The position numbers and the translations under genes were made by a program. 64,000 nt of DNA from Orobanche coerulescens (taxonomy: Eukaryota; Streptophyta; Magnoliopsida; Lamiales; Orobanchaceae), in contig JAWKAU010000044.1 of NCBI GenBank assembly GCA_033398695.1, positions 310,001 through 374,000 on the forward strand. The letters are read 5' to 3'. How positions within the stretch are numbered: the first letter of the stretch is position 1; each line of letters starts with the position of its first letter. Positions 1 through 64,000 of this stretch are shown piece by piece. A model generated the notes under the pieces. That model had not been told where the DNA came from. It was given only the letters and a program-made list of their open reading frames with translations, and ran no database searches.

Positions 1-1
1 G

Positions 2-331
2 GGAGGTTTCGAATATTTCATCACGTTCATAGATGATTATTCGAGATATGGATACATCTTTTTGATGCGACGTAAGTCTGAAGCTTTTGACAAGTTCAGA
101 GACTTCAAGGCTGAAACGGAGAAGCATCATGGGAAGAGTATCAAGTCACTACGATCTGATCGTGGTGGCGAATACCTTAGTGGAGAGTTTTTGGATTTCT
201 TGGCGAATGAGGGGATTTCATCCCAGCTCACCATACGGAACTCCACAACAAAATGGAGTGGTGAAAGAAGGAATAGGACTCTTTTGGAAATGGTTAGATC
301 AATGATGAGTTATTGATTTACCTTTTCGTTT
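2..331 (+). pseudogene. Copia-1 integrase core fragment
   Basis: This is the catalytic core of a copia integrase, which would insert the cDNA in the nucleus. In frame from base 2 it reads through a YFITF-type strand and then SDRGGEY (second catalytic Asp). The ERRNRTLLEM helix with the catalytic Glu follows. Between about 225 and 265 the frame shifts and returns: the expected GTPQQNG motif is in another frame (PYGTPQQNGV at about 229-262). A stop follows after MMSY at 314-316. The upstream zinc-binding domain is outside the window. Confidence 0.8.
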
Positions 332-748
332 TGGGGATACGCCTTAGAAACAGCGGCGTACATTCTAAACCCGGTGCCTTCAAATCAGTTCAAAACACCC
401 ACAGGCGTGGAGTGGGCGTAAGCCCAGTCTAGGACATGTTCGGATTTGGGGTACTCCAGCACATGTGCTGAATAAGGAAGCTCATAAGTTGGCATCTCGC
501 ACAGAAGTACGAGTGTTTGTGGGATACCCTAAGGGAACGAAGGGTGGCTTGTTCTATAGTCCTCAGATCGAAGGTCATTGTTAGCACCAATGCCCGATTT
601 ACGGAAGAGGATTATATGATTAGTCACAAGCCCATGAGCGAAATAATTACGGAAGAGCCGAGGCGAGATTCCGACTATACCAATCGTACAAGCGCCAACT
701 AACACTGCACCACGTATCGATTCTGAAACTTTTACACCAACTCAGGAT
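332..748 (+). pseudogene. Copia-1 integrase C-terminal and linker remnant
   Basis: Short pieces of the integrase C-terminal region are visible in changing frames, such as FWGYALETAAYILN near 331-372 and a GYPKG-like piece near 520. No frame stays open. This is a decayed connector between integrase and reverse transcriptase. I see no other gene here. Confidence 0.6.
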
Positions 749-1339
749 TTGCCTCGTCGTAGTGGGAGGGTTGTTCGTCAGCCCAAACGATTCATAGGCG
801 TGGGAAAGTCTTCGGACTCAATCCCAGACGAAGATGAATCAGTTCCCTGGACCTATAAGGAGGCAATCCAAGATAAAGATGCTGACTCCTGGCAAGAAGC
901 AATGGAATCAGAAATGGGATCTATGGATTCAAATCAAGTGTGGGAGTTAGTAGAGCTACCTGATGGTGTACAAGCCATTGGGAGTAAATGGGTCTACAAG
1001 CGAAAGAAAGGATGTGACGGGAAGGTTGAAACCTTCAAAGCGAGGCTTATTGCAAAAGGTTACACTCTGAAAGAGGGTATCGATTATGATGAAACCTTTT
1101 CGCCGGTAGCCATGCTTAAGTCAATCCGGATTCTTTTAGCTATAGCTGCGCATTTGGATCTGGAGATTTGGCAGATGGATGTCAAGACTGCATTCTTGAA
1201 TGGGAGTCTAGACAAGGAAATCTATATGCGCCAAGCAGAGGGATTCATTGCTAAAGGAGAAGAGCACTTGGTGTGCAAACTTAAGAAATCCATTTATGGA
1301 CTTAAGCAAGCATCTAGATCTTGGAACACTCGTTTGTGA
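749..1339 (+). pseudogene. Copia-1 reverse transcriptase, N-terminal half
   Basis: This 196-codon open segment is the fingers and palm start of a copia reverse transcriptase. It has the conserved SDRVWELV-like entry (NQVWELVELP), KWVYKRK, KARLIAKGY, ETFSPVAMLKSIR, WQMDVKTAFLNG (which carries a catalytic Asp) and IYGLKQASRSW. It stops at 1337-1339 just after the SRSWN motif, where the family normally continues, so a frameshift lies about here. The first codon is not a true start; it is an internal part of a gag-pol polyprotein. Confidence 0.85.
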
Positions 1340-2345
1340 AGTAGTCCATCATATGGATTCGCCCAATGTCCGAGTGAGAGTTGTGTGTATAAGAAATGCG
1401 ATGGAAACGTGTTGGTGTTTCTTGTCAGTATGTAGATGATATCCTTCGATTGGAAACAGCGTGAAGGAATTGTCGGACGACGGGTATGGCTATCCGAGCG
1501 ATTCGATATGAAGGATCTAGGAGAAGCAGGACACATCCTTGGAATCGGGATCTTCGTGATCGGAAGAAGAGGATGTTGTGCTTATCCTGCATCCTATATC
1601 GTCTGATCTTTGACGGTTTAGCATGGAGAATTCCAAGAAAGGTTTTCTACCTTACAGACATGGAATTCAACTATCTAAGAACATGTGTCCTAAGACACAA
1701 AAGGAGATAGATGACATGAAGATGGTCCCTTATGCATCCGCCGTGGGAAGTCTCATGTATGCTATGCTTTGCACTAGACCAGATATCTGTCATGCCGTGG
1801 GCATGGCCGCTAGATATCGGTCGAACCCAGGACTGTGACACTGGATTGTCAAGCACATACTCAAGTACCCGAGAAGGACTAGGAGTAGATGCTTGTATAT
1901 CAATCGATGACTGTTTCGGTGGGTTACACGACTCGATTTTCATCGGACAAAGAAAAGTCCAAGTCTACTTCGGGTTATGTGTTTAGCCTAGGAGGTGGAG
2001 CCATTAGTTGGAGGAGTGTGAAGCAGAAATGCATCTCGGACTCTACCATGGAAGCCGAGTACGTGGCAGCCTCTGAGGCAGCCAAGGAGGCAGTGTGGCT
2101 CAAGTACTTCTGCAGACTTAGATGTGATTCCCTATTTGCCAGAGGGTATTACACTCTATTGTGATAATACTGGTGCAGTCGCAAATTCGAGGGAACCACG
2201 AGCCCATCAGGCAAGTAAACATATCAACCGCAAGTACCACATCATACGACACTTCGTAAAGGAAGGAGACGTAGTTGTAGCCAGGGTTGCATCGGAAGAT
2301 AATCTTGCGACCCTTTCACGAAAGGCCTACCTTCAAAAGTTTTGA
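1340..2345 (+). pseudogene. Copia-1 RT C-terminus and RNase H, frameshifted
   Basis: The catalytic YVDD box is present at 1429-1440 but in a frame broken on both sides. RGFLPYRHG- and SLMYAMLCTRPDI-like pieces lie at about 1640-1790. RNase H pieces follow: [30 protein letters not shown] (1950-2085), then [18 protein letters not shown] to RKYHIIRHFV (2155-2260), in three frames. The order is correct for copia, so the lesions are small indels and not rearrangements. Confidence 0.8.
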
Positions 2346-2460
2346 AAGGCATGTGGAAGGAATGGGATTACGGTGTATGGCAAAGATTGCTTTGAGTATA
2401 AGTGGGAGAAATGAGAGACTATGTAATAGAGTAGTATACTTAAAAGCATGCTTTGAGTAT

Positions 2461-2471
2461 AAGTGGGAGAT
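2461..2471 (+). promoter_or_regulatory. Copia-1 polypurine tract
   Basis: AAGTGGGAGAT lies immediately before the TGTTAG start of the LTR. It is the plus-strand DNA primer and fixes the 5' boundary of the 3' LTR. The motif AAGTGGGAGA also occurs at 2400-2409 and about 2459, suggesting a small local duplication just upstream. Confidence 0.8.
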
Positions 2472-3957
2472 TGTTAGGATTGTATCGCAAAGCATACTTT
2501 ATGCTTGTATTACCTAATTTCCCTATTACTACCTATGAGGATATTAATTATATTTAATCGCATGTTTTGCATATTAATTCACGTTATGGTTATGCAAATG
2601 AAATGTCTAATTATTTTATATTGTAGATAATGTGGTGTGTTGGTGTCACACGGAAGATCACATTATCGGTGCCTTATAAAATAATATAATAGTTCACAAC
2701 CTATATAATTATTAGACAAATTATATAAAGGGTTGTAGTGTGTGCTTGAGAATAGTTGGTCTTGACTATTAGCATACATTAACGTATTTGCATACGTTGA
2801 ACAGGATCGAGGTGAGATAGTGTCTTCCGTACTGACTGTAAGAAGAACTAAATCTCGAATAATTATTATTTCTTAATTCTAAGTATATAATATTTAATTG
2901 TGTATTTATAATAATTATTGCTTTGATTTACCACAGGTGAGAGTCAAAATGATCGACTCAATAAGCCTCGTATCTTGGGCAATAATATTGTTTATACGAC
3001 AATTATTATTATTACTAGAAATCGTGTCCCGACTCGTGCGGGTTGATGATGTCACCTTGAGGAGCTCGATAATGATTATTATATTAAACCCCGCAGTGGA
3101 TTTAATTCGATATAATAATAAGGTTCGAGTGGTACTACTCTTGGATAAGATATTAATTAATTAAAGTCACAAGAGCTTATAATTAATTAATGGACATTCG
3201 ATATCTTAAACACGGAAATAATATATTTAATAAGGAGCCCAATTTCGTAATTTGGGATTTTGGTAGGAAGTGCAATATCAACTTTTTAGTGGACTAAGTT
3301 GATATTAATTGATTCATCATATATTAGGAAGAGTCCTAATAAGGTAAGATGAATTAATTGGGAGTCCTTCCATAATCCTCCTTTAGATCCCTAGTAGTAG
3401 TCCAAGAGCCTATAAATAGGACATTATGGGGTGTTGGCTGATTTATCACATACTTGCACAAGAAATTTCGATTTTTCTTCTAAGTGTTTAATTGTGGATC
3501 TTGACTTGTGTCTTTGATTCCACAATTGAGATAACACTTTAATTCTTGCTACATATCGGAATTACTTGAAGAAAATAAAATCGAGAGTTGTGAGGCAAGG
3601 TAGATTCGGCCGATCCATAAGGTGTCCAAGCAAGATCCGGTGGTTCGTTGCCCACACAACGTCCGGTTCAAGGCGGATCATACTCTAGAAGATCTGAAGG
3701 TAGAAATACAAGGCGATCGAGAAGGAAATAACCAACGCGCTTCAAAAGGTAATATCCTATGATCTTGGATCTAGATTAGGATATTTTAATTAACCAACAT
3801 ATTTAGTTAATAAATAATAAATAATATTTAAATTGCTTATTAGTCTTAGTAATTAATTAATTAGCATGCCTAAATAGATCTAATGCTCGTAGATGCGTAA
3901 AACGCTGTTATCATATTTTTCCCAAACTTCGCTTCCGCTGCGTTTTACTTTCCAACA
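2472..3957 (+). repeat. Copia-1 3' LTR (1486 bp)
   Basis: It starts TGTTAGGATTG after the polypurine tract and ends TTTCCAACA, so it has TG..CA ends within a TGTT/AACA inverted repeat. It is AT-rich with a TATAAATAGG box at 3411-3420. The 5' LTR is outside the window, so identity cannot be measured. Confidence 0.8.
3411..3420 (+). promoter_or_regulatory. TATA box of Copia-1 LTR
   Basis: TATAAATAGG about 940 bp into the LTR and 540 bp from its end is placed as a U3 core promoter. Transcription would start about 30 bp downstream. Confidence 0.6.
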
Positions 3958-4389
3958 GATTTATCCCTTGAAATTGATCTCAACCTTCAATCTCTCCCTG
4001 ACTCTTTCATGCAGTTTGTAATAAATTTCAACTGTAACGAAATTACATGCACATTAGCTGGGCTAATGAATAAACTGGTGACGGCGCAGTCTAACATAAA
4101 GACTAAATCGAGAGAGGTTGCTCTTGTGATTTCTTTTGGGCCTCGGAGGTCCAAGAATAAGAAGAAAAAGACCTACGAGCAGTACAAACCCAAGAAAGGG
4201 GTACAGAAAGGAAAGGGCAAGGCCCAAAAGGTTCAAAAGGTAGACGTTCCAAAACCTACGGACAAATGCCTTGAATGCGGTGAGCTGGGTCACTGGCGAA
4301 GGACTTGTCCTAAGATTAATGGCGCATCAGGTACGGAACTTTTTGTTTTTGAAACAAATTGTTCCGCTACTGTATATTCTGCTTCATAG
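3958..4389 (+). pseudogene. Copia-2 gag, C-terminal part
   Basis: The frame is open from the LTR junction at 3958, confirming that this is the interior of a gag interrupted by Copia-1. It has the SLPDSFMQFVINF- and LAGLMNKLVTAQ-type helices of copia gag. A lysine-rich basic stretch follows, then a CCHC zinc knuckle, CLECGELGHWRRTC, at about 4267-4308 for RNA binding. It stops at 4387-4389 just before the protease motif. Confidence 0.85.
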
Positions 4390-4889
4390 ATTCTGGGTTC
4401 AGGTGCCACTTCTCACATTTGTACTATGAATCAGGATCTGGAACGAAGTAGAAAACTTGAAGCTGGGAAATAATGATCACTGTCGGAAGTGGACAAAGTG
4501 TCGAGGCAGCCGATATTGGATCAATCCTACTGGGTTTAGAATCCGGTTTTATTTTGACATTAGATGAAGTACTTGTTTTGCCCAAGGGGCATAAAAACAT
4601 TGTATCCATTCCAGTCTTGGACCGGAAATGATTTTGTTTCTTCATTGGAAATGGTAGTTGTAAAATTTATTTTCGAAATAAATTGGTTGGCACAGCTACA
4701 TTGTTGAATGGTTTATATCATCTGAACATGCAAAATAAAACAGCAGTGAACACTATAACTAGGAAACGTGGTAGGCAAGATACTAATCAAGCTCTTAAAT
4801 GGCACTTTAGACTTGGTCATGTTGGTCAGACCAAGGTTCAGAAAATGGAGAAAGATGGACTTTTTAAGTCCATTGGGTGTAGAACCCTA
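4390..4889 (+). pseudogene. Copia-2 protease and pre-integrase region, inactive
   Basis: The aspartic protease motif should read DSGA. Here it reads GSGA with GGT at 4396-4398, so the catalytic Asp is lost. The frame then breaks near 4470. Recognisable downstream pieces are VLVLPKGHKNIVSI, KLVGTATLLNGLYHL and the zinc-binding WHFRLGHV (about 4800-4823). Another frameshift lies near 4870-4890, because CESCLRGK continues in a different frame. Confidence 0.75.
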
Positions 4890-5724
4890 TCCAACTTGTG
4901 AATCTTGCCTTAGAGGCAAAATGACCAAGTCCCCCTTCACAGGGACTTTTGAAAGGGCTGCCGATAAACTTGGATTGGTGCATACCGATGTTTGTGGTGC
5001 TCTAGAAGTGGCCCGAGACGGATATCAATATTTCATAACGTTCACAGATGATCATACTAGGTATGAGATTGTGTACTTAATGAAACATAAATCCGAAGCC
5101 TTTACTAAATTCAAAGAATTTAAGGCCCTAGTTGAAAAACAGACTGGATGTCATATCAAAGCACTTCGGTCGGACCGAGGTGGCGAATATATGAGCACAG
5201 AGTTTGATGAGTTCCTTAAGGAATATGGAATAGTTTCACAATTGATGCCGCCAGGAACCCCACAGTTAAATGGTCTTTCAGAAAGGAGAAATCGAACTTT
5301 GTTGGACATGGTTCGCTCTATGTTAAATTACACTGATTTACCTATTTACCTGTGGGGGTATACCTTACTAACCGCTGCCTATATCCTTAATAGATGTCCT
5401 TCCAAATCCGTTCCTATCACTCCGCATGAGATGTGGAATGGTAAGAAACCAAGCCTGAATCACATAAGGATTTGGGGATATCCAGCCTATGTCAAGAAAG
5501 CTAAGGTGGACAAACTGGAAGCGAGGTCCATCAAAGGACGTTTCATTGGATACCCAGAGGACTCGATGGGTTATCTATTCTACATGCCAGAAGACCATAG
5601 GGTCGTTGTGGCATTACAAGCGCACTTCCTTGAGGATGAATTCATTCAGGAAGGTGGCTCGGGTAGAAATATCTCTTTGGAAGAGCATAATGAAGGTCCT
5701 AAGGAGACATCTAATCAGGGATAA
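4890..5724 (+). pseudogene. Copia-2 integrase
   Basis: From about 4890 the frame runs to 5724 without a break. It begins with CESCLRGKMTKSPF, the Cys pair of the zinc domain. HTDVCG supplies the first catalytic Asp, SDRGGEYMSTEF the second, and SERRNRTLLDMVRS the Glu, so the DDE triad is complete. The C-terminal region (IRIWGYPAYVKK, GRFIGYP, GYLFYMPED) is also present. It looks catalytically intact but has no working frame upstream, so it would not be translated as polyprotein. Confidence 0.85.
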
Positions 5725-6234
5725 GGAACCGAACCTATTATAACACAACCTCCACTTTGAAGGTTTGATAAGGTGTGTAAGCTGCAACGAGCCATTTATG
5801 GGATGAAGCAAGCTTCTCGGAGTTGGAACTTTCGATTTGACGAAGCAGTCAAGGACTTTGACTTCGTACGAAATGAGGAGGAACCGTGTGTTTACAAAAA
5901 GGTCAGTGGGTGCAACATTGCGTTCTTAGTACTATGTGTAGATGATATTCTACTTATAGGAAATAACGTAGCAATGCTCAGCACTGTGAAAGCTTGGCTT
6001 TCTAAAATGTTCTCCACGAAAGACTTGGGAGAAGCTTCCTATATTATAGGGATCCGTCTTTACAGATATAGACCGCGAAGAATGATAGGACTTTCCCAAG
6101 CCCTCTATATAGATAAAATCCTGAGAAGATTCAAGATGGATGTATCTAAAAGAGGGTTCCTTCCCATGCGACATGGAATTCATCTCACCACGAAAATGTG
6201 TCCTCAAAGTGAGGAAGACAAGAGAGATGAGTAA
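5725..6234 (+). pseudogene. Copia-2 reverse transcriptase with N-terminal deletion
   Basis: Right after the integrase linker, near 5745-5770, the sequence jumps to VCKLQRAIYGMKQASRSW. The roughly 180 residues of RT fingers and first palm Asp present in Copia-3 (9549 down to about 9000, minus strand) are missing. The rest reads to 6234 with EPCVYKKV and a catalytic box CVDD at 5934-5945 in place of YVDD. Both the deletion and the Tyr-to-Cys change would abolish or cripple polymerase activity. Confidence 0.8.
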
Positions 6235-6919
6235 GGTACCCTATGCCTCAATAGTGGGTAGCCTCATGTACGCTATGTTGTGAACGAGACCGGACTTAGC
6301 CTACGTTGTGAGTATGGTAAGCCGATTTCAAGCAAACCCGGGTAGGGAACACTGGACCGCCGTAAAGAACATTCTTAAGTACTTAAGAAGAACTAGAGAT
6401 TTGGTTCTTACTTACGGTGGTGGAGAACTGAGGGTGATTGGATTCACCGATTCTGATTTTCAAGGAGACAATGACGACTCTAAGTCGACATCTGGGTATT
6501 TGTTTACTCTCAATGGAGGAGCAGTATCTTGGAGAAGCTCCAAGCAAACCGCTACTGCAGATTCCACCTGCGAAGCAGAGTATCAAGCTGCCTCAAAGGC
6601 TAGCAAAGAAGCATTTTGGATGCAGAAGTTTATGCAAGAACTTCAAGTGGTGCCTAATGCGGAGCTGCCTATATCACTATTCTATGATAATGATGGAGCT
6701 GTCGCCCAAGCCAAGGAGCCTAGGGCTTACCACAACACCAAGCATATAGAGAGAAAATACCACATCATTTGAGAGATGGTGGAAAAAGGATATGTTTCAC
6801 TACAAAGAGTAGACTCAGAAGACAATGTCTCTGACCCGCTAACTAAGCCATTATCTCAGGCCGTCTTGGAAAGACATATGAAGAACATGGGTATTGGATA
6901 CCATGATGTGTGGCATTGA
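6235..6919 (+). pseudogene. Copia-2 RNase H
   Basis: This region reads VPYASIVGSLMYAML then a stop at about 6281-6283. It continues through SRFQANPG, FTDSDFQGDNDDSKSTSGY, SWRSSKQTATADSTCEAEY and FYDNDGAVAQAKEPRAYH to RKYHII. A TGA at 6770-6772 replaces a family codon, after which the same frame continues to SDPLTKPLSQAVLERHM and ends at 6917-6919. The catalytic acidic residues (DSDF, EAEY, DND) are present. Confidence 0.85.
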
Positions 6920-6920
6920 G

Positions 6921-6934
6921 AGCAAGTGGGAGAT
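6921..6934 (+). promoter_or_regulatory. Copia-2 polypurine tract
   Basis: AGCAAGTGGGAGAT lies directly before TGTTAG, with the same core as Copia-1. It sets the start of the 3' LTR. Confidence 0.8.
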
Positions 6935-8808
6935 TGTTAGGAATATGCCCTCGAATACCACTCAGGGGATGAGAGAGTAAGGGCATTGTACTTGTAATTA
7001 TGGAATAATTAATAAAAAGGCAATACAATTCATTCACTGTTTATTGTATTTCAATTGCATTCTTGACTTGGTAAACATTGAAGTGAAGTCCATGTAAATA
7101 AATCGAACATTCCATTCTCGTTATGGGATAAGATAAAATGCACTGGAAGTGTTTAAAGTTTATTTACATAAATTGTTCGCAAGTCAATAAACTTAAAATG
7201 GGCATTAAGTTTTAATACGACTTGTATAACTGATGCTAGGACGTGTGCATGTCTTGATAGCATAGTTATAAGTATATTGGTGGGGCCAGTATACTCGAAC
7301 ATGACTCATACTCGATTCAGTCACACGGTATTCACTCTCGGAGAGTCGATGACGAATCGAAAGTTTGTGATAGTATACATGGACCTTTGACTTGAGGGTT
7401 CAGTAGAAGATGTGCCTGTGACGTTTAGTTTGTCATTAGAGTAGTTAGACTCATTTGCTTAATTGCTGAGTCGACCTCGAAGTGCGGACTATACGGGCAG
7501 GTAGCAGTCTTTACTGTATGCCAAGAAAGGATTCTATCTCCTGTTAGTGAGCAGGCAAATGTCCTATACGGTTAATGGCAAATAAGATCATAAGTCTTTG
7601 GCCAAAGCATTCTGATATAGTCGTATTAGATACACTATTAATCAGTCGGTCTTAATTTGCATTAACACATGTATAGAGTTTAGTCAACAGTAGGGTTTTG
7701 ACTTTACCGTGACCCGAAGACTTGACCGGGACATCTGATGAAGGGTCTATACGTATATAGTATTCACGACATAATGGTTCTGGAATGATCCCTTCATTCG
7801 TTTTCAGTCGGGGTTTACAGTGCAGCTCGCTAGGCTGGCTAAGTGCTGCCCGCACTCATTGGTTCCTCCTAATGCCGGCTGAGACGGACCTACGGAGTCG
7901 CGCATCAGGAGCGTTGACGGATAAATGTGAATTTATTATCTCTCTAATTATATTGGATATTGGATATCTAATTATGATTTATTGGATAAATCATAAATAG
8001 CGGTCTTATGAATTAAAATTAAGTTACCGGGTAATTAATTTAATTCATAAATTATATTTCTTAGAGAAATATATTTGTATTTGATATAATTAATTAATTA
8101 GATTAATTAATTTATATAAATACATTGGTAAATAAACGTAGTGTATTTAACGGAGTCGTTTGACGATCGCCAGATAATGAGCCGAGTGGCTTGGCTCGCT
8201 TTCTAGAAACTTCCTATGGGCCGCCTCCCTCCTTTACACATGTCTTGATGTTTTTTAATAACATCATGCATGTTATCATGTCATGATTAAGGTGATAATT
8301 GGTGATATAATATATCACATTATTGTTATCATTTTGTGATTAATAAATGACAAGTCTAACTCTCAACTTAAAAAAAAAAAAACACTCCTTCACTTTAGAG
8401 ATGAAGACCACTGCCGTGAGTTTGAGAGTGGAGGGAGAATTTTATCCATCTTATTTTCTTTCACTTTGAGTTGAGAAAAAATAAGAAATAAAAGAGAGAT
8501 ATAAATTCCTATAGTAATTCCTAGCCGTGTTCTTGGAGAACGGATTACTATCGAATTTTTCCGGGCAACTTCCGACACGTGTGAAGTAGAGGCTTCGTAT
8601 ATTTCGGTGCTTAGAATGAAGGGATTTCGTGTTCGGGACGGGGTTCGTGATCATCATCAATTTTACGAAGAATTATTTCAAAGACTTCAAGGGTATGATC
8701 TTTATCTTCGTATTTATATTTTCGTATATACGTTATTTGATCGATCCTATTTGGGATTCGTTTTTATTTTCCGCTGCGTATTTCGTTTTTTTTTTCGGAA
8801 TCCCAACA
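6935..8808 (+). repeat. Copia-2 3' LTR (1874 bp)
   Basis: It starts TGTTAGGAATATG and ends GGAATCCCAACA. The end resembles the end of the Copia-3 5' LTR (CTAATCCCAACA on the minus strand at 41883-41895), supporting a common subfamily. It is AT-rich, with a TATATAAATA candidate at 8113-8122 and a short A-run near 8370. No gene is visible within it. Confidence 0.8.
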
Positions 8809-9549
8809 ATATAGTACTAAGAATGCGATCTTGCTCCCACTAACCCTCTTGTATACACAAGGTTCCTCTTCATTTTGCACGAAGTCAAACTCTTTGACCG
8901 CCTCGTCAAAACGAAGGTTCCAACCACGCGACGCTTGCTTCAATCCATAAATGGAACGCTGAAGCTTGCACACTTTCTGAATATCGACTTCGAACACAAA
9001 GCCTTTAGGCTGCTCCATGTAGATTTCCTCCTCGAGGAATCCATTAAGGAAAGCCGTCTTTACGTCCATTTGCCATATCTCATAATCGTGGTAGGCAGCT
9101 ATAGCAAGCATCATGCGAATAGACTTGATCATGGCTACGGGCGAGAAGGTATCGTGGTAATTGATCCCTTCCTTCTGGGTATAACCCTTTGCCACAAGCC
9201 TGGCCTTATAGGCGTCTACCTTGCCATCACCATCAGTCTTTCTCTTGTAGATCCACTTGTTCCCAATAGGCACTATGCCCTTGAGGCGGTCTACTAGAGT
9301 CCAGACCTGATTGACATGCATCGAGTCTATCTCAGCTTCCATAGCTTCACGCCATTTCGCGGAGTCTACATCCACCATCGCTTGGTCATAGGTCGTCGGG
9401 TCGGTCTCTTGGCTATCACTTGGAACCTCATGGATACCCAGCTCCTCCAAGTGCACAAGCCCATACCTATCAGGTAAATGAGACACCCTACTAGACCTAC
9501 GAGGTGGTTGTACTTGTGTTTCATAAGGTTCAGTTCCAGTTTCTTGCAA
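8809..9549 (-). pseudogene. Copia-3 reverse transcriptase, N-terminal part
   Basis: Read on the minus strand, this is an uninterrupted RT fingers and palm segment: NQVWTLVD, GNKWIYKRK, KARLVAKGYTQKEG, FSPVAMIKSIR, WQMDVKTAFLNG (catalytic Asp), IYGLKQASRGWN and EEPCVYKRV. It ends at FLVLY, the first residue of the YVDD catalytic box, where the Copia-2 LTR begins. The same region is deleted in Copia-2. The break is due to insertion and not to local decay. Confidence 0.85.
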
Positions 9550-10500
9550 GGTGTCTCCCGAGGAGTTTCATTGTATCCTTCTAAAGAAATACTTCTACCT
9601 GCTCCGCCTTCCTGAATGAACTCATCTTCCAGGAAGTGTGCTTGTAAAACAACAACAATCTTTCAATCTTCGGGCATGTAGAATAGATATCCCATCGTCC
9701 CAGATGGGAATCCAATGAAACGTCCCTTCGCGGACCTAGCTTCCAACTTCTCCACCTTAGTTTTCTTGACATAGGCGGGACATCCCCAAATCCTAATATG
9801 ATTAAGACTTGGTTTCCTGCCCTCCCACATCTCATGTGGAGTTTTAGGAACGGATTTGGAAGGACATCTGTTCAATATGTAAGCAGCAGTCAGGAGTACA
9901 TACCCCCATAGGTAAATCGGTAAGTCAGTATAGCCCAGCATGGAACGGACCATGTTCAACAAGGTCCGGTTCCTTCTTTCTGACACACCATTTAACTGAG
10001 GAGTACCTGGAGGTGTTAGTTGTGAAACTATTCCATGTTCCTTAAGGAACTCGTTAAACTCCGTACTCATATATTCGCCACCTCGGTCCGACCGAAGTGC
10101 TTTGATATGATTACCAGTTTGTTTCTCGACTAGGGCTTTGAATTCTTGGAATTTCTCAAAGGCCTCGGATTTATGTTTCATTAAGTATACATAACCATAC
10201 CTAGTATGATTATCTGTAAACGTAATAAAATATTGATATTCGTCACGTGCTGCTTCCAAAGCACCACATACGTCGGTATGGATTAATGCCAGTTTATCAG
10301 CGGCTCTTTCAAAAGTCCCTGTGAAGGGGGACTTAGTCATTTGCCTTTAAGGCATGATTCACAAGTAGGAAAAGGATCTGATCCCAATGGACCCATAAGT
10401 CCATCTTTTTCCATCTTGTAAACCTTGGTCTGACCAACGTGACCAAGTCTAAGATGCCATTTCAAAACTTGATTGGTTTCATCCCTACCACATTTTAAAG
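9550..10500 (-). pseudogene. Copia-3 integrase
   Basis: The minus-strand core at 9663-10340 includes HTDVCG, SDRGGEYMSTEF and SERRNRTLLNMVRS, so the DDE triad is complete. The C-terminal IRIWGCPAYVKK, GRFIGFP and GYLFYMPED follow. The frame stops at 9660-9662 after MPED and is shifted again near 9560 before the RT. Upstream, 10341-10500 holds the zinc-domain pieces (HVGQTKV and CESC-type) in broken frames. Confidence 0.8.
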
Positions 10501-10510
10501 GTCATAGTAT

Positions 10511-10900
10511 TCACACAACTACTTTGTTGCTGAGATTTAGATGATACAATCCATTCAACAATGTAGCAGTACCCACTAGTTTATTTCTAAAATAAATTTT
10601 GCAGGAACCATCACCAATGAAAAATGAAAAACCCTTTCGGTCCATGACCGGAATGGATACAATGTTTTTGTGCCCCTTGGGTAAAACAAGTACATCTTCT
10701 AAAGTCAAAACAAAGCCGGATTCTAAACCCAAAAGAAGTGATCCTATGTCGGTCGCCTCGACACTATGCCCGCTTCCGACTGTGATCATAACTTCTCCAG
10801 CTCCAAGCTTTCTACTTTGCTCCAGATCCTGATTCACAGTATAAATATGAGAACTAGCACGCAGTCCAAGATTCAGAAGTAGAAAATACGAGCGCAACAA
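10511..10900 (-). pseudogene. Copia-3 protease region
   Basis: The minus strand carries NQDLEQSRKLGAGEV, VLVLPKGHKNIVS and KLVGTATLLNGLYHLN, the copia protease to pre-integrase segment. The catalytic DSGA motif is broken by about one base near 10845-10875: Asp is recognisable only in another frame and ASSHI follows in this one. It is the close relative of 4390-4740 in Copia-2. Confidence 0.75.
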
Positions 10901-11135
10901 TTTGTTTCCAAAACTAAAAGTTCTGTACCTGAAGTGCCATGAAGAATCGGACAGTCTCTAGCCCAGTGGCCCAGCGCACCGCACTTGAGACAAGAATCCT
11001 TCTTCTTATTGTTCTTCGGAACCATCGGGGCCTTGCCCTTTCCCTTAAGGTTCTTAACTTGTGGTCCTGTTTGCTTCTTGGTCTTTTTCTTCTAATTCTT
11101 AGACCTCCGAGTTCCAGAAGAAATCACAAGAGCAG
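10901..11135 (-). pseudogene. Copia-3 gag, C-terminal part with zinc knuckle
   Basis: The minus strand encodes a lysine-rich stretch followed by the CCHC zinc knuckle CLKCGALGHWARDC at about 10945-10990, intact in spacing and residues. Element A begins at 11136, next to the duplicated AGCAG, so the gag is cut here and continues at 40814. Confidence 0.75.
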
Positions 11136-12063
11136 TGTAATACCCCCGATATATTCAGTAATATTACAGCGCCGTAAATGCTTTACATAAGGATTTACAA
11201 GGCTGAAGAATTGAACAGACATTAAAAGGTACTAACGAATGGAAATAACGGAATTAAGATACAACAGTTCTGACCAAATACTGAAAAATACAATTGTTCA
11301 ACAGAAACTTAATAATACATCACCAAATTCAAATTCATCATAAATGACTTCGTACTCAAGTACTTATTGAAATAACCAATAAACAACAGACAAATGAACC
11401 CGGCCGAAACATCACTCTGCACCCTCGTTGTCATGCAGCTCCAGTGGTTGTTTTCCCACTCTCCTGGATCCTGAACATAAACAAAATGTTCACCCCCGAA
11501 GGGGTTAGCACAACGATGCCAGTACAAGTACCACAACATATTATTCATATCTCACGAAGAATAATAACGTAAACGACAAAAATACCAATGAGTCTTCTCC
11601 TACGAGAAACTCATAAATGACATACACAACTGATAATCACAACATGATATCATAACATACACATGGTAATTCCGTCGAACCAGCGTTCACTGCCTAGAAC
11701 CCACGATGATCCCTTCAGACCAACCCGTGGTGGAAAAACCCGTCCGATGATCCAGCGCACGCTAGCATAGATCCCCCGATGATCCCGTCGGACCAACACG
11801 AGGTAGACATACAACAACGACATACATGCATGACAATATGTATAACATCAATACGTAAAACAAATAAGGTACTTGCCTCGATTCGAAGACAAGAACAATA
11901 CTTCCACGAAAACGAACACTCGAAGGTCGTCCCCCTCAATCAATCACGTAACAAGCTCAAACCTTAACAAAAGAAAAATATAGGATTTATCTCACATCGT
12001 ACGAATGTCTAACAATTCGATTTACGGCCAAAAGCTCATAAAATGTAATCTTCCTGAACTTCT

Positions 12064-12279
12064 TAGCGCATGCTAAGTACTCTGTGTAGCGTGCGTTAAG
12101 TCTGCTCGATAGCGCACGCAAACAACAAAGCATAGCGTACGCTAACTATGCATGGTCAGTACTTCACTGATCAGCTGAATGACTCGTTTGATGTCCTAGC
12201 GAACGTTACGTACCAAACATAGCGTACGTTAACCGATGCTCGATAGTGCACGTTAATTTACATAGCTTAGCGTGCGCTA
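12064..12279 (-). repeat. 12-mer array in A 3' LTR, downstream of TATA (4+4)
   Basis: Eight TAGCGNNCGNTA-type 12-mers start at 12064, 12087, 12110 and 12133, then 12197, 12220, 12244 and 12268. Spacing is 23-24 bp within each group of four and 64 bp between groups. For the minus-strand element the array lies about 820 bp downstream of the TATA box. The same set is at 33396-33611 in the other LTR. Confidence 0.9.
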
Positions 12280-13100
12280 ACTGTGCATGGCAGTTCACTA
12301 TTGGGCAGAAGACTGTTCTCATCATGATAAAAACAATGAAATCTTCCGTGATAATTCATGTTACCTCCATGAATATCATGTTCATACGATTATGAATGAT
12401 CTTACGGATAACAACAACTTCGGATTCAAGAATATGTATACTATTATATAACTATATTCCATTTTGACTACAAATCTTCATACGACAATTCGAAAGGCTT
12501 AACGGTTGATATCGACACCTTATATCAATCAAAATTATCATACTGTAGTTGTTTAACATTCCATCTATACTAGATAAATCCTTCCATGATCAATCCCTTA
12601 GATTCATCTAACAATAATGATGTTAAAGTCAAGTCCATGATTGCTATGAAGTCATATACTAGATTTAGATTACCAATGATAGAAGCTTCCTCTACTTGTT
12701 CAATGTAATAAGATTCGAATCATGATGTTCATAATCAAGGTACTTAAGGCCTATTCATCTCAATATTCCAAACATGATGTACTTTGGATAATTTATCCAC
12801 AAAGATCAATATTTGCGAACATGATCATCTTATTCTCCATAACACGAATCTAGAGTTTGAAGATAGAATCAACATACCTTAATATGACGAAATCACTGAA
12901 CCACAAGGTAGAATCCGACTCCGTTTGGTTATGTGCCACTCCAAGGTGTTACTTCTCTTCAATGATCACTCACAAGTGATAACCAATATACAAGGATCAA
13001 TATGATGTGTTCTAAGTGTGTTAGAAGGATTAATATAGCTCTATGGACTCTCAAGAATGAAGAATGGACGAAGGAAATGTAAGCCAAAACGGGTTGTTGT

Positions 13101-13110
13101 CTCATTTATA
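13101..13110 (-). promoter_or_regulatory. TATA box of A 3' LTR
   Basis: Minus-strand TATAAATGAG lies just downstream of the 13132-13355 motif array. The copy in the 5' LTR is at 34430-34439. Confidence 0.6.
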
Positions 13111-13131
13111 ATATTCTGCACTTTAGCTAAT

Positions 13132-13355
13132 TAGCGCACACTAGCATATAATACTTAGCGCACGCTAATAAGCGTTGACTCCAAATCTGTCCAGGTTCGT
13201 CCGCGGGAATCTTATCCGGACCCATGTCCCGGCTGGCGCATGTGCTAGCCGCCTACCTCAATAATTCAGTGTCTAGCGCACGCAATTTCTACATACGTAG
13301 CGTGCGCTAGTAATAGCCGATAGCGCGCATTAAGCTACATTCTTAGCGTGCGCTA
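13132..13355 (-). repeat. 12-mer array in A 3' LTR, upstream of TATA (4+1+2)
   Basis: Motifs start at 13132 and 13156, then a decayed copy near 13234, then a quartet at 13274, 13298, 13321 and 13344 (24, 23 and 23 bp apart). Cores are GCAC, GTGC and GCGC. The motif equivalent to 13298 is the one used by F in the other LTR. Confidence 0.9.
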
Positions 13356-13511
13356 TCACGAGTTTGTATGAGAAAATTTTGCATGTTGTTATACTTAAGT
13401 ACAAGGATGCCAATGCAAGAAATATCATACTCCAATAATCAAAACCACAAATCCAAATAATACAGGGTTTGAATACAGATGAAATACACCGTAATAAATC
13501 CGGATATTACA

Positions 13512-13530
13512 TACTCTCCTACTAAAAAGG
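13512..13530 (-). promoter_or_regulatory. Polypurine tract of element A
   Basis: On the minus strand, a purine-rich run ending AGTAGGAGAGTA abuts the LTR start TGTAATATCC. This fixes the element's orientation as minus. Confidence 0.65.
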
Positions 13531-13546
13531 AGTTTCGTCCCGAAAC

Positions 13547-14325
13547 TCAAGACGAAAATAACTCGGGATATCTGGACTTCATACCAGCTTCCGTTTCCCA
13601 TGTGGCTTCTTCCATTCCGTGATGTGACCATTGAACTTTGACCAAAACGATTGGTTTGTTCCTCAATTGCTTAACTCGACTCTCGAGTATCTTGACCGGT
13701 CTTTCTTCAAATGTCCAATCTTGCGCGACTTCGATCTCGCCGAAATCAATGATATGACTGGGATCCGGTATATACCTCCGTAACTGGGATACGTGGAACA
13801 CGTTATGAACATAGCACAATGACGGCGGCAATGCCAACCTGTATGCCAACTCTCCAACTCTCTCAAGGATCTCAAATGGTCTGATATATCTCGGACTCAG
13901 CTTTCCCTTCCTTCCAAAACGAAAAATTCCTCGAGTAGGAGAAACTTTCAAAAGTACGTGGTCTCCAGTACTAAACTCCAATGGGCGACGACGTACATCT
14001 GCGTAAGATTTCTGGCGACTCTGGGCGGTCAACAGCCTTTCACGAATCAGGGCTATCTTCTCTCGAGTCTGCACGATCAACTCTGGTTCTGTTCCGATCA
14101 AGTCTGATGAATCGTCCCAGCATAGGAGCGATCTGCATCTCCTCCCGTATAATGCCTCGAATGGTGCCATCTTAATGGAAGCATGCCAACTATTGTTGTA
14201 GGTAAATTCAATCAATGGTATATGAACTTCCCAATCGTTTGACCAATCTAAGGCACAAGCCCTCAGCATATCCTCCACCATTTGAATGGTCCTCTCGGAT
14301 TGTCCGTCAGTCTGCGGGTGATAAG
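13547..14325 (-). pseudogene. Element A integrase C-terminal half and chromodomain-like tail
   Basis: Minus-strand frame 14281-13547 carries [26 protein letters not shown]-type sequence, then the GPFEIL-like segment (RPFEILERVGELAYRLALPP), VHNVFHVSQLRRY and the chromodomain-like tail VKVQWSHHGMEEATWE, ending YPELFSS. The catalytic Glu motif SERTIQ is at about 14285-14305 in a frame joined by a shift near 14330, where a few bases are missing compared with G. The domain would bind chromatin and guide integration. Confidence 0.8.
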
Positions 14326-15426
14326 TCAGATCAAGTTCAATTCGGTCCCCAAGGCCTTATGAACTGCTTTCCAAAATTGAGACACAAAACGGCCGTCTCG
14401 ATCAGAAATAATGGTCTTCGGCGTACCATGCAATCGAACTATCTCCGAAATAAATACTCGTGCCAACCTCTCTGGTCCCCACATGTACTTAATGCCTAGA
14501 AAATGAGCTGATTTGGTTAAACGATCAACTATCACCCAAATCATGTTCATTCCTGTCTTGGTTCTCGGCATACTGGTGATAAAGTCCATCGATATGTCCT
14601 CCCACTTACATTCAGGAATTGGGAGCGGCTTCAACATTCCGGCAGGCCGTTGATGCTCGATCTTAAATTGCTGACAAGTCAAGCATTTCGAAACATAGTC
14701 CGCTACATCTTTCTTCATGTTGCCCCACCAGAAATTCTGCTTCAAGTCCTTATACATTTTACTGGTGCCCGGGTGGATAGAATAGGGCGAACTGTGAGCT
14801 TCCTTCATAATCATCTGTTTCAGAACATCGACATCGGGAACGCAGAGTCGGTTCTGAAATCTCAAAACTCCATCATCATGAATTATGAATCCGGGGGCCT
14901 TTCCTTTGATCACTTCATCACGTAACCGAATCATCAGAGGATCATCTGCCTGTCTAGATTTGATTTCTTCGGTTAATGATGAAGTTATTTCCATCACGCA
15001 CAGTTGTCCTTGGACGCTTTGTAACCACACTTCAATTCCTTCTCGAATCATCTCTCGTTGAAGGCTAAGTTGGGAGGTCAGAGTCTCCAGCATCTGAATA
15101 GAAATAGGCTTGTGGCTGAGTGCATCGGCCACTACATTCGCTTTGCCTGGATGATACAAAATCTCCAAGTCATAGTCCTTAATCAGTTCTAACCATTGTC
15201 TTTGCTGCATGTTCAACTCTTTCTGACTGAAGATGTTCTTGAGACTCTTGTGATCCGTAAAGATCTGACAGTGAGTCCCGTACAGATAATGCCTCCAAAT
15301 CTTCAAAGCAAAAACTACTGCTGCTAGCTCCAAATCATGTGTTGGGTAATTCACTTCATAAGGTTTCAGCTGTCGCGACGCATAAGCGATCACCTTGTCA
15401 TTCTGCATCAATACGCACCCGAGTCA
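14326..15426 (-). pseudogene. Element A RNase H and integrase N-terminal half
   Basis: The minus-strand frame runs from 15411 down to 14326. RNase H pieces are [21 protein letters not shown] and [15 protein letters not shown], then [12 protein letters not shown]. The integrase zinc domain has [17 protein letters not shown] and [14 protein letters not shown] with His and Cys residues intact. The first two catalytic Asp residues lie in [10 protein letters not shown] and [13 protein letters not shown]. Two adjacent in-frame stops, TAA TGA at 15424-15429, separate it from the RT segment. Confidence 0.85.
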
Positions 15427-15926
15427 TTAGTTCGAAGCATCAGTGTAAACTATAAATCCCCCAGTTCCCTGTGGAAGTGATAGAATTGGTGCCATCGTCA
15501 ATCTCTTATTTAACTCATCAAAACTAGTCTGACACGACTCATTCCACTCAAACTTTTGAGTTTTCTGCAGGAGTCGAGTAAGTGGGCGGGAAATTTTAGA
15601 AAACCCTTCCACGAATCGACGATAATACCCAGCAAGTCCTGAGAAGCTTCGGACTTCTTTCACGTTCTTTGGAGGTTTCCAATCCATAATTGCTTCGATT
15701 TTCTGAGGGTCTACTCGGACTACTTTAGCTGATACTACATGGCCGAGGAACATTACTTCCTTCAGCCAAAATTCACACTTAGAGAGTTTGGCATACAGTT
15801 GCTCGCTTCTCAAAAGTTTTAATACAATTCGCAAATGCTGCGCATGTTCTTCCAGGTTCTTAGAATATACCAGAATGTCATCAATGAACACGACCACAAA
15901 TTTATCCAAATATTCGATGAACACTC
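15427..15926 (-). pseudogene. Element A reverse transcriptase, C-terminal part
   Basis: From the B insertion point at 15926 the minus strand reads [21 protein letters not shown] with intact FIDD catalytic Asps. [17 protein letters not shown] and [19 protein letters not shown] follow, then the RNase H start VYTDASN before the double stop. It joins in frame with LMNRV at 29943 on the other side of B, allowing for the CACTC duplication. Confidence 0.85.
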
Positions 15927-17117
15927 TGTTGTTGCCCAAAATATTTATCCGAAGATTAATACTGCTGGAAGACGGACAACAAACAACAATTTGCGGGAGC
16001 ACTTCCAAGAGAAAATGAATAAACACTAGATTTGTCGGGTTTGTTAGGCCCGGGCTTGAATGCTCTCGCGAGATGTTATTAATATAAATATTCGTGGATA
16101 CAAGTATTAATGTGAGAAATCTAAATACAATGAGTGTAAAAAGACTCTGTTAATCCGACTCTTGAGCGAAGCTCGGTGTTCTTCGTCTCTGCCGATCGTC
16201 TGCTGTATGAGAGAGGCCGAGAGAAGAAGTACCGAAAGATAGCTGTTGCCAAGAGTTGGAGAAGCCAAGTGCTGTGAGGAATCTCGTGGGAATGCAGAGA
16301 ATGCTTGTTCCTTGAGTAAAAATCCGAGTGCAGGGTGTTTTGAGAGTCAGAATCTCGGTCCTTGGACAAGTGCTGGGAGCCTTGTATATATAGTGGCAGC
16401 CGAGTCTTGTCCTCTGGCGGGCGATCGCCTTCCGGCCATTATAATAATGGGGCGATCGTCTGCCGGCCAACATTATAATGGGGCGATCACACGGGCTGTC
16501 GGGCAAAAGTCCAAAGTAGATGCTGGCAGTCTGCCTAAAGTCCAAGGCTACAGCCGGCAGCCAGCTGGGCGGTCCAATGAGGAGCCAGCACGCGTCCGGG
16601 GTCACTGTCACATGCGGTTCTACTGACAACTTTCGGCGGGCTTGTCGGCTGGTGGAAAGATTCTGCCAGGCTGTGGTCAACGATCCGTGATATGCGGATC
16701 TTGTCTCGGCTCTTGCACGTGGTGTCTGTCCTGAGGCTCGACCTTTGCCGACTGGATGGCTATCGGCATGATGCGGTCGTCTCTAGCTGGTCACTGAGGG
16801 TCGTCATCGGCCAGTCGCTGAGGGTCGGCATCGGTTGGTTACCAAGGGTCGGTCGGCAGGTGCCGAGAGATGATCGTCCGCTAGTCGGTCGCCAGGAGTC
16901 GGTCCCCAAGTACCGAGAGACGATCGTATTTGATGTCGATCGCTCGGCACCGGGACTTATCCTGGGACCTTTGGTTGGCCGATTTATGCTGTCTGCGGGG
17001 CTAAGGCTAGATTGCTAGGTTTCTGGTCGGCAGTTCTGCCTCGGCTGCTCGGCAGTGGCTAGGTCGCCCGATCTCCGAGGCGATCGCCGGTCGGAGAGTA
17101 TAATTATCGACACAACA
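15927..17117 (-). repeat. Element B 3' LTR (1191 bp)
   Basis: It begins TGTTGTTGCCC on the plus strand and ends CGACACAACA. The minus-strand TATA candidate is TATATATAC at 16384-16392. The distal half is rich in GATCG and GGTCGG words. It is nearly identical to 19388-20266 plus 29628-29937. Confidence 0.9.
16384..16392 (-). promoter_or_regulatory. TATA box of B 3' LTR
   Basis: TATATATAC on the minus strand; the matching copy in the 5' LTR is at 19845-19853. It is the only good core-promoter candidate in this LTR. Confidence 0.5.
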
Positions 17118-17127
17118 ATTTCCCCCC
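17118..17127 (-). promoter_or_regulatory. Polypurine tract of element B
   Basis: GGGGGGAAAT on the minus strand abuts the LTR start TGTTGTG, which orients B as minus. Confidence 0.75.
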
Positions 17128-18030
17128 AGCTTGCTCCTATGTTGTAGACACGGGGCGAGGTGGCTCTTGCTGGCGATCGTGTAGGATGAGTACAGGCGAT
17201 CTTGTTGAGCTGACTTAGGATTCGGACTTGGGCTATCATGGTCGATTGGCTAGCTATCTTTCGGTGTTGTACCTGCAAAAAACAACATTGGCCTATCCCC
17301 CTCGGAAACTTGATGGTTTCGCTTGTTTGAGGAATCGTGCACAGTCGCGGAGTTCGATGGACCGACTCCATGACCGTGTCTTGATGCGCGAAGACATTGA
17401 GTGTCTCGTGACTCACTTTATTATGAGGGTCCTCTGTTAGGCTGCGCCTCGCCTCGTATTTAAACGAAGGGCGTGCGGTCTCGGTCTAGAGGAGTCCTTG
17501 CACGGGCCAGTGTCGGATGAATCAACTCCACGCCCGCGGCTTGTTTAGCTCTGCTTCCACCTCGGCCCACCATGAAGATGGCGAACCTCGACGGTGTACG
17601 TTGAGACGGGGGTTGTGGCATGTGTCGCATTGTCCGGGTGCATCATGTTTAGATGGTGAACCTTGAGGGCGCGCGATCGTGTCCACTGATTAATTTTGGA
17701 GGGCCCTCAGACTACGCCGGCCTCGTATTTAAACGAAGGGCGGGCGATCTCGGCCGAAAGGGACCTTGCATGGCCGAAGCAGCCGGTTCCATCGACTACC
17801 AGGACCATGGCTTTGTGATGTGCGGTGGAGGCGATCGCGAGCCTTAGTCCGTCATGTTAGATGCTGGACTGTAGATGGCGATCGTGTCCTCCGGGTTGCT
17901 GATGATGTAGCGTGATGATGGCGATCGGGCTGGAAGACTGGAGATCATCGCTCGGCTGCCGATCGCTTTATTCGTAGGTCGATATCGGCGATCGGGCGGG
18001 AGATCGTCGTTCGGGCGCCGATCGCGTTGC
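17128..18030 (-). other. Element B 3' untranslated internal region
   Basis: About 900 bp between the gag remnant and the polypurine tract. I see no conserved protein. CCTCGTATTTAAACGAAGGG and two further bases are repeated at 17452-17473 and 17721-17742, 269 bp apart, within a weakly conserved duplication. The sequence is rich in GCGATCG words. Confidence 0.6.
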
Positions 18031-19260
18031 TCACAGGCTAAGAAGAAATCTTTGCCTGGCCAGAAAGTCTGCGGATCTAGCCCGGAAGGCTGCGTAGGTC
18101 GTGGGTTGGCTTTTCGTGAGATGCCTGAACATAGGCGAAAATCCATTGAATCCTGCTAGGACCGTGTGGAGGGCGATCTCATCGCTTACGGGCTCGCCGT
18201 TGAGGATGATCTCGTCCACTCAGTCGATGTAGTCCGAGTCGTACTCTTCTTCTCCCTGCTTGATTTGCATCATGCGAAGGGGACCTTCTGGCTGGGCGAC
18301 CCTAGTGGCGAAGTACTCCGTGAAGACGTGCACCAACTGGTTAAAGGAGCCAATGGACCGAGGCGGCAGTAAGGTGTACCACCTGTACGCGAGGTCGTCC
18401 AGCGTCATAGGGAACATTCGACACCGGGTCGCGTCTGATGCCCCACACCCGGTCATTTAGATGTTGAACTTGCTCAGGTGTGTTTGGGGGTCCGATCGCC
18501 CATCGTACAAGGGTGTTTGAGGGGGAGCGATCTTATGCTGCACGGGGGAGAGCTCGATGTCGATCGCGAGCGGCTCGCTTGGATCGGCGATCGTCTTCAT
18601 GGCGCTTGCCCTGGATTGCAGGAGCGCCTTCATGTCGTCGAGCTGACGTTGCAGTGCGGCAATCGCCGTGGCTCGGCTGCTCGCTGATCGGCTTTGGGAG
18701 CGGGAGCCGAGGCGATCGTGTACCGATCTCCGGACTCCGCTGCTGCCGGCCTCGGCTATTTGGCGAGGGGGAGCCAGACGGCTGGGCTGCCTTCTGGGAG
18801 TCGGGTAGGCCGAGCTCCTGGTGACGGACTCAAATTCCATCGTCTCATAGCTGGGGCCGGACTGCCCCGGTCGCCAGGTCGGGTCACTGCCCAGGCGATC
18901 GAAGACAGAGGTGCCCCGGCTGGCGAGCGCCTCTTCTTGCGGACGAGAGCCTCCTGGCGATCGCTCGGCCAGTAACGCCTTGATCTTCCGCTTGGACTTC
19001 CGGCGGACGGCCGAGGGGGTGATAGCAGGAGGCGCGTCGAGAGCACTCCGTCGCTCCTGTAGGACGGCCATGACCTCGTCGATCTGTTCCTTGGTTCGGA
19101 GCTGATCGAGGGAGAGGCTTGGGCCGCCGTCCAGGGACGGGATCGAGCGTCTCTGACCGCGACGGCTACCTTCCACCATCGGCTATGGCTCGGACTGAGA
19201 CGGAACGAGGTGTGTGGCCGGCTGGCCAGTGGCTTTCTTCGACGCGGAGGCGGAAGACAT
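18031..19260 (-). pseudogene. Element B gag, Tat/Ogre-like, with four nonsense codons
   Basis: One minus-strand frame from ATG at 19260 continues to about 18031 but is cut by stops at 19180-19182, 18457-18459, 18217-18219 and just before 18031. It has a basic, Ser/Arg-rich N-terminal part and a predicted coiled segment (AALQRQLDDMKALLQSR). The retrotransposon gag core follows: GASDATRCRMFPMTL, then LAYRWYTLLPPRSIGSFNQL. The W and the PPxSIGSF pattern are typical of the Tat/Ogre/Athila gag. Frame and order are kept, so the damage is point mutation, several of it C-to-T. No zinc knuckle was found. Confidence 0.75.
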
Positions 19261-19365
19261 GATTTCTGACAGATTTCTTTGAAGCGCAGTGAGTGTCACT
19301 TCAAGTATATGCCCCGAGAACAGTGAGTGTTCTTCGAGACGGTAAGAAAAAATTTGAGGGTTAGA

Positions 19366-19387
19366 GGCCCCTCCTTCTAGCGCCAAT
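19366..19387 (-). promoter_or_regulatory. Putative primer binding site of element B
   Basis: Directly inside the 5' LTR end, the minus strand reads ATTGGCGCTAGAAGGAGGG. A TGGCGC start is common for primer sites in Tat-type plant elements. The exact tRNA cannot be named from sequence alone. Confidence 0.55.
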
Positions 19388-20266
19388 TGTTGTTGCCCAA
19401 AATATTTATCCGAAGATTAATACTGCTGGAAGACGGACAACAAACAACAATTTGCGGGAGCACTTCCAAGAGAAAATGAATAAACACTAGATTCGCCGGG
19501 TTTGTTAGGCCCGAGCTTGAATGCTCTCGCGAGATGTTATTAATACAAATATTCGTGGATACAAGTATTAATGTGAGAAATCTAAATACAATGAGTGTAA
19601 AAAGACTCTGTTAATCCGGCTCTTGAGCGAAGCTCGGTGTTCTTCATCTCTGCCGATCGTCTGCTGTATGAGAGAGGTCGAGAGAAGAAGTACCGAAAGA
19701 TAGCTGTTGCCAAGAGTTGGAGAAGCCAAGTGCTGTGAGGAATCTCGTGGGAATGCAGAGAATGCTTGTTCCTTGAGTAAAAATCCGAGTGCAGGGTGTT
19801 TTGAGAGTCAGAATCTCGGTCCTTGGACAAGTGCTGGGAGCCTTGTATATATAGTGGCAGCCGAGTCTTGTCCTCTGGCGGGCTATCGCCTTCCGGCCAT
19901 TATAATAATGGGGCGATCGTCTGCCGGCCAACATTATAATGGGACGATCACACGGGCTGTCGGGCAAAAGTCCAAAGTAGATGCTGGCAGTCTGCCTAAA
20001 GTCCAAGGCTACAGTGGCGGCCCGGTGGCGGTCAATGAGGAGCCAAAGACGCGTCCGGGGTCACTGTCACATGCGGTCCTACTGACAACTTTCGGCGGGC
20101 TTGTCGGCTGGTGGAAAGATTCTGCCAGGCTGTGGTCAACGATCCGTGATATGCGGATGTTGTCTCGGCTCTTGCACGTGGTGTCTGTCCTGAGGCTCGG
20201 CCTTTGGTGACTGGATGGCTATCGGCATGATGCGGTCGTCTCTAGCTGGTCACTGAGGGTCGTCAT
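19388..20266 (-). repeat. Element B 5' LTR, segment 1
   Basis: It starts TGTTGTTGCCC and matches 15927 onward closely. It is interrupted after GTCAT at 20262-20266 by G and resumes at 29623. It has a minus-strand TATA candidate at 19845-19853. Confidence 0.9.
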
Positions 20267-20789
20267 TGTAATATCCGTGTTTTCTATTTTCGGTAATTTC
20301 TATTTTTGGTGTATGTTCGTTTCGGACAGCTCGCTTAGCGCCGTTTTGGGATTCTGAATCTATTTTGTTCTTGGAGTTTTTCCGTCTGGTCGAGTTTCGA
20401 GGATGTTTTTGCATAATTTCATCTTGAATTATATCTTGCCGCATGTACGTTCGATTCTCGTAAAACTTGTTCGTTTTCGTTGTTTCTCGATTCGTATAAG
20501 TTTGTATGGTTGAGTTGGTCATGTTGAAACTTTCGGTTTGTTAATCCGACGTTGTATCGCGATTTTTCGGGCACTTGGGCCGTTCTTGTAATTTTCATAA
20601 GTTTGGGGAATCTCGCTTTATTTGCTTCGTTTCAGACTCTCTAGTGATCGAGATTATATTCTCTTTCAACGCTCAACTTTGTCATCTTTATTATTACATG
20701 TTTATGTTTCCGGATTCGGGTCTTGCTTCGTATTTCGGCACTTTTGTCTTTGTTAGCGGATGTCTTGTGCGTCTTGACTGCTTGCTGAG

Positions 20790-21061
20790 TAGCGCACGCT
20801 ACTCGGACTTACTGCGTGCGCTATCACCGTGTGGTTAGCGACGCTAACACGGGTCCGTAGCGCGCTAACGATTTCGTGGTATGACGGTAGGCTCGATGTT
20901 TAGATCTTGGACCGAGTAGCGCACGCTAATTGAGTTAACGCACGCTAATTCTAATATTAGCGCACGCTAACCATGTCGGCTTGCGACGCTAATCGGCGGA
21001 CGATATGCACTGTTCTCCACGCCCGTTAGCGCACGCTAATGCTTGTGCGTAGCGTGCGCTA
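20790..21061 (+). repeat. 12-mer array in G 5' LTR
   Basis: About ten TAGC-NNNN-GCTA motifs, ending with a pair whose last copy starts at 21050, 22 bp before TATAAATAG. Several copies have lost two core bases (for example TAGCGACGCTA and TAGCGCGCTA) compared with the 3' LTR copy at 27903-28190. Confidence 0.85.
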
Positions 21062-21071
21062 AGACATTTTA

Positions 21072-21080
21072 TATAAATAG
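21072..21080 (+). promoter_or_regulatory. TATA box of G 5' LTR
   Basis: TATAAATAG lies one array step (22 bp) after the last 12-mer. The matching box is at 28202-28210 in the 3' LTR. Confidence 0.7.
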
Positions 21081-21704
21081 GCAATGATCAACTTCGTCAT
21101 TTTTCCTTCATTTCTTATCCTTCTCGGCTTTGAGCGATTCCAGGCGAGGGTTAGGGCCGATTCCGACTGTAGATCATCATCCACTACCACCGTGCATTCC
21201 TTGCGTGAATTCCTCAAGTTCCTAATCACTTTCCACCATCCGAATCAAGGTAAAAATTCCCAAAACCCTTGTTTTGATATTTTGGGGGAATTTTGGGGAT
21301 TTCTTGAGATTTGACTCTTTTAGTCCGAATTATTACTGGGTTATCGCTAGACTTCGATCGTGTACTTGTAATCCTTCATTTTATTGATGATTTGTGGTTT
21401 TAAACTCCAAGTTCTCCATTGTTCGTCACTTATAGTCGACGATACCCAAGTTATGTTCGACTAAGGGTTGCAGCGGGTAGAACTAGGATGTAATCCATCA
21501 TTTTCATAGTTTTAAGATTTGTTGTTCATCGTTATTGTGTTAGGATCGGATTTGTGAAGGTTATTCGGGCCAAAACCTTTCCGTTCTCCGTTTTCCTTCA
21601 CGTCGTATTAATCAGGCAAGTACATGTATTATAATTCATTATGTGTGTACGGATTGATGTGAATGATGTAAACTGTATTATTGAATAAATGTGATGGTTA
21701 CTCT

Positions 21705-21922
21705 TCCACCTGGGGATGGCATGTGGCCTCTGGGGGCCGATACTAATGGGTACGGCCACGGAAGTGGGCTTGGGTGCGTGTGTTGATGTTCTTCCACCTG
21801 GGGACGGTTCGACGGGACCTCTGGGGGCCGATACTAATGGGTACGGCCGCGGAAGTGGTTTCTCACCTGGGGACGGTCCGACGGGACCTCTGGGGACCGA
21901 TACTAATGGGTACGGTCGCGAG
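21705..21922 (+). repeat. Three-unit GC-rich repeat in G 5' LTR
   Basis: Units of 63-88 bp start near CACCTGGGGAYGG and contain GGGRCCGATACTAATGGGTA. The same three units occur at about 28836-29053 in the 3' LTR, so the repeat predates this insertion. Confidence 0.8.
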
Positions 21923-22499
21923 TTACCAAGCGTGGATAATTGTGATGTGGAAAACTTGTTGATATACTGTTTTGGTGTTAATGTGATATTCCGGAATATT
22001 GATTTTCAAAAATGATTTTTCTAACGATTTGTTTGCGTTGAATCGTGTATATATATAATGCTGTGTAATTGTGTACTTGCACTAGCTATTCGAATGCTAA
22101 CCCCTTAAATGGGGGAAATGCGTCTTATGCATTTCAGGTACTGGTCGAGCTGAGGAGCTGGCACGGGATGCGCATACAAAGAATGGGTTGGCATGATGAT
22201 GTGACTCGAGTCTGTATTTTTATGTTTTGTCATTGCATTTGTCGAGTACCGGAGTTAGACTGTTTACTTTGAAACTTGGTTTAAGTCCCCTGCGTGGGCA
22301 ATGAATTGGATTTATCTTATGTTCATGTACTCCGTTAAAATGTTTTGTCCGAGGCCACGACCTTACTTATTATTATTTTTTTTTTGAGTGCATCATTTGG
22401 GATTATATTGTGGTTTATGTGTCATGTGTTAGCCTGGTAGACCTCACGATGGTTCTACGGCGTGTAATGTCCCATTTGTGAATTGGGGTGTTACATTTG

Positions 22500-22510
22500 T
22501 GGTATCAGAG
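22500..22510 (+). promoter_or_regulatory. Primer binding site of G (tRNA-Met)
   Basis: TGGTATCAGAG lies four bases after the LTR end and matches the 3' end of initiator tRNA-Met, the usual minus-strand primer of chromoviruses and many copia elements. Confidence 0.85.
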
Positions 22511-22754
22511 ACTCGGTTTTGAATGCCTAGGCTGTCGGTTAATTTTGGGTCTGTCAGTTGTGTCGTTAGAGTCAGTTGTTGAGCCTAATATCATCGTGCT
22601 ACCGTCTTTTCATGCGACCCGTGGCTGTAAGTCTCCTCGAACTCTTATATTTCTGTAATTCGTTTTCTTGCGTTGTTCGGAATTGTGACTTGTGTTACCA
22701 ACCTTGTGAATTGTGAATCTTTCTAATCTTGTTCTTTTCTTTTTCTCCTTCAGT

Positions 22755-23861
22755 ATGTTGAGAGGTCGTGGTAGACCGGCTAGGGGACGCGGCCGAGGCC
22801 GTGGTCGTGGTGCTGATAATGAGGAGGGCTCACTTTCTCAATCCTCTGCGGACTCAGCCTCTCACTCAGTGCCGTCGGGTAATAATGCCGCCAGGGCTAC
22901 TCCGTACTTGGCGATTGGTAGCCCAACTTACTCGAATAACTCGGGGTGGACGCGAGAATCCGCCCCGACACCGGAAGAGGAAGCTAGTAAGTGGCTTCAG
23001 ACGGTGACTAAGATGCACCCACCTCGTTTCTCCGGATCTTCTGACCCTCTCGGTTGGGAGAATTGGCTCTTTCAGTTGTCCAGAACCTTCGATGTCGTAG
23101 CTTGTCCCGAAGACAGGAGGGTACATATTGCCCAGTACCTCCTAGATAAGGAAGCTGCGGAGTGGTGGGAGGCCGTTACGCCCAAAGACCGTCGAGCTAC
23201 TTGGGAGGAATTCAGGGCTGCTATGGAAGCAGAATATTGTCCACCGCCAGTTAAGGAGCGCAAAATTGTGGAGTTCTTCACCGCTACACCTCAGGATGTG
23301 CCTATTTCTCAGGCCATCATTACTTACAATCAGCAGTTGGGTTTCGTGAGAGATCAGGTGAGGACAGAGGCTGATAAAATCCGTTACTTCAATATGCGCA
23401 TGAAGTCGCATATTAGACAGAGTATGGCACCGCTCATGTGTGCCACTTTGAAGGAATACCAGGATCGCGCTCTGGCGATCGAGATGGCTGTCCCGGAATC
23501 AGAGTCGGTTTCGGAAGCTAAGAAGCAGAAGACTATTGGTGGATTCTCGGCCGGAAAAGGCGGTCAGTTTTCGAGGTCTCGTTCTGCTCCTACACCTGGG
23601 AAGAAACCGTATCATCAGGCCGGTGGATCTCAGGGTAACCGTTTAGTCCAGTCTGTTGCACCTGGCGGGAGAGTTTGTTTTAATTGCAGTCAGCTCGAGC
23701 ACGTTGTGAAGGATTGCCCATTTCCGTTAGTTGCTTGCTTTACTTGCGGACAGACCGGGCATCGGGCAGCTCATTGTGAGAGGGCCACCAGGGCCGCTAG
23801 ATTTACGACTACCACTGCCGATCAGAGGGATCACAGCTCTCCAGCTACTCATGTTCCATAG
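22755..23861 (+). CDS. Element G gag
   Basis: An open frame of about 368 codons from ATG at 22755. I prefer it to the frame opening at 22713 because MLRGRGRPARGRGRG is shared with the gag start of A at 32231. It has an Arg/Gly-rich N-terminus, then the gag core: PPRFSGSSDPLGWENWLFQ, RRVHIAQYLLDKEAAEWWEAV, FRAAMEAEYCPP and VKERKIVEFF. Two CCHC knuckles follow, CFNCSQLEHVVKDC and CFTCGQTGHRAAHC, both with correct spacing. It would form the virus-like particle and bind genomic RNA. It ends TAG at 23859-23861, before the protease. The frame is intact but the following pol is not. Confidence 0.85.
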   Translation: MLRGRGRPARGRGRGRGRGADNEEGSLSQSSADSASHSVPSGNNAARATPYLAIGSPTYSNNSGWTRESAPTPEEEASKWLQTVTKMHPPRFSGSSDPLGWENWLFQLSRTFDVVACPEDRRVHIAQYLLDKEAAEWWEAVTPKDRRATWEEFRAAMEAEYCPPPVKERKIVEFFTATPQDVPISQAIITYNQQLGFVRDQVRTEADKIRYFNMRMKSHIRQSMAPLMCATLKEYQDRALAIEMAVPESESVSEAKKQKTIGGFSAGKGGQFSRSRSAPTPGKKPYHQAGGSQGNRLVQSVAPGGRVCFNCSQLEHVVKDCPFPLVACFTCGQTGHRAAHCERATRAARFTTTTADQRDHSSPATHVP

Positions 23862-24506
23862 GGTTCGAGTCGTGGTAGAGGTCGAAGTCAGCCGGATCGC
23901 CGCGCAGCGTCGAGTTCGGGCTCAGTCCATCCCCGATTATATCAGATGAGGCGCACAGAGGAGCGAGCGTTCGGTGGCATGGTACCACTCGATCCTTTCT
24001 CATCCAGTTTGGTGCTTTTGATTGAGTGCGACCCATTCCTTTATAGCCGGATTGTGTGAGTCGTATTGGCTTTGTTGCTTGTTTGAGTGTGAGCCGTTTG
24101 TAGTGGGTACGCCCGGCGATCGTATGGTTGGGGACCGGGAAGTTAGGGATTGCCCGGTGAGAATCGGGAGCCGGATTGGCCTCGAATCTCATTGTTATAG
24201 ACCTTAAGGGTGAGGATTTGATCCTCGGGGACGATTGGTTGGATCGTCATGGTGCTATCATGAACTATCGGACTCGTACCATCTCGATAGTTGCCGAGGG
24301 CGGCACCGAGCATACTCTCGTCGTAAGCCGGTAGATCGGGAGTGTGATTAGCGCCTTGAAGGCGATGAAACTTGAACCGGGTGTGTCGGCTCTCGGTGTT
24401 TCGCTCTGCAGCGGAAGATGGTGGGGTTGACATATCGTCGATTCCGGTTGTTAGCAAGTATCCGATGTATTTCGGATGACTTGCGGGATTACCACCACAT
24501 CGAGAG
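23862..24506 (+). pseudogene. Element G protease and linker, frameshifted
   Basis: After the gag stop the frame wanders. Retropepsin pieces are visible: the catalytic FD at about 24016-24021 with the DSGA motif broken by a shift, ATHSFIAGLCESYW in the next frame, then LILGDDWLDRHGAIMNYRTRTIS at 24211-24282 in a third frame, ending at a TAG near 24331. Compare the intact DTGATHSF of A at 30669-30986. Confidence 0.75.
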
Positions 24507-27341
24507 GTGGAGTTTCCTATTGATCTTGAGCCGAATGCGGCCCCTATTTCTCGAGCACCGTACCGTATGGCACCGTCGGAGATGCTAGAGTTGAAGAATC
24601 AGTTGGGAGAGTTGTTAGATAAAGGGTATATTCGACCGAGCGCATCGCCTTGGGGTGCGCCTGTACTTTTTGTTAAGAAGAAGGATGGATCGCTTCGTTT
24701 ATGCATCGATTATCGAGAATTAAACAAGTTGACCATCAAAAATAAATACCCTTTGCCTCGGATTGACGACTTGTTTGATCAGCTTCAAGGGGCGACAGTC
24801 TTTTCGAAGATTGACTTGCGATCGGGTTACTATCAGTTGAGGATTCGGGACAGCGATATACCGAAAGCTGCCTTTCGGACGAGATATGGCCATTACGAGT
24901 TTGTGGTTATGCCTTTCGGGCTAACCAATGCCCCAGCAGTGTTCATGCAGTTGATGAACAAAGTTTTTATTGAGTATCTGGACAAATTCGTAGTCGTTTT
25001 TATCGACGAAATTCTTATCTATTCACGGAGTCGGGAGGAGCACGCCTTACATCTCCGGATTGTATTAGACACTTTGAGGGCTGAGCAGTTGTACGCGAAG
25101 TTCTCTAAGTGTGAGTTTTGGCTCGAGGAAGTGATGTTCCTCGGGCATGTGATTTCAGCAGAGGGAGTTCGGGTAGATCCGCAGAAGATAGAGGCAGTGA
25201 TGGCTTGGGAGCCGCCTAAGAGTGCGAAGGAGGTGAGGAGTTTTCTGGGTCTTGCCAGCTATTACCGTAGATTCGTTGAGGGATTTTCTAAGATCGCTAT
25301 ACCACTCACTCAGTTGCTCCAGAAAACTCAGAAGTTCGAATGGACTGCAGACAGGCAGGACAGTTTTGACGAGTTAAAGAGACGTTTGACCACCGCACCC
25401 GTTTTAGCATTACCTCAGGGGAACGAGGATTTCGTAGTGTATAGTGATGCTTCGGGCCTTGGTCTAGGATGTGTTTTGATGCAGAGAGACAGAGTGATTG
25501 CTTATGCGTCCCGCCAATTGAAACCTTATGAGGTAAATTATCCCACGCACGATTTGGAGTTAGCTGTGGTCGTTTTCGCCTTAAAAATCTGGAGGCATTA
25601 TCTCTATGGGTCATCGTGTAAGATTTTTACGGATCACAAGAGTCTGAAGTACATCTTCATCCAGAAAGAGTTGAATATGAGGCAGCGTAGGTGGTTAGAG
25701 CTAATTAAAGATTACGACCTCGAGATACTTTACCATCCGGGTAAGGCCAACGTAGTAGCTGATGCGTTGAGCCGAAAACCGATGGCTTTACAGATGTTAG
25801 AGGTACTTACACCGCAGAGTAGGATCCAGCGAGATTTCATCTGTCAGAATATTGAGGTTTGGGTTCAGAGAGTTCAGGGCCAGTTATGTGCGTTAGAGAT
25901 CACTTCGTCCTTGACTGATGATATCAAGGCGAAGCAGTATGACTATCCGTTTTTGGTCCAGTTGAGGGAGGATGTGAGGAAGGGGAAATCCCCTAGATTT
26001 GTGGTTCAGGATGATGGCGTTCTGAGATTTCGCGGCAGATTATGTGTACCGAATGTTAATGAGCTGAGACAGAAGATCTTGAGCGAAGCTCATACCACGC
26101 CTTACTCTATACATCCTGGTACGAGTAAAATGTACAAGGACGTGAGGAGTAACTACTGGTGGAGTAATTTGAAGACAGACGTTAGCGAGTTTGTGTCGAG
26201 ATGTTTGACCTATCAGCAGGTTAAGATCGAGCATCAGCGACCCGCGGGGTTTTTGCGACCACTTCCTATCCCGGAGTGGAAATGGGAGGATATTTATATG
26301 GATTTCATTACCAGTATGCCTAGGACTCGGACTGGAATGAACATGATTTGGGTTATTGTCGATCGACTGACCAAATCAGCTCATTTCCTGGGTATTAAGG
26401 ACACTTGGGGTCCAGAGAGACTGGCACGAGTGTTTATTGCAGAGATCGTGAGATTGCATGGGACTCCTAAGAGCATTGTTTCGGATCGTGATGGCCGGTT
26501 CGTGTCACATTTTTGGTAGGCTGTTCATCGAGCTTTGGGGACTGAGTTGAGACTCAGTACATCTTACCACCCTCAGACTGACGGGCAGTCAGAGCGGACG
26601 ATCCAGACGTTGGAGGATATGTTGAGAGCCTGTGCCCTAGATTGGAAGGATGATTGGGAGTCGCACTTGCCGTTGATCGAGTTCACGTACAACAATAGTT
26701 GGCACGCCTCGATCAAAATGGCACCATTTGAGGCATTGTATGGGAGGAGGTGCAGATCGCCATTGTGTTGGGACGATGCGTCCGAGCTGTTTGGTACCGA
26801 GCCCGATATGGTAGTTGAGACGAGAGAGAAGATTACTCTGATTCGTGATAGATTGTTGACGGCCCAGAGTCGGCAGAAGTCTTATGCCGACACGCGTTGC
26901 CGGCCGTTAGAGTTTGAGGTGGGAGATCATGTTTTGCTTAAGGTGTCGCCGACATGGGGAGTTTACCGCTTCGGCCGGAAGGGTAAACTTAGTCCGAGGT
27001 TTATTGGGCCGTTTGAGATTTTAGAGAGAGTGGGAGAGCTTGCCTATCGGTTAGGCTTGCCGCCGTCTTTGAGTCACGTTCATAACGTATTTCATGTTTC
27101 CCAGCTTAGGAGGTACGTATCGGACCCTAGCCATATTATCGATTTTGGAGAGATCGAATTGGGACCCGACATTACCATCGAGGAGAGGCCGATTCAGATT
27201 TTAGAGCGTCGGGTGAAGCAACTTCGTCATAAAACCATTCCTCTGGTTAAAGTTCAATGGTCGAGACATGGGTCCGAGGAAGCCACATGGGAGACGGAAG
27301 AGAGTATGCGGTCGAGATACCCCGAGTTGTTCGCGTTGTAA
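24507..27341 (+). pseudogene. Element G RT-RNase H-integrase with one nonsense codon
   Basis: One frame from about 24507 to the stop at 27339-27341 is broken only by TAG at 26517-26519, where the family has Lys after [45 protein letters not shown] and [20 protein letters not shown]. The catalytic box is FIDE at 24999-25010, so the second Asp is Glu. RNase [28 protein letters not shown] and [10 protein letters not shown]. Integrase: the zinc domain ends CLTYQQ, with Tyr (26211-26213) replacing the last Cys. DDE residues are in [23 protein letters not shown] and DGQSERTIQ. The tail VKVQWSRHGSEEATWE is chromodomain-like. The polypurine tract follows 21 bp later. Confidence 0.88.
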
Positions 27342-27361
27342 GTTTCGGGACGAAACTTATT

Positions 27362-27376
27362 TTTAGGGGGAGATAA
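27362..27376 (+). promoter_or_regulatory. Polypurine tract of G
   Basis: TTTAGGGGGAGATAA directly precedes TGTAATATCC and sets the start of the 3' LTR. Confidence 0.8.
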
Positions 27377-29622
27377 TGTAATATCCGTGTTTTCTATTTT
27401 CGGTAATTTCTATTTTTGGTGTATGTTCGTTTCGTACAGCTCGCTTAGCACCGTTTTGGGATTCTGAATCTATTTTGTTCTTGGAGTTTTTTCGGCTGGT
27501 CGAGTTTCGAGGATGTTTTTGCATAATTTCATCTTGAATTATATCTTGCCGCATGTACGTTCGATTCTCGTAAAACTTGTTCGTTTTCGTTGTTTCTCAA
27601 TTCGTATAAGTTTGTATGGTTGAGTTGGTCATGTTGAAACTTTCGGTTTGTTAATCCGACATTGTATCGCGATTTTTCGGGCACTTGGGCCGTTCTTGTA
27701 ATTTTCATAAGTTTGGGGAATCTCGCTTTATTTGCTTCGTTTCAGACTCTCTAGTGATCGAGATTATATTCTCTTTCAACGCTCAACTTTGTCATCTTGA
27801 TTATTACGTGTTTATGTTTCCGGATTCGGGTCTTGCTTCGTATTTCGGCACTTTCGTGCTGTTGGCAGCAGTGTACTGTGCAGTACTGAACTGCTGCCTG
27901 AGTAGCGCACGCTACTCTAGACTTACTTGCGTGCGCTATCACTGTGTGGTTAGCGTACGCTAACCTGGGGTTCGTAGCGCGCGCTAACGATTTCAGCGAG
28001 CTGGACAGTAGGCTCAGTGTTTCTGTACTGGACCAGGTAGCGCACGCTAATTCAGAGTTAACGCACGCTAATTCCTAATATTAGCGCACGCTAACCATGT
28101 CAGCTTGCGCACGCTAACAGGAGGACAGTATGCAGACTGTTCTCCCACGCCCCGTTAGCGCACGCTAATGCTTGTGCGTAGCGTGCGCTAAGACTGTTTT
28201 ATATAAATAGAATGACGATCAACTTCGTCATTTTTCCTTCATTTCTTATCCTTCTCGGCTTTGAGCGATTCCAGGCGAGGGTTAGGGCCGATTCCGACTG
28301 TAGATCATCGTCCACTACCACCGTGCATTCCTTGCGTGAATTCCTCAAGTTCCTAATCACTTTCCACCATCCGAATCAAGGTAAAAATTCCCAAGACCCT
28401 TGTTTTGAGATTTTGGGGGAATTTTGGGGATTTCTTGAGATTTGACTCTTTTAGTCCGAATTATTACTGGGTTATCTCTAGACTTCGATCGTGTACTTGT
28501 AATCCTTCATTTTATTGATGATCTGTGGTTTTAAACTCCAAGTTCTCCATTGTTCATCACTTATAGTCGACGATACCCAAGTTATGTTCGACTAAGGGTT
28601 GCAGCGCGTAGAACTAGGATGTAATCCATCATTTTCGTAGTTTTAAGATTTGTTGTTCATCGTTATTGTGTTAGGATCGGATTTGTGAAGGTTATTCGGG
28701 CCAAAACCTTTCCATTCGCCGTTTTCCTTCACGTCGTATTAATCAGGCAAGTACATGTATTATACTTCATTATGTGTGTACGGATTGATGTGAATGATGT
28801 AAACTGTATTATTGAATAAATGTGATGGTTACTCTTCCACCTGGGGATGGCATGTGGCCTCTGGGGGCCGATACTAATGGGTACGGCCACGGAAGTGGGC
28901 TTGGGTGCATGTGTTGATGTTCTTCCACCTGGGGACGGTTCGACGGGACCTCTGGGGGCCGATACTAATGGGTACGGCCGCGGAAGTGGTTTCTCACCTG
29001 GGGACGGTCCGACGGGACCTATGGGGACCGATACTAATGGTTATGGTCACGAGTTACCAAGCGTGGATAATTGTGATGTGGAAAACTCGTTGATATACTG
29101 TTTTGGTGTTAATGTGATATTCCGGAATATTGATTTTCAAAAATGATTTTTCTAACGATTTGTTTGCGTTGAATCGTGTATATATATAATGCTGTGTAAT
29201 TGTGTACTTGCACTAGCTATTCGAATGCTAACCCCTTAAATGGGGGAAATGCGTCTTATGCATTTCAGGTACTGGTCGAGCTGAGGAGCTGGCACGGGAT
29301 ACGCATACAAAGAATGGGTTGGCATGATGATGTGACTCGAGTCTGTATTTTTATGTTTTGTCATTGCATTTGTCGAGTACCGGAGTTAGACTGTTTACTT
29401 TGAAACATGGTTTAAGTCCCCTGCGTGAGCAATGAATTGGATTTATCTTATGTTCATGTACTCCGTTAAAATATTTTGGCCGAGGCCACGGCCTTACTTA
29501 TTATTTTTTTTTTTGAGTGCATCATTTGGGATTATATTGTGGTTTATGTGTCGTGTTAGCCTGGTAGACCTCACGAGGGTTCTACGGCGTGTAATGTCCC
29601 ATTTGTGAATTGGGGTGTTACA
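27377..29622 (+). repeat. Element G 3' LTR (2246 bp)
   Basis: It pairs with 20267-22495. The array at 27903-28190 is complete here, with TATAAATAG at 28202-28210 and the three-unit GC-rich repeat at about 28836-29053. It ends GGTGTTACA at 29622, followed by the GTCAT duplication. Confidence 0.92.
27903..28190 (+). repeat. 12-mer array in G 3' LTR (4+4+2)
   Basis: Motif starts are 27903, 27927, 27951, 27975 | 28038, 28059, 28082, 28105 | 28156, 28179. Steps are 21-24 bp inside groups, with gaps of 63 and 51 bp. TATAAATAG at 28202 is 23 bp after the last start. Cores include GCAC, GTGC, GTAC and GCGC. Confidence 0.9.
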
Positions 29623-29937
29623 GTCATCGGCCAGTCGCTGAGGGTTGGCATCGGTCGGTCACCAAGGGTCGGTCGGCAGGTGCCGAGAGATGATCGTCCG
29701 CTAGTCGGTCGCCAGGAGTCGGTCGCCAAGTACCGAGAGACGATCGTATTTGATGTCGATCGCTCGGCACCGGGACTTATCCTGGGACCTTTGGTTGGCC
29801 GATTTATGCTGTCTGCGGGGCTAAGGCTAGATCGCCAGGTTTTTGGTATGCAGTTCTGCCTCGGCTGCTAGGCAGTGGCTAGGTCGCCCGATCTCCGAGG
29901 CGATCGCCGGTCGGAGAGTATAATTCTCGACACAACA
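29623..29937 (-). repeat. Element B 5' LTR, segment 2
   Basis: It resumes with the duplicated GTCAT and matches 16806-17117 of the 3' LTR. It ends CGACACAACA, followed by CACTC, the duplication in A. Confidence 0.88.
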
Positions 29938-29942
29938 CACTC

Positions 29943-30668
29943 GGTTCATCAACTGCATGAATACAGCAGGTGCATTAGTGAGACCAAACGGCATCACTAC
30001 AAACTCATAGTGTCCGTAGCGATTTCTGAATGCTGACTTTGGAACATCTGATTCCTTAATCCTCAGCTGATGGTATCCTGATCTCAGATCGATTTTAGAA
30101 AATACTGTTGCTCCTTGCAACTGGTAAAATAAATCATCAATTCGTGGCAACGGATATTTATTCTTAATCGTCATCTTGTTCAGCTCTCGATAATCGATAC
30201 ACAGTCGAAGCGATCCATCCTTCTTTCGGACAAAAAGAACTGGCGCTCCCCAGGGCGATACGCTTGGCTGGATATAGCCTTTGTACAGTAATTCCTCCAG
30301 CTGCTTTTTCAGTTCATACATCTCAGTAGGTGCCATACGATACGGCGCCTTAGAAATTGGTGTAGCCCCGGGTTCCAGCTCAATGGTAAATTCTACATCC
30401 CTTCGTGGAGGTAGTCCAGGTAACTCGTCAGGAAATACATCTGGAAATTCGTTCATAACAGGAATGGATGAAAGTTTCACAATTTCGTCTTCTTTCTTCA
30501 TTGCATAGCACCGATTATCGATCTGACCTGTTTCAACAATTTGACAGCTTTCATCGCCTTGATCAATTTTCCTGAGCTTCCCGGTTTCCATCCCTCAAAC
30601 AGAATTTCGGAACCATCGTCAGCGATCAGCGAGATATTCCTCCTTCGGTAGTTTACAATTGCTCCATA
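29943..30668 (-). pseudogene. Element A reverse transcriptase, N-terminal part
   Basis: Minus-strand frame 30591-29943: [78 protein letters not shown] (catalytic Asp) and [19 protein letters not shown], where B cuts. The frame differs from the protease segment, so a shift lies between about 30550 and 30600. A stop at 30666-30668 follows LILGDDWLN of the protease. Confidence 0.85.
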
Positions 30669-30986
30669 TCAATTAAGCCAATCGTCTCCGAGTATCAGGT
30701 CGTCTCCTTGCATTTCTATTACAATCAAATTTGAGAGCCACTCTCTGCCTCCAAATGATACAGGGAAATTTCTAGTTTCTAAGTTCCCGACAATCCTCTC
30801 TCCACTCGGTAAACCAACAATATAAGGTTCACAAGTATGAAAACTGGAAATATTCAAACGATTTACACAAGACAAAGATATAAAAGAATGCGTAGCTCCT
30901 GTATCTAATAAAACGCTAACTGGCTGGAAAAGGATCTGGACAGTACCTGATGCGACAGCAACATCCTGATCGTCTGTCCTCCTCAT
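30669..30986 (-). pseudogene. Element A protease
   Basis: Minus-strand retropepsin segment VLLDTGATHSFISLSCVNRL with the catalytic DTG intact. VGLPSGERIVGN and the second conserved strand LILGDDWLN follow. It is in the same frame as the gag upstream, as expected for a gag-pol fusion, but is separated from it by a TGA at 31053-31055 and ends at another stop. The protease domain itself looks complete. Confidence 0.8.
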
Positions 30987-31052
30987 CTCGTACAGACGTG
31001 GGGGAGCAGATCCGTCACTCGATGTCCCCTTTCGGTCCCATTGTCCTCTGCC

Positions 31053-32231
31053 TCATCCGCGGCTAAAATTTTGAGGCATCTGAACACTTTGCTGCGTCTG
31101 TTGGATACTGGCTTCCTTCTGGACTGGATATGGTGTACGGGCTCTAAAAGACTTTGCAGCTTCTTCACAGAACACCGCACCATGTCCCTCTCGACCACAA
31201 TCAAAACAAGTCACGGCAGGTAGGGGGCAATTCCGTCGATAGTGCCCCGTCTGGGCGCAGTTAAAGCATTTCCTAATAACATCAGTAATAGTTGATGTCA
31301 CTCCGAAGTTCTTTCCGCTCCTAACTGGGTGCAGAGGTTTCTTGAAAGAGTGAAAGAATGACTGGGCCTTACGGGGCCCGCTGTTCTTGGGCTCTATAAA
31401 AGTACTAGAGACTTTTTGTTTCTTGGATTCCGAAAATTTCTCCATAGCTGCTTCCTTGATCTCATACGCCAACGCCTTATCTTGGTATTGACGGAGTGTG
31501 GTACATTCAAAACTGGACATGTACCTCTAGATTTCTGGTTTCATCCTCATATCGAAATGGATCATCATCTCTGCATCTGTTCTGACCAGATGTCGAACAA
31601 ATGCCAGCTGTTGGTTAAACGTCTTAATTGCCTGCGATACCGGAACATCTGAAGGCTGAGCGGAGAAAAAATCCCGAACCTTGGCTTCCCTCACAGGACG
31701 AGGGCAGTACTGAGCTTCCATCATCAATTTAAACTCTGTCCAATCAGCATCATGATCTACAAGCCGGATGGCTTCCCACCATTCGGACGCTGCCCCTATC
31801 AGAAAATATTGAGCGATAGAGGCTCTCCGGTCATCTGGGCAGTTAATTCCGGCAAATATTTTCTCCAGTTCCTTCAACCAATGGTCCCAGGTGGGAGTCT
31901 CACAAATACCGTCAAATTTGGGTGGTTGCATCTTCGCCACCTCTTGCAGCCACCGGTCACCTCGATTTCCCATGTCCGGGATCCCTTGCTGTCCTTCTCC
32001 CTGCTGTAGTCCCACCGCCACTAGCATTCGGTCCACGACTTGGGCGAACTGAGTCATCTGGTTCACCACTTGACGAAGGATCTCTGGTACAGCAGGTTCT
32101 GGTTCGTTATTAATAGATTGTTGCGGCTCGCCTAAGCTATGACTGGACTGATTAGAAGGCGACGCTTCGCTTTCAGCATTTCTTCGTCCGCGTCCACGAC
32201 CGCGACCACGTCCACGTCCGCCTCTCAACAT
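31053..32231 (-). pseudogene. Element A gag with nonsense codons
   Basis: It starts at ATG 32231 with MLRGGRGRGRGRGRGR. Gag core: KMQPPKFDGICETPTWDHWL, RRASIAQYFLIGAASEWWEAI, FKLMMEAQYCPRPVREAKV and FVRHLVRTDAEMMIHFDMRM. A TAG at 31527-31529 interrupts it, and the same frame resumes with LRQYQDKALAYEI. Two zinc knuckles follow, CFNCAQTGHYRRNC and CFDCGREGHGAVFC. TGA at 31053-31055 (CGA to TGA in context) ends it before the protease. Homologous to G gag, but the 3-residue knuckle loops differ. Confidence 0.85.
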
Positions 32232-32449
32232 ACTGTAACCATAAATACTCAATATACAGGAAACAACATCGTTCTAATATTCGAGTATAAAGAGACACAA
32301 CATGTAAAGAACGAGATAGAGTTTAGGAACTTACAACCATCGTTCGCTTGAAGACGTAGGCAGTGCAGTGATGTCATTCACGGCCGGTTACCTCAAAAGA
32401 CGTAAATGACCCCTATTTTAACCCAATGGCCAAGATATCCATAATCTTA

Positions 32450-32461
32450 GCTCCGATACCA
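32450..32461 (-). promoter_or_regulatory. Primer binding site of A (tRNA-Met-like)
   Basis: The minus strand reads TGGTATCGGAGC five bases inside the LTR end. The A-to-G change in the middle compared with TGGTATCAGAGC is shared with D1, D2 and F. Confidence 0.8.
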
Positions 32462-32466
32462 TATTC

Positions 32467-34634
32467 TGTAACACCCCCGATATATTCAGGAATATTACAG
32501 CACCGCAAATCCTTTACATAAGGATTTACAAGGCTGAAGAATTGAACAGACATTAAAAGGTACTAACGAATGGAAATAACGGAATTAAGATACAACAGCT
32601 TCGACCAAATCTTGAAAAATACAATTGTTCAACAGAAACTTAATAATACATCACCAAATTCAAATTCATCATAAATGACTTCGTACTCGAGTACTTATTG
32701 AAATAACCAATAAACAACAGACAAATGAACCCGGCCGAAACATCACTCTGCACCCTCGTCGTCATGCAGCTCCAGTGGTTGTTTTCCCGCTCTCCTGGAT
32801 CCTGAACATAAACAAAATGTTCACCCCCGAAGGAGTTAGCACAACGATGCTAGTACAAGTACCACAACATATTATTCATATCTCACGAAGAATAATAACG
32901 TAAACGACAAAAATACCAACGAGTCTTCTCCTACGAGAAACTCATAAATGAAATACACAACTGATAATCACAACATGATATCATAACATACACATGGTAA
33001 TTCCGCCGATCCAGCGCTCACTTCCTAGAACCCACGATGATCCCGTCAGACCAACCCGTGGTGGAAAAACCCATCCGATGATCCAGCGCACGCTAGCATA
33101 GATCCCCCGATGATCCCGTCGGACCAACACGAGGTGGACATACAACAACGACATACATGCATGACAATATGTATAACATCAATACGTAAAACAAATAAGG
33201 TACTTGCCTCGATTCGAAGCCAAGAACAATACTTCCACGAAAACGAACACTCGAAGGTCGTCCCCCTCAATCAATCACGTAACAAGCTCAAACCTTAACA
33301 AAAGAAATAATATAGGATTTATCTCACATCGTACGAATGTCTAACAATTCGATTTACGGCCAAAAGCTCATAAAATGTAATCTGCCTGAACTTCTTAGCG
33401 CACGCTAAGTACTCTGTGTAGCGTGCGTTAAGTCTGCTCGATAGCGCACGCAAACAACAAAGCATAGCGTACGCTAACTATGCATGGTCAGTACTTCACT
33501 GATCAGCTGACTGACTCGTCTGATGGCCTAGTGTACGTTATGTACCAAATGTAGCGTACGTTAACCGATGCTCGATAGCGCACGTTAATTTACATAGCTT
33601 AGCGTGCGCTAACTGTGCATGGCGGTTCACTACTGGGCAGAAGACTGTTCTCATCATGATCAAAACAATGAAATCTTCCGTGATAATTCATGTTACCTAC
33701 ATGAATATCATGTTCATACGATTATGAATGATCTTACGGATAACAACTTTGGATTCAAGAATATGTATACTATTATAAAACTATATTCCATTTTGACTAC
33801 AAATCTTCATACGACAATTCGAAAGGCTTAACGGTTGATATCGATACCTTATATCAATCAAAATTATCATACTGTAGTTGTTTAACATTCCATCTATACT
33901 AGATAAATCCTTTCATGATCAATCCCTTAGATTCATCTAACAATAATGATGTTAAAGTCAAGTCCATGATTGCTATGAAGTCATATACTAGATTTAGATT
34001 ACCAATGATAGAAGCTTCCTCTACTTGTTCAATGTAATAAGATTCGAATCATGATGTTCATAATCAAGGTACTTAAGGCCTATTCATCTCAATATTCCAA
34101 ACATGATGTACTTTGGATAATTTATCCACAAAGATCAATATTTGCAAACATGATCATCTTATTCTCCATAACACGAATCTAGAGTTTGAAGATAGAATCA
34201 ACATACCTTAATATGACGAAATCACTGAACCACAAGGTAGAATCCGACTCCGTTTGGTTATGTGCCACTCCAAGGTGTTACTTCTCTTCAATGATCACTC
34301 ACAAGTGATAACCAATATACAAGGATCAATATGATGTGTTCTAAGTGTGTTAGAAGGATTAATATAGCTCTCTGGCCTCTCAAGAATGAAGAATGGACGA
34401 AGGAAATGTAAGCCAAAACGGGTTGTTGTCTCATTTATAATATTCTGCACTTTAGCTAATTAGCGCACACTAGCATATAATACTTAGCGCACGCTAATAA
34501 GCGTTGACTCCAAATCTGTCCAGGTTCATCCGCGGGAATCTTATCCGGACCCATGTCCCGGCTGGCGCATGTGCTAGCCGCCTACCTCAATAATTCAGTG
34601 TCTAGCGCACACAATTTCTACATACGTAGCGTGC
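32467..34634 (-). repeat. Element A 5' LTR, segment 1
   Basis: It starts TGTAACACCCCC and pairs with 11136 onward. It contains arrays at 33396-33611 (4+4) and from 34461, and a minus TATA at 34430-34439. It is interrupted by F after TAGC-GTGC at 34627-34634. Confidence 0.9.
33396..33611 (-). repeat. 12-mer array in A 5' LTR, downstream of TATA (4+4)
   Basis: Starts at 33396, 33419, 33442 and 33465, then 33529, 33552, 33576 and 33600: steps of 23-24 bp and a 64-bp gap, identical to the 3' LTR. Confidence 0.9.
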
Positions 34635-35327
34635 TGTCACGCCCCACCTTAAGGCAGCAGGCATCTACCAGCATCCGGCCGAAGCCTGCCGGACGGGCGC
34701 GCAGCAGGCTCGCGCACGTACATGGACCCGGCCAAGCTCACAGAGGACTACCCCCCTATAATAGGCTTAGACGGAAAAAGCCTTGTGACAGCAGTAGACA
34801 TTGAAAAGCCGACGAACCCACTATTCAGAAAGAAGACCCTAGAAGCTTCAAGATGGAGACCAATCAATTCCAGAAGGTCAAAGAGGGTTCCAGAAGGTCA
34901 GAAATCGGGTCGGATTGCTACGGGCCGAATCGGGCCTTGGCCGGGCCGGGCCGGGACACTTCGGGCCGGGTCGGGCCGGACGTTCCAGAGGGGTCTGGGG
35001 ACTCCAAGAAGACTTCTTAGAATTACCTAGAATTGTATAGATCTTTCTAGATGATGGCATTCTTGTAAATACTTGGAATAGTAATGTTTTGTTGGTAATT
35101 TGTTAGCCTAGGAGGATTAGTATAAATACCCCCTTGGGGCTCATTTGTAACACACCTTGAAAAATCTGATTTGCTACAGTGCAATAAGAGAAAACCTTCC
35201 CCAAGCATTTTCCTTACTTTCCTTCCTAGCAGTCTTGTTTATTAGTAGGCTTACTACTTAGGCTTGAGACAACCTAAGAGTGCCGCACGGCGAGGACTTA
35301 GCGAGGCGCAAGTATAACCCCGTGACA
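34635..35327 (+). repeat. Element F 5' LTR (693 bp)
   Basis: TGTCACGCCCC to ACCCCGTGACA. It contains the block shared with C LTRs (34751-34809), TTCNNGAA-type pairs (34842, 34868, 34888), a decamer-periodic GGGCC tract (about 34920-34980) and TATAAATACC at 35121-35130. Confidence 0.93.
35121..35130 (+). promoter_or_regulatory. TATA box of F 5' LTR
   Basis: TATAAATACC followed by GGCTCATTTG. The same arrangement, GTATAAATA then GGCTCATTTG, occurs on the minus strand in the C LTRs. The copy in the F 3' LTR is at 40397-40406. Confidence 0.75.
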
Positions 35328-35341
35328 GTTGGTATCGGAGA
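35328..35341 (+). promoter_or_regulatory. Primer binding site of F
   Basis: GTTGGTATCGGAGA begins directly after the LTR and matches initiator tRNA-Met with one change. The start codon is 62 bp further on. Confidence 0.8.
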
Positions 35342-35403
35342 CAAGGTTGAGACAACCAAGGTGAATTTTTCAAAGATTGCTAGTTGATCGTGCAAGGAGT
35401 AAG

Positions 35404-38400
35404 ATGGCACAATCATCCGACGTCACCCAACCCAACACTCAGGCCGAGAAGACCAAGAAGGGCAGAGACAAGTCTGTCGACCGGATTGCTGCCATGGACA
35501 GCCGAGTGACTCGACTGGAGGAGGTCTACGATGAGGTTGCGAAGAGGGTGGATGACTTAGAAGAAGCTGGTGAGGAGCTGCACAACCAGGTTCTTTCTAC
35601 TATCAATGCTTGTGATGGGGACATGAAGCAAGAGTTGGCCGATTTTCGGGCCATGATCTTGGCCATGCAAGAGGGCATGGAATTTCTCAAGACGGAGATG
35701 GCAACAGTGAAGAGGGCGATTGCCAACGGAGAACATGTGGGTGCGACACCCGCACGGATTGAAATCCCAAGGCCTGGGAAGTTCAACGGATCGAGAAACG
35801 CCAAGGAGATTGACAATTTCTTATGGAACCTGGAGCAGTACTTTGGTGCCTCAAACATTCGAGATGATGACACCAAGTTGCGGACTGCGCCGTTGTACTT
35901 AGCCGACACGGCCGTACTGTGGTGGCGGACCAAGCAGGCCGACATTGAGAGTGGTGCGTGCAGGATGGCTTCCTGGGAAGACTTCAAGGCCGAATTGAAG
36001 GGGCAATTCTATCCCGAGAATGTGGAGTTCGAGGCTCGGGGCAGGCTGAAGAGACTCAGCCACACTCGTACTATCAAAGACTATGTCAAGGAGTTCCAAG
36101 AAATTGTGCTGGAGATACCAAGCTTGACGGCGACCGACAAGCTGTTTGCATTTATGGACGGACTCAAGCCTTTCGCAAGGCAAGAGTTGGAAAGGCGCAA
36201 TGTTCAGGACGTGGCGACTGCCATTGCCGTGGCCGAGGGCTTAAGGGAGTTGAAAACCAGCGATAAGCCAAGGACTTTCCGCACAGATAAGGGCAAAGGT
36301 GGGGGAGACCGCCCATCAAGGTTCAGGCCAAACAAATACTCGGGCAAGCAACCAGTGGACGAGAACGATAAGCCGAGAGGTTGTCACATTTTTCATAGTA
36401 CCTCTCACCTGAAGTACGACTGCCCATTTCGGAGGAAGAAGGTCGCAGCCATTCAAGAGACCACGGAGACTGAGGATGCGGATGGTGCGCACATGGGCTC
36501 ATTGAGTTTGCTCAATGCTGTCAAAGCCGTTGTGGAACCGGCGAAGGGACCCAGGAAGGGGTCTATGTTTGTGGATGCCTTGATCGGAGGCACACACATC
36601 AAAGCCTTAGTGGATACAGGAGCTACGCACAACTTCATGCGGGACGGCGTAGCCAAAGCCTTACGACTTACCGTCACTCCAACTAATGGATCGATCAAGA
36701 CAGTGAACACCCATGCTAAACCGGTGACCGGCGAAGCACGAGGAGTGAAAGCAAAGATAGGTGACTGGCATGGAATGATCACCTTCATTGTAGTGACCAT
36801 GGATGACTATGATTTGGTTCTTGGGTTACAATGGTTCGATCAGGTACGGGATTGCATTCTTCCGTTTTCTAATTCCTTAGTCATTTTGGACTCCGACAGG
36901 ACACAGGCCATTCCGGCCAAGAGGGAAGCGAAGGGGACAAGCACCCTTTCAGCCATGCAACTTAGTCGAGGACTTCGGAAGCAGGAAGAGACCTTCGCTG
37001 CATTTTACGTTCCTGATGATGGAAATGATATTGAAGGCAAGGATGTACCAAAGGAAGTTCAAGCCGTTTTGGAGGAGTTCCAGGACGTAATGCCCGCGGA
37101 ACTACCTAAGAAGCTGCCACCCAGACGGGATGTGGACCACAAAATTGAACTTATTTCCGATGCGAAGCCACCTTCGAGGACACCCTATAGGATGTCACCA
37201 CCGGAACTTAAGGAGCTGCAGAAGCAATTGAAAGAGTTGTTGGATTCCAAGATGATCCAACCATCCAAATCTCCTTATGGATCCCCCGTTTTGTTCCAAA
37301 AGAAGCATGATGGATCCTTACGTATGTGCGTGGACTATAGGGCACTCAACAAACTGACGGTTCGCAACAAGTATCCCATTCCACTCATTGGAGAGTTGTT
37401 TGACCAACTGGGAGGTGCCAATTACTTTTCAAAGATCGACCTAAGATCCGGATATTGGCAGGTCCGGATAGCCGAAGGAGACGAACCCAAGACCGCTATG
37501 GCGACCAGGTATGGTTTGTTTGATTTCCTTGTGATGCCGTTCGGGCTTACAAACGCCCCAGCGACCTTTTGCACACTGATGAACAAGGTATTTCAACCAT
37601 ACATAGACAAGTTTATTGTCGTTTATTTGGATGATATTGTCATTTACTCATCATCGATGGAGGAGCATGTAGAACACTTGAGACAGGTGTTCCAGGCATT
37701 GCGGGACAATGAACTTTATGCAAAGTTGGAGAAGTGCTCATTCGCCCAACAGGAAGTGACTTTTCTGGGGCACCGTATCAAAGATGGCCGCATAATGATG
37801 GATGAGGCCAAAGTGAAAGCCGTTCGAGATTGGGAACAACCGACCAGCGTAACCCAACTCCGATCATTTCTGGGACTCGTGAACTACTACCGGAAGTTCA
37901 TCGAGGGATACTCTCGGATAGCAGCACCATTAACGGACCTATTGAAGAAGGACCATAAATGGGAGTGGACGGATAAGTGCCGAGAGGCCTTTGAGCGACT
38001 CAAAGGCAAAGTGACGAAGCAGCCAGTTCTTGCCTTGCCAGACCATGCCAAGGCCTATGAGGTTCAGACCGATGCATCTGATTATGCCATCGGAGGAGTA
38101 TTGATGCAGCTAGGGCATCCCGTCGCCTATGAGAGCAGAAAATTGAATGACACCGAGAGACGGTACTCGGTACACGAGAAGGAAATGACCGTCGTGGTTC
38201 ATTGCCTTAGAGCCTGGAGGCATTATTTACTTGGAAGCAAGTTTGTGGTACGAACAGACAACGTAGCCACAAGTTATTTTCAAACTCAGAAGAAGCTCAC
38301 GCCAAAACAAGCAAGATGGCAGGAATTCCTAGCCGAGTTCGATTATACCCTGGAGTACAAGCCTGGAGTACTTAACCGAGTAGCCGATGCATTAAGCCGG

Positions 38401-38934
38401 AAGGCCGAGCTTGCAGCCTTGACTAAGGCCGAGGGAAGCATCAAGGACCGCATACGCGAGGGACTGAGGCAGGACCCTTTCGCAGAGAACATCATGCAAC
38501 TTGCCAGGAGCGGCAAGACAAGACGGTTCTGGGAACGAGACGAGCTACTCTTTACCAAAGGCAATCGTTTGTACGTGCCCAAATGGGGGAACTTACGGAG
38601 GGACATCATGAAGGAATTCCACGATACACTATGGGCTGGACACCCAGGTATGCACCGTACAATGGCTTTAATTGACAATTCTTACTTTTGGCCCAGGATG
38701 CGTGAGGACGTTGAGGCATACGTCCGGACATGTCTTGTGTGCCAACAAGACAAGGGGGAACAACAACAACCTGGTGGACTACTTCAACCCTTGCCCATAC
38801 CGGAACACCCTTTTGAAAGTGTTTCAATGGACTTTATTTCAGCTTTGCCTAAATCGGATGGGTACGGGTCGATCATAGTTGTGGTGGACAGGTTCTCAAA
38901 ATACGCAACCTTTATTCCAAAGACCGCGACGTAA
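35404..38934 (+). CDS. Element F gag-pol polyprotein, N-terminal 1176 codons
   Basis: I chose ATG 35404 (MAQSSDV); the frame upstream has only a non-ATG start. Order: coiled-coil N-terminus (about residues 20-110), gag core ([52 protein letters not shown]), then a CCHC knuckle whose second Cys is Phe (TTT at 36391-36393). Protease: [39 protein letters not shown] and YLDD intact. RNase [13 protein letters not shown] and RVADALSRK. The integrase zinc domain is HPGMHRT to CLVCQQ and the first Asp is in [10 protein letters not shown]. It stops TAA at 38932-38934 because of a small indel just upstream; integrase continues in another frame. Confidence 0.9.
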
Positions 38935-39910
38935 CGGCTCTGGAGACGGCCAAGTTGTTCTTAAAGCATGTGGTAAAACATTGGGGCATTCCAAGGACAA
39001 TCGTGAGTGACCGAGACCCACGTTTCACAGGAAAGTTTTGGTCGGGACTTTTCAAGCTATTGGGCTCGAATTTAGCATTCTCAACAAGTTTCCACCCACA
39101 GACGGACGGGCAGACAGAACGAGTTAACGCACTGCTTGAGTGCTACTTGCGGCACTATGTGAGTGCCAATCAGCGGGACTGGGCCAAACTCTTAGACACA
39201 GCCCAATTCTCATACAACTTGCAGAAGAGTGAATCAACAGGACGCAGCCCATTCGAGCTTGCCACTGGGAGACAACCGGCGACAACGAATAACATTGCCA
39301 CCGGATACTCGGGATAGAGTCCGGCAGCATATACCTTTGCTAAGTCATTACAGGAGGAATCGGACTTGGCTCGAGCATCTTTGGACAAGGCAGCCAAGAA
39401 GATGAACAAATGGGCCGATCTCAAGCGACGAGCGGTCGAGTTCAACGAAGGCGACTTAGTTATGGTGAAACTTCTCCCGCAGCAATTTAAAGCATTTCGG
39501 GCTGTGCATAAGGGACTCATCCGAAGATACGAGGGACCCTACAAGATCGAGCGGCGTGTTGGGACAGTTTCATATCGAGTGGAACTTCCGCCGAAGATGA
39601 AGATACACCCGGTCTTCCATGTTAGCCAACTGAAGCCTTACCATCAGGACATGGAGGATCCGGGCCGAGCTCAGTCACATCGAGCACTGACTGCCGTGAT
39701 TACTTCCTTCGACAAGGAAGTAGCCGAGATCATTTCACATCGGGACAGGGGCGTGGCCCCATACACCGAGTTCTTTGTGCATTGGAAGGGACTCCCAGAC
39801 GCTGAAAATAGCTGGGAACATGAGGATCACCTATGGCAATTCCAGCGGAAGATTGAAGAATATCGGGACAGCATCGTGCCGAGGACGGTCACGACTTTGG
39901 TGGGGGAGAA
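38935..39910 (+). pseudogene. Element F integrase C-terminal half and chromodomain
   Basis: This frame joins the first part by a one-base shift at about 38920-38935. It has VSDRDPRFTGKFW (second Asp), FHPQTDGQTERVNALLE (Glu) and FELATGRQP, then TAG at 39315-39317, after which the frame continues. MVKLLPQQFKAFRAVHKGL, YEGPYKIERRVG and HPVFHVSQLKPY follow, then a chromodomain with the aromatic positions present (YTEFFVHWKGLPDAENSW, EHEDHLWQF). The frame does not stop before the LTR; it runs on to 40316. Confidence 0.85.
39899..39910 (+). promoter_or_regulatory. Polypurine tract of F
   Basis: GGTGGGGGAGAA precedes TGTCACG. The core GGGGGAGAA plus TGTCAC is identical in C1 on the minus strand. 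Confidence 0.8.
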
Positions 39911-40603
39911 TGTCACGCCCCACCTTAAGGCAGCAGGCATCTACCAGCATCCGGCCGAAGCCTGCCGGAGGGGCGCGCAGCAGGCTCGCGCGCGTACATG
40001 GACCCGGCCAAGCTCACAGAGGACTACCCCCCCTATAATAGGCTTAGACGGAAAAAGCCTTGTGACAGCAGTAGACATTGAAAAGCCGAGGAACCCACTA
40101 TTCAGAAAGAAGACCCTAGAAGCTTCAAGATGGAGACCAATCAATTCCAGAAGGTCAAAGAGGGTTCCAGAAGGTCAGAAATCGGGTCGGATTGCTACGG
40201 GCCGAATCGGGCCTTGGCCGGGCCGGGCCGGGACACTTCGGGCCGGGTCGGGCCGACGCTCTGCAGGGGTCTGGGGACTCCAAGAAGACTTCTTAGAATT
40301 ACATAGAATTGTATAGATCTTTCTAGATGATGGCATTCTTGTAAATACTTGGAATAGTAATGTTTTGTTGGTAATTTGTTAGCCTAGGAGGATTAGTATA
40401 AATACCCCCTTGGGGCTCATTTGTAACACACCTTGAAAAATCTGATTTGCTACAGTGCAATAAGAGAAAACCTTCCCCAAGCATTTTCCTTACTTTCCTT
40501 CCTAGCAGTCTTGTTTATTAGTAGGCTTACTACTTAGGCTTGAGACAACCTAAGAGTGCCGCACGGCGAGGACTTAGCGAGGCGCAAGTATAACCCCGTG
40601 ACA
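39911..40603 (+). repeat. Element F 3' LTR (693 bp)
   Basis: It pairs with 34635-35327. Visible differences are a few substitutions, one C-run indel and a short cluster near 40250. The shared block is at 40027-40086. Confidence 0.93.
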
Positions 40604-40813
40604 GTGCGCTAGTAATAGCCGATAGCGCGCGTTAAGCTACATTCTTAGCGTGCGCTATCACGAGTTTGTATGAGAAAATTTTGCATGTTGTTATACTTAA
40701 GTACAAGGATGCCAATGCAAGAAATATCATACTCCAATAATCAAAACCACAAATCCGAATAATACAGGGATTGAATACAGATGAAATACACCGTAATAAA
40801 TCCGGATATTACA
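40604..40813 (-). repeat. Element A 5' LTR, segment 2
   Basis: It resumes with the duplicated GTGC and GCTA, carries motifs at 40623 and 40646, and ends GGATATTACA at 40813, followed by AGCAG. Confidence 0.9.
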
Positions 40814-40981
40814 AGCAGCAGCATCCAAAATGCCTATACGAACTCAATTTATTAGTTCAAGATAAAAATGTAGAACCGCCTTCATCCACGGAGTCTTCAT
40901 CTGAGACTGAGCGGTCACAAGTTTGTTCATTAGCCCAGCTAAATTTACATATAAATTTTACATCGAAAATTGCATCCTAGA
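40814..40981 (-). pseudogene. Copia-3 gag, upstream piece
   Basis: The minus strand reads MQFSM then a stop, then LAGLMNKLVTAQSQMKT. This matches the Copia-2 gag segment LAGLMNKLVTAQSNIKT at about 4054-4104. It ends at the AGCAG duplication of A. It contains a stop and a few missing codons. Upstream homology to copia gag is lost at about 40982. Confidence 0.7.
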
Positions 40982-41869
40982 TACAAACATTTCTAGTAAA
41001 ATAAATAGGCTCAAAACGGCCTTTACAACCAATCGAATAAAACGAACGATTCAAAACTAAGTCCACGAACCACATCCCCATTCAAAAAGCATTCATCCAA
41101 TAAATACTATATAAATGGAAAGCGTAGAGATAAATTGATCCAATCAACAATACGAACCGATCCAATCGATTCACACAATCGGTAATATGATAACGTTCAA
41201 AATAATTCGGTCGACCATATTTATTTCAATTAATCGAATTTCCCTTATAAAATAAAATACCATAAATCATTTTAATCATATTAAATCCAATTTAACATGT
41301 AGAAGATTAATTTTCAAGAATACATGAAAAAATCGAGCCGGGGTGAAAACTGGCCTGCCTGACCGAGTCACCCTCGGCAGCCTTCCGGCAGACAGGCCTG
41401 GCATGGCCGAGTCATGCTCGGAAGCTGCCGGCCAGGACACGGCCTGTGTCTCCAGACACGGCAGTCTGCACGGCGATGACATGGCTGATCGCTGCACACG
41501 ACCGAGTCACCAGACACGGCCGAGTCCGCTCGGCAGCCGATTGGCTGATCACTGGACACGACCGAAGTCACCCAGACACGGCCGAGTCACTCGCCGATTA
41601 CCTTTTTGTCCAAAAAGTCGTCCGACGACGATTCGGGGCTAGATTTTCGACCGGATATCCAATATCAATATTTTCCGACTTTCATATCTTCAATATAAAT
41701 CATATTTCCCAGAAATTTAAGATTTATATTTAGACTTAAACTTACGAAAAATATAACTACAACGAACGTAAAACAAGTACCACGATTATGACTAAAATAA
41801 TTCCAAATCATTCACCATCTAATCGAGCATTCCAAATGCCAATATCGTATATACGATCGCAAGACCTAC
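40982..41869 (-). other. Copia-3 5' leader, no recognisable coding sequence
   Basis: About 890 bp between the gag remnant and the primer site. I find no gag N-terminus in any frame. 41340-41600 is GC-rich with repeated GACCGAGTCAC- and ACACGGCCGAGTC-like words and short inverted repeats. The flanks are AT-rich. It could be a replaced or very diverged gag start, or a long leader. Confidence 0.5.
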
Positions 41870-41881
41870 GCTCTGATACCA
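41870..41881 (-). promoter_or_regulatory. Primer binding site of Copia-3 (tRNA-Met)
   Basis: The minus strand reads TGGTATCAGAGC, a full match to the usual initiator tRNA-Met site, one base inside the LTR end. Confidence 0.8.
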
Positions 41882-41882
41882 C

Positions 41883-41895
41883 TGTTGGGATTAGG
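41883..41895 (-). repeat. Copia-3 5' LTR stub (13 bp)
   Basis: TGTTGGGATTAGG on the plus strand resembles the inverted end of the Copia-2 LTR (TGTTGGGATTCCG). D1 interrupts at 41896. The remainder must lie right of the window, with TTAGG (41891-41895) as the expected duplication. Confidence 0.65.
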
Positions 41896-42148
41896 TGTAA
41901 TACCCGGTTGTAATTCAGTAATTATCATTCAGTATTTATCATTCAGTAATTTTCACTCGCTAATGATCATTTGTCACTCATATTCAATCATGGTACTCAT
42001 CATTCAGAGTAATTGTATCGTGTATCAATCGTCGTTCATCACTAATCTAATTGGAGTTTCGTGTCGTGTTTATCATCATTGTCATTTTCATTGTGGGCTG
42101 TGCGTGAGGAGTAGCGCACGCTACGTACTCTTTCTAGCACGCGCTAAT
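41896..42148 (+). repeat. D1 5' LTR, segment 1
   Basis: TGTAATACCCGG start, closely similar to 42149-42400. It contains motifs at 42112 and 42135, the second overlapped by the CTAAT duplication (42144-42148). Confidence 0.9.
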
Positions 42149-42377
42149 TGTAATACCCGGTTGTACTTCAGTTATTATCATTCAGTATTTATCATTCAGT
42201 AGTTGTTACTCAGTAATTTCACTCATTAATGATCATTTGTCACTCATATTCAAACATTGTATTCATCATTCAGAGTAATTGTATCGTGTATCAATCGTCA
42301 TTCATCACTAATCTAATTGGAGTTTCGTGCCGTGTTTATCATCATTGTCATTTTCGTTGTGGGTTGTGTGTGAGGAG

Positions 42378-42927
42378 TAGCACACGCTACGTACTCTTTT
42401 TAGCGCGCGCTAATTGAGTACAGGTAGCGCACGCTACCACTCAGCATTAGCGCACGCTAATGTTGCCGCAGCCAAAGGGTACCGGACCGCAGTGAGCAGG
42501 CAGCGCACGCTACGAGTGGTAAGTAGCGCGCGCTAGTGGGTTGTAGTAGCGCACACTAATATGTAGTGTAGCGCGCGCTAAGGACGGATCAGGTTAAGTC
42601 CAGTGGCTACTGGACTGTACTGGATTAATTCATAGCGCACGCTATGAGTAGTTTTAGCGTACGCAAGCGGTGTAGTAGCGCACGCTACTTGTTGGTCGTA
42701 GCGCACGCTACTGAGGTCAGAGCAGAGATGCATAGCTACGGATTCCGATCGGGCATCAAATAATTCGTTAGCGTATGCTAACCATGGGTATTAACGCACG
42801 CTAATGGTATGGTTGTAGCGAACGCTACAAAAGGTACGTAGCGCACGTTACCGTGTTCGGACAGTGGGTACTGGACTACCCAAAACACCCGTTAGCGCAC
42901 GCTAAGAACTGGGGCTAGCGCGCGCTA
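42378..42927 (+). repeat. 12-mer array in D2 5' LTR (4+4+4+4+2)
   Basis: Starts: 42378, 42401, 42425, 42448 | 42501, 42524, 42547, 42569 | 42633, 42655, 42676, 42699 | 42769, 42792, 42816, 42839 | 42893, 42916. Steps are 21-24 bp inside groups, with gaps of 53, 64, 70 and 54 bp. Cores are mostly GCAC or GCGC. TATAAATAGG at 42940 is the next 24-bp step. Confidence 0.93.
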
Positions 42928-42939
42928 AACTGGGATTTC

Positions 42940-42949
42940 TATAAATAGG
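42940..42949 (+). promoter_or_regulatory. TATA box of D2 5' LTR
   Basis: TATAAATAGG, 24 bp after the start of the last array motif. Equivalent boxes are at 58409-58418 (D2 3' LTR) and 60565-60574 (D1). Confidence 0.75.
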
Positions 42950-44556
42950 ACAGTTCAGCCCTTACTCCGTCATTTATCATTTCTCTTCGTTTCTTCGGCG
43001 GTTTCGGGCGATTCCGGGCGTTTTGGAGAGTGTTCTTTGAGGAGTAATCATCAATCATCATCTTCAAGCTTATCTTTTGGATTAATCATCATTTCAACAT
43101 CCTCATCACATCAAATCTAAGGTATTAATCTCTTGGATCTAGAATTTCGGATTTTTGGGTTTTTCCTTTCGATTTCTTCATGTAAGCTTGGATTGTTATT
43201 AGAATATGTTAGATATGGATTATCTACCTTGGATAAATATATTCCTACGGATTTAATGGCTATTTTGGGGATTTATTTCAAGAACCCTTGGGGTTGACTT
43301 CGGTTAATTTGGGGATTTCCGATTGTCGTTGTTGTAATCTTGAATTGTGGATTCCTATGGGATTATTGATATCATTGAAAGTGCTTTGATGGTTTGAAAT
43401 ACTCATCTTGGAGTTGGTTTCGATATATTCGAGTTCGAATATTGTTGTATCGACGTTTGAGTCGATTATGATCGTTTTGATTTGCGTAATGATCGGATTA
43501 TTGGTAATTGTGTTATTCAAGGTTGTTCGAGCGACCGACATTTCATTTAGGACGTTATTCGTGGACGGACATTCTTCATCGGTGTTGAGTAAGTTAATTC
43601 TTACTCAGTTAAAAGGATATTCATTCCTTTCGTTGTTGTTCATTCATAATCATAATTCATTCATAAAGTACTAACCGTATTGAAACTTGTAATTGTCACT
43701 TAATTACTTCATTCACGAGGAACGACGGTTCCAATCATTTCATTGAGCTGTCATTCATTTCACCATCATTTAATCTTGGTGAGTCATTATTCATTTTCGT
43801 TGTCACTTTTGTCATATTGTGGCATTCCGGGTCATACGGGCGTGCCGGTTGGTATGTGTAGGATTTTCATGTCGGGCACATTATAGTCGTGTGTTGGTTG
43901 GTGGCCTCACATTGGACTGTGCACACGAGTTGATGGCTTCGTGAGACTGATTAGGTACAAGACCACACGTGTATTCGATCGATACTCGTTGGTGGCTTGT
44001 GCACGGACACATTTCCATCCCGGACGTAGTGTGGCGCCATTCCTTTGAGCCGTATCATTAGTTGATTCATATAGCATGTTTGATTGCGTATGTTTCGACA
44101 GGATATTTCATAACTATGGATAACTCATGATTGTGTATTTTCAACTCTTGAGGATTGTTGTTCTATGTAACTGACCCCGTTGGGGAATTTTGTTTTCAGG
44201 TTATGGCAAGGCAAAAGCACGGGAATATAATGTTGACGGCGAGGAGTCCCAGTGATACTAGTAGGGGGCCCCGATCTCTCAGTTATTCATGTTGTTGTCC
44301 TTTAATTTCCGCTGCAGATTTTCATTTGGATACTCCGTTTCATTCCGTTTTGTGTATTTTATCTTCATATAAAATATACTAGTATTCCGTATTGTCCTGG
44401 TGTGTTGTACTTAAACTCCTCATCGGAGTATTTGGTAATATAATGTGGTTCGGTACTACAATTATATTATTTAATTCTTCATTTTCATTCACCTGGTGGG
44501 TCCCAGTCGGGGACTCACGGCACTGTAATATCCGCCTAGTTGGGGTGTTACAGAGT

Positions 44557-44569
44557 TGGTATCGGAGCG
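44557..44569 (+). promoter_or_regulatory. Primer binding site of D2
   Basis: TGGTATCGGAGCG four bases after the LTR end, tRNA-Met type with the same A-to-G change as A, D1 and F. 44570-45050 is an untranslated leader with no gene. Confidence 0.8.
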
Positions 44570-45050
44570 TGGTTTTGAATACTACCTTCCGAGTCATGTC
44601 TCATTTGAAATCATCGTTATCAGACTAGTATCATTGGACTTTCGCGTCACGTGTGACCTGTGCAAATGCCGAGCCAATCAGACCGAAAGAACTATAAGAT
44701 TTCTAACGCCGTGGTATAATTTCTGGCAATAATCATTCATTCATCATTCATCAATTTAACAATCCTCAAACATCATCATTCGTTATGATCAGGACGATCA
44801 TGTTAACTCATTAAGTACTCAATTCATTTCATTACTCAGTTATTGATCTAGAAGATCATATTATTAATCTTGTTAACTTATTCAAGAGAATCATTTCAAG
44901 AATTTCATCAGATAATCATGTCACTTCAGTAAATCATTCATGTAATCACCGTGTTAGAACATGTATGCTCATTTTCATCATCTCATGACATAATCATAAT
45001 GTAATATTCATGCGGGAAATATAATCATTACGCGACCTTCCTACTTCAGT

Positions 45051-45821
45051 ATGGAGAGAGCTGTCAGGGGATGCAGGAGGGGAGGCCGCGGTGCGGGCCG
45101 AAACTCGGGAGATAATCACTCGCTATCGGGAAATCGTACCCAGGACTCGGCTCGATCAGAAGATGTTCGGGTTGATCCACTCACTTTTATGCAGGTCATG
45201 ATGACCCATATGCAATTGCTCAATCATCATTGCGCCACTATGGCCGATTTACTCGAGAGAACTCTCCCGTATGAGCCTGCTACTAAGGAAATTGCTGAAC
45301 ATCAACCTTTATCTGTCAGCAAGAAGTCAACGAATTGTAGTCAGTCCGAAGGCGGTCGGTCAACATTCAAGAAGCCTCGTGCGGACCCTATCGTTTCTGA
45401 GCGACCTCCTACGGCGCATAATCGTGCGAGATCTCAGTCCCGAGCGGCCAGTTCGGCCATCACCTGTTTCAACTGTGGAACGCCGGGTCATTACAGCACT
45501 AAGTGTCTGAAACCGTCTATCATGTGTCATAATTGTGGGAATTTTGGGCATAAGGCACGTTTTTGCCGAAAGGACTCCAAGTCGGCTCCGGCAGCATCTC
45601 AGGCCCCGAAGCAATCAGCGATTCAGAATCAGACTGCTCTGTCAGCGTCGTTTAAGACAATGGAAGCAAATAAAGGCGGAGCTCATATTTATCAGACGCG
45701 AGCGTCCGGTTCGGGGGCCGGCAAATCCCGAGTTCACGCGATGAAGAGGACCGATGATCCGGTGGCCCAAATGATCTCAGGTATACTCGTAATTTTATTT
45801 CAACCTGTGTGTACCTTTTGA
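45051..45821 (+). pseudogene. D2 gag lacking its structural core
   Basis: ATG 45051 gives MERAVRGCRRGGRGAGR, matching the D1 gag start. At about 45205-45215 the frame jumps from VDPLTFMQVMMTHM to QLLNHHCATMADLLE. The roughly 180 residues of capsid-like core present in D1 (about 62935-63450) are deleted in frame. The two zinc knuckles remain: CFNCGTPGHYSTKC and CHNCGNFGHKARFC. It then runs to ILFQPVCTF and stops at 45819-45821, where a one-base shift leads into the protease. The protein could bind RNA but should not assemble. Confidence 0.85.
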
Positions 45822-46179
45822 TACTGGTGCACCGCATTCATTCATTTTCGAATCATGTTTGAATAGACTTAATTTGGATAGTCCTATTGCTGGTGGACCT
45901 CATACCAACGGTCTACCTGGTGATGGAAGAATTTTCAGAAATCATACCGAATTAAGTTTAAATGACTGCGATTGGTTGATGGACCAAATCGTGGTGGATT
46001 TACTTTAGGACGATGTATATCGGATATTAGTGGAATGGATCGTCATGATACCCCTCAATGTTCGTAAGCGTATGGTCACTATCATTTCCGTCGTTGGGGT
46101 CGAATGTGTGCTTCAGGGAGGTGATCCCCGTTGTTCCGAAGGAATTATTAATATGATGGAAGCAGAGTAACTCCTCAAT
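45822..46179 (+). pseudogene. D2 protease remnant
   Basis: Directly after the gag stop, in another frame, FDTGAPHSFIFESCLNRL keeps the catalytic DTG at about 45820-45830. HTNGLPGDGRIF and later pieces follow, with stops near 46008 and 46168. No LILGDDWL-type strand is preserved in frame. Confidence 0.7.
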
Positions 46180-46447
46180 CGAGTTGTTCGATCATTCATC
46201 GTATCATTTTCATCGATTGGCCATTCTAAGGCAATTGAGTTGTTCAATCATTCATCGTATCATTTTCATCGATTGGCCGTTCTAAGGCAATCGAGTTGTT
46301 CAATCATTCATCGTATCATTTTCATCGATTGGCCGTCCTAAGGCAATCGAGCTGTTCAATCATTCATTGTATCATTTTCATCGATTGACCATTCTAGGGC
46401 AATCGAAATGTTCAATCATTTGTGGTATCATTGGCATCGATTGACGA
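46180..46447 (+). repeat. 56-bp tandem repeat, about 4.8 copies, between D2 protease and RT
   Basis: Units start at 46180, 46236, 46292, 46348 and 46404. Each contains GTTCAATCATTCAT and CATCGATTG and is 56 bp long with a few substitutions, more in the last two. 56 is not a multiple of 3, so the array destroys the frame between protease and RT. It is not present at the matching place in A or G. Confidence 0.92.
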
Positions 46448-47165
46448 TGTATTCCCAGACGAGTTACCTGGTTGCCTTCACAAGGAGTTGTGGAATTCAC
46501 GAGTGAGTTGGAGCCCGGTACGTCCCCGTTATCGAAGGCACCATACCGGATGGCCCCGACCGAAATGCAGGAGTTGATGATTCAACTTGTGGAATTGTTC
46601 GAGAAAGGTTATCTCCGACCGAGTGCGTCCCCGTGGGGAGCACCAATGTTGATTGTCAAAAAGAAGGATGGTTCATTTCGCTTGTGTATTGAGTATCGGG
46701 AGTAGAACAGGATGGCGATCTAGAATAAGTGTCCTCTACCCCGTATTGATGATCTCTTAGATCAACTTCAGGGAGCTTCAATATTTTCCAAGATCGACTT
46801 AAGATCTGGATATCATCAGTTGCGAGTTCGAGAGTCGGATGTCGCGAGGACGGCGTTTCAAACACGCTATGGCCATTATGAGTTCGTGGAGTTAATTAAT
46901 GCACTAATGCACCTGCGGTATTTATGGAGCTAATGAATCGGGTCTTTATCGACTTTTTGGATCAGTTCGTGGTTGTCCTTATTGATGACATTTTAATTTA
47001 TTCTCATGACTGGGAGGAGCACGAGCTTCACCTTCATCAGGTTCTCGACATGTGAGACGAGAGCAGCTTTATGGAAAGTTTTCCATATGTGAGTTCTGGA
47101 TGTCCGCAATGACGTTTCTCGGACATGTAATTTCATGAGACGGAGTTCGTGTCGACCCTCAAAAG
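46448..47165 (+). pseudogene. D2 reverse transcriptase, degraded
   Basis: It includes DVFPDELPG, then [27 protein letters not shown] and [19 protein letters not shown] in frame to 46705. A stop replaces the codon after EYRE, and another occurs near 46720. [28 protein letters not shown] and RYGHYEFV follow. GLTNAPAVF is damaged by a deletion near 46890-46915. The catalytic LIDDILIYS is present near 46977-47003. A shift and stop lie near 47050. Confidence 0.8.
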
Positions 47166-48193
47166 ATGGAGGCTATTCGAGATTGGCTACCTCCGAAGAA
47201 TGTTAAGGAGACCAGGAGCTTTCTCGGATTAGCCGGTTATTATCGGCGGTTTGTTGAAGGATTTTCTAAAATCGCTCAACCCATGACGAACCTTTTACGG
47301 AAGGATAAGAAATACACGTGGTCCGACGCGTGTCAACAGAGTTTTGAGGAACTCAAGAGCCGGTTAACTTCAGCACCTGTCCTTTCTTTACCGCAAGGGA
47401 CAGAGGGATTTGTGGTTTATAGTGATGCGTCCGGACAGGGTCTCGGATGTGTACTCATGCAGAACGGGAAAGTTATTGCTTATGCTTCACGGCAATTGAG
47501 ACCTTACGAGGTTAATTATCCGACCCACGACCTGGAGCTAGCAGCCGTGGTGTTCGCATTGAAGATTTGGCGTCATTATCTTTATGGCGCTACCTGTCAG
47601 ATATTCACCGATCATAAGAGTTTAAAGTATATATTTACTCAGAAGGAGTTAATATACGACAGAGACGGTGGTTGGAACTAATCAAAGATTATGATATCGA
47701 GATCCTTTATCACCCGGGCAAGGCCAACGTTGTCGCCGACGCCTTGAGCCGTAAGTCCGTTCAGGAGCAGATGCTTGCTCGATTAACATTTCAGAAGGAA
47801 CTTCAGCAGGAATTTCTGAGACCCGAGATCGAGGTCTGGTTACAGCGAGTACAAGGGCAACTTTGTACGTTGGAGATTTCATCGTCACTTGAGAAGGCGA
47901 TCAGGGAGAATCAGGGTGTGGACCCATTTTTGTTACCCATTCGAGAGGATGTGACTCAGGGGAAAGCCCCCGGATTTGTGGTTCACGAGGATGGACTTCT
48001 GCATTTTAAGAATCGGTTGTGCGTACCGGCGAATGACGAGTTGAAAAACTCGATTTTGAAGGAAGCTCATGCTACCCCTTATTCTGTTCATCCGGGGTCT
48101 AGTAAGATGTATAAGGACTTGAAACAAAATTACTGGTGGAGTAATATGAAACGAGAAGTCGCAGAATTTGTTTCGAGATGCTTAACCTGTTAA
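47166..48193 (+). pseudogene. D2 RNase H and integrase zinc domain
   Basis: The 47166-47681 frame reads [56 protein letters not shown] and [16 protein letters not shown], then shifts near 47655. The 47672-48193 frame reads [17 protein letters not shown] and [17 protein letters not shown] to SRCLTC, then TAA at 48191-48193 in place of a Gln codon. The acidic RNase H residues and the His/Cys set are present up to that stop. Confidence 0.85.
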
Positions 48194-49318
48194 CGAGTTA
48201 AGATTGAACATCAGCGACCGGCGGGTATGCTGAAACCTCTTCCTATTCCCGAATGGAAGTGGGAAGACATTTTTATGGATTTCATCACGAGTTTGCCGAC
48301 GAGTCGTCGTGGCATGAATACGATCTGGGTGATCGTGGACCGCTTAACCAAATCAGCTCATTTCCTTGAGATCAAGGATACGTGGGGTCCCGAGAGACTG
48401 GCCCAGTTGTTCATCAAAGAGATAGTGAGACTGCACGGTACTCCTAAGAGTATCGTTTCCGATCGTGACGGACGATTTGTGTCTCATTTTTGGAAATCAG
48501 TTCATCGTGCTATGGGAACTCAGCTTAATCTTAGTACCGCTTTTCATCCTCAGTCCGACGGACAATCAGAGAGGACTATTCAGACATTAGAGGACATGTT
48601 GAGGGCATGCATCCTCGATTGGAAAGATGATTGGGAAGCCCAACTACCATTGATCGAATTCACGTATAATAATAGTTGGCATGCTTCGATTAAGATGGCA
48701 CCTTACGAGGCCTTGTATGGTGGTCGTTGTCGATCTCCTTTGTGTTGGGATGACCTATCAGAATCAATCGGCACCGAGCCCGATATGCTTATAGCCGCCC
48801 GTGAGAAGCTAGCTCTGATCAGGAGTCGTTTGTTGACCGCTCAGAGTCGACAGAAATCATATACAGATAATCGTCGTCGACCGTTAGAGTTCGAGACGGG
48901 TGACCATGTTTTGGTCAAGGTATCCCCAAGTCGTGGTATCTTCCGTTTTGGGAAGAGGGGTAAGTTGAGTCTGAGATTCATTGGACCGTTTGAGATTTTA
49001 GATCGAGTAGGCGAGTTAGCTTACCGATTGGCTTTACCTCCGGCGTTGAGCCCAATTCATAATGTGTTTCACGTCTCTCAGTTGCGGAAGTATGTTGCCG
49101 ACCCGAGTCACATACTTCAATTTGACGAAATCGAGATCGCCGATGATCATTCATATGAGGAGCATCCTATACGAGTTTTAGAGCGGAGAATCAAACAGTT
49201 GAGGAATAAGACGATTCCTTTCGTTAAGATTCAGTGGTCTAGGCACGGAATCGAAGAGGCTACTTGGGAAACCGAGGATAGTATGCGGGAGAGTTATCCT
49301 GAGTTGTTTGACCCTTAG
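48194..49318 (+). pseudogene. D2 integrase core and chromodomain-like tail
   Basis: It continues in the same frame after the [31 protein letters not shown] and SDGQSERTIQTLEDM give a complete DDE set. Then GPFEILDRVGELAYRLALPP, HNVFHVSQLRKYV and the tail FVKIQWSRHGIEEATWE to YPELFDP, stop 49316-49318. The 364-codon stretch is undamaged but has no start of its own in the polyprotein. Confidence 0.88.
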
Positions 49319-49336
49319 TTTCGGGGACGAAACTCT

Positions 49337-49352
49337 TTTAAGGGGGGGTGTA
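49337..49352 (+). promoter_or_regulatory. Polypurine tract of D2
   Basis: TTTAAGGGGGGGTGTA directly before TGTAATACCC sets the 3' LTR start. Confidence 0.75.
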
Positions 49353-49589
49353 TGTAATACCCGGTTGTACTTCAGTTATTATCATTCAGTATTTATCATT
49401 CAGTAGTTGTTACTCAGTAATTTCACTCATTAATGATCATTTGTCATTCATATTCAAACATTGTATTCATCATTCAGAGTAATTGTATCGTGTATCAATC
49501 GTCATTCATCACTAATCTAATTGGAGTTTCGTGCCGTGTTTATCATCATTGTCATTTTCGTTGTGGGCTGTGTGTGAGGAGTAGCGCAC
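49353..49589 (+). repeat. D2 3' LTR, segment 1
   Basis: It pairs with 42149-42385. It ends at TAGC-GCAC (49582-49589), where C1 inserts in the first motif of the array. Confidence 0.92.
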
Positions 49590-50724
49590 TGTCACGGGGT
49601 TGGGTTTTGAGCACTCGAAAGCTCTTCGGACCCGTGCGGCACTAGACTAGAATTGCCTCGATCTATCTAGTAAGCCTAACTCACTCGGTTGCAAAGTGTG
49701 TAAGAAGTGGTTTAACACTTGGGAGTTGAGAGTAAAGCACTTCACTATTTCACAATCACTTTACAAGTACACAAGAATGTTGAGTCTTTGAGGGTTGGGT
49801 TGCAAATGAGCCACTCCTCATCTATTTATACTACTCCTAAGAACCTAGAACCTTCTACTCCACCTCCTCATTTGGAGGGTTCTAGACCTATCTACATCAT
49901 ACCAATTCTAGAACCTAATTCTAGAATCATCCACACTTATCTACATACAAGACTTACAAGTCTAGAGTATTCTACAAGTACAAGACTAAGTACAATCTAG
50001 AATACTCCACAACCTTCAAGTGCTACATCCTTCTAGGAGGCTCCTAGAAGGTTCTTCCATCATCCTGGGCGCCCGGCCCGTCTCTGTCCGTCCCGGCCCG
50101 CATCGGCCCGTCCCGGCCCGCACCGGCCCGTCTCGGCCCGACCATCTGGGCCTGTCTCTACAATGTTCCAGACTCTTCCCGAACCTCCTGGACCAAGCCG
50201 GTCTGCTTCTAGCTGCTTCCGGTCGAGTCTTCCCTGCTGAGTGACTCCTCAGCTTTTCAATGTCTACTGCCCCCACAAGGCTTTTTCCGTCTAAGCCTAT
50301 TATAGGGGGGAGGGTCTCTCTCGCACCTCGCGCGCGCGCGCCCGCGCACGCCGGCCGCGCCCGGCATCCCACGCCCGCGTCCGGCCGCCCATCTCGAGTC
50401 CTGTTCCCAGACTCGGCCTTGTCCCGTCGTGCCTTGTCCCACACGACCCCTGCTCGTCTGGCCTTGCCCGCGCCCCCTGTGCTGCCGGACAGTCCCGGAC
50501 ATGTCCCGTCCGCAATGCCCCTTGGGCGATCCGCTTCCCACAGCGGCGTCCGTGCTCCTCCCACGGCTTACTCGCGTGATTCTCCGTCCGATCACGCCGT
50601 CCTGAAGGCTGACTCGTCACATGCAGCCCGATGCCATCCATGGCGTCCTGCTCGGGCCGGTCCCTCGGCACCCTGTGCGACCGTCTGCGCACACATGGCT
50701 CGTTGTCGACTGTCGGCCGTGACA
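49590..50724 (-). repeat. C1 3' LTR (1135 bp)
   Basis: For the minus strand this is the 3' LTR. Minus TATAAATAGA at 49821-49830. TTCTAGAA twice (49906-49913, 49919-49926). Near-perfect 23-bp palindrome (50029-50051). Seven 10-bp CGGCCCGNNN units (50074-50143). Block shared with F at 50252-50310. The gag-protease frame remains open into it down to 50300. Confidence 0.93.
49821..49830 (-). promoter_or_regulatory. TATA box in C1 3' LTR
   Basis: Minus-strand TATAAATAGA followed by GGCTCATTTG, as in F. Copies are at 52834-52843, 54416-54425 and 57390-57399. Confidence 0.7.
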
Positions 50725-52522
50725 TTCTCCCCCGCCCATTTCGTCGACGTCCTCGGCGACGTGGCGTCCCCTCAATGAACCGAACATCTCCAAGGTGGTA
50801 ACTCGACTTCTCCTCAAGCTTCCTCACGTACTTGAGTGCCGACATAGCTTGTCTCGAAGGCTCTGTGGTCAAGTGTATTTCCTGCAACTTGGCTTGATCA
50901 CATACGTACAGCGCCCTCTTATGCGGAACAACGCCAACATTATTCTTCCTCAGGAAGTCCATGCCCAGTATTATGTCCCGATCATCCATGCTCGTCACCT
51001 TGAAGTGCACGCGCGGTTCCCACGTGCCAATCTTCAGTCGCACCCCATTGGCGACCCCTGTGACTCGAACGGGTGGTGCATTATTCGACTTCATCCAGCC
51101 CCGTCCCTCGATGACCTGAAGCCCCAACCTCTGTGCTTCAGCCTCGTCAATGTAGTTGTAATCGGCCCCTGTGTCGACTAACGCCTTGACGGGTTTCCCA
51201 TTGATCAGCCCCGTCGCATACAACAAGTTTCCCTCAAGCGGTGCTCCGTCCCGCGATGCCATCCCTATGGCTGAGTTCAAAACCTGAAGCGCCATCGATG
51301 TCCCATCACCCTCGGCATCGTCCCGTGCCTTGGTGTACTCCATGGCGGCTACCCTCGGAAACTTCGAGCATTGCCTCGTCGAATGCTCCGTGCTCCAGCA
51401 AATCGCACATTTCTTTTTCTTCGGACACGCTGCTACGAGATGGTCTGCATTCCCGCACCCATGGCAAGTCCGAGTCCACCCTGACTGCTTGCCGTCCTTG
51501 GGCCTGGCCATCCTCGCGCCCCTATCCGCACCCTGGTACGACTTATCCTGCGTACCGATGCCGTCCTCGTCCCTCCTGGACTTCTGGCTCTCCCCGGCTG
51601 GTTTCAACTCGATCAGCCGTTCCGCTATTGCAATTGCCTCGGACACGTTCTGTGCCTTGGCCCTCTGCACTTCCAACTTTGCCCACGGTTTTAGCCCATC
51701 CACGAACGCGAACAAAGCTTCCTGCTCACTAAGGCTAGGCAACTCCAGCACGATCTCCTGGAACTCCTTCACATAGTTCTTGATCGTCTTGCTGTGCGTT
51801 AACTCCTTCAACCTAGCCCGGACCTCAAACTCAACATTCTCCAGGTAAAACTGCCGCTTGAACTCGGCCTTGAAATCCTCCCATGTCTCCATCCGACATG
51901 TACCATGCGCGATCTCTGTTTCGCCCCTTCTCCACCATAGCAACGCCACATCTGCTAAGAAGAATGGAGTCGTCTGCAACTTGGTCGCATCATCTGCTAT
52001 CCCCGATGCACCAAAGTAACGCTCCATGTTCCACAGGAAGTCATCCACTTCCCTACCATTCCTCGATCCTTGGAACGAACACGGCCGGAGGATGTCGATT
52101 CGATGGGGTGTCGCACCCCGCTGGTCCCTGCCGTGGGCCATCGCCCGCTCGTACAGTGCTGTCCTTCCTTCGATGGTCTCGATCCTCCCTATGATCTCCT
52201 CTCGAAAGGCTGCGATCATCGACCGAACCTCCTTCCTGACAGCCTCAATGATCTCCTCACACAAGTCGCGTCGCAACGCGTTAAGGGTGCCCGTCACCCG
52301 ATTCTCAAGCTCCTCCAACGACTTGCTCATCTCTGTCACCTGATCGGCCACGTTGCTCCATGCCTCAAGAGCATTCTCGTGCTTGCCCATGGTTTCCTCC
52401 AGCCGAGCCACTCGTGCTTCCATGGCAACACCTCTTTCCACGGACTTGTCCCTAGACCCTTTCTTGGACTTGTCCTTATCCTGGCCGGGTTGAACTTTGG
52501 TGACGCTAGACGTAGTCTCCAT
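50300..52522 (-). CDS. C1 gag-protease protein, open frame reading into the LTR
   Basis: Minus-strand ATG at 52522 (METTSS); an upstream in-frame start lies in the 5' LTR and is unlikely. About 740 codons without a break. The N-terminus is basic with a coiled coil (about residues 30-120). Gag core: VDDFLWNMERYFGAS, ALLWWRRGE, FKAEFKRQFYLENVEFEVR and [17 protein letters not shown], all close to F. Two CCHC knuckles: CHGCGNADHLVAAC and CAICWSTEHSTRQC. Retropepsin: ALVDTGADYNYI and DIILGMDFLRKN, complete. The polypurine tract is at about 50725-50737. The frame continues about 140 codons into the LTR as an Arg-rich tail, ending at 50300. A working structural protein and protease are plausible. 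Confidence 0.85.
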   Translation of the reverse strand: METTSSVTKVQPGQDKDKSKKGSRDKSVERGVAMEARVARLEETMGKHENALEAWSNVADQVTEMSKSLEELENRVTGTLNALRRDLCEEIIEAVRKEVRSMIAAFREEIIGRIETIEGRTALYERAMAHGRDQRGATPHRIDILRPCSFQGSRNGREVDDFLWNMERYFGASGIADDATKLQTTPFFLADVALLWWRRGETEIAHGTCRMETWEDFKAEFKRQFYLENVEFEVRARLKELTHSKTIKNYVKEFQEIVLELPSLSEQEALFAFVDGLKPWAKLEVQRAKAQNVSEAIAIAERLIELKPAGESQKSRRDEDGIGTQDKSYQGADRGARMARPKDGKQSGWTRTCHGCGNADHLVAACPKKKKCAICWSTEHSTRQCSKFPRVAAMEYTKARDDAEGDGTSMALQVLNSAIGMASRDGAPLEGNLLYATGLINGKPVKALVDTGADYNYIDEAEAQRLGLQVIEGRGWMKSNNAPPVRVTGVANGVRLKIGTWEPRVHFKVTSMDDRDIILGMDFLRKNNVGVVPHKRALYVCDQAKLQEIHLTTEPSRQAMSALKYVRKLEEKSSYHLGDVRFIEGTPRRRGRRRNGRGRMSRPTVDNEPCVRRRSHRVPRDRPEQDAMDGIGLHVTSQPSGRRDRTENHASKPWEEHGRRCGKRIAQGALRTGHVRDCPAAQGARARPDEQGSCGTRHDGTRPSLGTGLEMGGRTRAWDAGRGRRARARAREVRERPSPL

Positions 52523-52589
52523 CGGACCTCCTTGCACAATACCTCTCAACAACGTCTCAATGCGGAAGCTCCTTGAACCACAAGCGTGG

Positions 52590-52601
52590 CTCTGATACCA
52601 C
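52590..52601 (-). promoter_or_regulatory. Primer binding site of C1 (tRNA-Met)
   Basis: The minus strand reads TGGTATCAGAGC near the LTR end. The C2 equivalent at 57152-57163 has TGGTATCGGAGC. Confidence 0.8.
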
Positions 52602-52602
52602 T

Positions 52603-53738
52603 TGTCACGGGGTTGGGTTTTGAGCACTCGAAAGCTCTTCGGACCCGTGCGGCACTAGACTAGAATTGCCTCGATCTAGCTAGTAAGCCTAACTCACTCG
52701 GTTGCAAAGTGTGTAAGAAGGGGTTTAACACTTGGGAGTTGAGAGTAAAACACTTCACTATTTCACAATCACTTTACAAGTACACAAGAATGTTGAGTCT
52801 TTGAGGGTTGGGTTGCAAATGAGCCACTCCTCATCTATTTATACTACTCCTAAGAACCTAGAACCTTCTACTCCACCTCCTCATTTGGAGGGTTCTAGAC
52901 CTATCTACATCATACCAATTCTAGAACCTAACTCTAGAATCATCCACATTTATCTACATACAAGACTTACAAGTCTAGAGTATTCTACAAGTACAAGACT
53001 AAGTACAATCTAGAATACTCCACAACCTTCAAGTGCTACATCCTTCTAGGAGGCTCCTAGAAGGTTCTTCCATCATCCCGGGCGCCCGGCCCGTCTCTGT
53101 CCGTCCCGGCCAGCATTGGCCCGTCCCGGCCCGCACCGGCCCGTCTCGGTCCGACCATCTGGGCCCGTATCTACAATGTTCCAGACTCTTCCCGAACCTC
53201 CAGGACCAAGCTGGTCTGCTTCTAGCTGCTTCCGGTCGAGTCTTCCCTGCTGAGTGACTCCTCAACTTTTCAATGTCTACTGCCCCCACAAGGCTTTTTC
53301 CGTCTAAGCCTATTATAGGGGGGGAGGGTCTCTCTCACACCTCGCGCGCGCGCGCCCGCGCACGCCGGCCGCGCCCGGCATCCCACGCCCGCGTCCGGCC
53401 GCCTAGCTCGATTCCTGTTCCCAGACTCGGCCTTGTCCCGTCGTGCCTTGTCCCACACGACCCCTGCTCGTCCGACCTTGCCCGCGCCCCCTGCGCTGCC
53501 GGACAGTCCCGGACATGTCCCGTCCGCAATGCCCCTTGGGCGATCCGCTTCCCACAGCGGCGTCCGTGCTCCTCCCACGGCTTACTCGTGTGATTCTCCG
53601 TCCGATCACGCCGTCCTGAAGGCTGACTCGTCACATGCAGCCCGATGCCATCCATGGCGTCCTGCTCGGGCCGGTCCCTCGGCACCCTGTGCGACCGTCT
53701 GCGCAAACATGGCTCGTTGTCGACTGTCGGCCGTGACA
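52603..53738 (-). repeat. C1 5' LTR (1136 bp)
   Basis: It pairs with 49590-50724 at about 98 percent by eye. TATA 52834-52843, palindrome 53042-53064, decamer array from 53097, shared block 53266-53324. Confidence 0.92.
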
Positions 53739-54190
53739 GCACGCTACGTACTCTTTTTAGCGCGCGCTAATTGAGTACAGGTAGCGCACGCTACCACTCA
53801 GCATTAGTGCACGCTAATGTTGCCACACTGTGATCCGGTGGAGTCTTGGGTGCAGTGAGCTATAAGTGGCGCACGCTACGAGTGGTAAGTAGCGCGCGAG
53901 TGGGTTGTCGTTGCGCACGCTAATCTGTGGTGTAGCGCGCTAAGGACGGATCGAGGTTGAGTCCGGTGGCTCTTTGGTGCCTTTGGATTAATTCATAGCG
54001 CACGCAATGAGTAGTTTTAGCGTACGCAAGCGGTGTAGTAGCGCACGCTACTTGTTGGTCGTAGCGCACGCTACCGAGGTCAGAGCAGAGGACAGAAAGT
54101 TTCTGGATTCCAGTACTGGGCATCAAATAATTCGTTAGCGCACGCTAACCATGGGTATTAACGCACGCTAATGGTATGGTTGTAGCGCAC
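53739..54190 (+). repeat. D2 3' LTR, segment 2 (array interior)
   Basis: It resumes with duplicated GCAC and GCTA and carries array blocks 1 to 4 up to TAGC-GCAC at 54183-54190, where C2 inserts. Several spacers differ from the 5' LTR at CAG/CTG sites. Confidence 0.92.
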
Positions 54191-55320
54191 TGTCACGGGG
54201 TTGGGTTTGAGCACTCGAAAGCTCCTCGGACCCGTGCGGCACTAGACTAGAATTGCCTCGATCTAGCTAGTAAGCCTAACTCACTCGGTTGCTAAGTATG
54301 AAAGAAGGGGTTTAACACTTGGGAGTTGAGAGTAAAACTTCACTATTTCACAATCACTTTACAATACAAGAATGTTGAGTCTTTGAGGGTTGGGTTGCAA
54401 ATGAGCCACTCCTCATCTATTTATACTACTCCTAAGAACCTAGAACCTTCTACTCCACCTCCTCATTTGGAGGGTTCTAGACCTATCTACATCATACCAA
54501 TTCTAGAACCTAACTCTAGAATCATCCACACTTATCTACATACAAGACTTACAAGTCTAGAGTATTCTACAAGTAAAAGACTAAGTACAATATAGAATAC
54601 TCCACAACCTTCAAGTGCTACATCCTTCTAGGAGGCTCCTAGAAGGTTCTTCCATCATCCTGGGCGCCCGGCCCGTCTCTGTCCGTCTCGGCCCGCATCG
54701 GCCCGTCCCGGCCCGCACCGGACCGTCTCGGCCCGACCATCTGGGCCCGTCTCTACAATGTTCCAGACTCTTCCTGAACCTCCTGGACCAAGCCGGTCTG
54801 CTTCTAGCTGCTTCCGGTCGAGTCTTCCATGCTGAGTGACTCCTCAGCTTTTCAATGTCTACTGCCCCCACAAGGCTTTTTCCGTCTAAGCCTATTATAG
54901 GGGGGGAGGGTCTCTCTCGCACCTCGCGCGCGTGCGCCCGCGCACGCCGGCCGCGCCCGGCATCCCACGCCCGCGTCCGGCCGCCCAGCTCGAGTCCTGT
55001 TCCCAGACTCGGCCTTGTCCCGTCGTGCCTTGTCCCACACGACCCCTGCTCGTCCGGCCTTGGCCGCGCCCCCTGCGCTGCCGGACAGTCCCGAACATGT
55101 CCAGTCCGGAATGCCCCTTGGGCGATCCGCTTCCCACAGCGGCGTCCGTGCTCCTCCCACGGCTTACTCGCGTGATTCTCCGTCCGATCACGCCGTCCTA
55201 AAGGCTGACTATTCACATGCAGCCCGATGCCATCCATGGCGTCCTGCTCGTGCCGGTCCCTCGGCACCCTGTGCGACCGTCTGCGCACACATGTCTCGTC
55301 GTCGACTGTCGGCCGTGACA
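54191..55320 (-). repeat. C2 3' LTR (1130 bp)
   Basis: Same plan as C1: TATA 54416-54425, TTCTAGAA pair, palindrome near 54626, decamer array and shared block near 54850-54906. The minus frame from protease remains open through it to 54611. Confidence 0.92.
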
Positions 55321-57084
55321 TTCTCCCCCACCCATTTTGTCGACGTCCTCGTCGATGTGGCGGCCCCTCGATGAACCGAACTGCTCCAAGGTGGTAAGAC
55401 GGCTCCTCCTCAAGCTTCCTCACGTACTTGAGTGTCGTCATAGCTCGTCCCGAAGGCTCTGTGGTCAAGTGCATTACCTGCGGCTTATCTTGATCACACA
55501 CGTACATCGCCCTCTGATGCGGAACAACTCCAACAATATTCTTCCTCAGGAAGTCCATGCACATTATTATGTCCCAATCATCCATGCTCGTCACCTTGAA
55601 GTGCACGCGTGGTTCCCACGTGCCAATCTTTAGTCGCACCCCATTGGCGACCCCTGTAACTCGAATGGGTGGTGCATTATTCGACTTCATCCAGCCCCGT
55701 CCCTCGATGACCTGAAGCCCCAACCTCTGTGCTTCAGCCTCGTCAATGTAGTTGTAATCGGCCCCTGTGTCGACTAACGCCTTGATGGGTTTCCCATTGA
55801 TCAGCCCCGTCGCATACAACAGATTTCCCTCAAGCGGTGCTCCGTCCCGCGATGCCATCCCTATGGCTGAGTTCAACACCTGAAGCGCCATCAATGTCCC
55901 ATCACCCTCGGCATCGTCCCGTGCCTTGGTGTACTCCATGGCGGCTACCCTCGGAAACTTCGAGCATTGCCTCGTCGAATGCTCCGTGCTCCAGCAAATC
56001 TCATATTTCTTTTTCTTCGGACACGCTGCTACGAGATGGTCTGCACTCCCGCACCCATGGCAAGTCCGAGCCCACCCTGACTGCTTGCCGCTTGGGCCTA
56101 GCCATCCTCGCGCCCCTATCCGCACCCTGGTACGACTTGTCCTGCGTACCGATGTCGTCCTTGTCCCTCCTGGACTTCCGGCTCTCCCCGGCTGGTTTCA
56201 ACTCGATCAGCCGTTCTGCTATCGCAATCGCCTCGGACACGTTCTGTGCCTTGGCCCTCTGCACTTCCAACTTTGCCCACGGTTTTAGTCCATCCACGAA
56301 TGCAAACAAAGCTTCCTGCTCACTAAGGCTAGGCAACTCCAGCACGATCTCCTAGAACTCCTTCACTTAGTCCTTGATCGCCTTGCTGTGGGTCAACTCC
56401 TTCAACCTAGCCCGGACCTCAAACTCAACATTCTCCGGGTAAAACTGCCGTTTGAACTCGGCCTTGAAATCCTCCCATGTCTCCATCCGACATGTACCAT
56501 AGCAGCGCCACATCTGCTAAGAAGAATGGAGCCGTCTGCAACTTGGTCGCATCATATGCTATCCCCGATGCACCAAAGTAACGCTCCATGTTCCACAGGA
56601 AGTCGTCCACTTCCCTACCATTCCGCGATCCTTGGAACGAACACGGTCGGGGGATGTCGATTCGATGGGGTGCCGCACCCCGCTGGTCCCTGCCGTGGGC
56701 CATCGCCCGCTCGTACAGTGCTGTCCTTCCTTCGATGGTCTCGATCCTCCCGATGATATCCTCTTGAAAGGCTGCGATCGTCGCCCAGACCTCCTTCCTG
56801 ACAGCCTCAAGGATCTCTTCACACAAGTCGCGTCGCAACGCGTTAAGGGTGCCCGTCACCCGGTTCTCAAGCTCCTCCAACGACTCGCTCATCTCCGTCA
56901 CCTGATCGGCCACTCTGCTCCATGCCTCGAGAGCATCCTCGTGTCTGCCCATGGTTTCCTCCAGCCGAGCCACTCGTGCTTCCATGGCAACACCTCTTTC
57001 CACGGACTTGTCCCTAGACCCTTTCCTGGACTTGTCCTTCTCCTGGCCGGGTTGAACTTTGGTGACGCTGGACGTAGTCTCCAT
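55321..57084 (-). pseudogene. C2 gag-protease, broken
   Basis: ATG 57084 on the minus strand, same start as C1. Three lesions relative to C1: a 32-bp deletion near 56500, between CCAT repeats, just after ALLW; CAG to TAG at 56352-56354 in EFQEI; and a 2-bp deletion near 56091 before the knuckles. The second zinc knuckle has Tyr for its first Cys (YEICWSTEH). The protease segment DTGADYNYI and the strand before the LTR are intact. No complete product is possible. Confidence 0.88.
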
Positions 57085-57164
57085 CGGTCCTCCTTGCACA
57101 AAACATCTCAGCAACGTCTCAATGCGGAAGCTCCTTGAACCACTAGCGTGGCTCCGATACCACT

Positions 57165-58288
57165 TGTCACGGGGTTGGGTTTGAGCACTCGAAAGCTCCT
57201 CAGACCCGTGCGGCACTAGACTAGAATTGCCTCGATCTAGCTAGTAAGCCTAACTCACTCGGTTGCTAAGTATGAAAGAAGGGGTTTAACACTTGGGAGT
57301 TGAGAGTAAAACTTCACTATTTCGCAATCACTTTACAATACAAGAATGTTGAGTCTTTGAGGGTTGGGTTGCAAATGAGCCACTCCTCATCTATTTATAC
57401 TACTCCTAAGAACCTAGAACCTTCTACTCCACCTCCTCATTTGGAGGGTTCTAGACCTATCTACATCATACCAATTCTAGAACCTAACTCTAGAATCATC
57501 CACACTTATCTACATACAAGACTTACAAGTCTAGAGTATTCTACAAGTACAAGACTAAGTACAATCTAGAATACTCCACAACCTTCAAGTGCTACATCCT
57601 TCTAGGAGGCTCCTAGAAGGTTCTTCCATTATCCCGGGCGCCCGGCCCATCTCTGTCCGTCCCGGCCCGCATCGGCCCATCCCGGCCCGCACCGGCCCGT
57701 CTCGGCCCGACCATCTGGGCCCGTCTCTACAATGTTCCAGACTCTTCCCGAACCTCCTGGACCAAGCCGGTCTGTTTCTAGCTACTTCCGGTCGAGTCTT
57801 CCCTGCTGAGTGACTCCTTAGCTTTTCAATGTCTACTGCCCCCACAAGGCTTTTTCCGTCTAAGCCTATTATAGGGGGGAGGGTCTCTCTCGCACCTCGC
57901 GCGCCTTCCAAGCGCCGGCCGCGCCCGGCATCCCACGCCCGCGTCCGGCCGCCCAGCTCGAGTCCTGTTCCCAGACTCGGCCTTGTCCCGTCGTGCCTTG
58001 TCCCACACGACCCCTGCTCGTCCGGCCTTGCCCGCGCCCCCTGCGCTGCCGGACAGTCCCAAACATGTCCAGTCCGGAATGCCCCTTGGGCGATACGCTT
58101 CCCACAGCGGCGTCCGTGCTCCTCCCACGGCTTACTCGCGTGATTCTCCGTCCGATCACGCCGTCCTGAAGGCTGACTATTCACATGCAGCCCGATGCCA
58201 TCCATGGCGTCCTGCTCGTGCCGGTCCCTCGGCACCCTGTGCGACCGTCTGCGCACACATGTCTCGTCGTTGACTGTCGGCCGTGACA
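57165..58288 (-). repeat. C2 5' LTR (1124 bp)
   Basis: It pairs with 54191-55320. TATA 57390-57399. A 10-bp difference lies near 57900-57912, where a GCGCGCGC run in other copies is replaced. Ends CGTGACA. Confidence 0.92.
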
Positions 58289-60022
58289 GCACGCTACAAA
58301 AGGTACGTAGCGCACGTTACCGTGTTCGGACAGTGGGTACTGGACTACCCAAAACACCCGTTAGCGCACGCTAAGAACTGGGGCTAGCGCGCACTAAACT
58401 AGGATTGCTATAAATAGGACAGTTCAGCCCTTACTCCGTCATTTATCATTTCTCTTCGTTTCTTCGGCGGTTTCGGGCGATTCCGGGCGTTTTGGAGAGT
58501 GTTCTTTGAGGAGTAATCATCAGTCATCATCTTCAAGCATATCTTTTGGATTAATCATCATTTCAACATCCTCATCACATCAAATCTAAGGTATTAATCT
58601 CTTGGATCTAGAATTTCGGATTTTTGGGTTTTTCCTTTCGATTTCTTCGTGTAAGCTTGGATTGTTATTGGAATATGTTAGATATGGATTATCTACCTTG
58701 GATAAATATATTCCTACGGATTTAATGGCTATTTTGGGGATTTATTTCAAGAACCCTTGGGGTTAACTTCGGTTAATTTGGGGATTTCCGATTGTCGTTG
58801 TTGTAATCTTGAATTGTGGATTCCTATGGGATTATTGATATCATTGAAAGTGCTTTGATGGTTTGAAATACTCATCTTGGAGTTGGTTTCGATATATTTG
58901 AGTTCGAATATTGTTGTATCGACGTTTGAGTCGATTATGATCGTTTTGATTTGCGTAATGATCGGATTATTGGTAATTATGTTATTCAAGGTTGTTCGAG
59001 CGACCGACATTTCATTTAGGACGTTGTTCGTGGACGGACATTCTTCATCGGTGTTGAGTAAGTTAATTCTTACTCAGTTAAAAGGATATTCATTCCTTTC
59101 GTTGTTGTTCATGCATAATCATAATTCATTCATAAAGTACTAACCGTATTGAAACTTGTAATTGTCACTTAATTACTTCATTCACGAGGAACGACGGTTG
59201 CAATCATTTCATTGAGCTGTCATTCATTTCACCATCATTTAATCTTGGTGAGTCATTATTCATTTTCGTTGTCACTTTTGTCATATTGTGGCATTCTGGG
59301 TCATACGGTCGTGCCGGTTGGTATGTGTAGGATTTTCATGTCGGGCACATTATAGTCGTATGTTGGTTGGTGGCCTCACATTGGACTGTGCACACGAGTT
59401 GATGGCTTCGTGATACTGATTAGGTACAAGACCACACGTGTATTCGATCGATACTCGTTGGTGGCTTGTGCACGGACACATTTCCATCCCGGACGTAGTG
59501 TGGCGCCATTCCTTTGAACCGTATCATTAGTTGATTCATATAGCATGTTTGATTGCGTATGTTTCGACAGGATATTTCATAACTATGGATAACTCATGAT
59601 TGTGTATTTTCAACTCTTGAGGATTGTTGTTTTATGTAACTGACCCCGTTGGGGAATTTTGTTTTCAGGTCATGGCAAGGCAAAAGCACGGGAATATAAT
59701 GTTGACGGCGAGGAGTCCCAGTGATACTAGTAGGGGGCCCCGATCTCTCAGTTATTCATGTTGTTGTCCTTTAATTTCCGCTGCAGACTTTCATTTGGAT
59801 ACTCCGTTTCATTCCGTGTTGTGTATTTTATCTTCATATAAAATATACTAGTATTCGGTATTGTCCTGGTGTGTTGTACTTAAACTCCTCATCGGAGTAT
59901 TTGGTAATATAATGTGGTTCGGTACTACAATTATATTATTTAATTCTTCATTTTCATTCGCCTGGTGGGTCCCAGTCGGGGACTCACGGCACTGTAATAT
60001 CCGCCTAGTTTGGGGTGTTACA
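58289..60022 (+). repeat. D2 3' LTR, segment 3
   Basis: It resumes GCAC-GCTA, with final array motifs to 58396 and TATAAATAGG at 58409-58418, then U5-like sequence nearly identical to 42970-44552. It ends GGTGTTACA followed by CTAAT. Confidence 0.92.
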
Positions 60023-62181
60023 CTAATTGAGTACAGGTAGCGCACGCTACCACTCAGCATTAGCGTACGCTAATGTTACCCTGGCTGCAGTCCAGAAGGT
60101 ACTGGACTGCAGGTGAGTTATAAGTAGCGCACGCTACGAGTGGTAAGTAGCGCGCGCTAGTGGGTTGTAGTAGCGCACGCTAATATTTGGTGTAGCGCGC
60201 GCTAAGGACGGATCAGGTAGAGTCCAGTGGCTACTGGACTGCATTGGATTAATTCATAGAGCACGCTAGGAGTGGTTTTCAGCGTACGCAAACGGTGTAG
60301 TAGCGCACGCTAATTGTTGGTTGTAGCGCACGCTACCGAGATCAGATCAGAGGACATAAGGTTCTGGACTCCAGTACTGGGCATCAGATAATTCGTTAGC
60401 GCACGCTAACATATTGGAGTTAACGCACGCTACTGGGATGGAGTTAGCGCACGCTACCAGGTTGTAGCGTACGCCAGCGGGTCAGCCAGAGTTCACTGGA
60501 ATGTTCATACAACTCGTTAGCGCACTCTAAACAGAAGGTCATACCGTGCGCTAATCTGGAGCAGTATAAATTGGACAGTTAGCCTGAGTTTCGTCATTTT
60601 CTCACTTCTCTTCGTTTTTGAGCGACGTCGGGCGATTTCGGGCGACTTGGAGTGTTCTCTTCGAGCTGCTATCATCTATCATCATCTTCAAGTCTTTGAG
60701 TTTGATTAATCTTCATTTCATCATCTTCATCTCATCAAATCAAAGGTATTAATCTCTTGGATCTAGAATTTCGGATTTTTGGGTTTTTACTTCCGATTTC
60801 TTCGTGTAAGCTTGGATTGTTGTTGGAATATATTAGATATGGATTATCTACCTTGGATAAATGTATTCCTATGGATTTAATGGCTATTTTGGGGATTTAT
60901 ATCAAGAACCCTTGGGGTTGACTTTGGATAATTTGGGGATTTCCGTTTGACGTTGTTGTAATCTTGAAATTGTGGATTCCTATGAGATTATTGATATCAT
61001 TGAAAGTGTTTTGATGGTTTGAAATACTCATCGTGGAGTTGGTTTTGATATATTCGAGTTTGTATATTGTTGTATCGACGTTTGAGTCGGTTATGATCGT
61101 ATTTGATTCGTGTAATGATCGAATTATTGGTAAATTGTGTTATTCAAGGTTGTTCGAGCGACCGACATTTCATTTAGGACGTTGTTCGTGGACGGACATT
61201 CTTCATCGTTGTTGTGTAAGTTAATTCTTACTCGGTTAAAAGGATACTCATTCCTTTTGTTGTTGATTATTCATAATCATAACTCATTCATCATGGTATT
61301 AATCACATTGAGACTTGTAATTGTCGAATAATCATTTCATTCACGAGGAACGACGGTTACAAATCATTTCATTGGGTTATCAATCACGTCACTATTATTT
61401 TCATCTCGGTGAGTCATCTTGGCCTTGTCGAATTATTATTCATTGATATTCATTGTGGTCATTCTCGTTTATATGACCTTCTGGGTTCATATTGCGTGGC
61501 CGGGTGTGGCTGTGTGGAATTTTTAGTCGGGCACACGATGGTCATGTATTGGGTTCACCGATACATTGGACCGTGCACACGGTAAAGCTTAACTTCGTGA
61601 GACTAATTAGGTACAAGGACGGGTATGTCCGGTCATTCGTCTTGTACACTTGCACAGAACATTACGGGCGTACTGTGATACTCCTCTTCAGCGTAATTCA
61701 TAACTAATGATATTTCATAACTTCAGTTATATCATGATTGTGTATTTTCAACCCTTGAGGATTGTTGTTCTGTGTAACTGAGCCCGTTGGGGGATTTTGT
61801 TTTCAGGTCACGGCAAGGCAAAGGCACGGGAAGAGCATGTTGACGGTGAGGAGTCCCAGTGATACTAGCAGGGGCCCCCAGTCATTTCGCTTAATTCAGT
61901 CATTTCAGTCATTCTTATTTCCCTTCATTTGTATTTCCGCTGCAAAGTTCCGTTTGAGACGTTTATTTATTCAGGGTGGTGTATTTTATCTTCATATAAA
62001 ATATACTAATATTCTGTTTTGTCCTGGTGTAATGTACTTAAGCTTCTCATCGGAGTATTTGGTAATATAATGTGGTTCGGTACTACAATTATATTATTTA
62101 ATTCATCAGTTTTCATTCGCCTGGTGGGTCCCAGTCGGGGGTCCACGGCACTGTAATATCCGCCTAGTTTGGGGTGTTACA
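60023..62181 (+). repeat. D1 5' LTR, segment 2
   Basis: It resumes with duplicated CTAAT. It carries the rest of the D1 array (60038-60553), TATAAATTGG at 60565-60574, and ends GGTGTTACA at 62181. Confidence 0.92.
60038..60553 (+). repeat. 12-mer array in D1 5' LTR, continuation
   Basis: With 42112 and 42135 as the first two, starts are 60038, 60061 | 60125, 60148, 60171, 60193 | 60257, 60280, 60301, 60324 | 60397, 60421, 60445, 60465 | 60518, 60542. This gives the same 4+4+4+4+2 plan as D2. TATAAATTGG at 60565 is the next 23-bp step. Confidence 0.92.
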
Positions 62182-62185
62182 GAGT

Positions 62186-62198
62186 TGGTATCGGAGCG
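62186..62198 (+). promoter_or_regulatory. Primer binding site of D1
   Basis: TGGTATCGGAGCG four bases after the LTR, as in D2. 62199-62673 is a leader without a gene. Confidence 0.8.
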
Positions 62199-62673
62199 TG
62201 GTTTTGAATACTACACTCCAAGTCATGTCTCATTTGAAATCATCGTCATCGGACTAGTATCATTGGACTTTCGCGTCACGTGTGACCTGTGCAAATGCCG
62301 AGCCAATCAGACCAAGAACTGTAAGATTTCTAATGCCATGGTATAATTTCTGGCAATAATCATTCATTCATAATTCATCAGTTAACAATCCTCAATCATC
62401 ATTATCATTTTGACCAGGACGGTCACGTTAACTCATTAATCACTCAATTCATTTCATTACTCGGTCGTTGATCTGGAAGATCATATCATTAATCTTGTTA
62501 AATCGTTCAAGATAATCATTTCAATAATTTCATCAGATAATCATGTCACCTCAGTTAGTCATTCATGTAATCACTGTGTCAGAGCGTATGCTCATTTTCA
62601 TCATCTCATGTCATAATCATAATGTGATATTCATGCGGGGAATATAATCATCATGTGACTTTCCTACTTCAGT

Positions 62674-63900
62674 ATGGAGAGAGCAAGAAGAGGACGAGGA
62701 GGACGAGGCCGTGGTGTGGGCCGAATCCCGAGAGCTCGTGTGAATACATGTGCGAATGCGAGAAATAATGCTAATTCATCGAGCAGCGATGCTGCCACTC
62801 ATTCACCTGGACGCGATCATTCACTATCGGGGAGTCGTACCCAGGACACGACTCAGTCAGAAGGTGTTCGGGTTGACCCACTTGCTTTTATGCAGGGCAT
62901 GATGGACCAAATGACCCAGATGGCGCATCTAATGGAGACGATGCATAACTCAGTCAATCAAAATCAACAGGCTCCTCCGCCGCCACCTCAGAGGCAAGAG
63001 AGGAATGTGAGCAGTATCATCGGCGACATTTCTCGCCAAAGGCCACCTACTTTTGAAGGCTCATCTGAGCCGTCGGATATTGTTCATTGGCTCGAACACT
63101 TCGAGAAGCTATTTGCGATGGTAGAGTGTCCCGAAGGACACAAAGTTTCAGTTGCGGCTTACTATCTGGGTAAGAGCGCTCATTCTTGGTGGTTGTCGTT
63201 GAAGCCCACCGAAGGATCATGTACTTGGGAGCAGTTCAAGACTCTCATGATGGAGAGGTATTATCCGGCCCCACTCAGAGAGGCCAAGCTATCAGAATTG
63301 CTCACACCCGACCCCTCAGCAGACGAGGATGTTCTCGCCATTGCCGAGAAATTTCAGGAACTTCTCCCTTTCGCCTCATCCATCATTCATTCAGAGGCGG
63401 ATAAAATCAAGTATTTTAGCAAGAGGCTGAAACCCCGTATGAGGATTCAGTTGCTTAATCATAATTGCACCACGTTGGCCGAATTCATTGAGAAAGCTCT
63501 CACTTATGAGCTTACTGCTAAGGAAATTGCTAAGCAGCAACCTTCGTCTGCTAGCAAGAAATCTAAGAATCATAATCAGTCTGAAGGCGGTCAGACAACC
63601 TTCAAGAGGCCTCGTGCGGGCACCACTTTCTCTGAGCGACCTCCTGTGGCGCCCAGACCGGCGGAATCACAGTCTCGGGCGGCCAGTTCGGCCATCACCT
63701 GTTTTAACTGTGGGGATCTTGGTCATCTCAGTACCAAGTGTCCGAGACAGACTATCACGTGTCATAACTGTGGGATTGCTGGGCATAAGGCCCGTTTTTG
63801 CCGTAGGGACTCCAAACCTACTTCGGCGTCATCTCAGGCCCCGAAACAGTCAGCTGTTCAAAATCAGGCCACTCAATCTGCATCGTTCAAGACGACATGA
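62674..63900 (+). CDS. D1 gag, full length
   Basis: 408 codons from ATG 62674 (MERARRGRGGRGRG). The N-terminus is Arg/Gly-rich, followed by a Ser-rich linker and a proline run. Gag core: RQRPPTFEGSSEPSDIVHWL, HKVSVAAYYLGKSAHSWWLS, FKTLMMERYYPAPLREAKL and ADKIKYFSKRLKPRM. Two zinc knuckles: CFNCGDLGHLSTKC and CHNCGIAGHKARFC. It ends TGA 63898-63900. The same frame continues to 64000 (KKTDDPE), matching the gag-to-protease linker of D2, where that position is sense. The TGA is probably a nonsense mutation, although readthrough cannot be excluded. This is the most complete gag of the D family here. Confidence 0.88.
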   Translation: MERARRGRGGRGRGVGRIPRARVNTCANARNNANSSSSDAATHSPGRDHSLSGSRTQDTTQSEGVRVDPLAFMQGMMDQMTQMAHLMETMHNSVNQNQQAPPPPPQRQERNVSSIIGDISRQRPPTFEGSSEPSDIVHWLEHFEKLFAMVECPEGHKVSVAAYYLGKSAHSWWLSLKPTEGSCTWEQFKTLMMERYYPAPLREAKLSELLTPDPSADEDVLAIAEKFQELLPFASSIIHSEADKIKYFSKRLKPRMRIQLLNHNCTTLAEFIEKALTYELTAKEIAKQQPSSASKKSKNHNQSEGGQTTFKRPRAGTTFSERPPVAPRPAESQSRAASSAITCFNCGDLGHLSTKCPRQTITCHNCGIAGHKARFCRRDSKPTSASSQAPKQSAVQNQATQSASFKTT

Positions 63901-64000
63901 GCGAATAAAGGTGGAGCCTTTAGCCATCAGACGGGAGCGTCCGGTGCCGGGACTAGCAAGCCCCGGATTTATGAGATGAAGAAGACTGATGATCCAGAGG

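Follow-up and report, generated by a model that had tools for sequence, protein, structure and literature searches.

Drosophila errantiviruses of the gypsy, ZAM and Idefix groups make 4-bp target duplications and insert at the palindromic targets TATA, CGCG and ATAT, and the available excerpts of the same two reports describe the target motifs of LTR elements as palindromes that extend past the duplication (PMC5408687, PMC3276498). Palindromic targets are already known for other LTR elements. Plant LTR retrotransposons are described, in excerpts of two further sources, as selecting chromatin, not letters (PMC6317226, PMC12477314). The accessible part of a survey of LTR elements in 12 plant genomes reports nesting, a palindromic tendency (palindrome length 5.5 versus 5.4 at random) and, for some families, duplications of 4 bp, which are commonest in Galadriel, Phygy and Bryco; LTRs are not common targets (PMC6911290). 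The one Galadriel of beet has a 5-bp duplication (PMC3605345), and Phygy, with the target motif NCGN, is the exception named for plants in the excerpted text, which describes highly variable duplications for the remaining plant LTR elements (PMC6317226). Short repeated motifs within transposable elements are known from VANDAL21, whose VANC-bound motif arrays share one orientation (PMC5735166), and from Sirevirus LTRs, which carry palindromic repeated motifs (PMC2829016), each as described in part of the respective paper. Here we analyse related LTR retrotransposons, F and C, found in a 64-kb window (the whole stretch of plant DNA under study). Judged from sequence, copies of both appear to insert mostly in the middle of AGC-N4-GCT, oftenest within TAGC-GYRC-GCTA, a choice probably made by an integrase complex that reads both arms; we put the probability of this reading at roughly 0.7.

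Results

F, C1 and C2 occupy the same kind of site

F keeps the Ty3 order, with parts of gag, protease, RT, RNase H and integrase matched by Pfam in two ORFs. Neither ORF gave a match to the integrase catalytic core, because the frame of this copy is broken there, a three-frame reading revealing a frameshift and stops. A chromodomain (PF00385, 43.7 bits, cut-off 25.1) lies at the C-terminal end of the integrase, directly upstream of the polypurine tract, and the best protein relatives of this end (best 120 of 208) are plant proteins. C1 carries gag and protease only (Pfam, one ORF) and C2, which matches C1 at 94.7%, protease only (Pfam, two ORFs); neither an RT nor an integrase domain was found by Pfam in these three ORFs, the larger ones of C1 and C2. 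C and F have in common both the target and the termini TGTCAC..GTGACA.

Table 1 Coordinates of the elements, their targets and the corresponding unfilled sites in the window
Feature	Position	Strand	Basis or remark
F, Ty3 LTR retrotransposon with chromodomain	34635-40603	+	repeats, Pfam, three-frame integrase reading
F LTRs	34635-35329 and 39911-40603		
C1, short LTR retrotransposon related to F	49590-53738	-	repeats, Pfam
C2, second C copy	54191-58288	-	Pfam, repeats
F target, left half	34627-34630, 34631-34634	+	TAGC, duplicated GTGC
F target, right half	40604-40607, 40608-40611	+	duplicated GTGC, GCTA
C1 target, left half	49582-49585, 49586-49589	+	TAGC, duplicated GCAC
C1 target, right half	53739-53742, 53743-53746	+	duplicated GCAC, GCTA
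C2 target, left half	54183-54186, 54187-54190	+	TAGC, duplicated GCAC
C2 target, right half	58289-58292, 58293-58296	+	duplicated GCAC, GCTA
Unfilled F site, partner LTR of element A	13298-13309	+	TAGCGTGCGCTA, intact
Unfilled C1 site, partner LTR of D1	42378-42389	+	TAGCACACGCTA, one base changed
Unfilled C2 site, partner LTR of D1	42816-42827	+	TAGCGAACGCTA, one base changed
Host A LTR without F	11136-13511	-	6 TAGCN4GCTA sites; F-bearing partner 32467-40813
Host D1 LTR without C1, C2	42149-44552	+	13 TAGCN4GCTA sites; partner with both 49353-60022
12-mer array in D1 LTR	42378-42927	+	neighbour spacing mostly 21-24 bp

The initial annotation placed each of the three elements between TAGC plus 4 bp and the same 4 bp plus GCTA, and every coordinate agrees with the sequence (Table 1). 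It reconstructed the target before insertion as TAGC-GTGC-GCTA or TAGC-GCAC-GCTA, and the partner LTRs of the host elements bear this out, with the F site intact and the C1 and C2 sites each one base off. The duplications of A, B and G (AGCAG, GTCAT and CACTC) are 5 bp long, as it also reported, and so is that of D1 (CTAAT). Because C1 and C2 lie at two sites of one LTR, each unfilled in the partner, they are separate events; their origin in a single duplication is ruled out, and hosts A and D differ, in line with the earlier view that the three do not go back to one duplicated event. The window contains 54 TAGCN4GCTA sites where 0.5 would be expected, none of them inside F, C1 or C2. Given the 6 and 13 sites in the two host LTRs, the chance of three exact matches is about 7e-8. 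In element orientation, F, C1 and C2 all read TAGC-GTGC.

Insertions throughout the genome are mostly bracketed by AGC and GCT

The window's own genome (3.65 Gb) was surveyed by collecting, with no motif required, the 18 bp next to LTR ends of the C and F families. The sample comprised the first 100 of 864 C matches and the first 100 of 686 F matches, the flanks listed were those of the contigs labelled C1 and C2, and counts were taken on distinct flanks. Among the matches listed, 38 of the 43 C flanks had AGC at -7..-5, as did 28 of the 34 F flanks. The bias was absent from the array-carrying D family, the control, with AGC at these positions in 0/49 flanks and never more than once at any offset. 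The initial annotation would have been refuted if most F and C copies elsewhere lacked TAGC-N4-GCTA; it withstood this check, TAGC being found at -8..-5 in 30/43 C and 22/34 F distinct flanks among the matches listed. Information reached 1.5-1.7 bits at -7..-5 versus 0.35-0.73 within the duplication, and of the 27 distinct flanks with a non-GYRC middle, 20 retained AGC (matches listed).

Where both ends were recovered among the matches listed, AGC-N4-GCT bracketed the duplication in 17/21 C and 14/20 F insertions (31/41 pooled), an enrichment of about 1,300-fold over the frequency of this motif in the genome. The far end was unrecovered at 15/36 C loci, including the off-type sites L086, L088 and L091, and at 5/26 F loci. 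One arm was absent from 4/21 C and 6/20 F two-ended pairs among the matches listed; in L079 and L103 it was perhaps lost by decay, which is not evident in L118, L123, L126 and L130. The small chance probability, the counts on distinct flanks and the D control together rule out chance or artefact as the source of the bias. Both orientations of the target occur genome-wide, with GCAC and GTGC following TAGC in 8 and 7 distinct F flanks, among the matches listed, and in 11 and 9 of the 33 listed C flanks with TAGC. A rule that fixes TAGC-GTGC in element orientation is ruled out, and the agreement of F, C1 and C2 is therefore coincidental.

The 12-mer arrays are probably mainly a sink

The full 12-mer, TAGCGYRCGCTA, has 1,309,842 copies in the genome (reversed control, 108), arrayed at 23-24-bp steps and in the same orientation within most arrays, and its 12 bp are conserved across 129 mutually diverged contexts. 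Those of the window lie solely in other retrotransposons, in the LTRs of A, B, D1 and D2. The D1 duplication, CTAAT, shares bases with the end of a 12-mer in D2. A 14-base junction scan of IMG/VR matched 40 contigs.

The 12-mers make up 63% of the genome's AGC-N4-GCT and therefore absorb most insertions. Among the matches listed, F used the full 12-mer in 10/14 core-matching pairs versus the 63% expected from abundance, and C in 16/17, above that share (p 0.009); for C and F pooled, use of a full 12-mer per site was about three times that of another AGC-N4-GCT. No array effect is thus required for F, whose share fits abundance, and for C there is a modest excess. From this excess and the threefold use per site it follows that the array, or the outer or central bases, may contribute, and from the fit of F, with C above it, that the palindromic core is probably what is recognised and the arrays mainly a huge sink. 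That insertion strictly requires the full 12-mer is ruled out, since 5/31 core-matching pairs lie at other AGC-N4-GCT and AGC persists beside non-GYRC middles. The earlier proposal of sequence-specific integration by a chromodomain Ty3 lineage, mostly into retrotransposon-borne 12-mers, is partly supported: the genome-wide sample agrees with it, except that the shared unit is shorter, AGC-N4-GCT.

The C excess would also suit tethering, in which a host or element protein on the arrays would bring in the integration complex of F and C, with AGC-N4-GCT no more than a secondary local preference. The 12-mers do resemble protein sites in their conservation, regular steps and mostly shared orientation; one C copy, L093, lies between the 12-mers of an array, in a spacer reading TAGC-ATTA-TGTA, and among 25 distinct left flanks of C, 5 of them from a search requiring TAGCGCAC, 17 have another near-12-mer within 500 bp. 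Four of the C sites that keep AGC beside a non-GYRC middle, L080, L086, L088 and L091, have no near-12-mer within 500 bp on the examined side. We nevertheless consider tethering unlikely: a protein bound to the 12-mer would mask the exact centre that is cut, abundance alone explains the F share, and AGC is retained where the middle departs from GYRC.

Some flanks recur, such as ccgggaaggc-TAGCGCAC at several C loci, and one LTR family is common to many C flanks, as if insertion were only weakly biased and copies in arrays survived, some being multiplied with the host element. Such survival and copying is a poor candidate for the bias, because the counts rest on distinct flanks, C1 and C2 lie at two sites whose partners are both empty, and the ccgggaaggc site was used by both F and C; nor can it fix the break at one exact base or yield AGC beside a non-GYRC middle. 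That the complex reads a cruciform or hairpin of the palindromic target, not its letters, is the least credible of these accounts, as the letters of the AGC arm are fixed while the middle varies, and beyond the 12-mer the 129 diverged contexts show no convincing covariation (offset 1 p 0.04, offset 2 p 0.08, others >=0.10), an essentially negative test that also disposes of a hairpin maintained by base pairing.

Discussion

Recognition of both arms by the integrase complex accommodates these observations best. The duplication of C and F is centred on the dyad of the palindrome, where a symmetric integrase complex would be expected to place it according to the excerpted report (PMC3276498). An F-type complex with two-fold symmetry would align its own axis with that of the target, touch AGC on each side and join the LTR ends to the target at two points separated by 4 bp. 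The element's own integrase probably determines the target, and the element would then be an unusually sequence-specific inserter. Because C has no detected RT or integrase domain, it would be inserted in trans by an F-type integrase. Of the agent named in the initial annotation, a chromodomain integrase, F carries the chromodomain, whose part in reading the site would be conjectural; for C1 and C2 the integrase would have to act in trans.

A plant chromovirus lineage in which 31 of the 41 two-ended insertions listed lie at an interrupted palindrome of six bases makes target reading by an integrase testable in plants, and its hundreds of insertions in one genome form a natural experiment. A second, perhaps larger question is the purpose of the 12-mer arrays. 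Conceivably, though we hold this only tentatively, LTRs of several families carry the oriented 12-bp palindrome at 23-24-bp steps, in 1.31 million copies, because selection has kept it as a docking site for a protein that recognises this sequence, either an activator or an anti-silencer of the VANC type; the chromovirus integrase could then have evolved to match the middle of the site, parasitising the control arrays of the other elements as a landing field that is renewable and safe for the host.

In the literature on target specificity, covered mostly outside subscription journals, we found no description of a plant LTR target this specific; a literature search did not find a 12-bp/23-bp repeated LTR motif, and literature on the 12-mers and their parts gave no plant-transposon title among the matches listed. 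Among the matches listed, most insertions of both C and F lie at one target, as defines a sequence-specific LTR element. Compared with the errantiviruses as excerpted, F and C are likewise Ty3-like LTR elements that duplicate 4 bp and choose a palindromic target by its sequence. However, errantivirus motifs, in those excerpts, centre on the duplicated 4 bp, reach at most 3 bp beyond and are rich in information inside, whereas the strongest bases of F and C, AGC/GCT, lie outside. The errantiviruses are animal elements with gypsy-related pol, F a plant chromovirus; it resembles an errantivirus in target choice only and, with its plant relatives and chromodomain, is not classed as one. In the accessible part of the 12-genome survey the preference is weak, whereas that of F and C is strong, with the window targets in LTRs (PMC6911290). 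Phygy, as excerpted, has a shorter motif and belongs to another lineage. The 12-mer arrays are like those of VANDAL21 and Sireviruses, as far as the excerpts describe them, in being short dense motifs in non-coding parts of transposable elements; the sequences and element types there are other ones, whereas the 12-mer here is present in several LTR families, in 1.31 million copies, and serves as an insertion target.

Three insertions into one palindromic 12-mer

The Ty3 chromodomain retrotransposon F (34635-40603) and the related short elements C1 (49590-53738) and C2 (54191-58288) are each inserted, as the initial annotation described, with a 4-bp duplication bracketed by TAGC and GCTA (3/3). 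An unfilled site survives in the partner LTR of the host element, identical for F and one base different each for C1 and C2. We observed 54 TAGCN4GCTA sites in the window against 0.5 expected, carried by the LTRs of retrotransposons A, B, D1 and D2 and by none of its F or C elements. Given the host LTRs, the chance probability of three exact target matches is ~7e-8. D1's own 5-bp duplication, CTAAT (42144-42148 and 60023-60027), overlaps a 12-mer of the D2 LTR at its end, a preference not seen among the D flanks listed genome-wide.

Self-comparison, together with termini and duplications, revealed that the window is made of nested plant retrotransposons. A contains G, whose second LTR contains B, and A's second listed LTR contains F; C1 and C2 both lie within the second LTR of D1. 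The internal parts of A, B and D1 resemble one another at 69-72%, and the LTRs of A and D1 have no similarity of at least 150 bp in the self-comparison. D1's internal region includes a tandem repeat of 56-bp units at 46120-46455 (five overlapping 112-nt copies listed). A tRNA-Pyl call by ARAGORN at 4865-4948, opposite a Ty1/copia integrase ORF, is likely false.

F contains Ty3 gag, protease, RT, RNase H, integrase zinc and SH3-like parts, and a chromodomain, with a frameshift and stops breaking the integrase region of this copy. In the ORFs tested, C1 contains gag and protease domains and C2 only protease, with neither RT nor integrase found in either. The termini TGTCAC..GTGACA are common to F and C, which also share LTR stretches of 65-75 nt (88-94%) and, by self-comparison, one gag-region stretch at 65-69%.

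Genome-wide flanks of C and F copies

The window's own genome (3.65 Gb, 1,279 contigs) was searched by pattern, and LTR ends were collected together with their 18-bp flanks by a query that did not contain the motif (864 C-family and 686 F-family matches). From the 100 matches listed per family, all on the genome contigs named C1 and C2, internal matches and repeats were dropped, leaving 43 distinct C and 34 distinct F flanks. Among these listed matches, AGC occupies -7 to -5 from the LTR end in 38/43 C and 28/34 F flanks, TAGC is present in 30/43 and 22/34, and TAGC with GYRC in 25/43 and 20/34. In the control D family, whose LTRs bear arrays (24,204 matches), AGC was found at -7 to -5 in 0/49 distinct outer flanks among the matches listed; it appears no more than once at any offset.

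The far end was sought at 36 C and 26 F loci. Twenty-one of each gave a duplication matching 3 or 4 of 4 bases, and one duplicate F pair was removed, leaving 20. AGC on the left and GCT on the right were present in 17/21 C and 14/20 F pairs; two of the exceptions, L079 and L103, look like decayed 12-mers, each with one array-type arm.

Elements, arrays and loci (L numbers, C or F copies in the genome; targets as left arm-duplication-right arm)
Feature	Position or target	Context
Element A	LTRs 11136-13511 and 32467-40813	self-comparison, termini, duplications
Element D1	LTRs 42149-44552 and 49353-60022	within relative D2; self-comparison, termini, duplications
TAGCGYRCGCTA arrays	12064-13355, 20790-21061, 27903-28190, 33396-34496, 42112-42927, 53758-54147, 60038-60456	LTRs of A, B, D1, D2
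GC-richer family	L001, L007, L079, L083, L084, L090, L092, L094, L100, L102-L104	
C exception L079	CGTG-GCGC-GCTA	
C exception L080	GAGC-CACT/CACC-GCCG	
C exception L093	TAGC-ATTA-TGTA	array spacer
C exception L103	GTGC-GCGC-GCTA	
F exception L118	GAGC-GGCT-GATC	
F exception L120	GTGC-GTAA-GCCA	
F exception L123	TAGC-GTGC-TCAA	
F exception L124	TAGC-CATT-GCAT	
F exception L126	TTAC-ATAA/GTAA-GCAC	
F exception L130	GAGC-TTAT-GGTC	

Arrays of the 12-mer

TAGCGYRCGCTA occurs 1,309,842 times in the genome, or once per 2.8 kb, and the pattern read backwards 108 times. Among the matches listed, 98/100 sites have another within 250 bp, 23- and 24-bp steps dominate, and asymmetric centres agree within most clusters. 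In 129 contexts that have diverged from one another, taken from the window and the fetched loci, positions flanking the 12-mer are variable and show no convincing covariation (p 0.04 at offset 1, 0.08 at offset 2 and at least 0.10 at offsets 3-10); the conserved entity is therefore the 12-bp sequence, which is likely a protein site.

A second near-12-mer lies within 500 bp in 17/25 distinct C left flanks (mean 3.5 vs 0.04 in shuffles), five of the 25 having come from a search asking for TAGCGCAC. Flanks match LTRs of A, of D and of at least one further array-bearing family. A GC-richer array family, absent from the window, is struck by C copies at several positions, and its ccgggaaggc-TAGCGCAC site is occupied by both F and C.

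What is recognised

AGC-N4-GCT occurs 2,065,551 times in the genome (reversed control, 952,901), the 12-mer accounting for 63%. Both arms are present in 31/41 pairs, which is ~1,300 times chance given this genome frequency. The full 12-mer, scored when at least one of the two duplication copies reads GYRC, makes up 10/14 core-matching F pairs, as abundance predicts, and 16/17 C pairs, above prediction (p 0.009); with C and F pooled, its per-site use is ~3 times that of other AGC-N4-GCT. AGC is kept in 20/27 flanks with a non-GYRC middle among the matches listed. Four C sites that keep AGC around a non-GYRC middle (L080, L086, L088 and L091) have no near-12-mer in the 500 bp searched to one side; the L086 flank nonetheless resembles those of the further array-bearing family.

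On the simplest reading, the integrase complex would read the two arms directly, and arrays would take most insertions because most matching sites lie in them. In addition, and mainly for C, the outer T/A, the GYRC middle or the array itself may be modestly preferred. The initial proposal of sequence-specific integration by a chromodomain integrase into arrays of other retrotransposons is partly supported and is refined; we infer site recognition by the integrase itself.

Relation to known systems

In the literature searched, we found no prior account of such target specificity in the plant lineage of F and C, nor of the 12-mer array; a word look-up in a 2025 review gave no match for 'sequence-specific' or 'target sequence' (PMC12477314). 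The arrays are reminiscent of motif arrays bound by VANC (PMC5735166) and of palindromic motifs in Sirevirus LTRs (PMC2829016). Palindromic target motifs that extend past the duplication are general among Drosophila LTR elements, and sequence-specific integration is described there as a peculiarity of errantiviruses and elements derived from them (PMC3276498, PMC5408687). In plants the palindrome effect is reported to be slight and LTRs not to be common targets (PMC6911290), and LTR element duplications are reported to be highly variable, Phygy excepted (PMC6317226). Compared with these Drosophila and plant reports, the targeting by F and C is a known property, stronger and differently placed.
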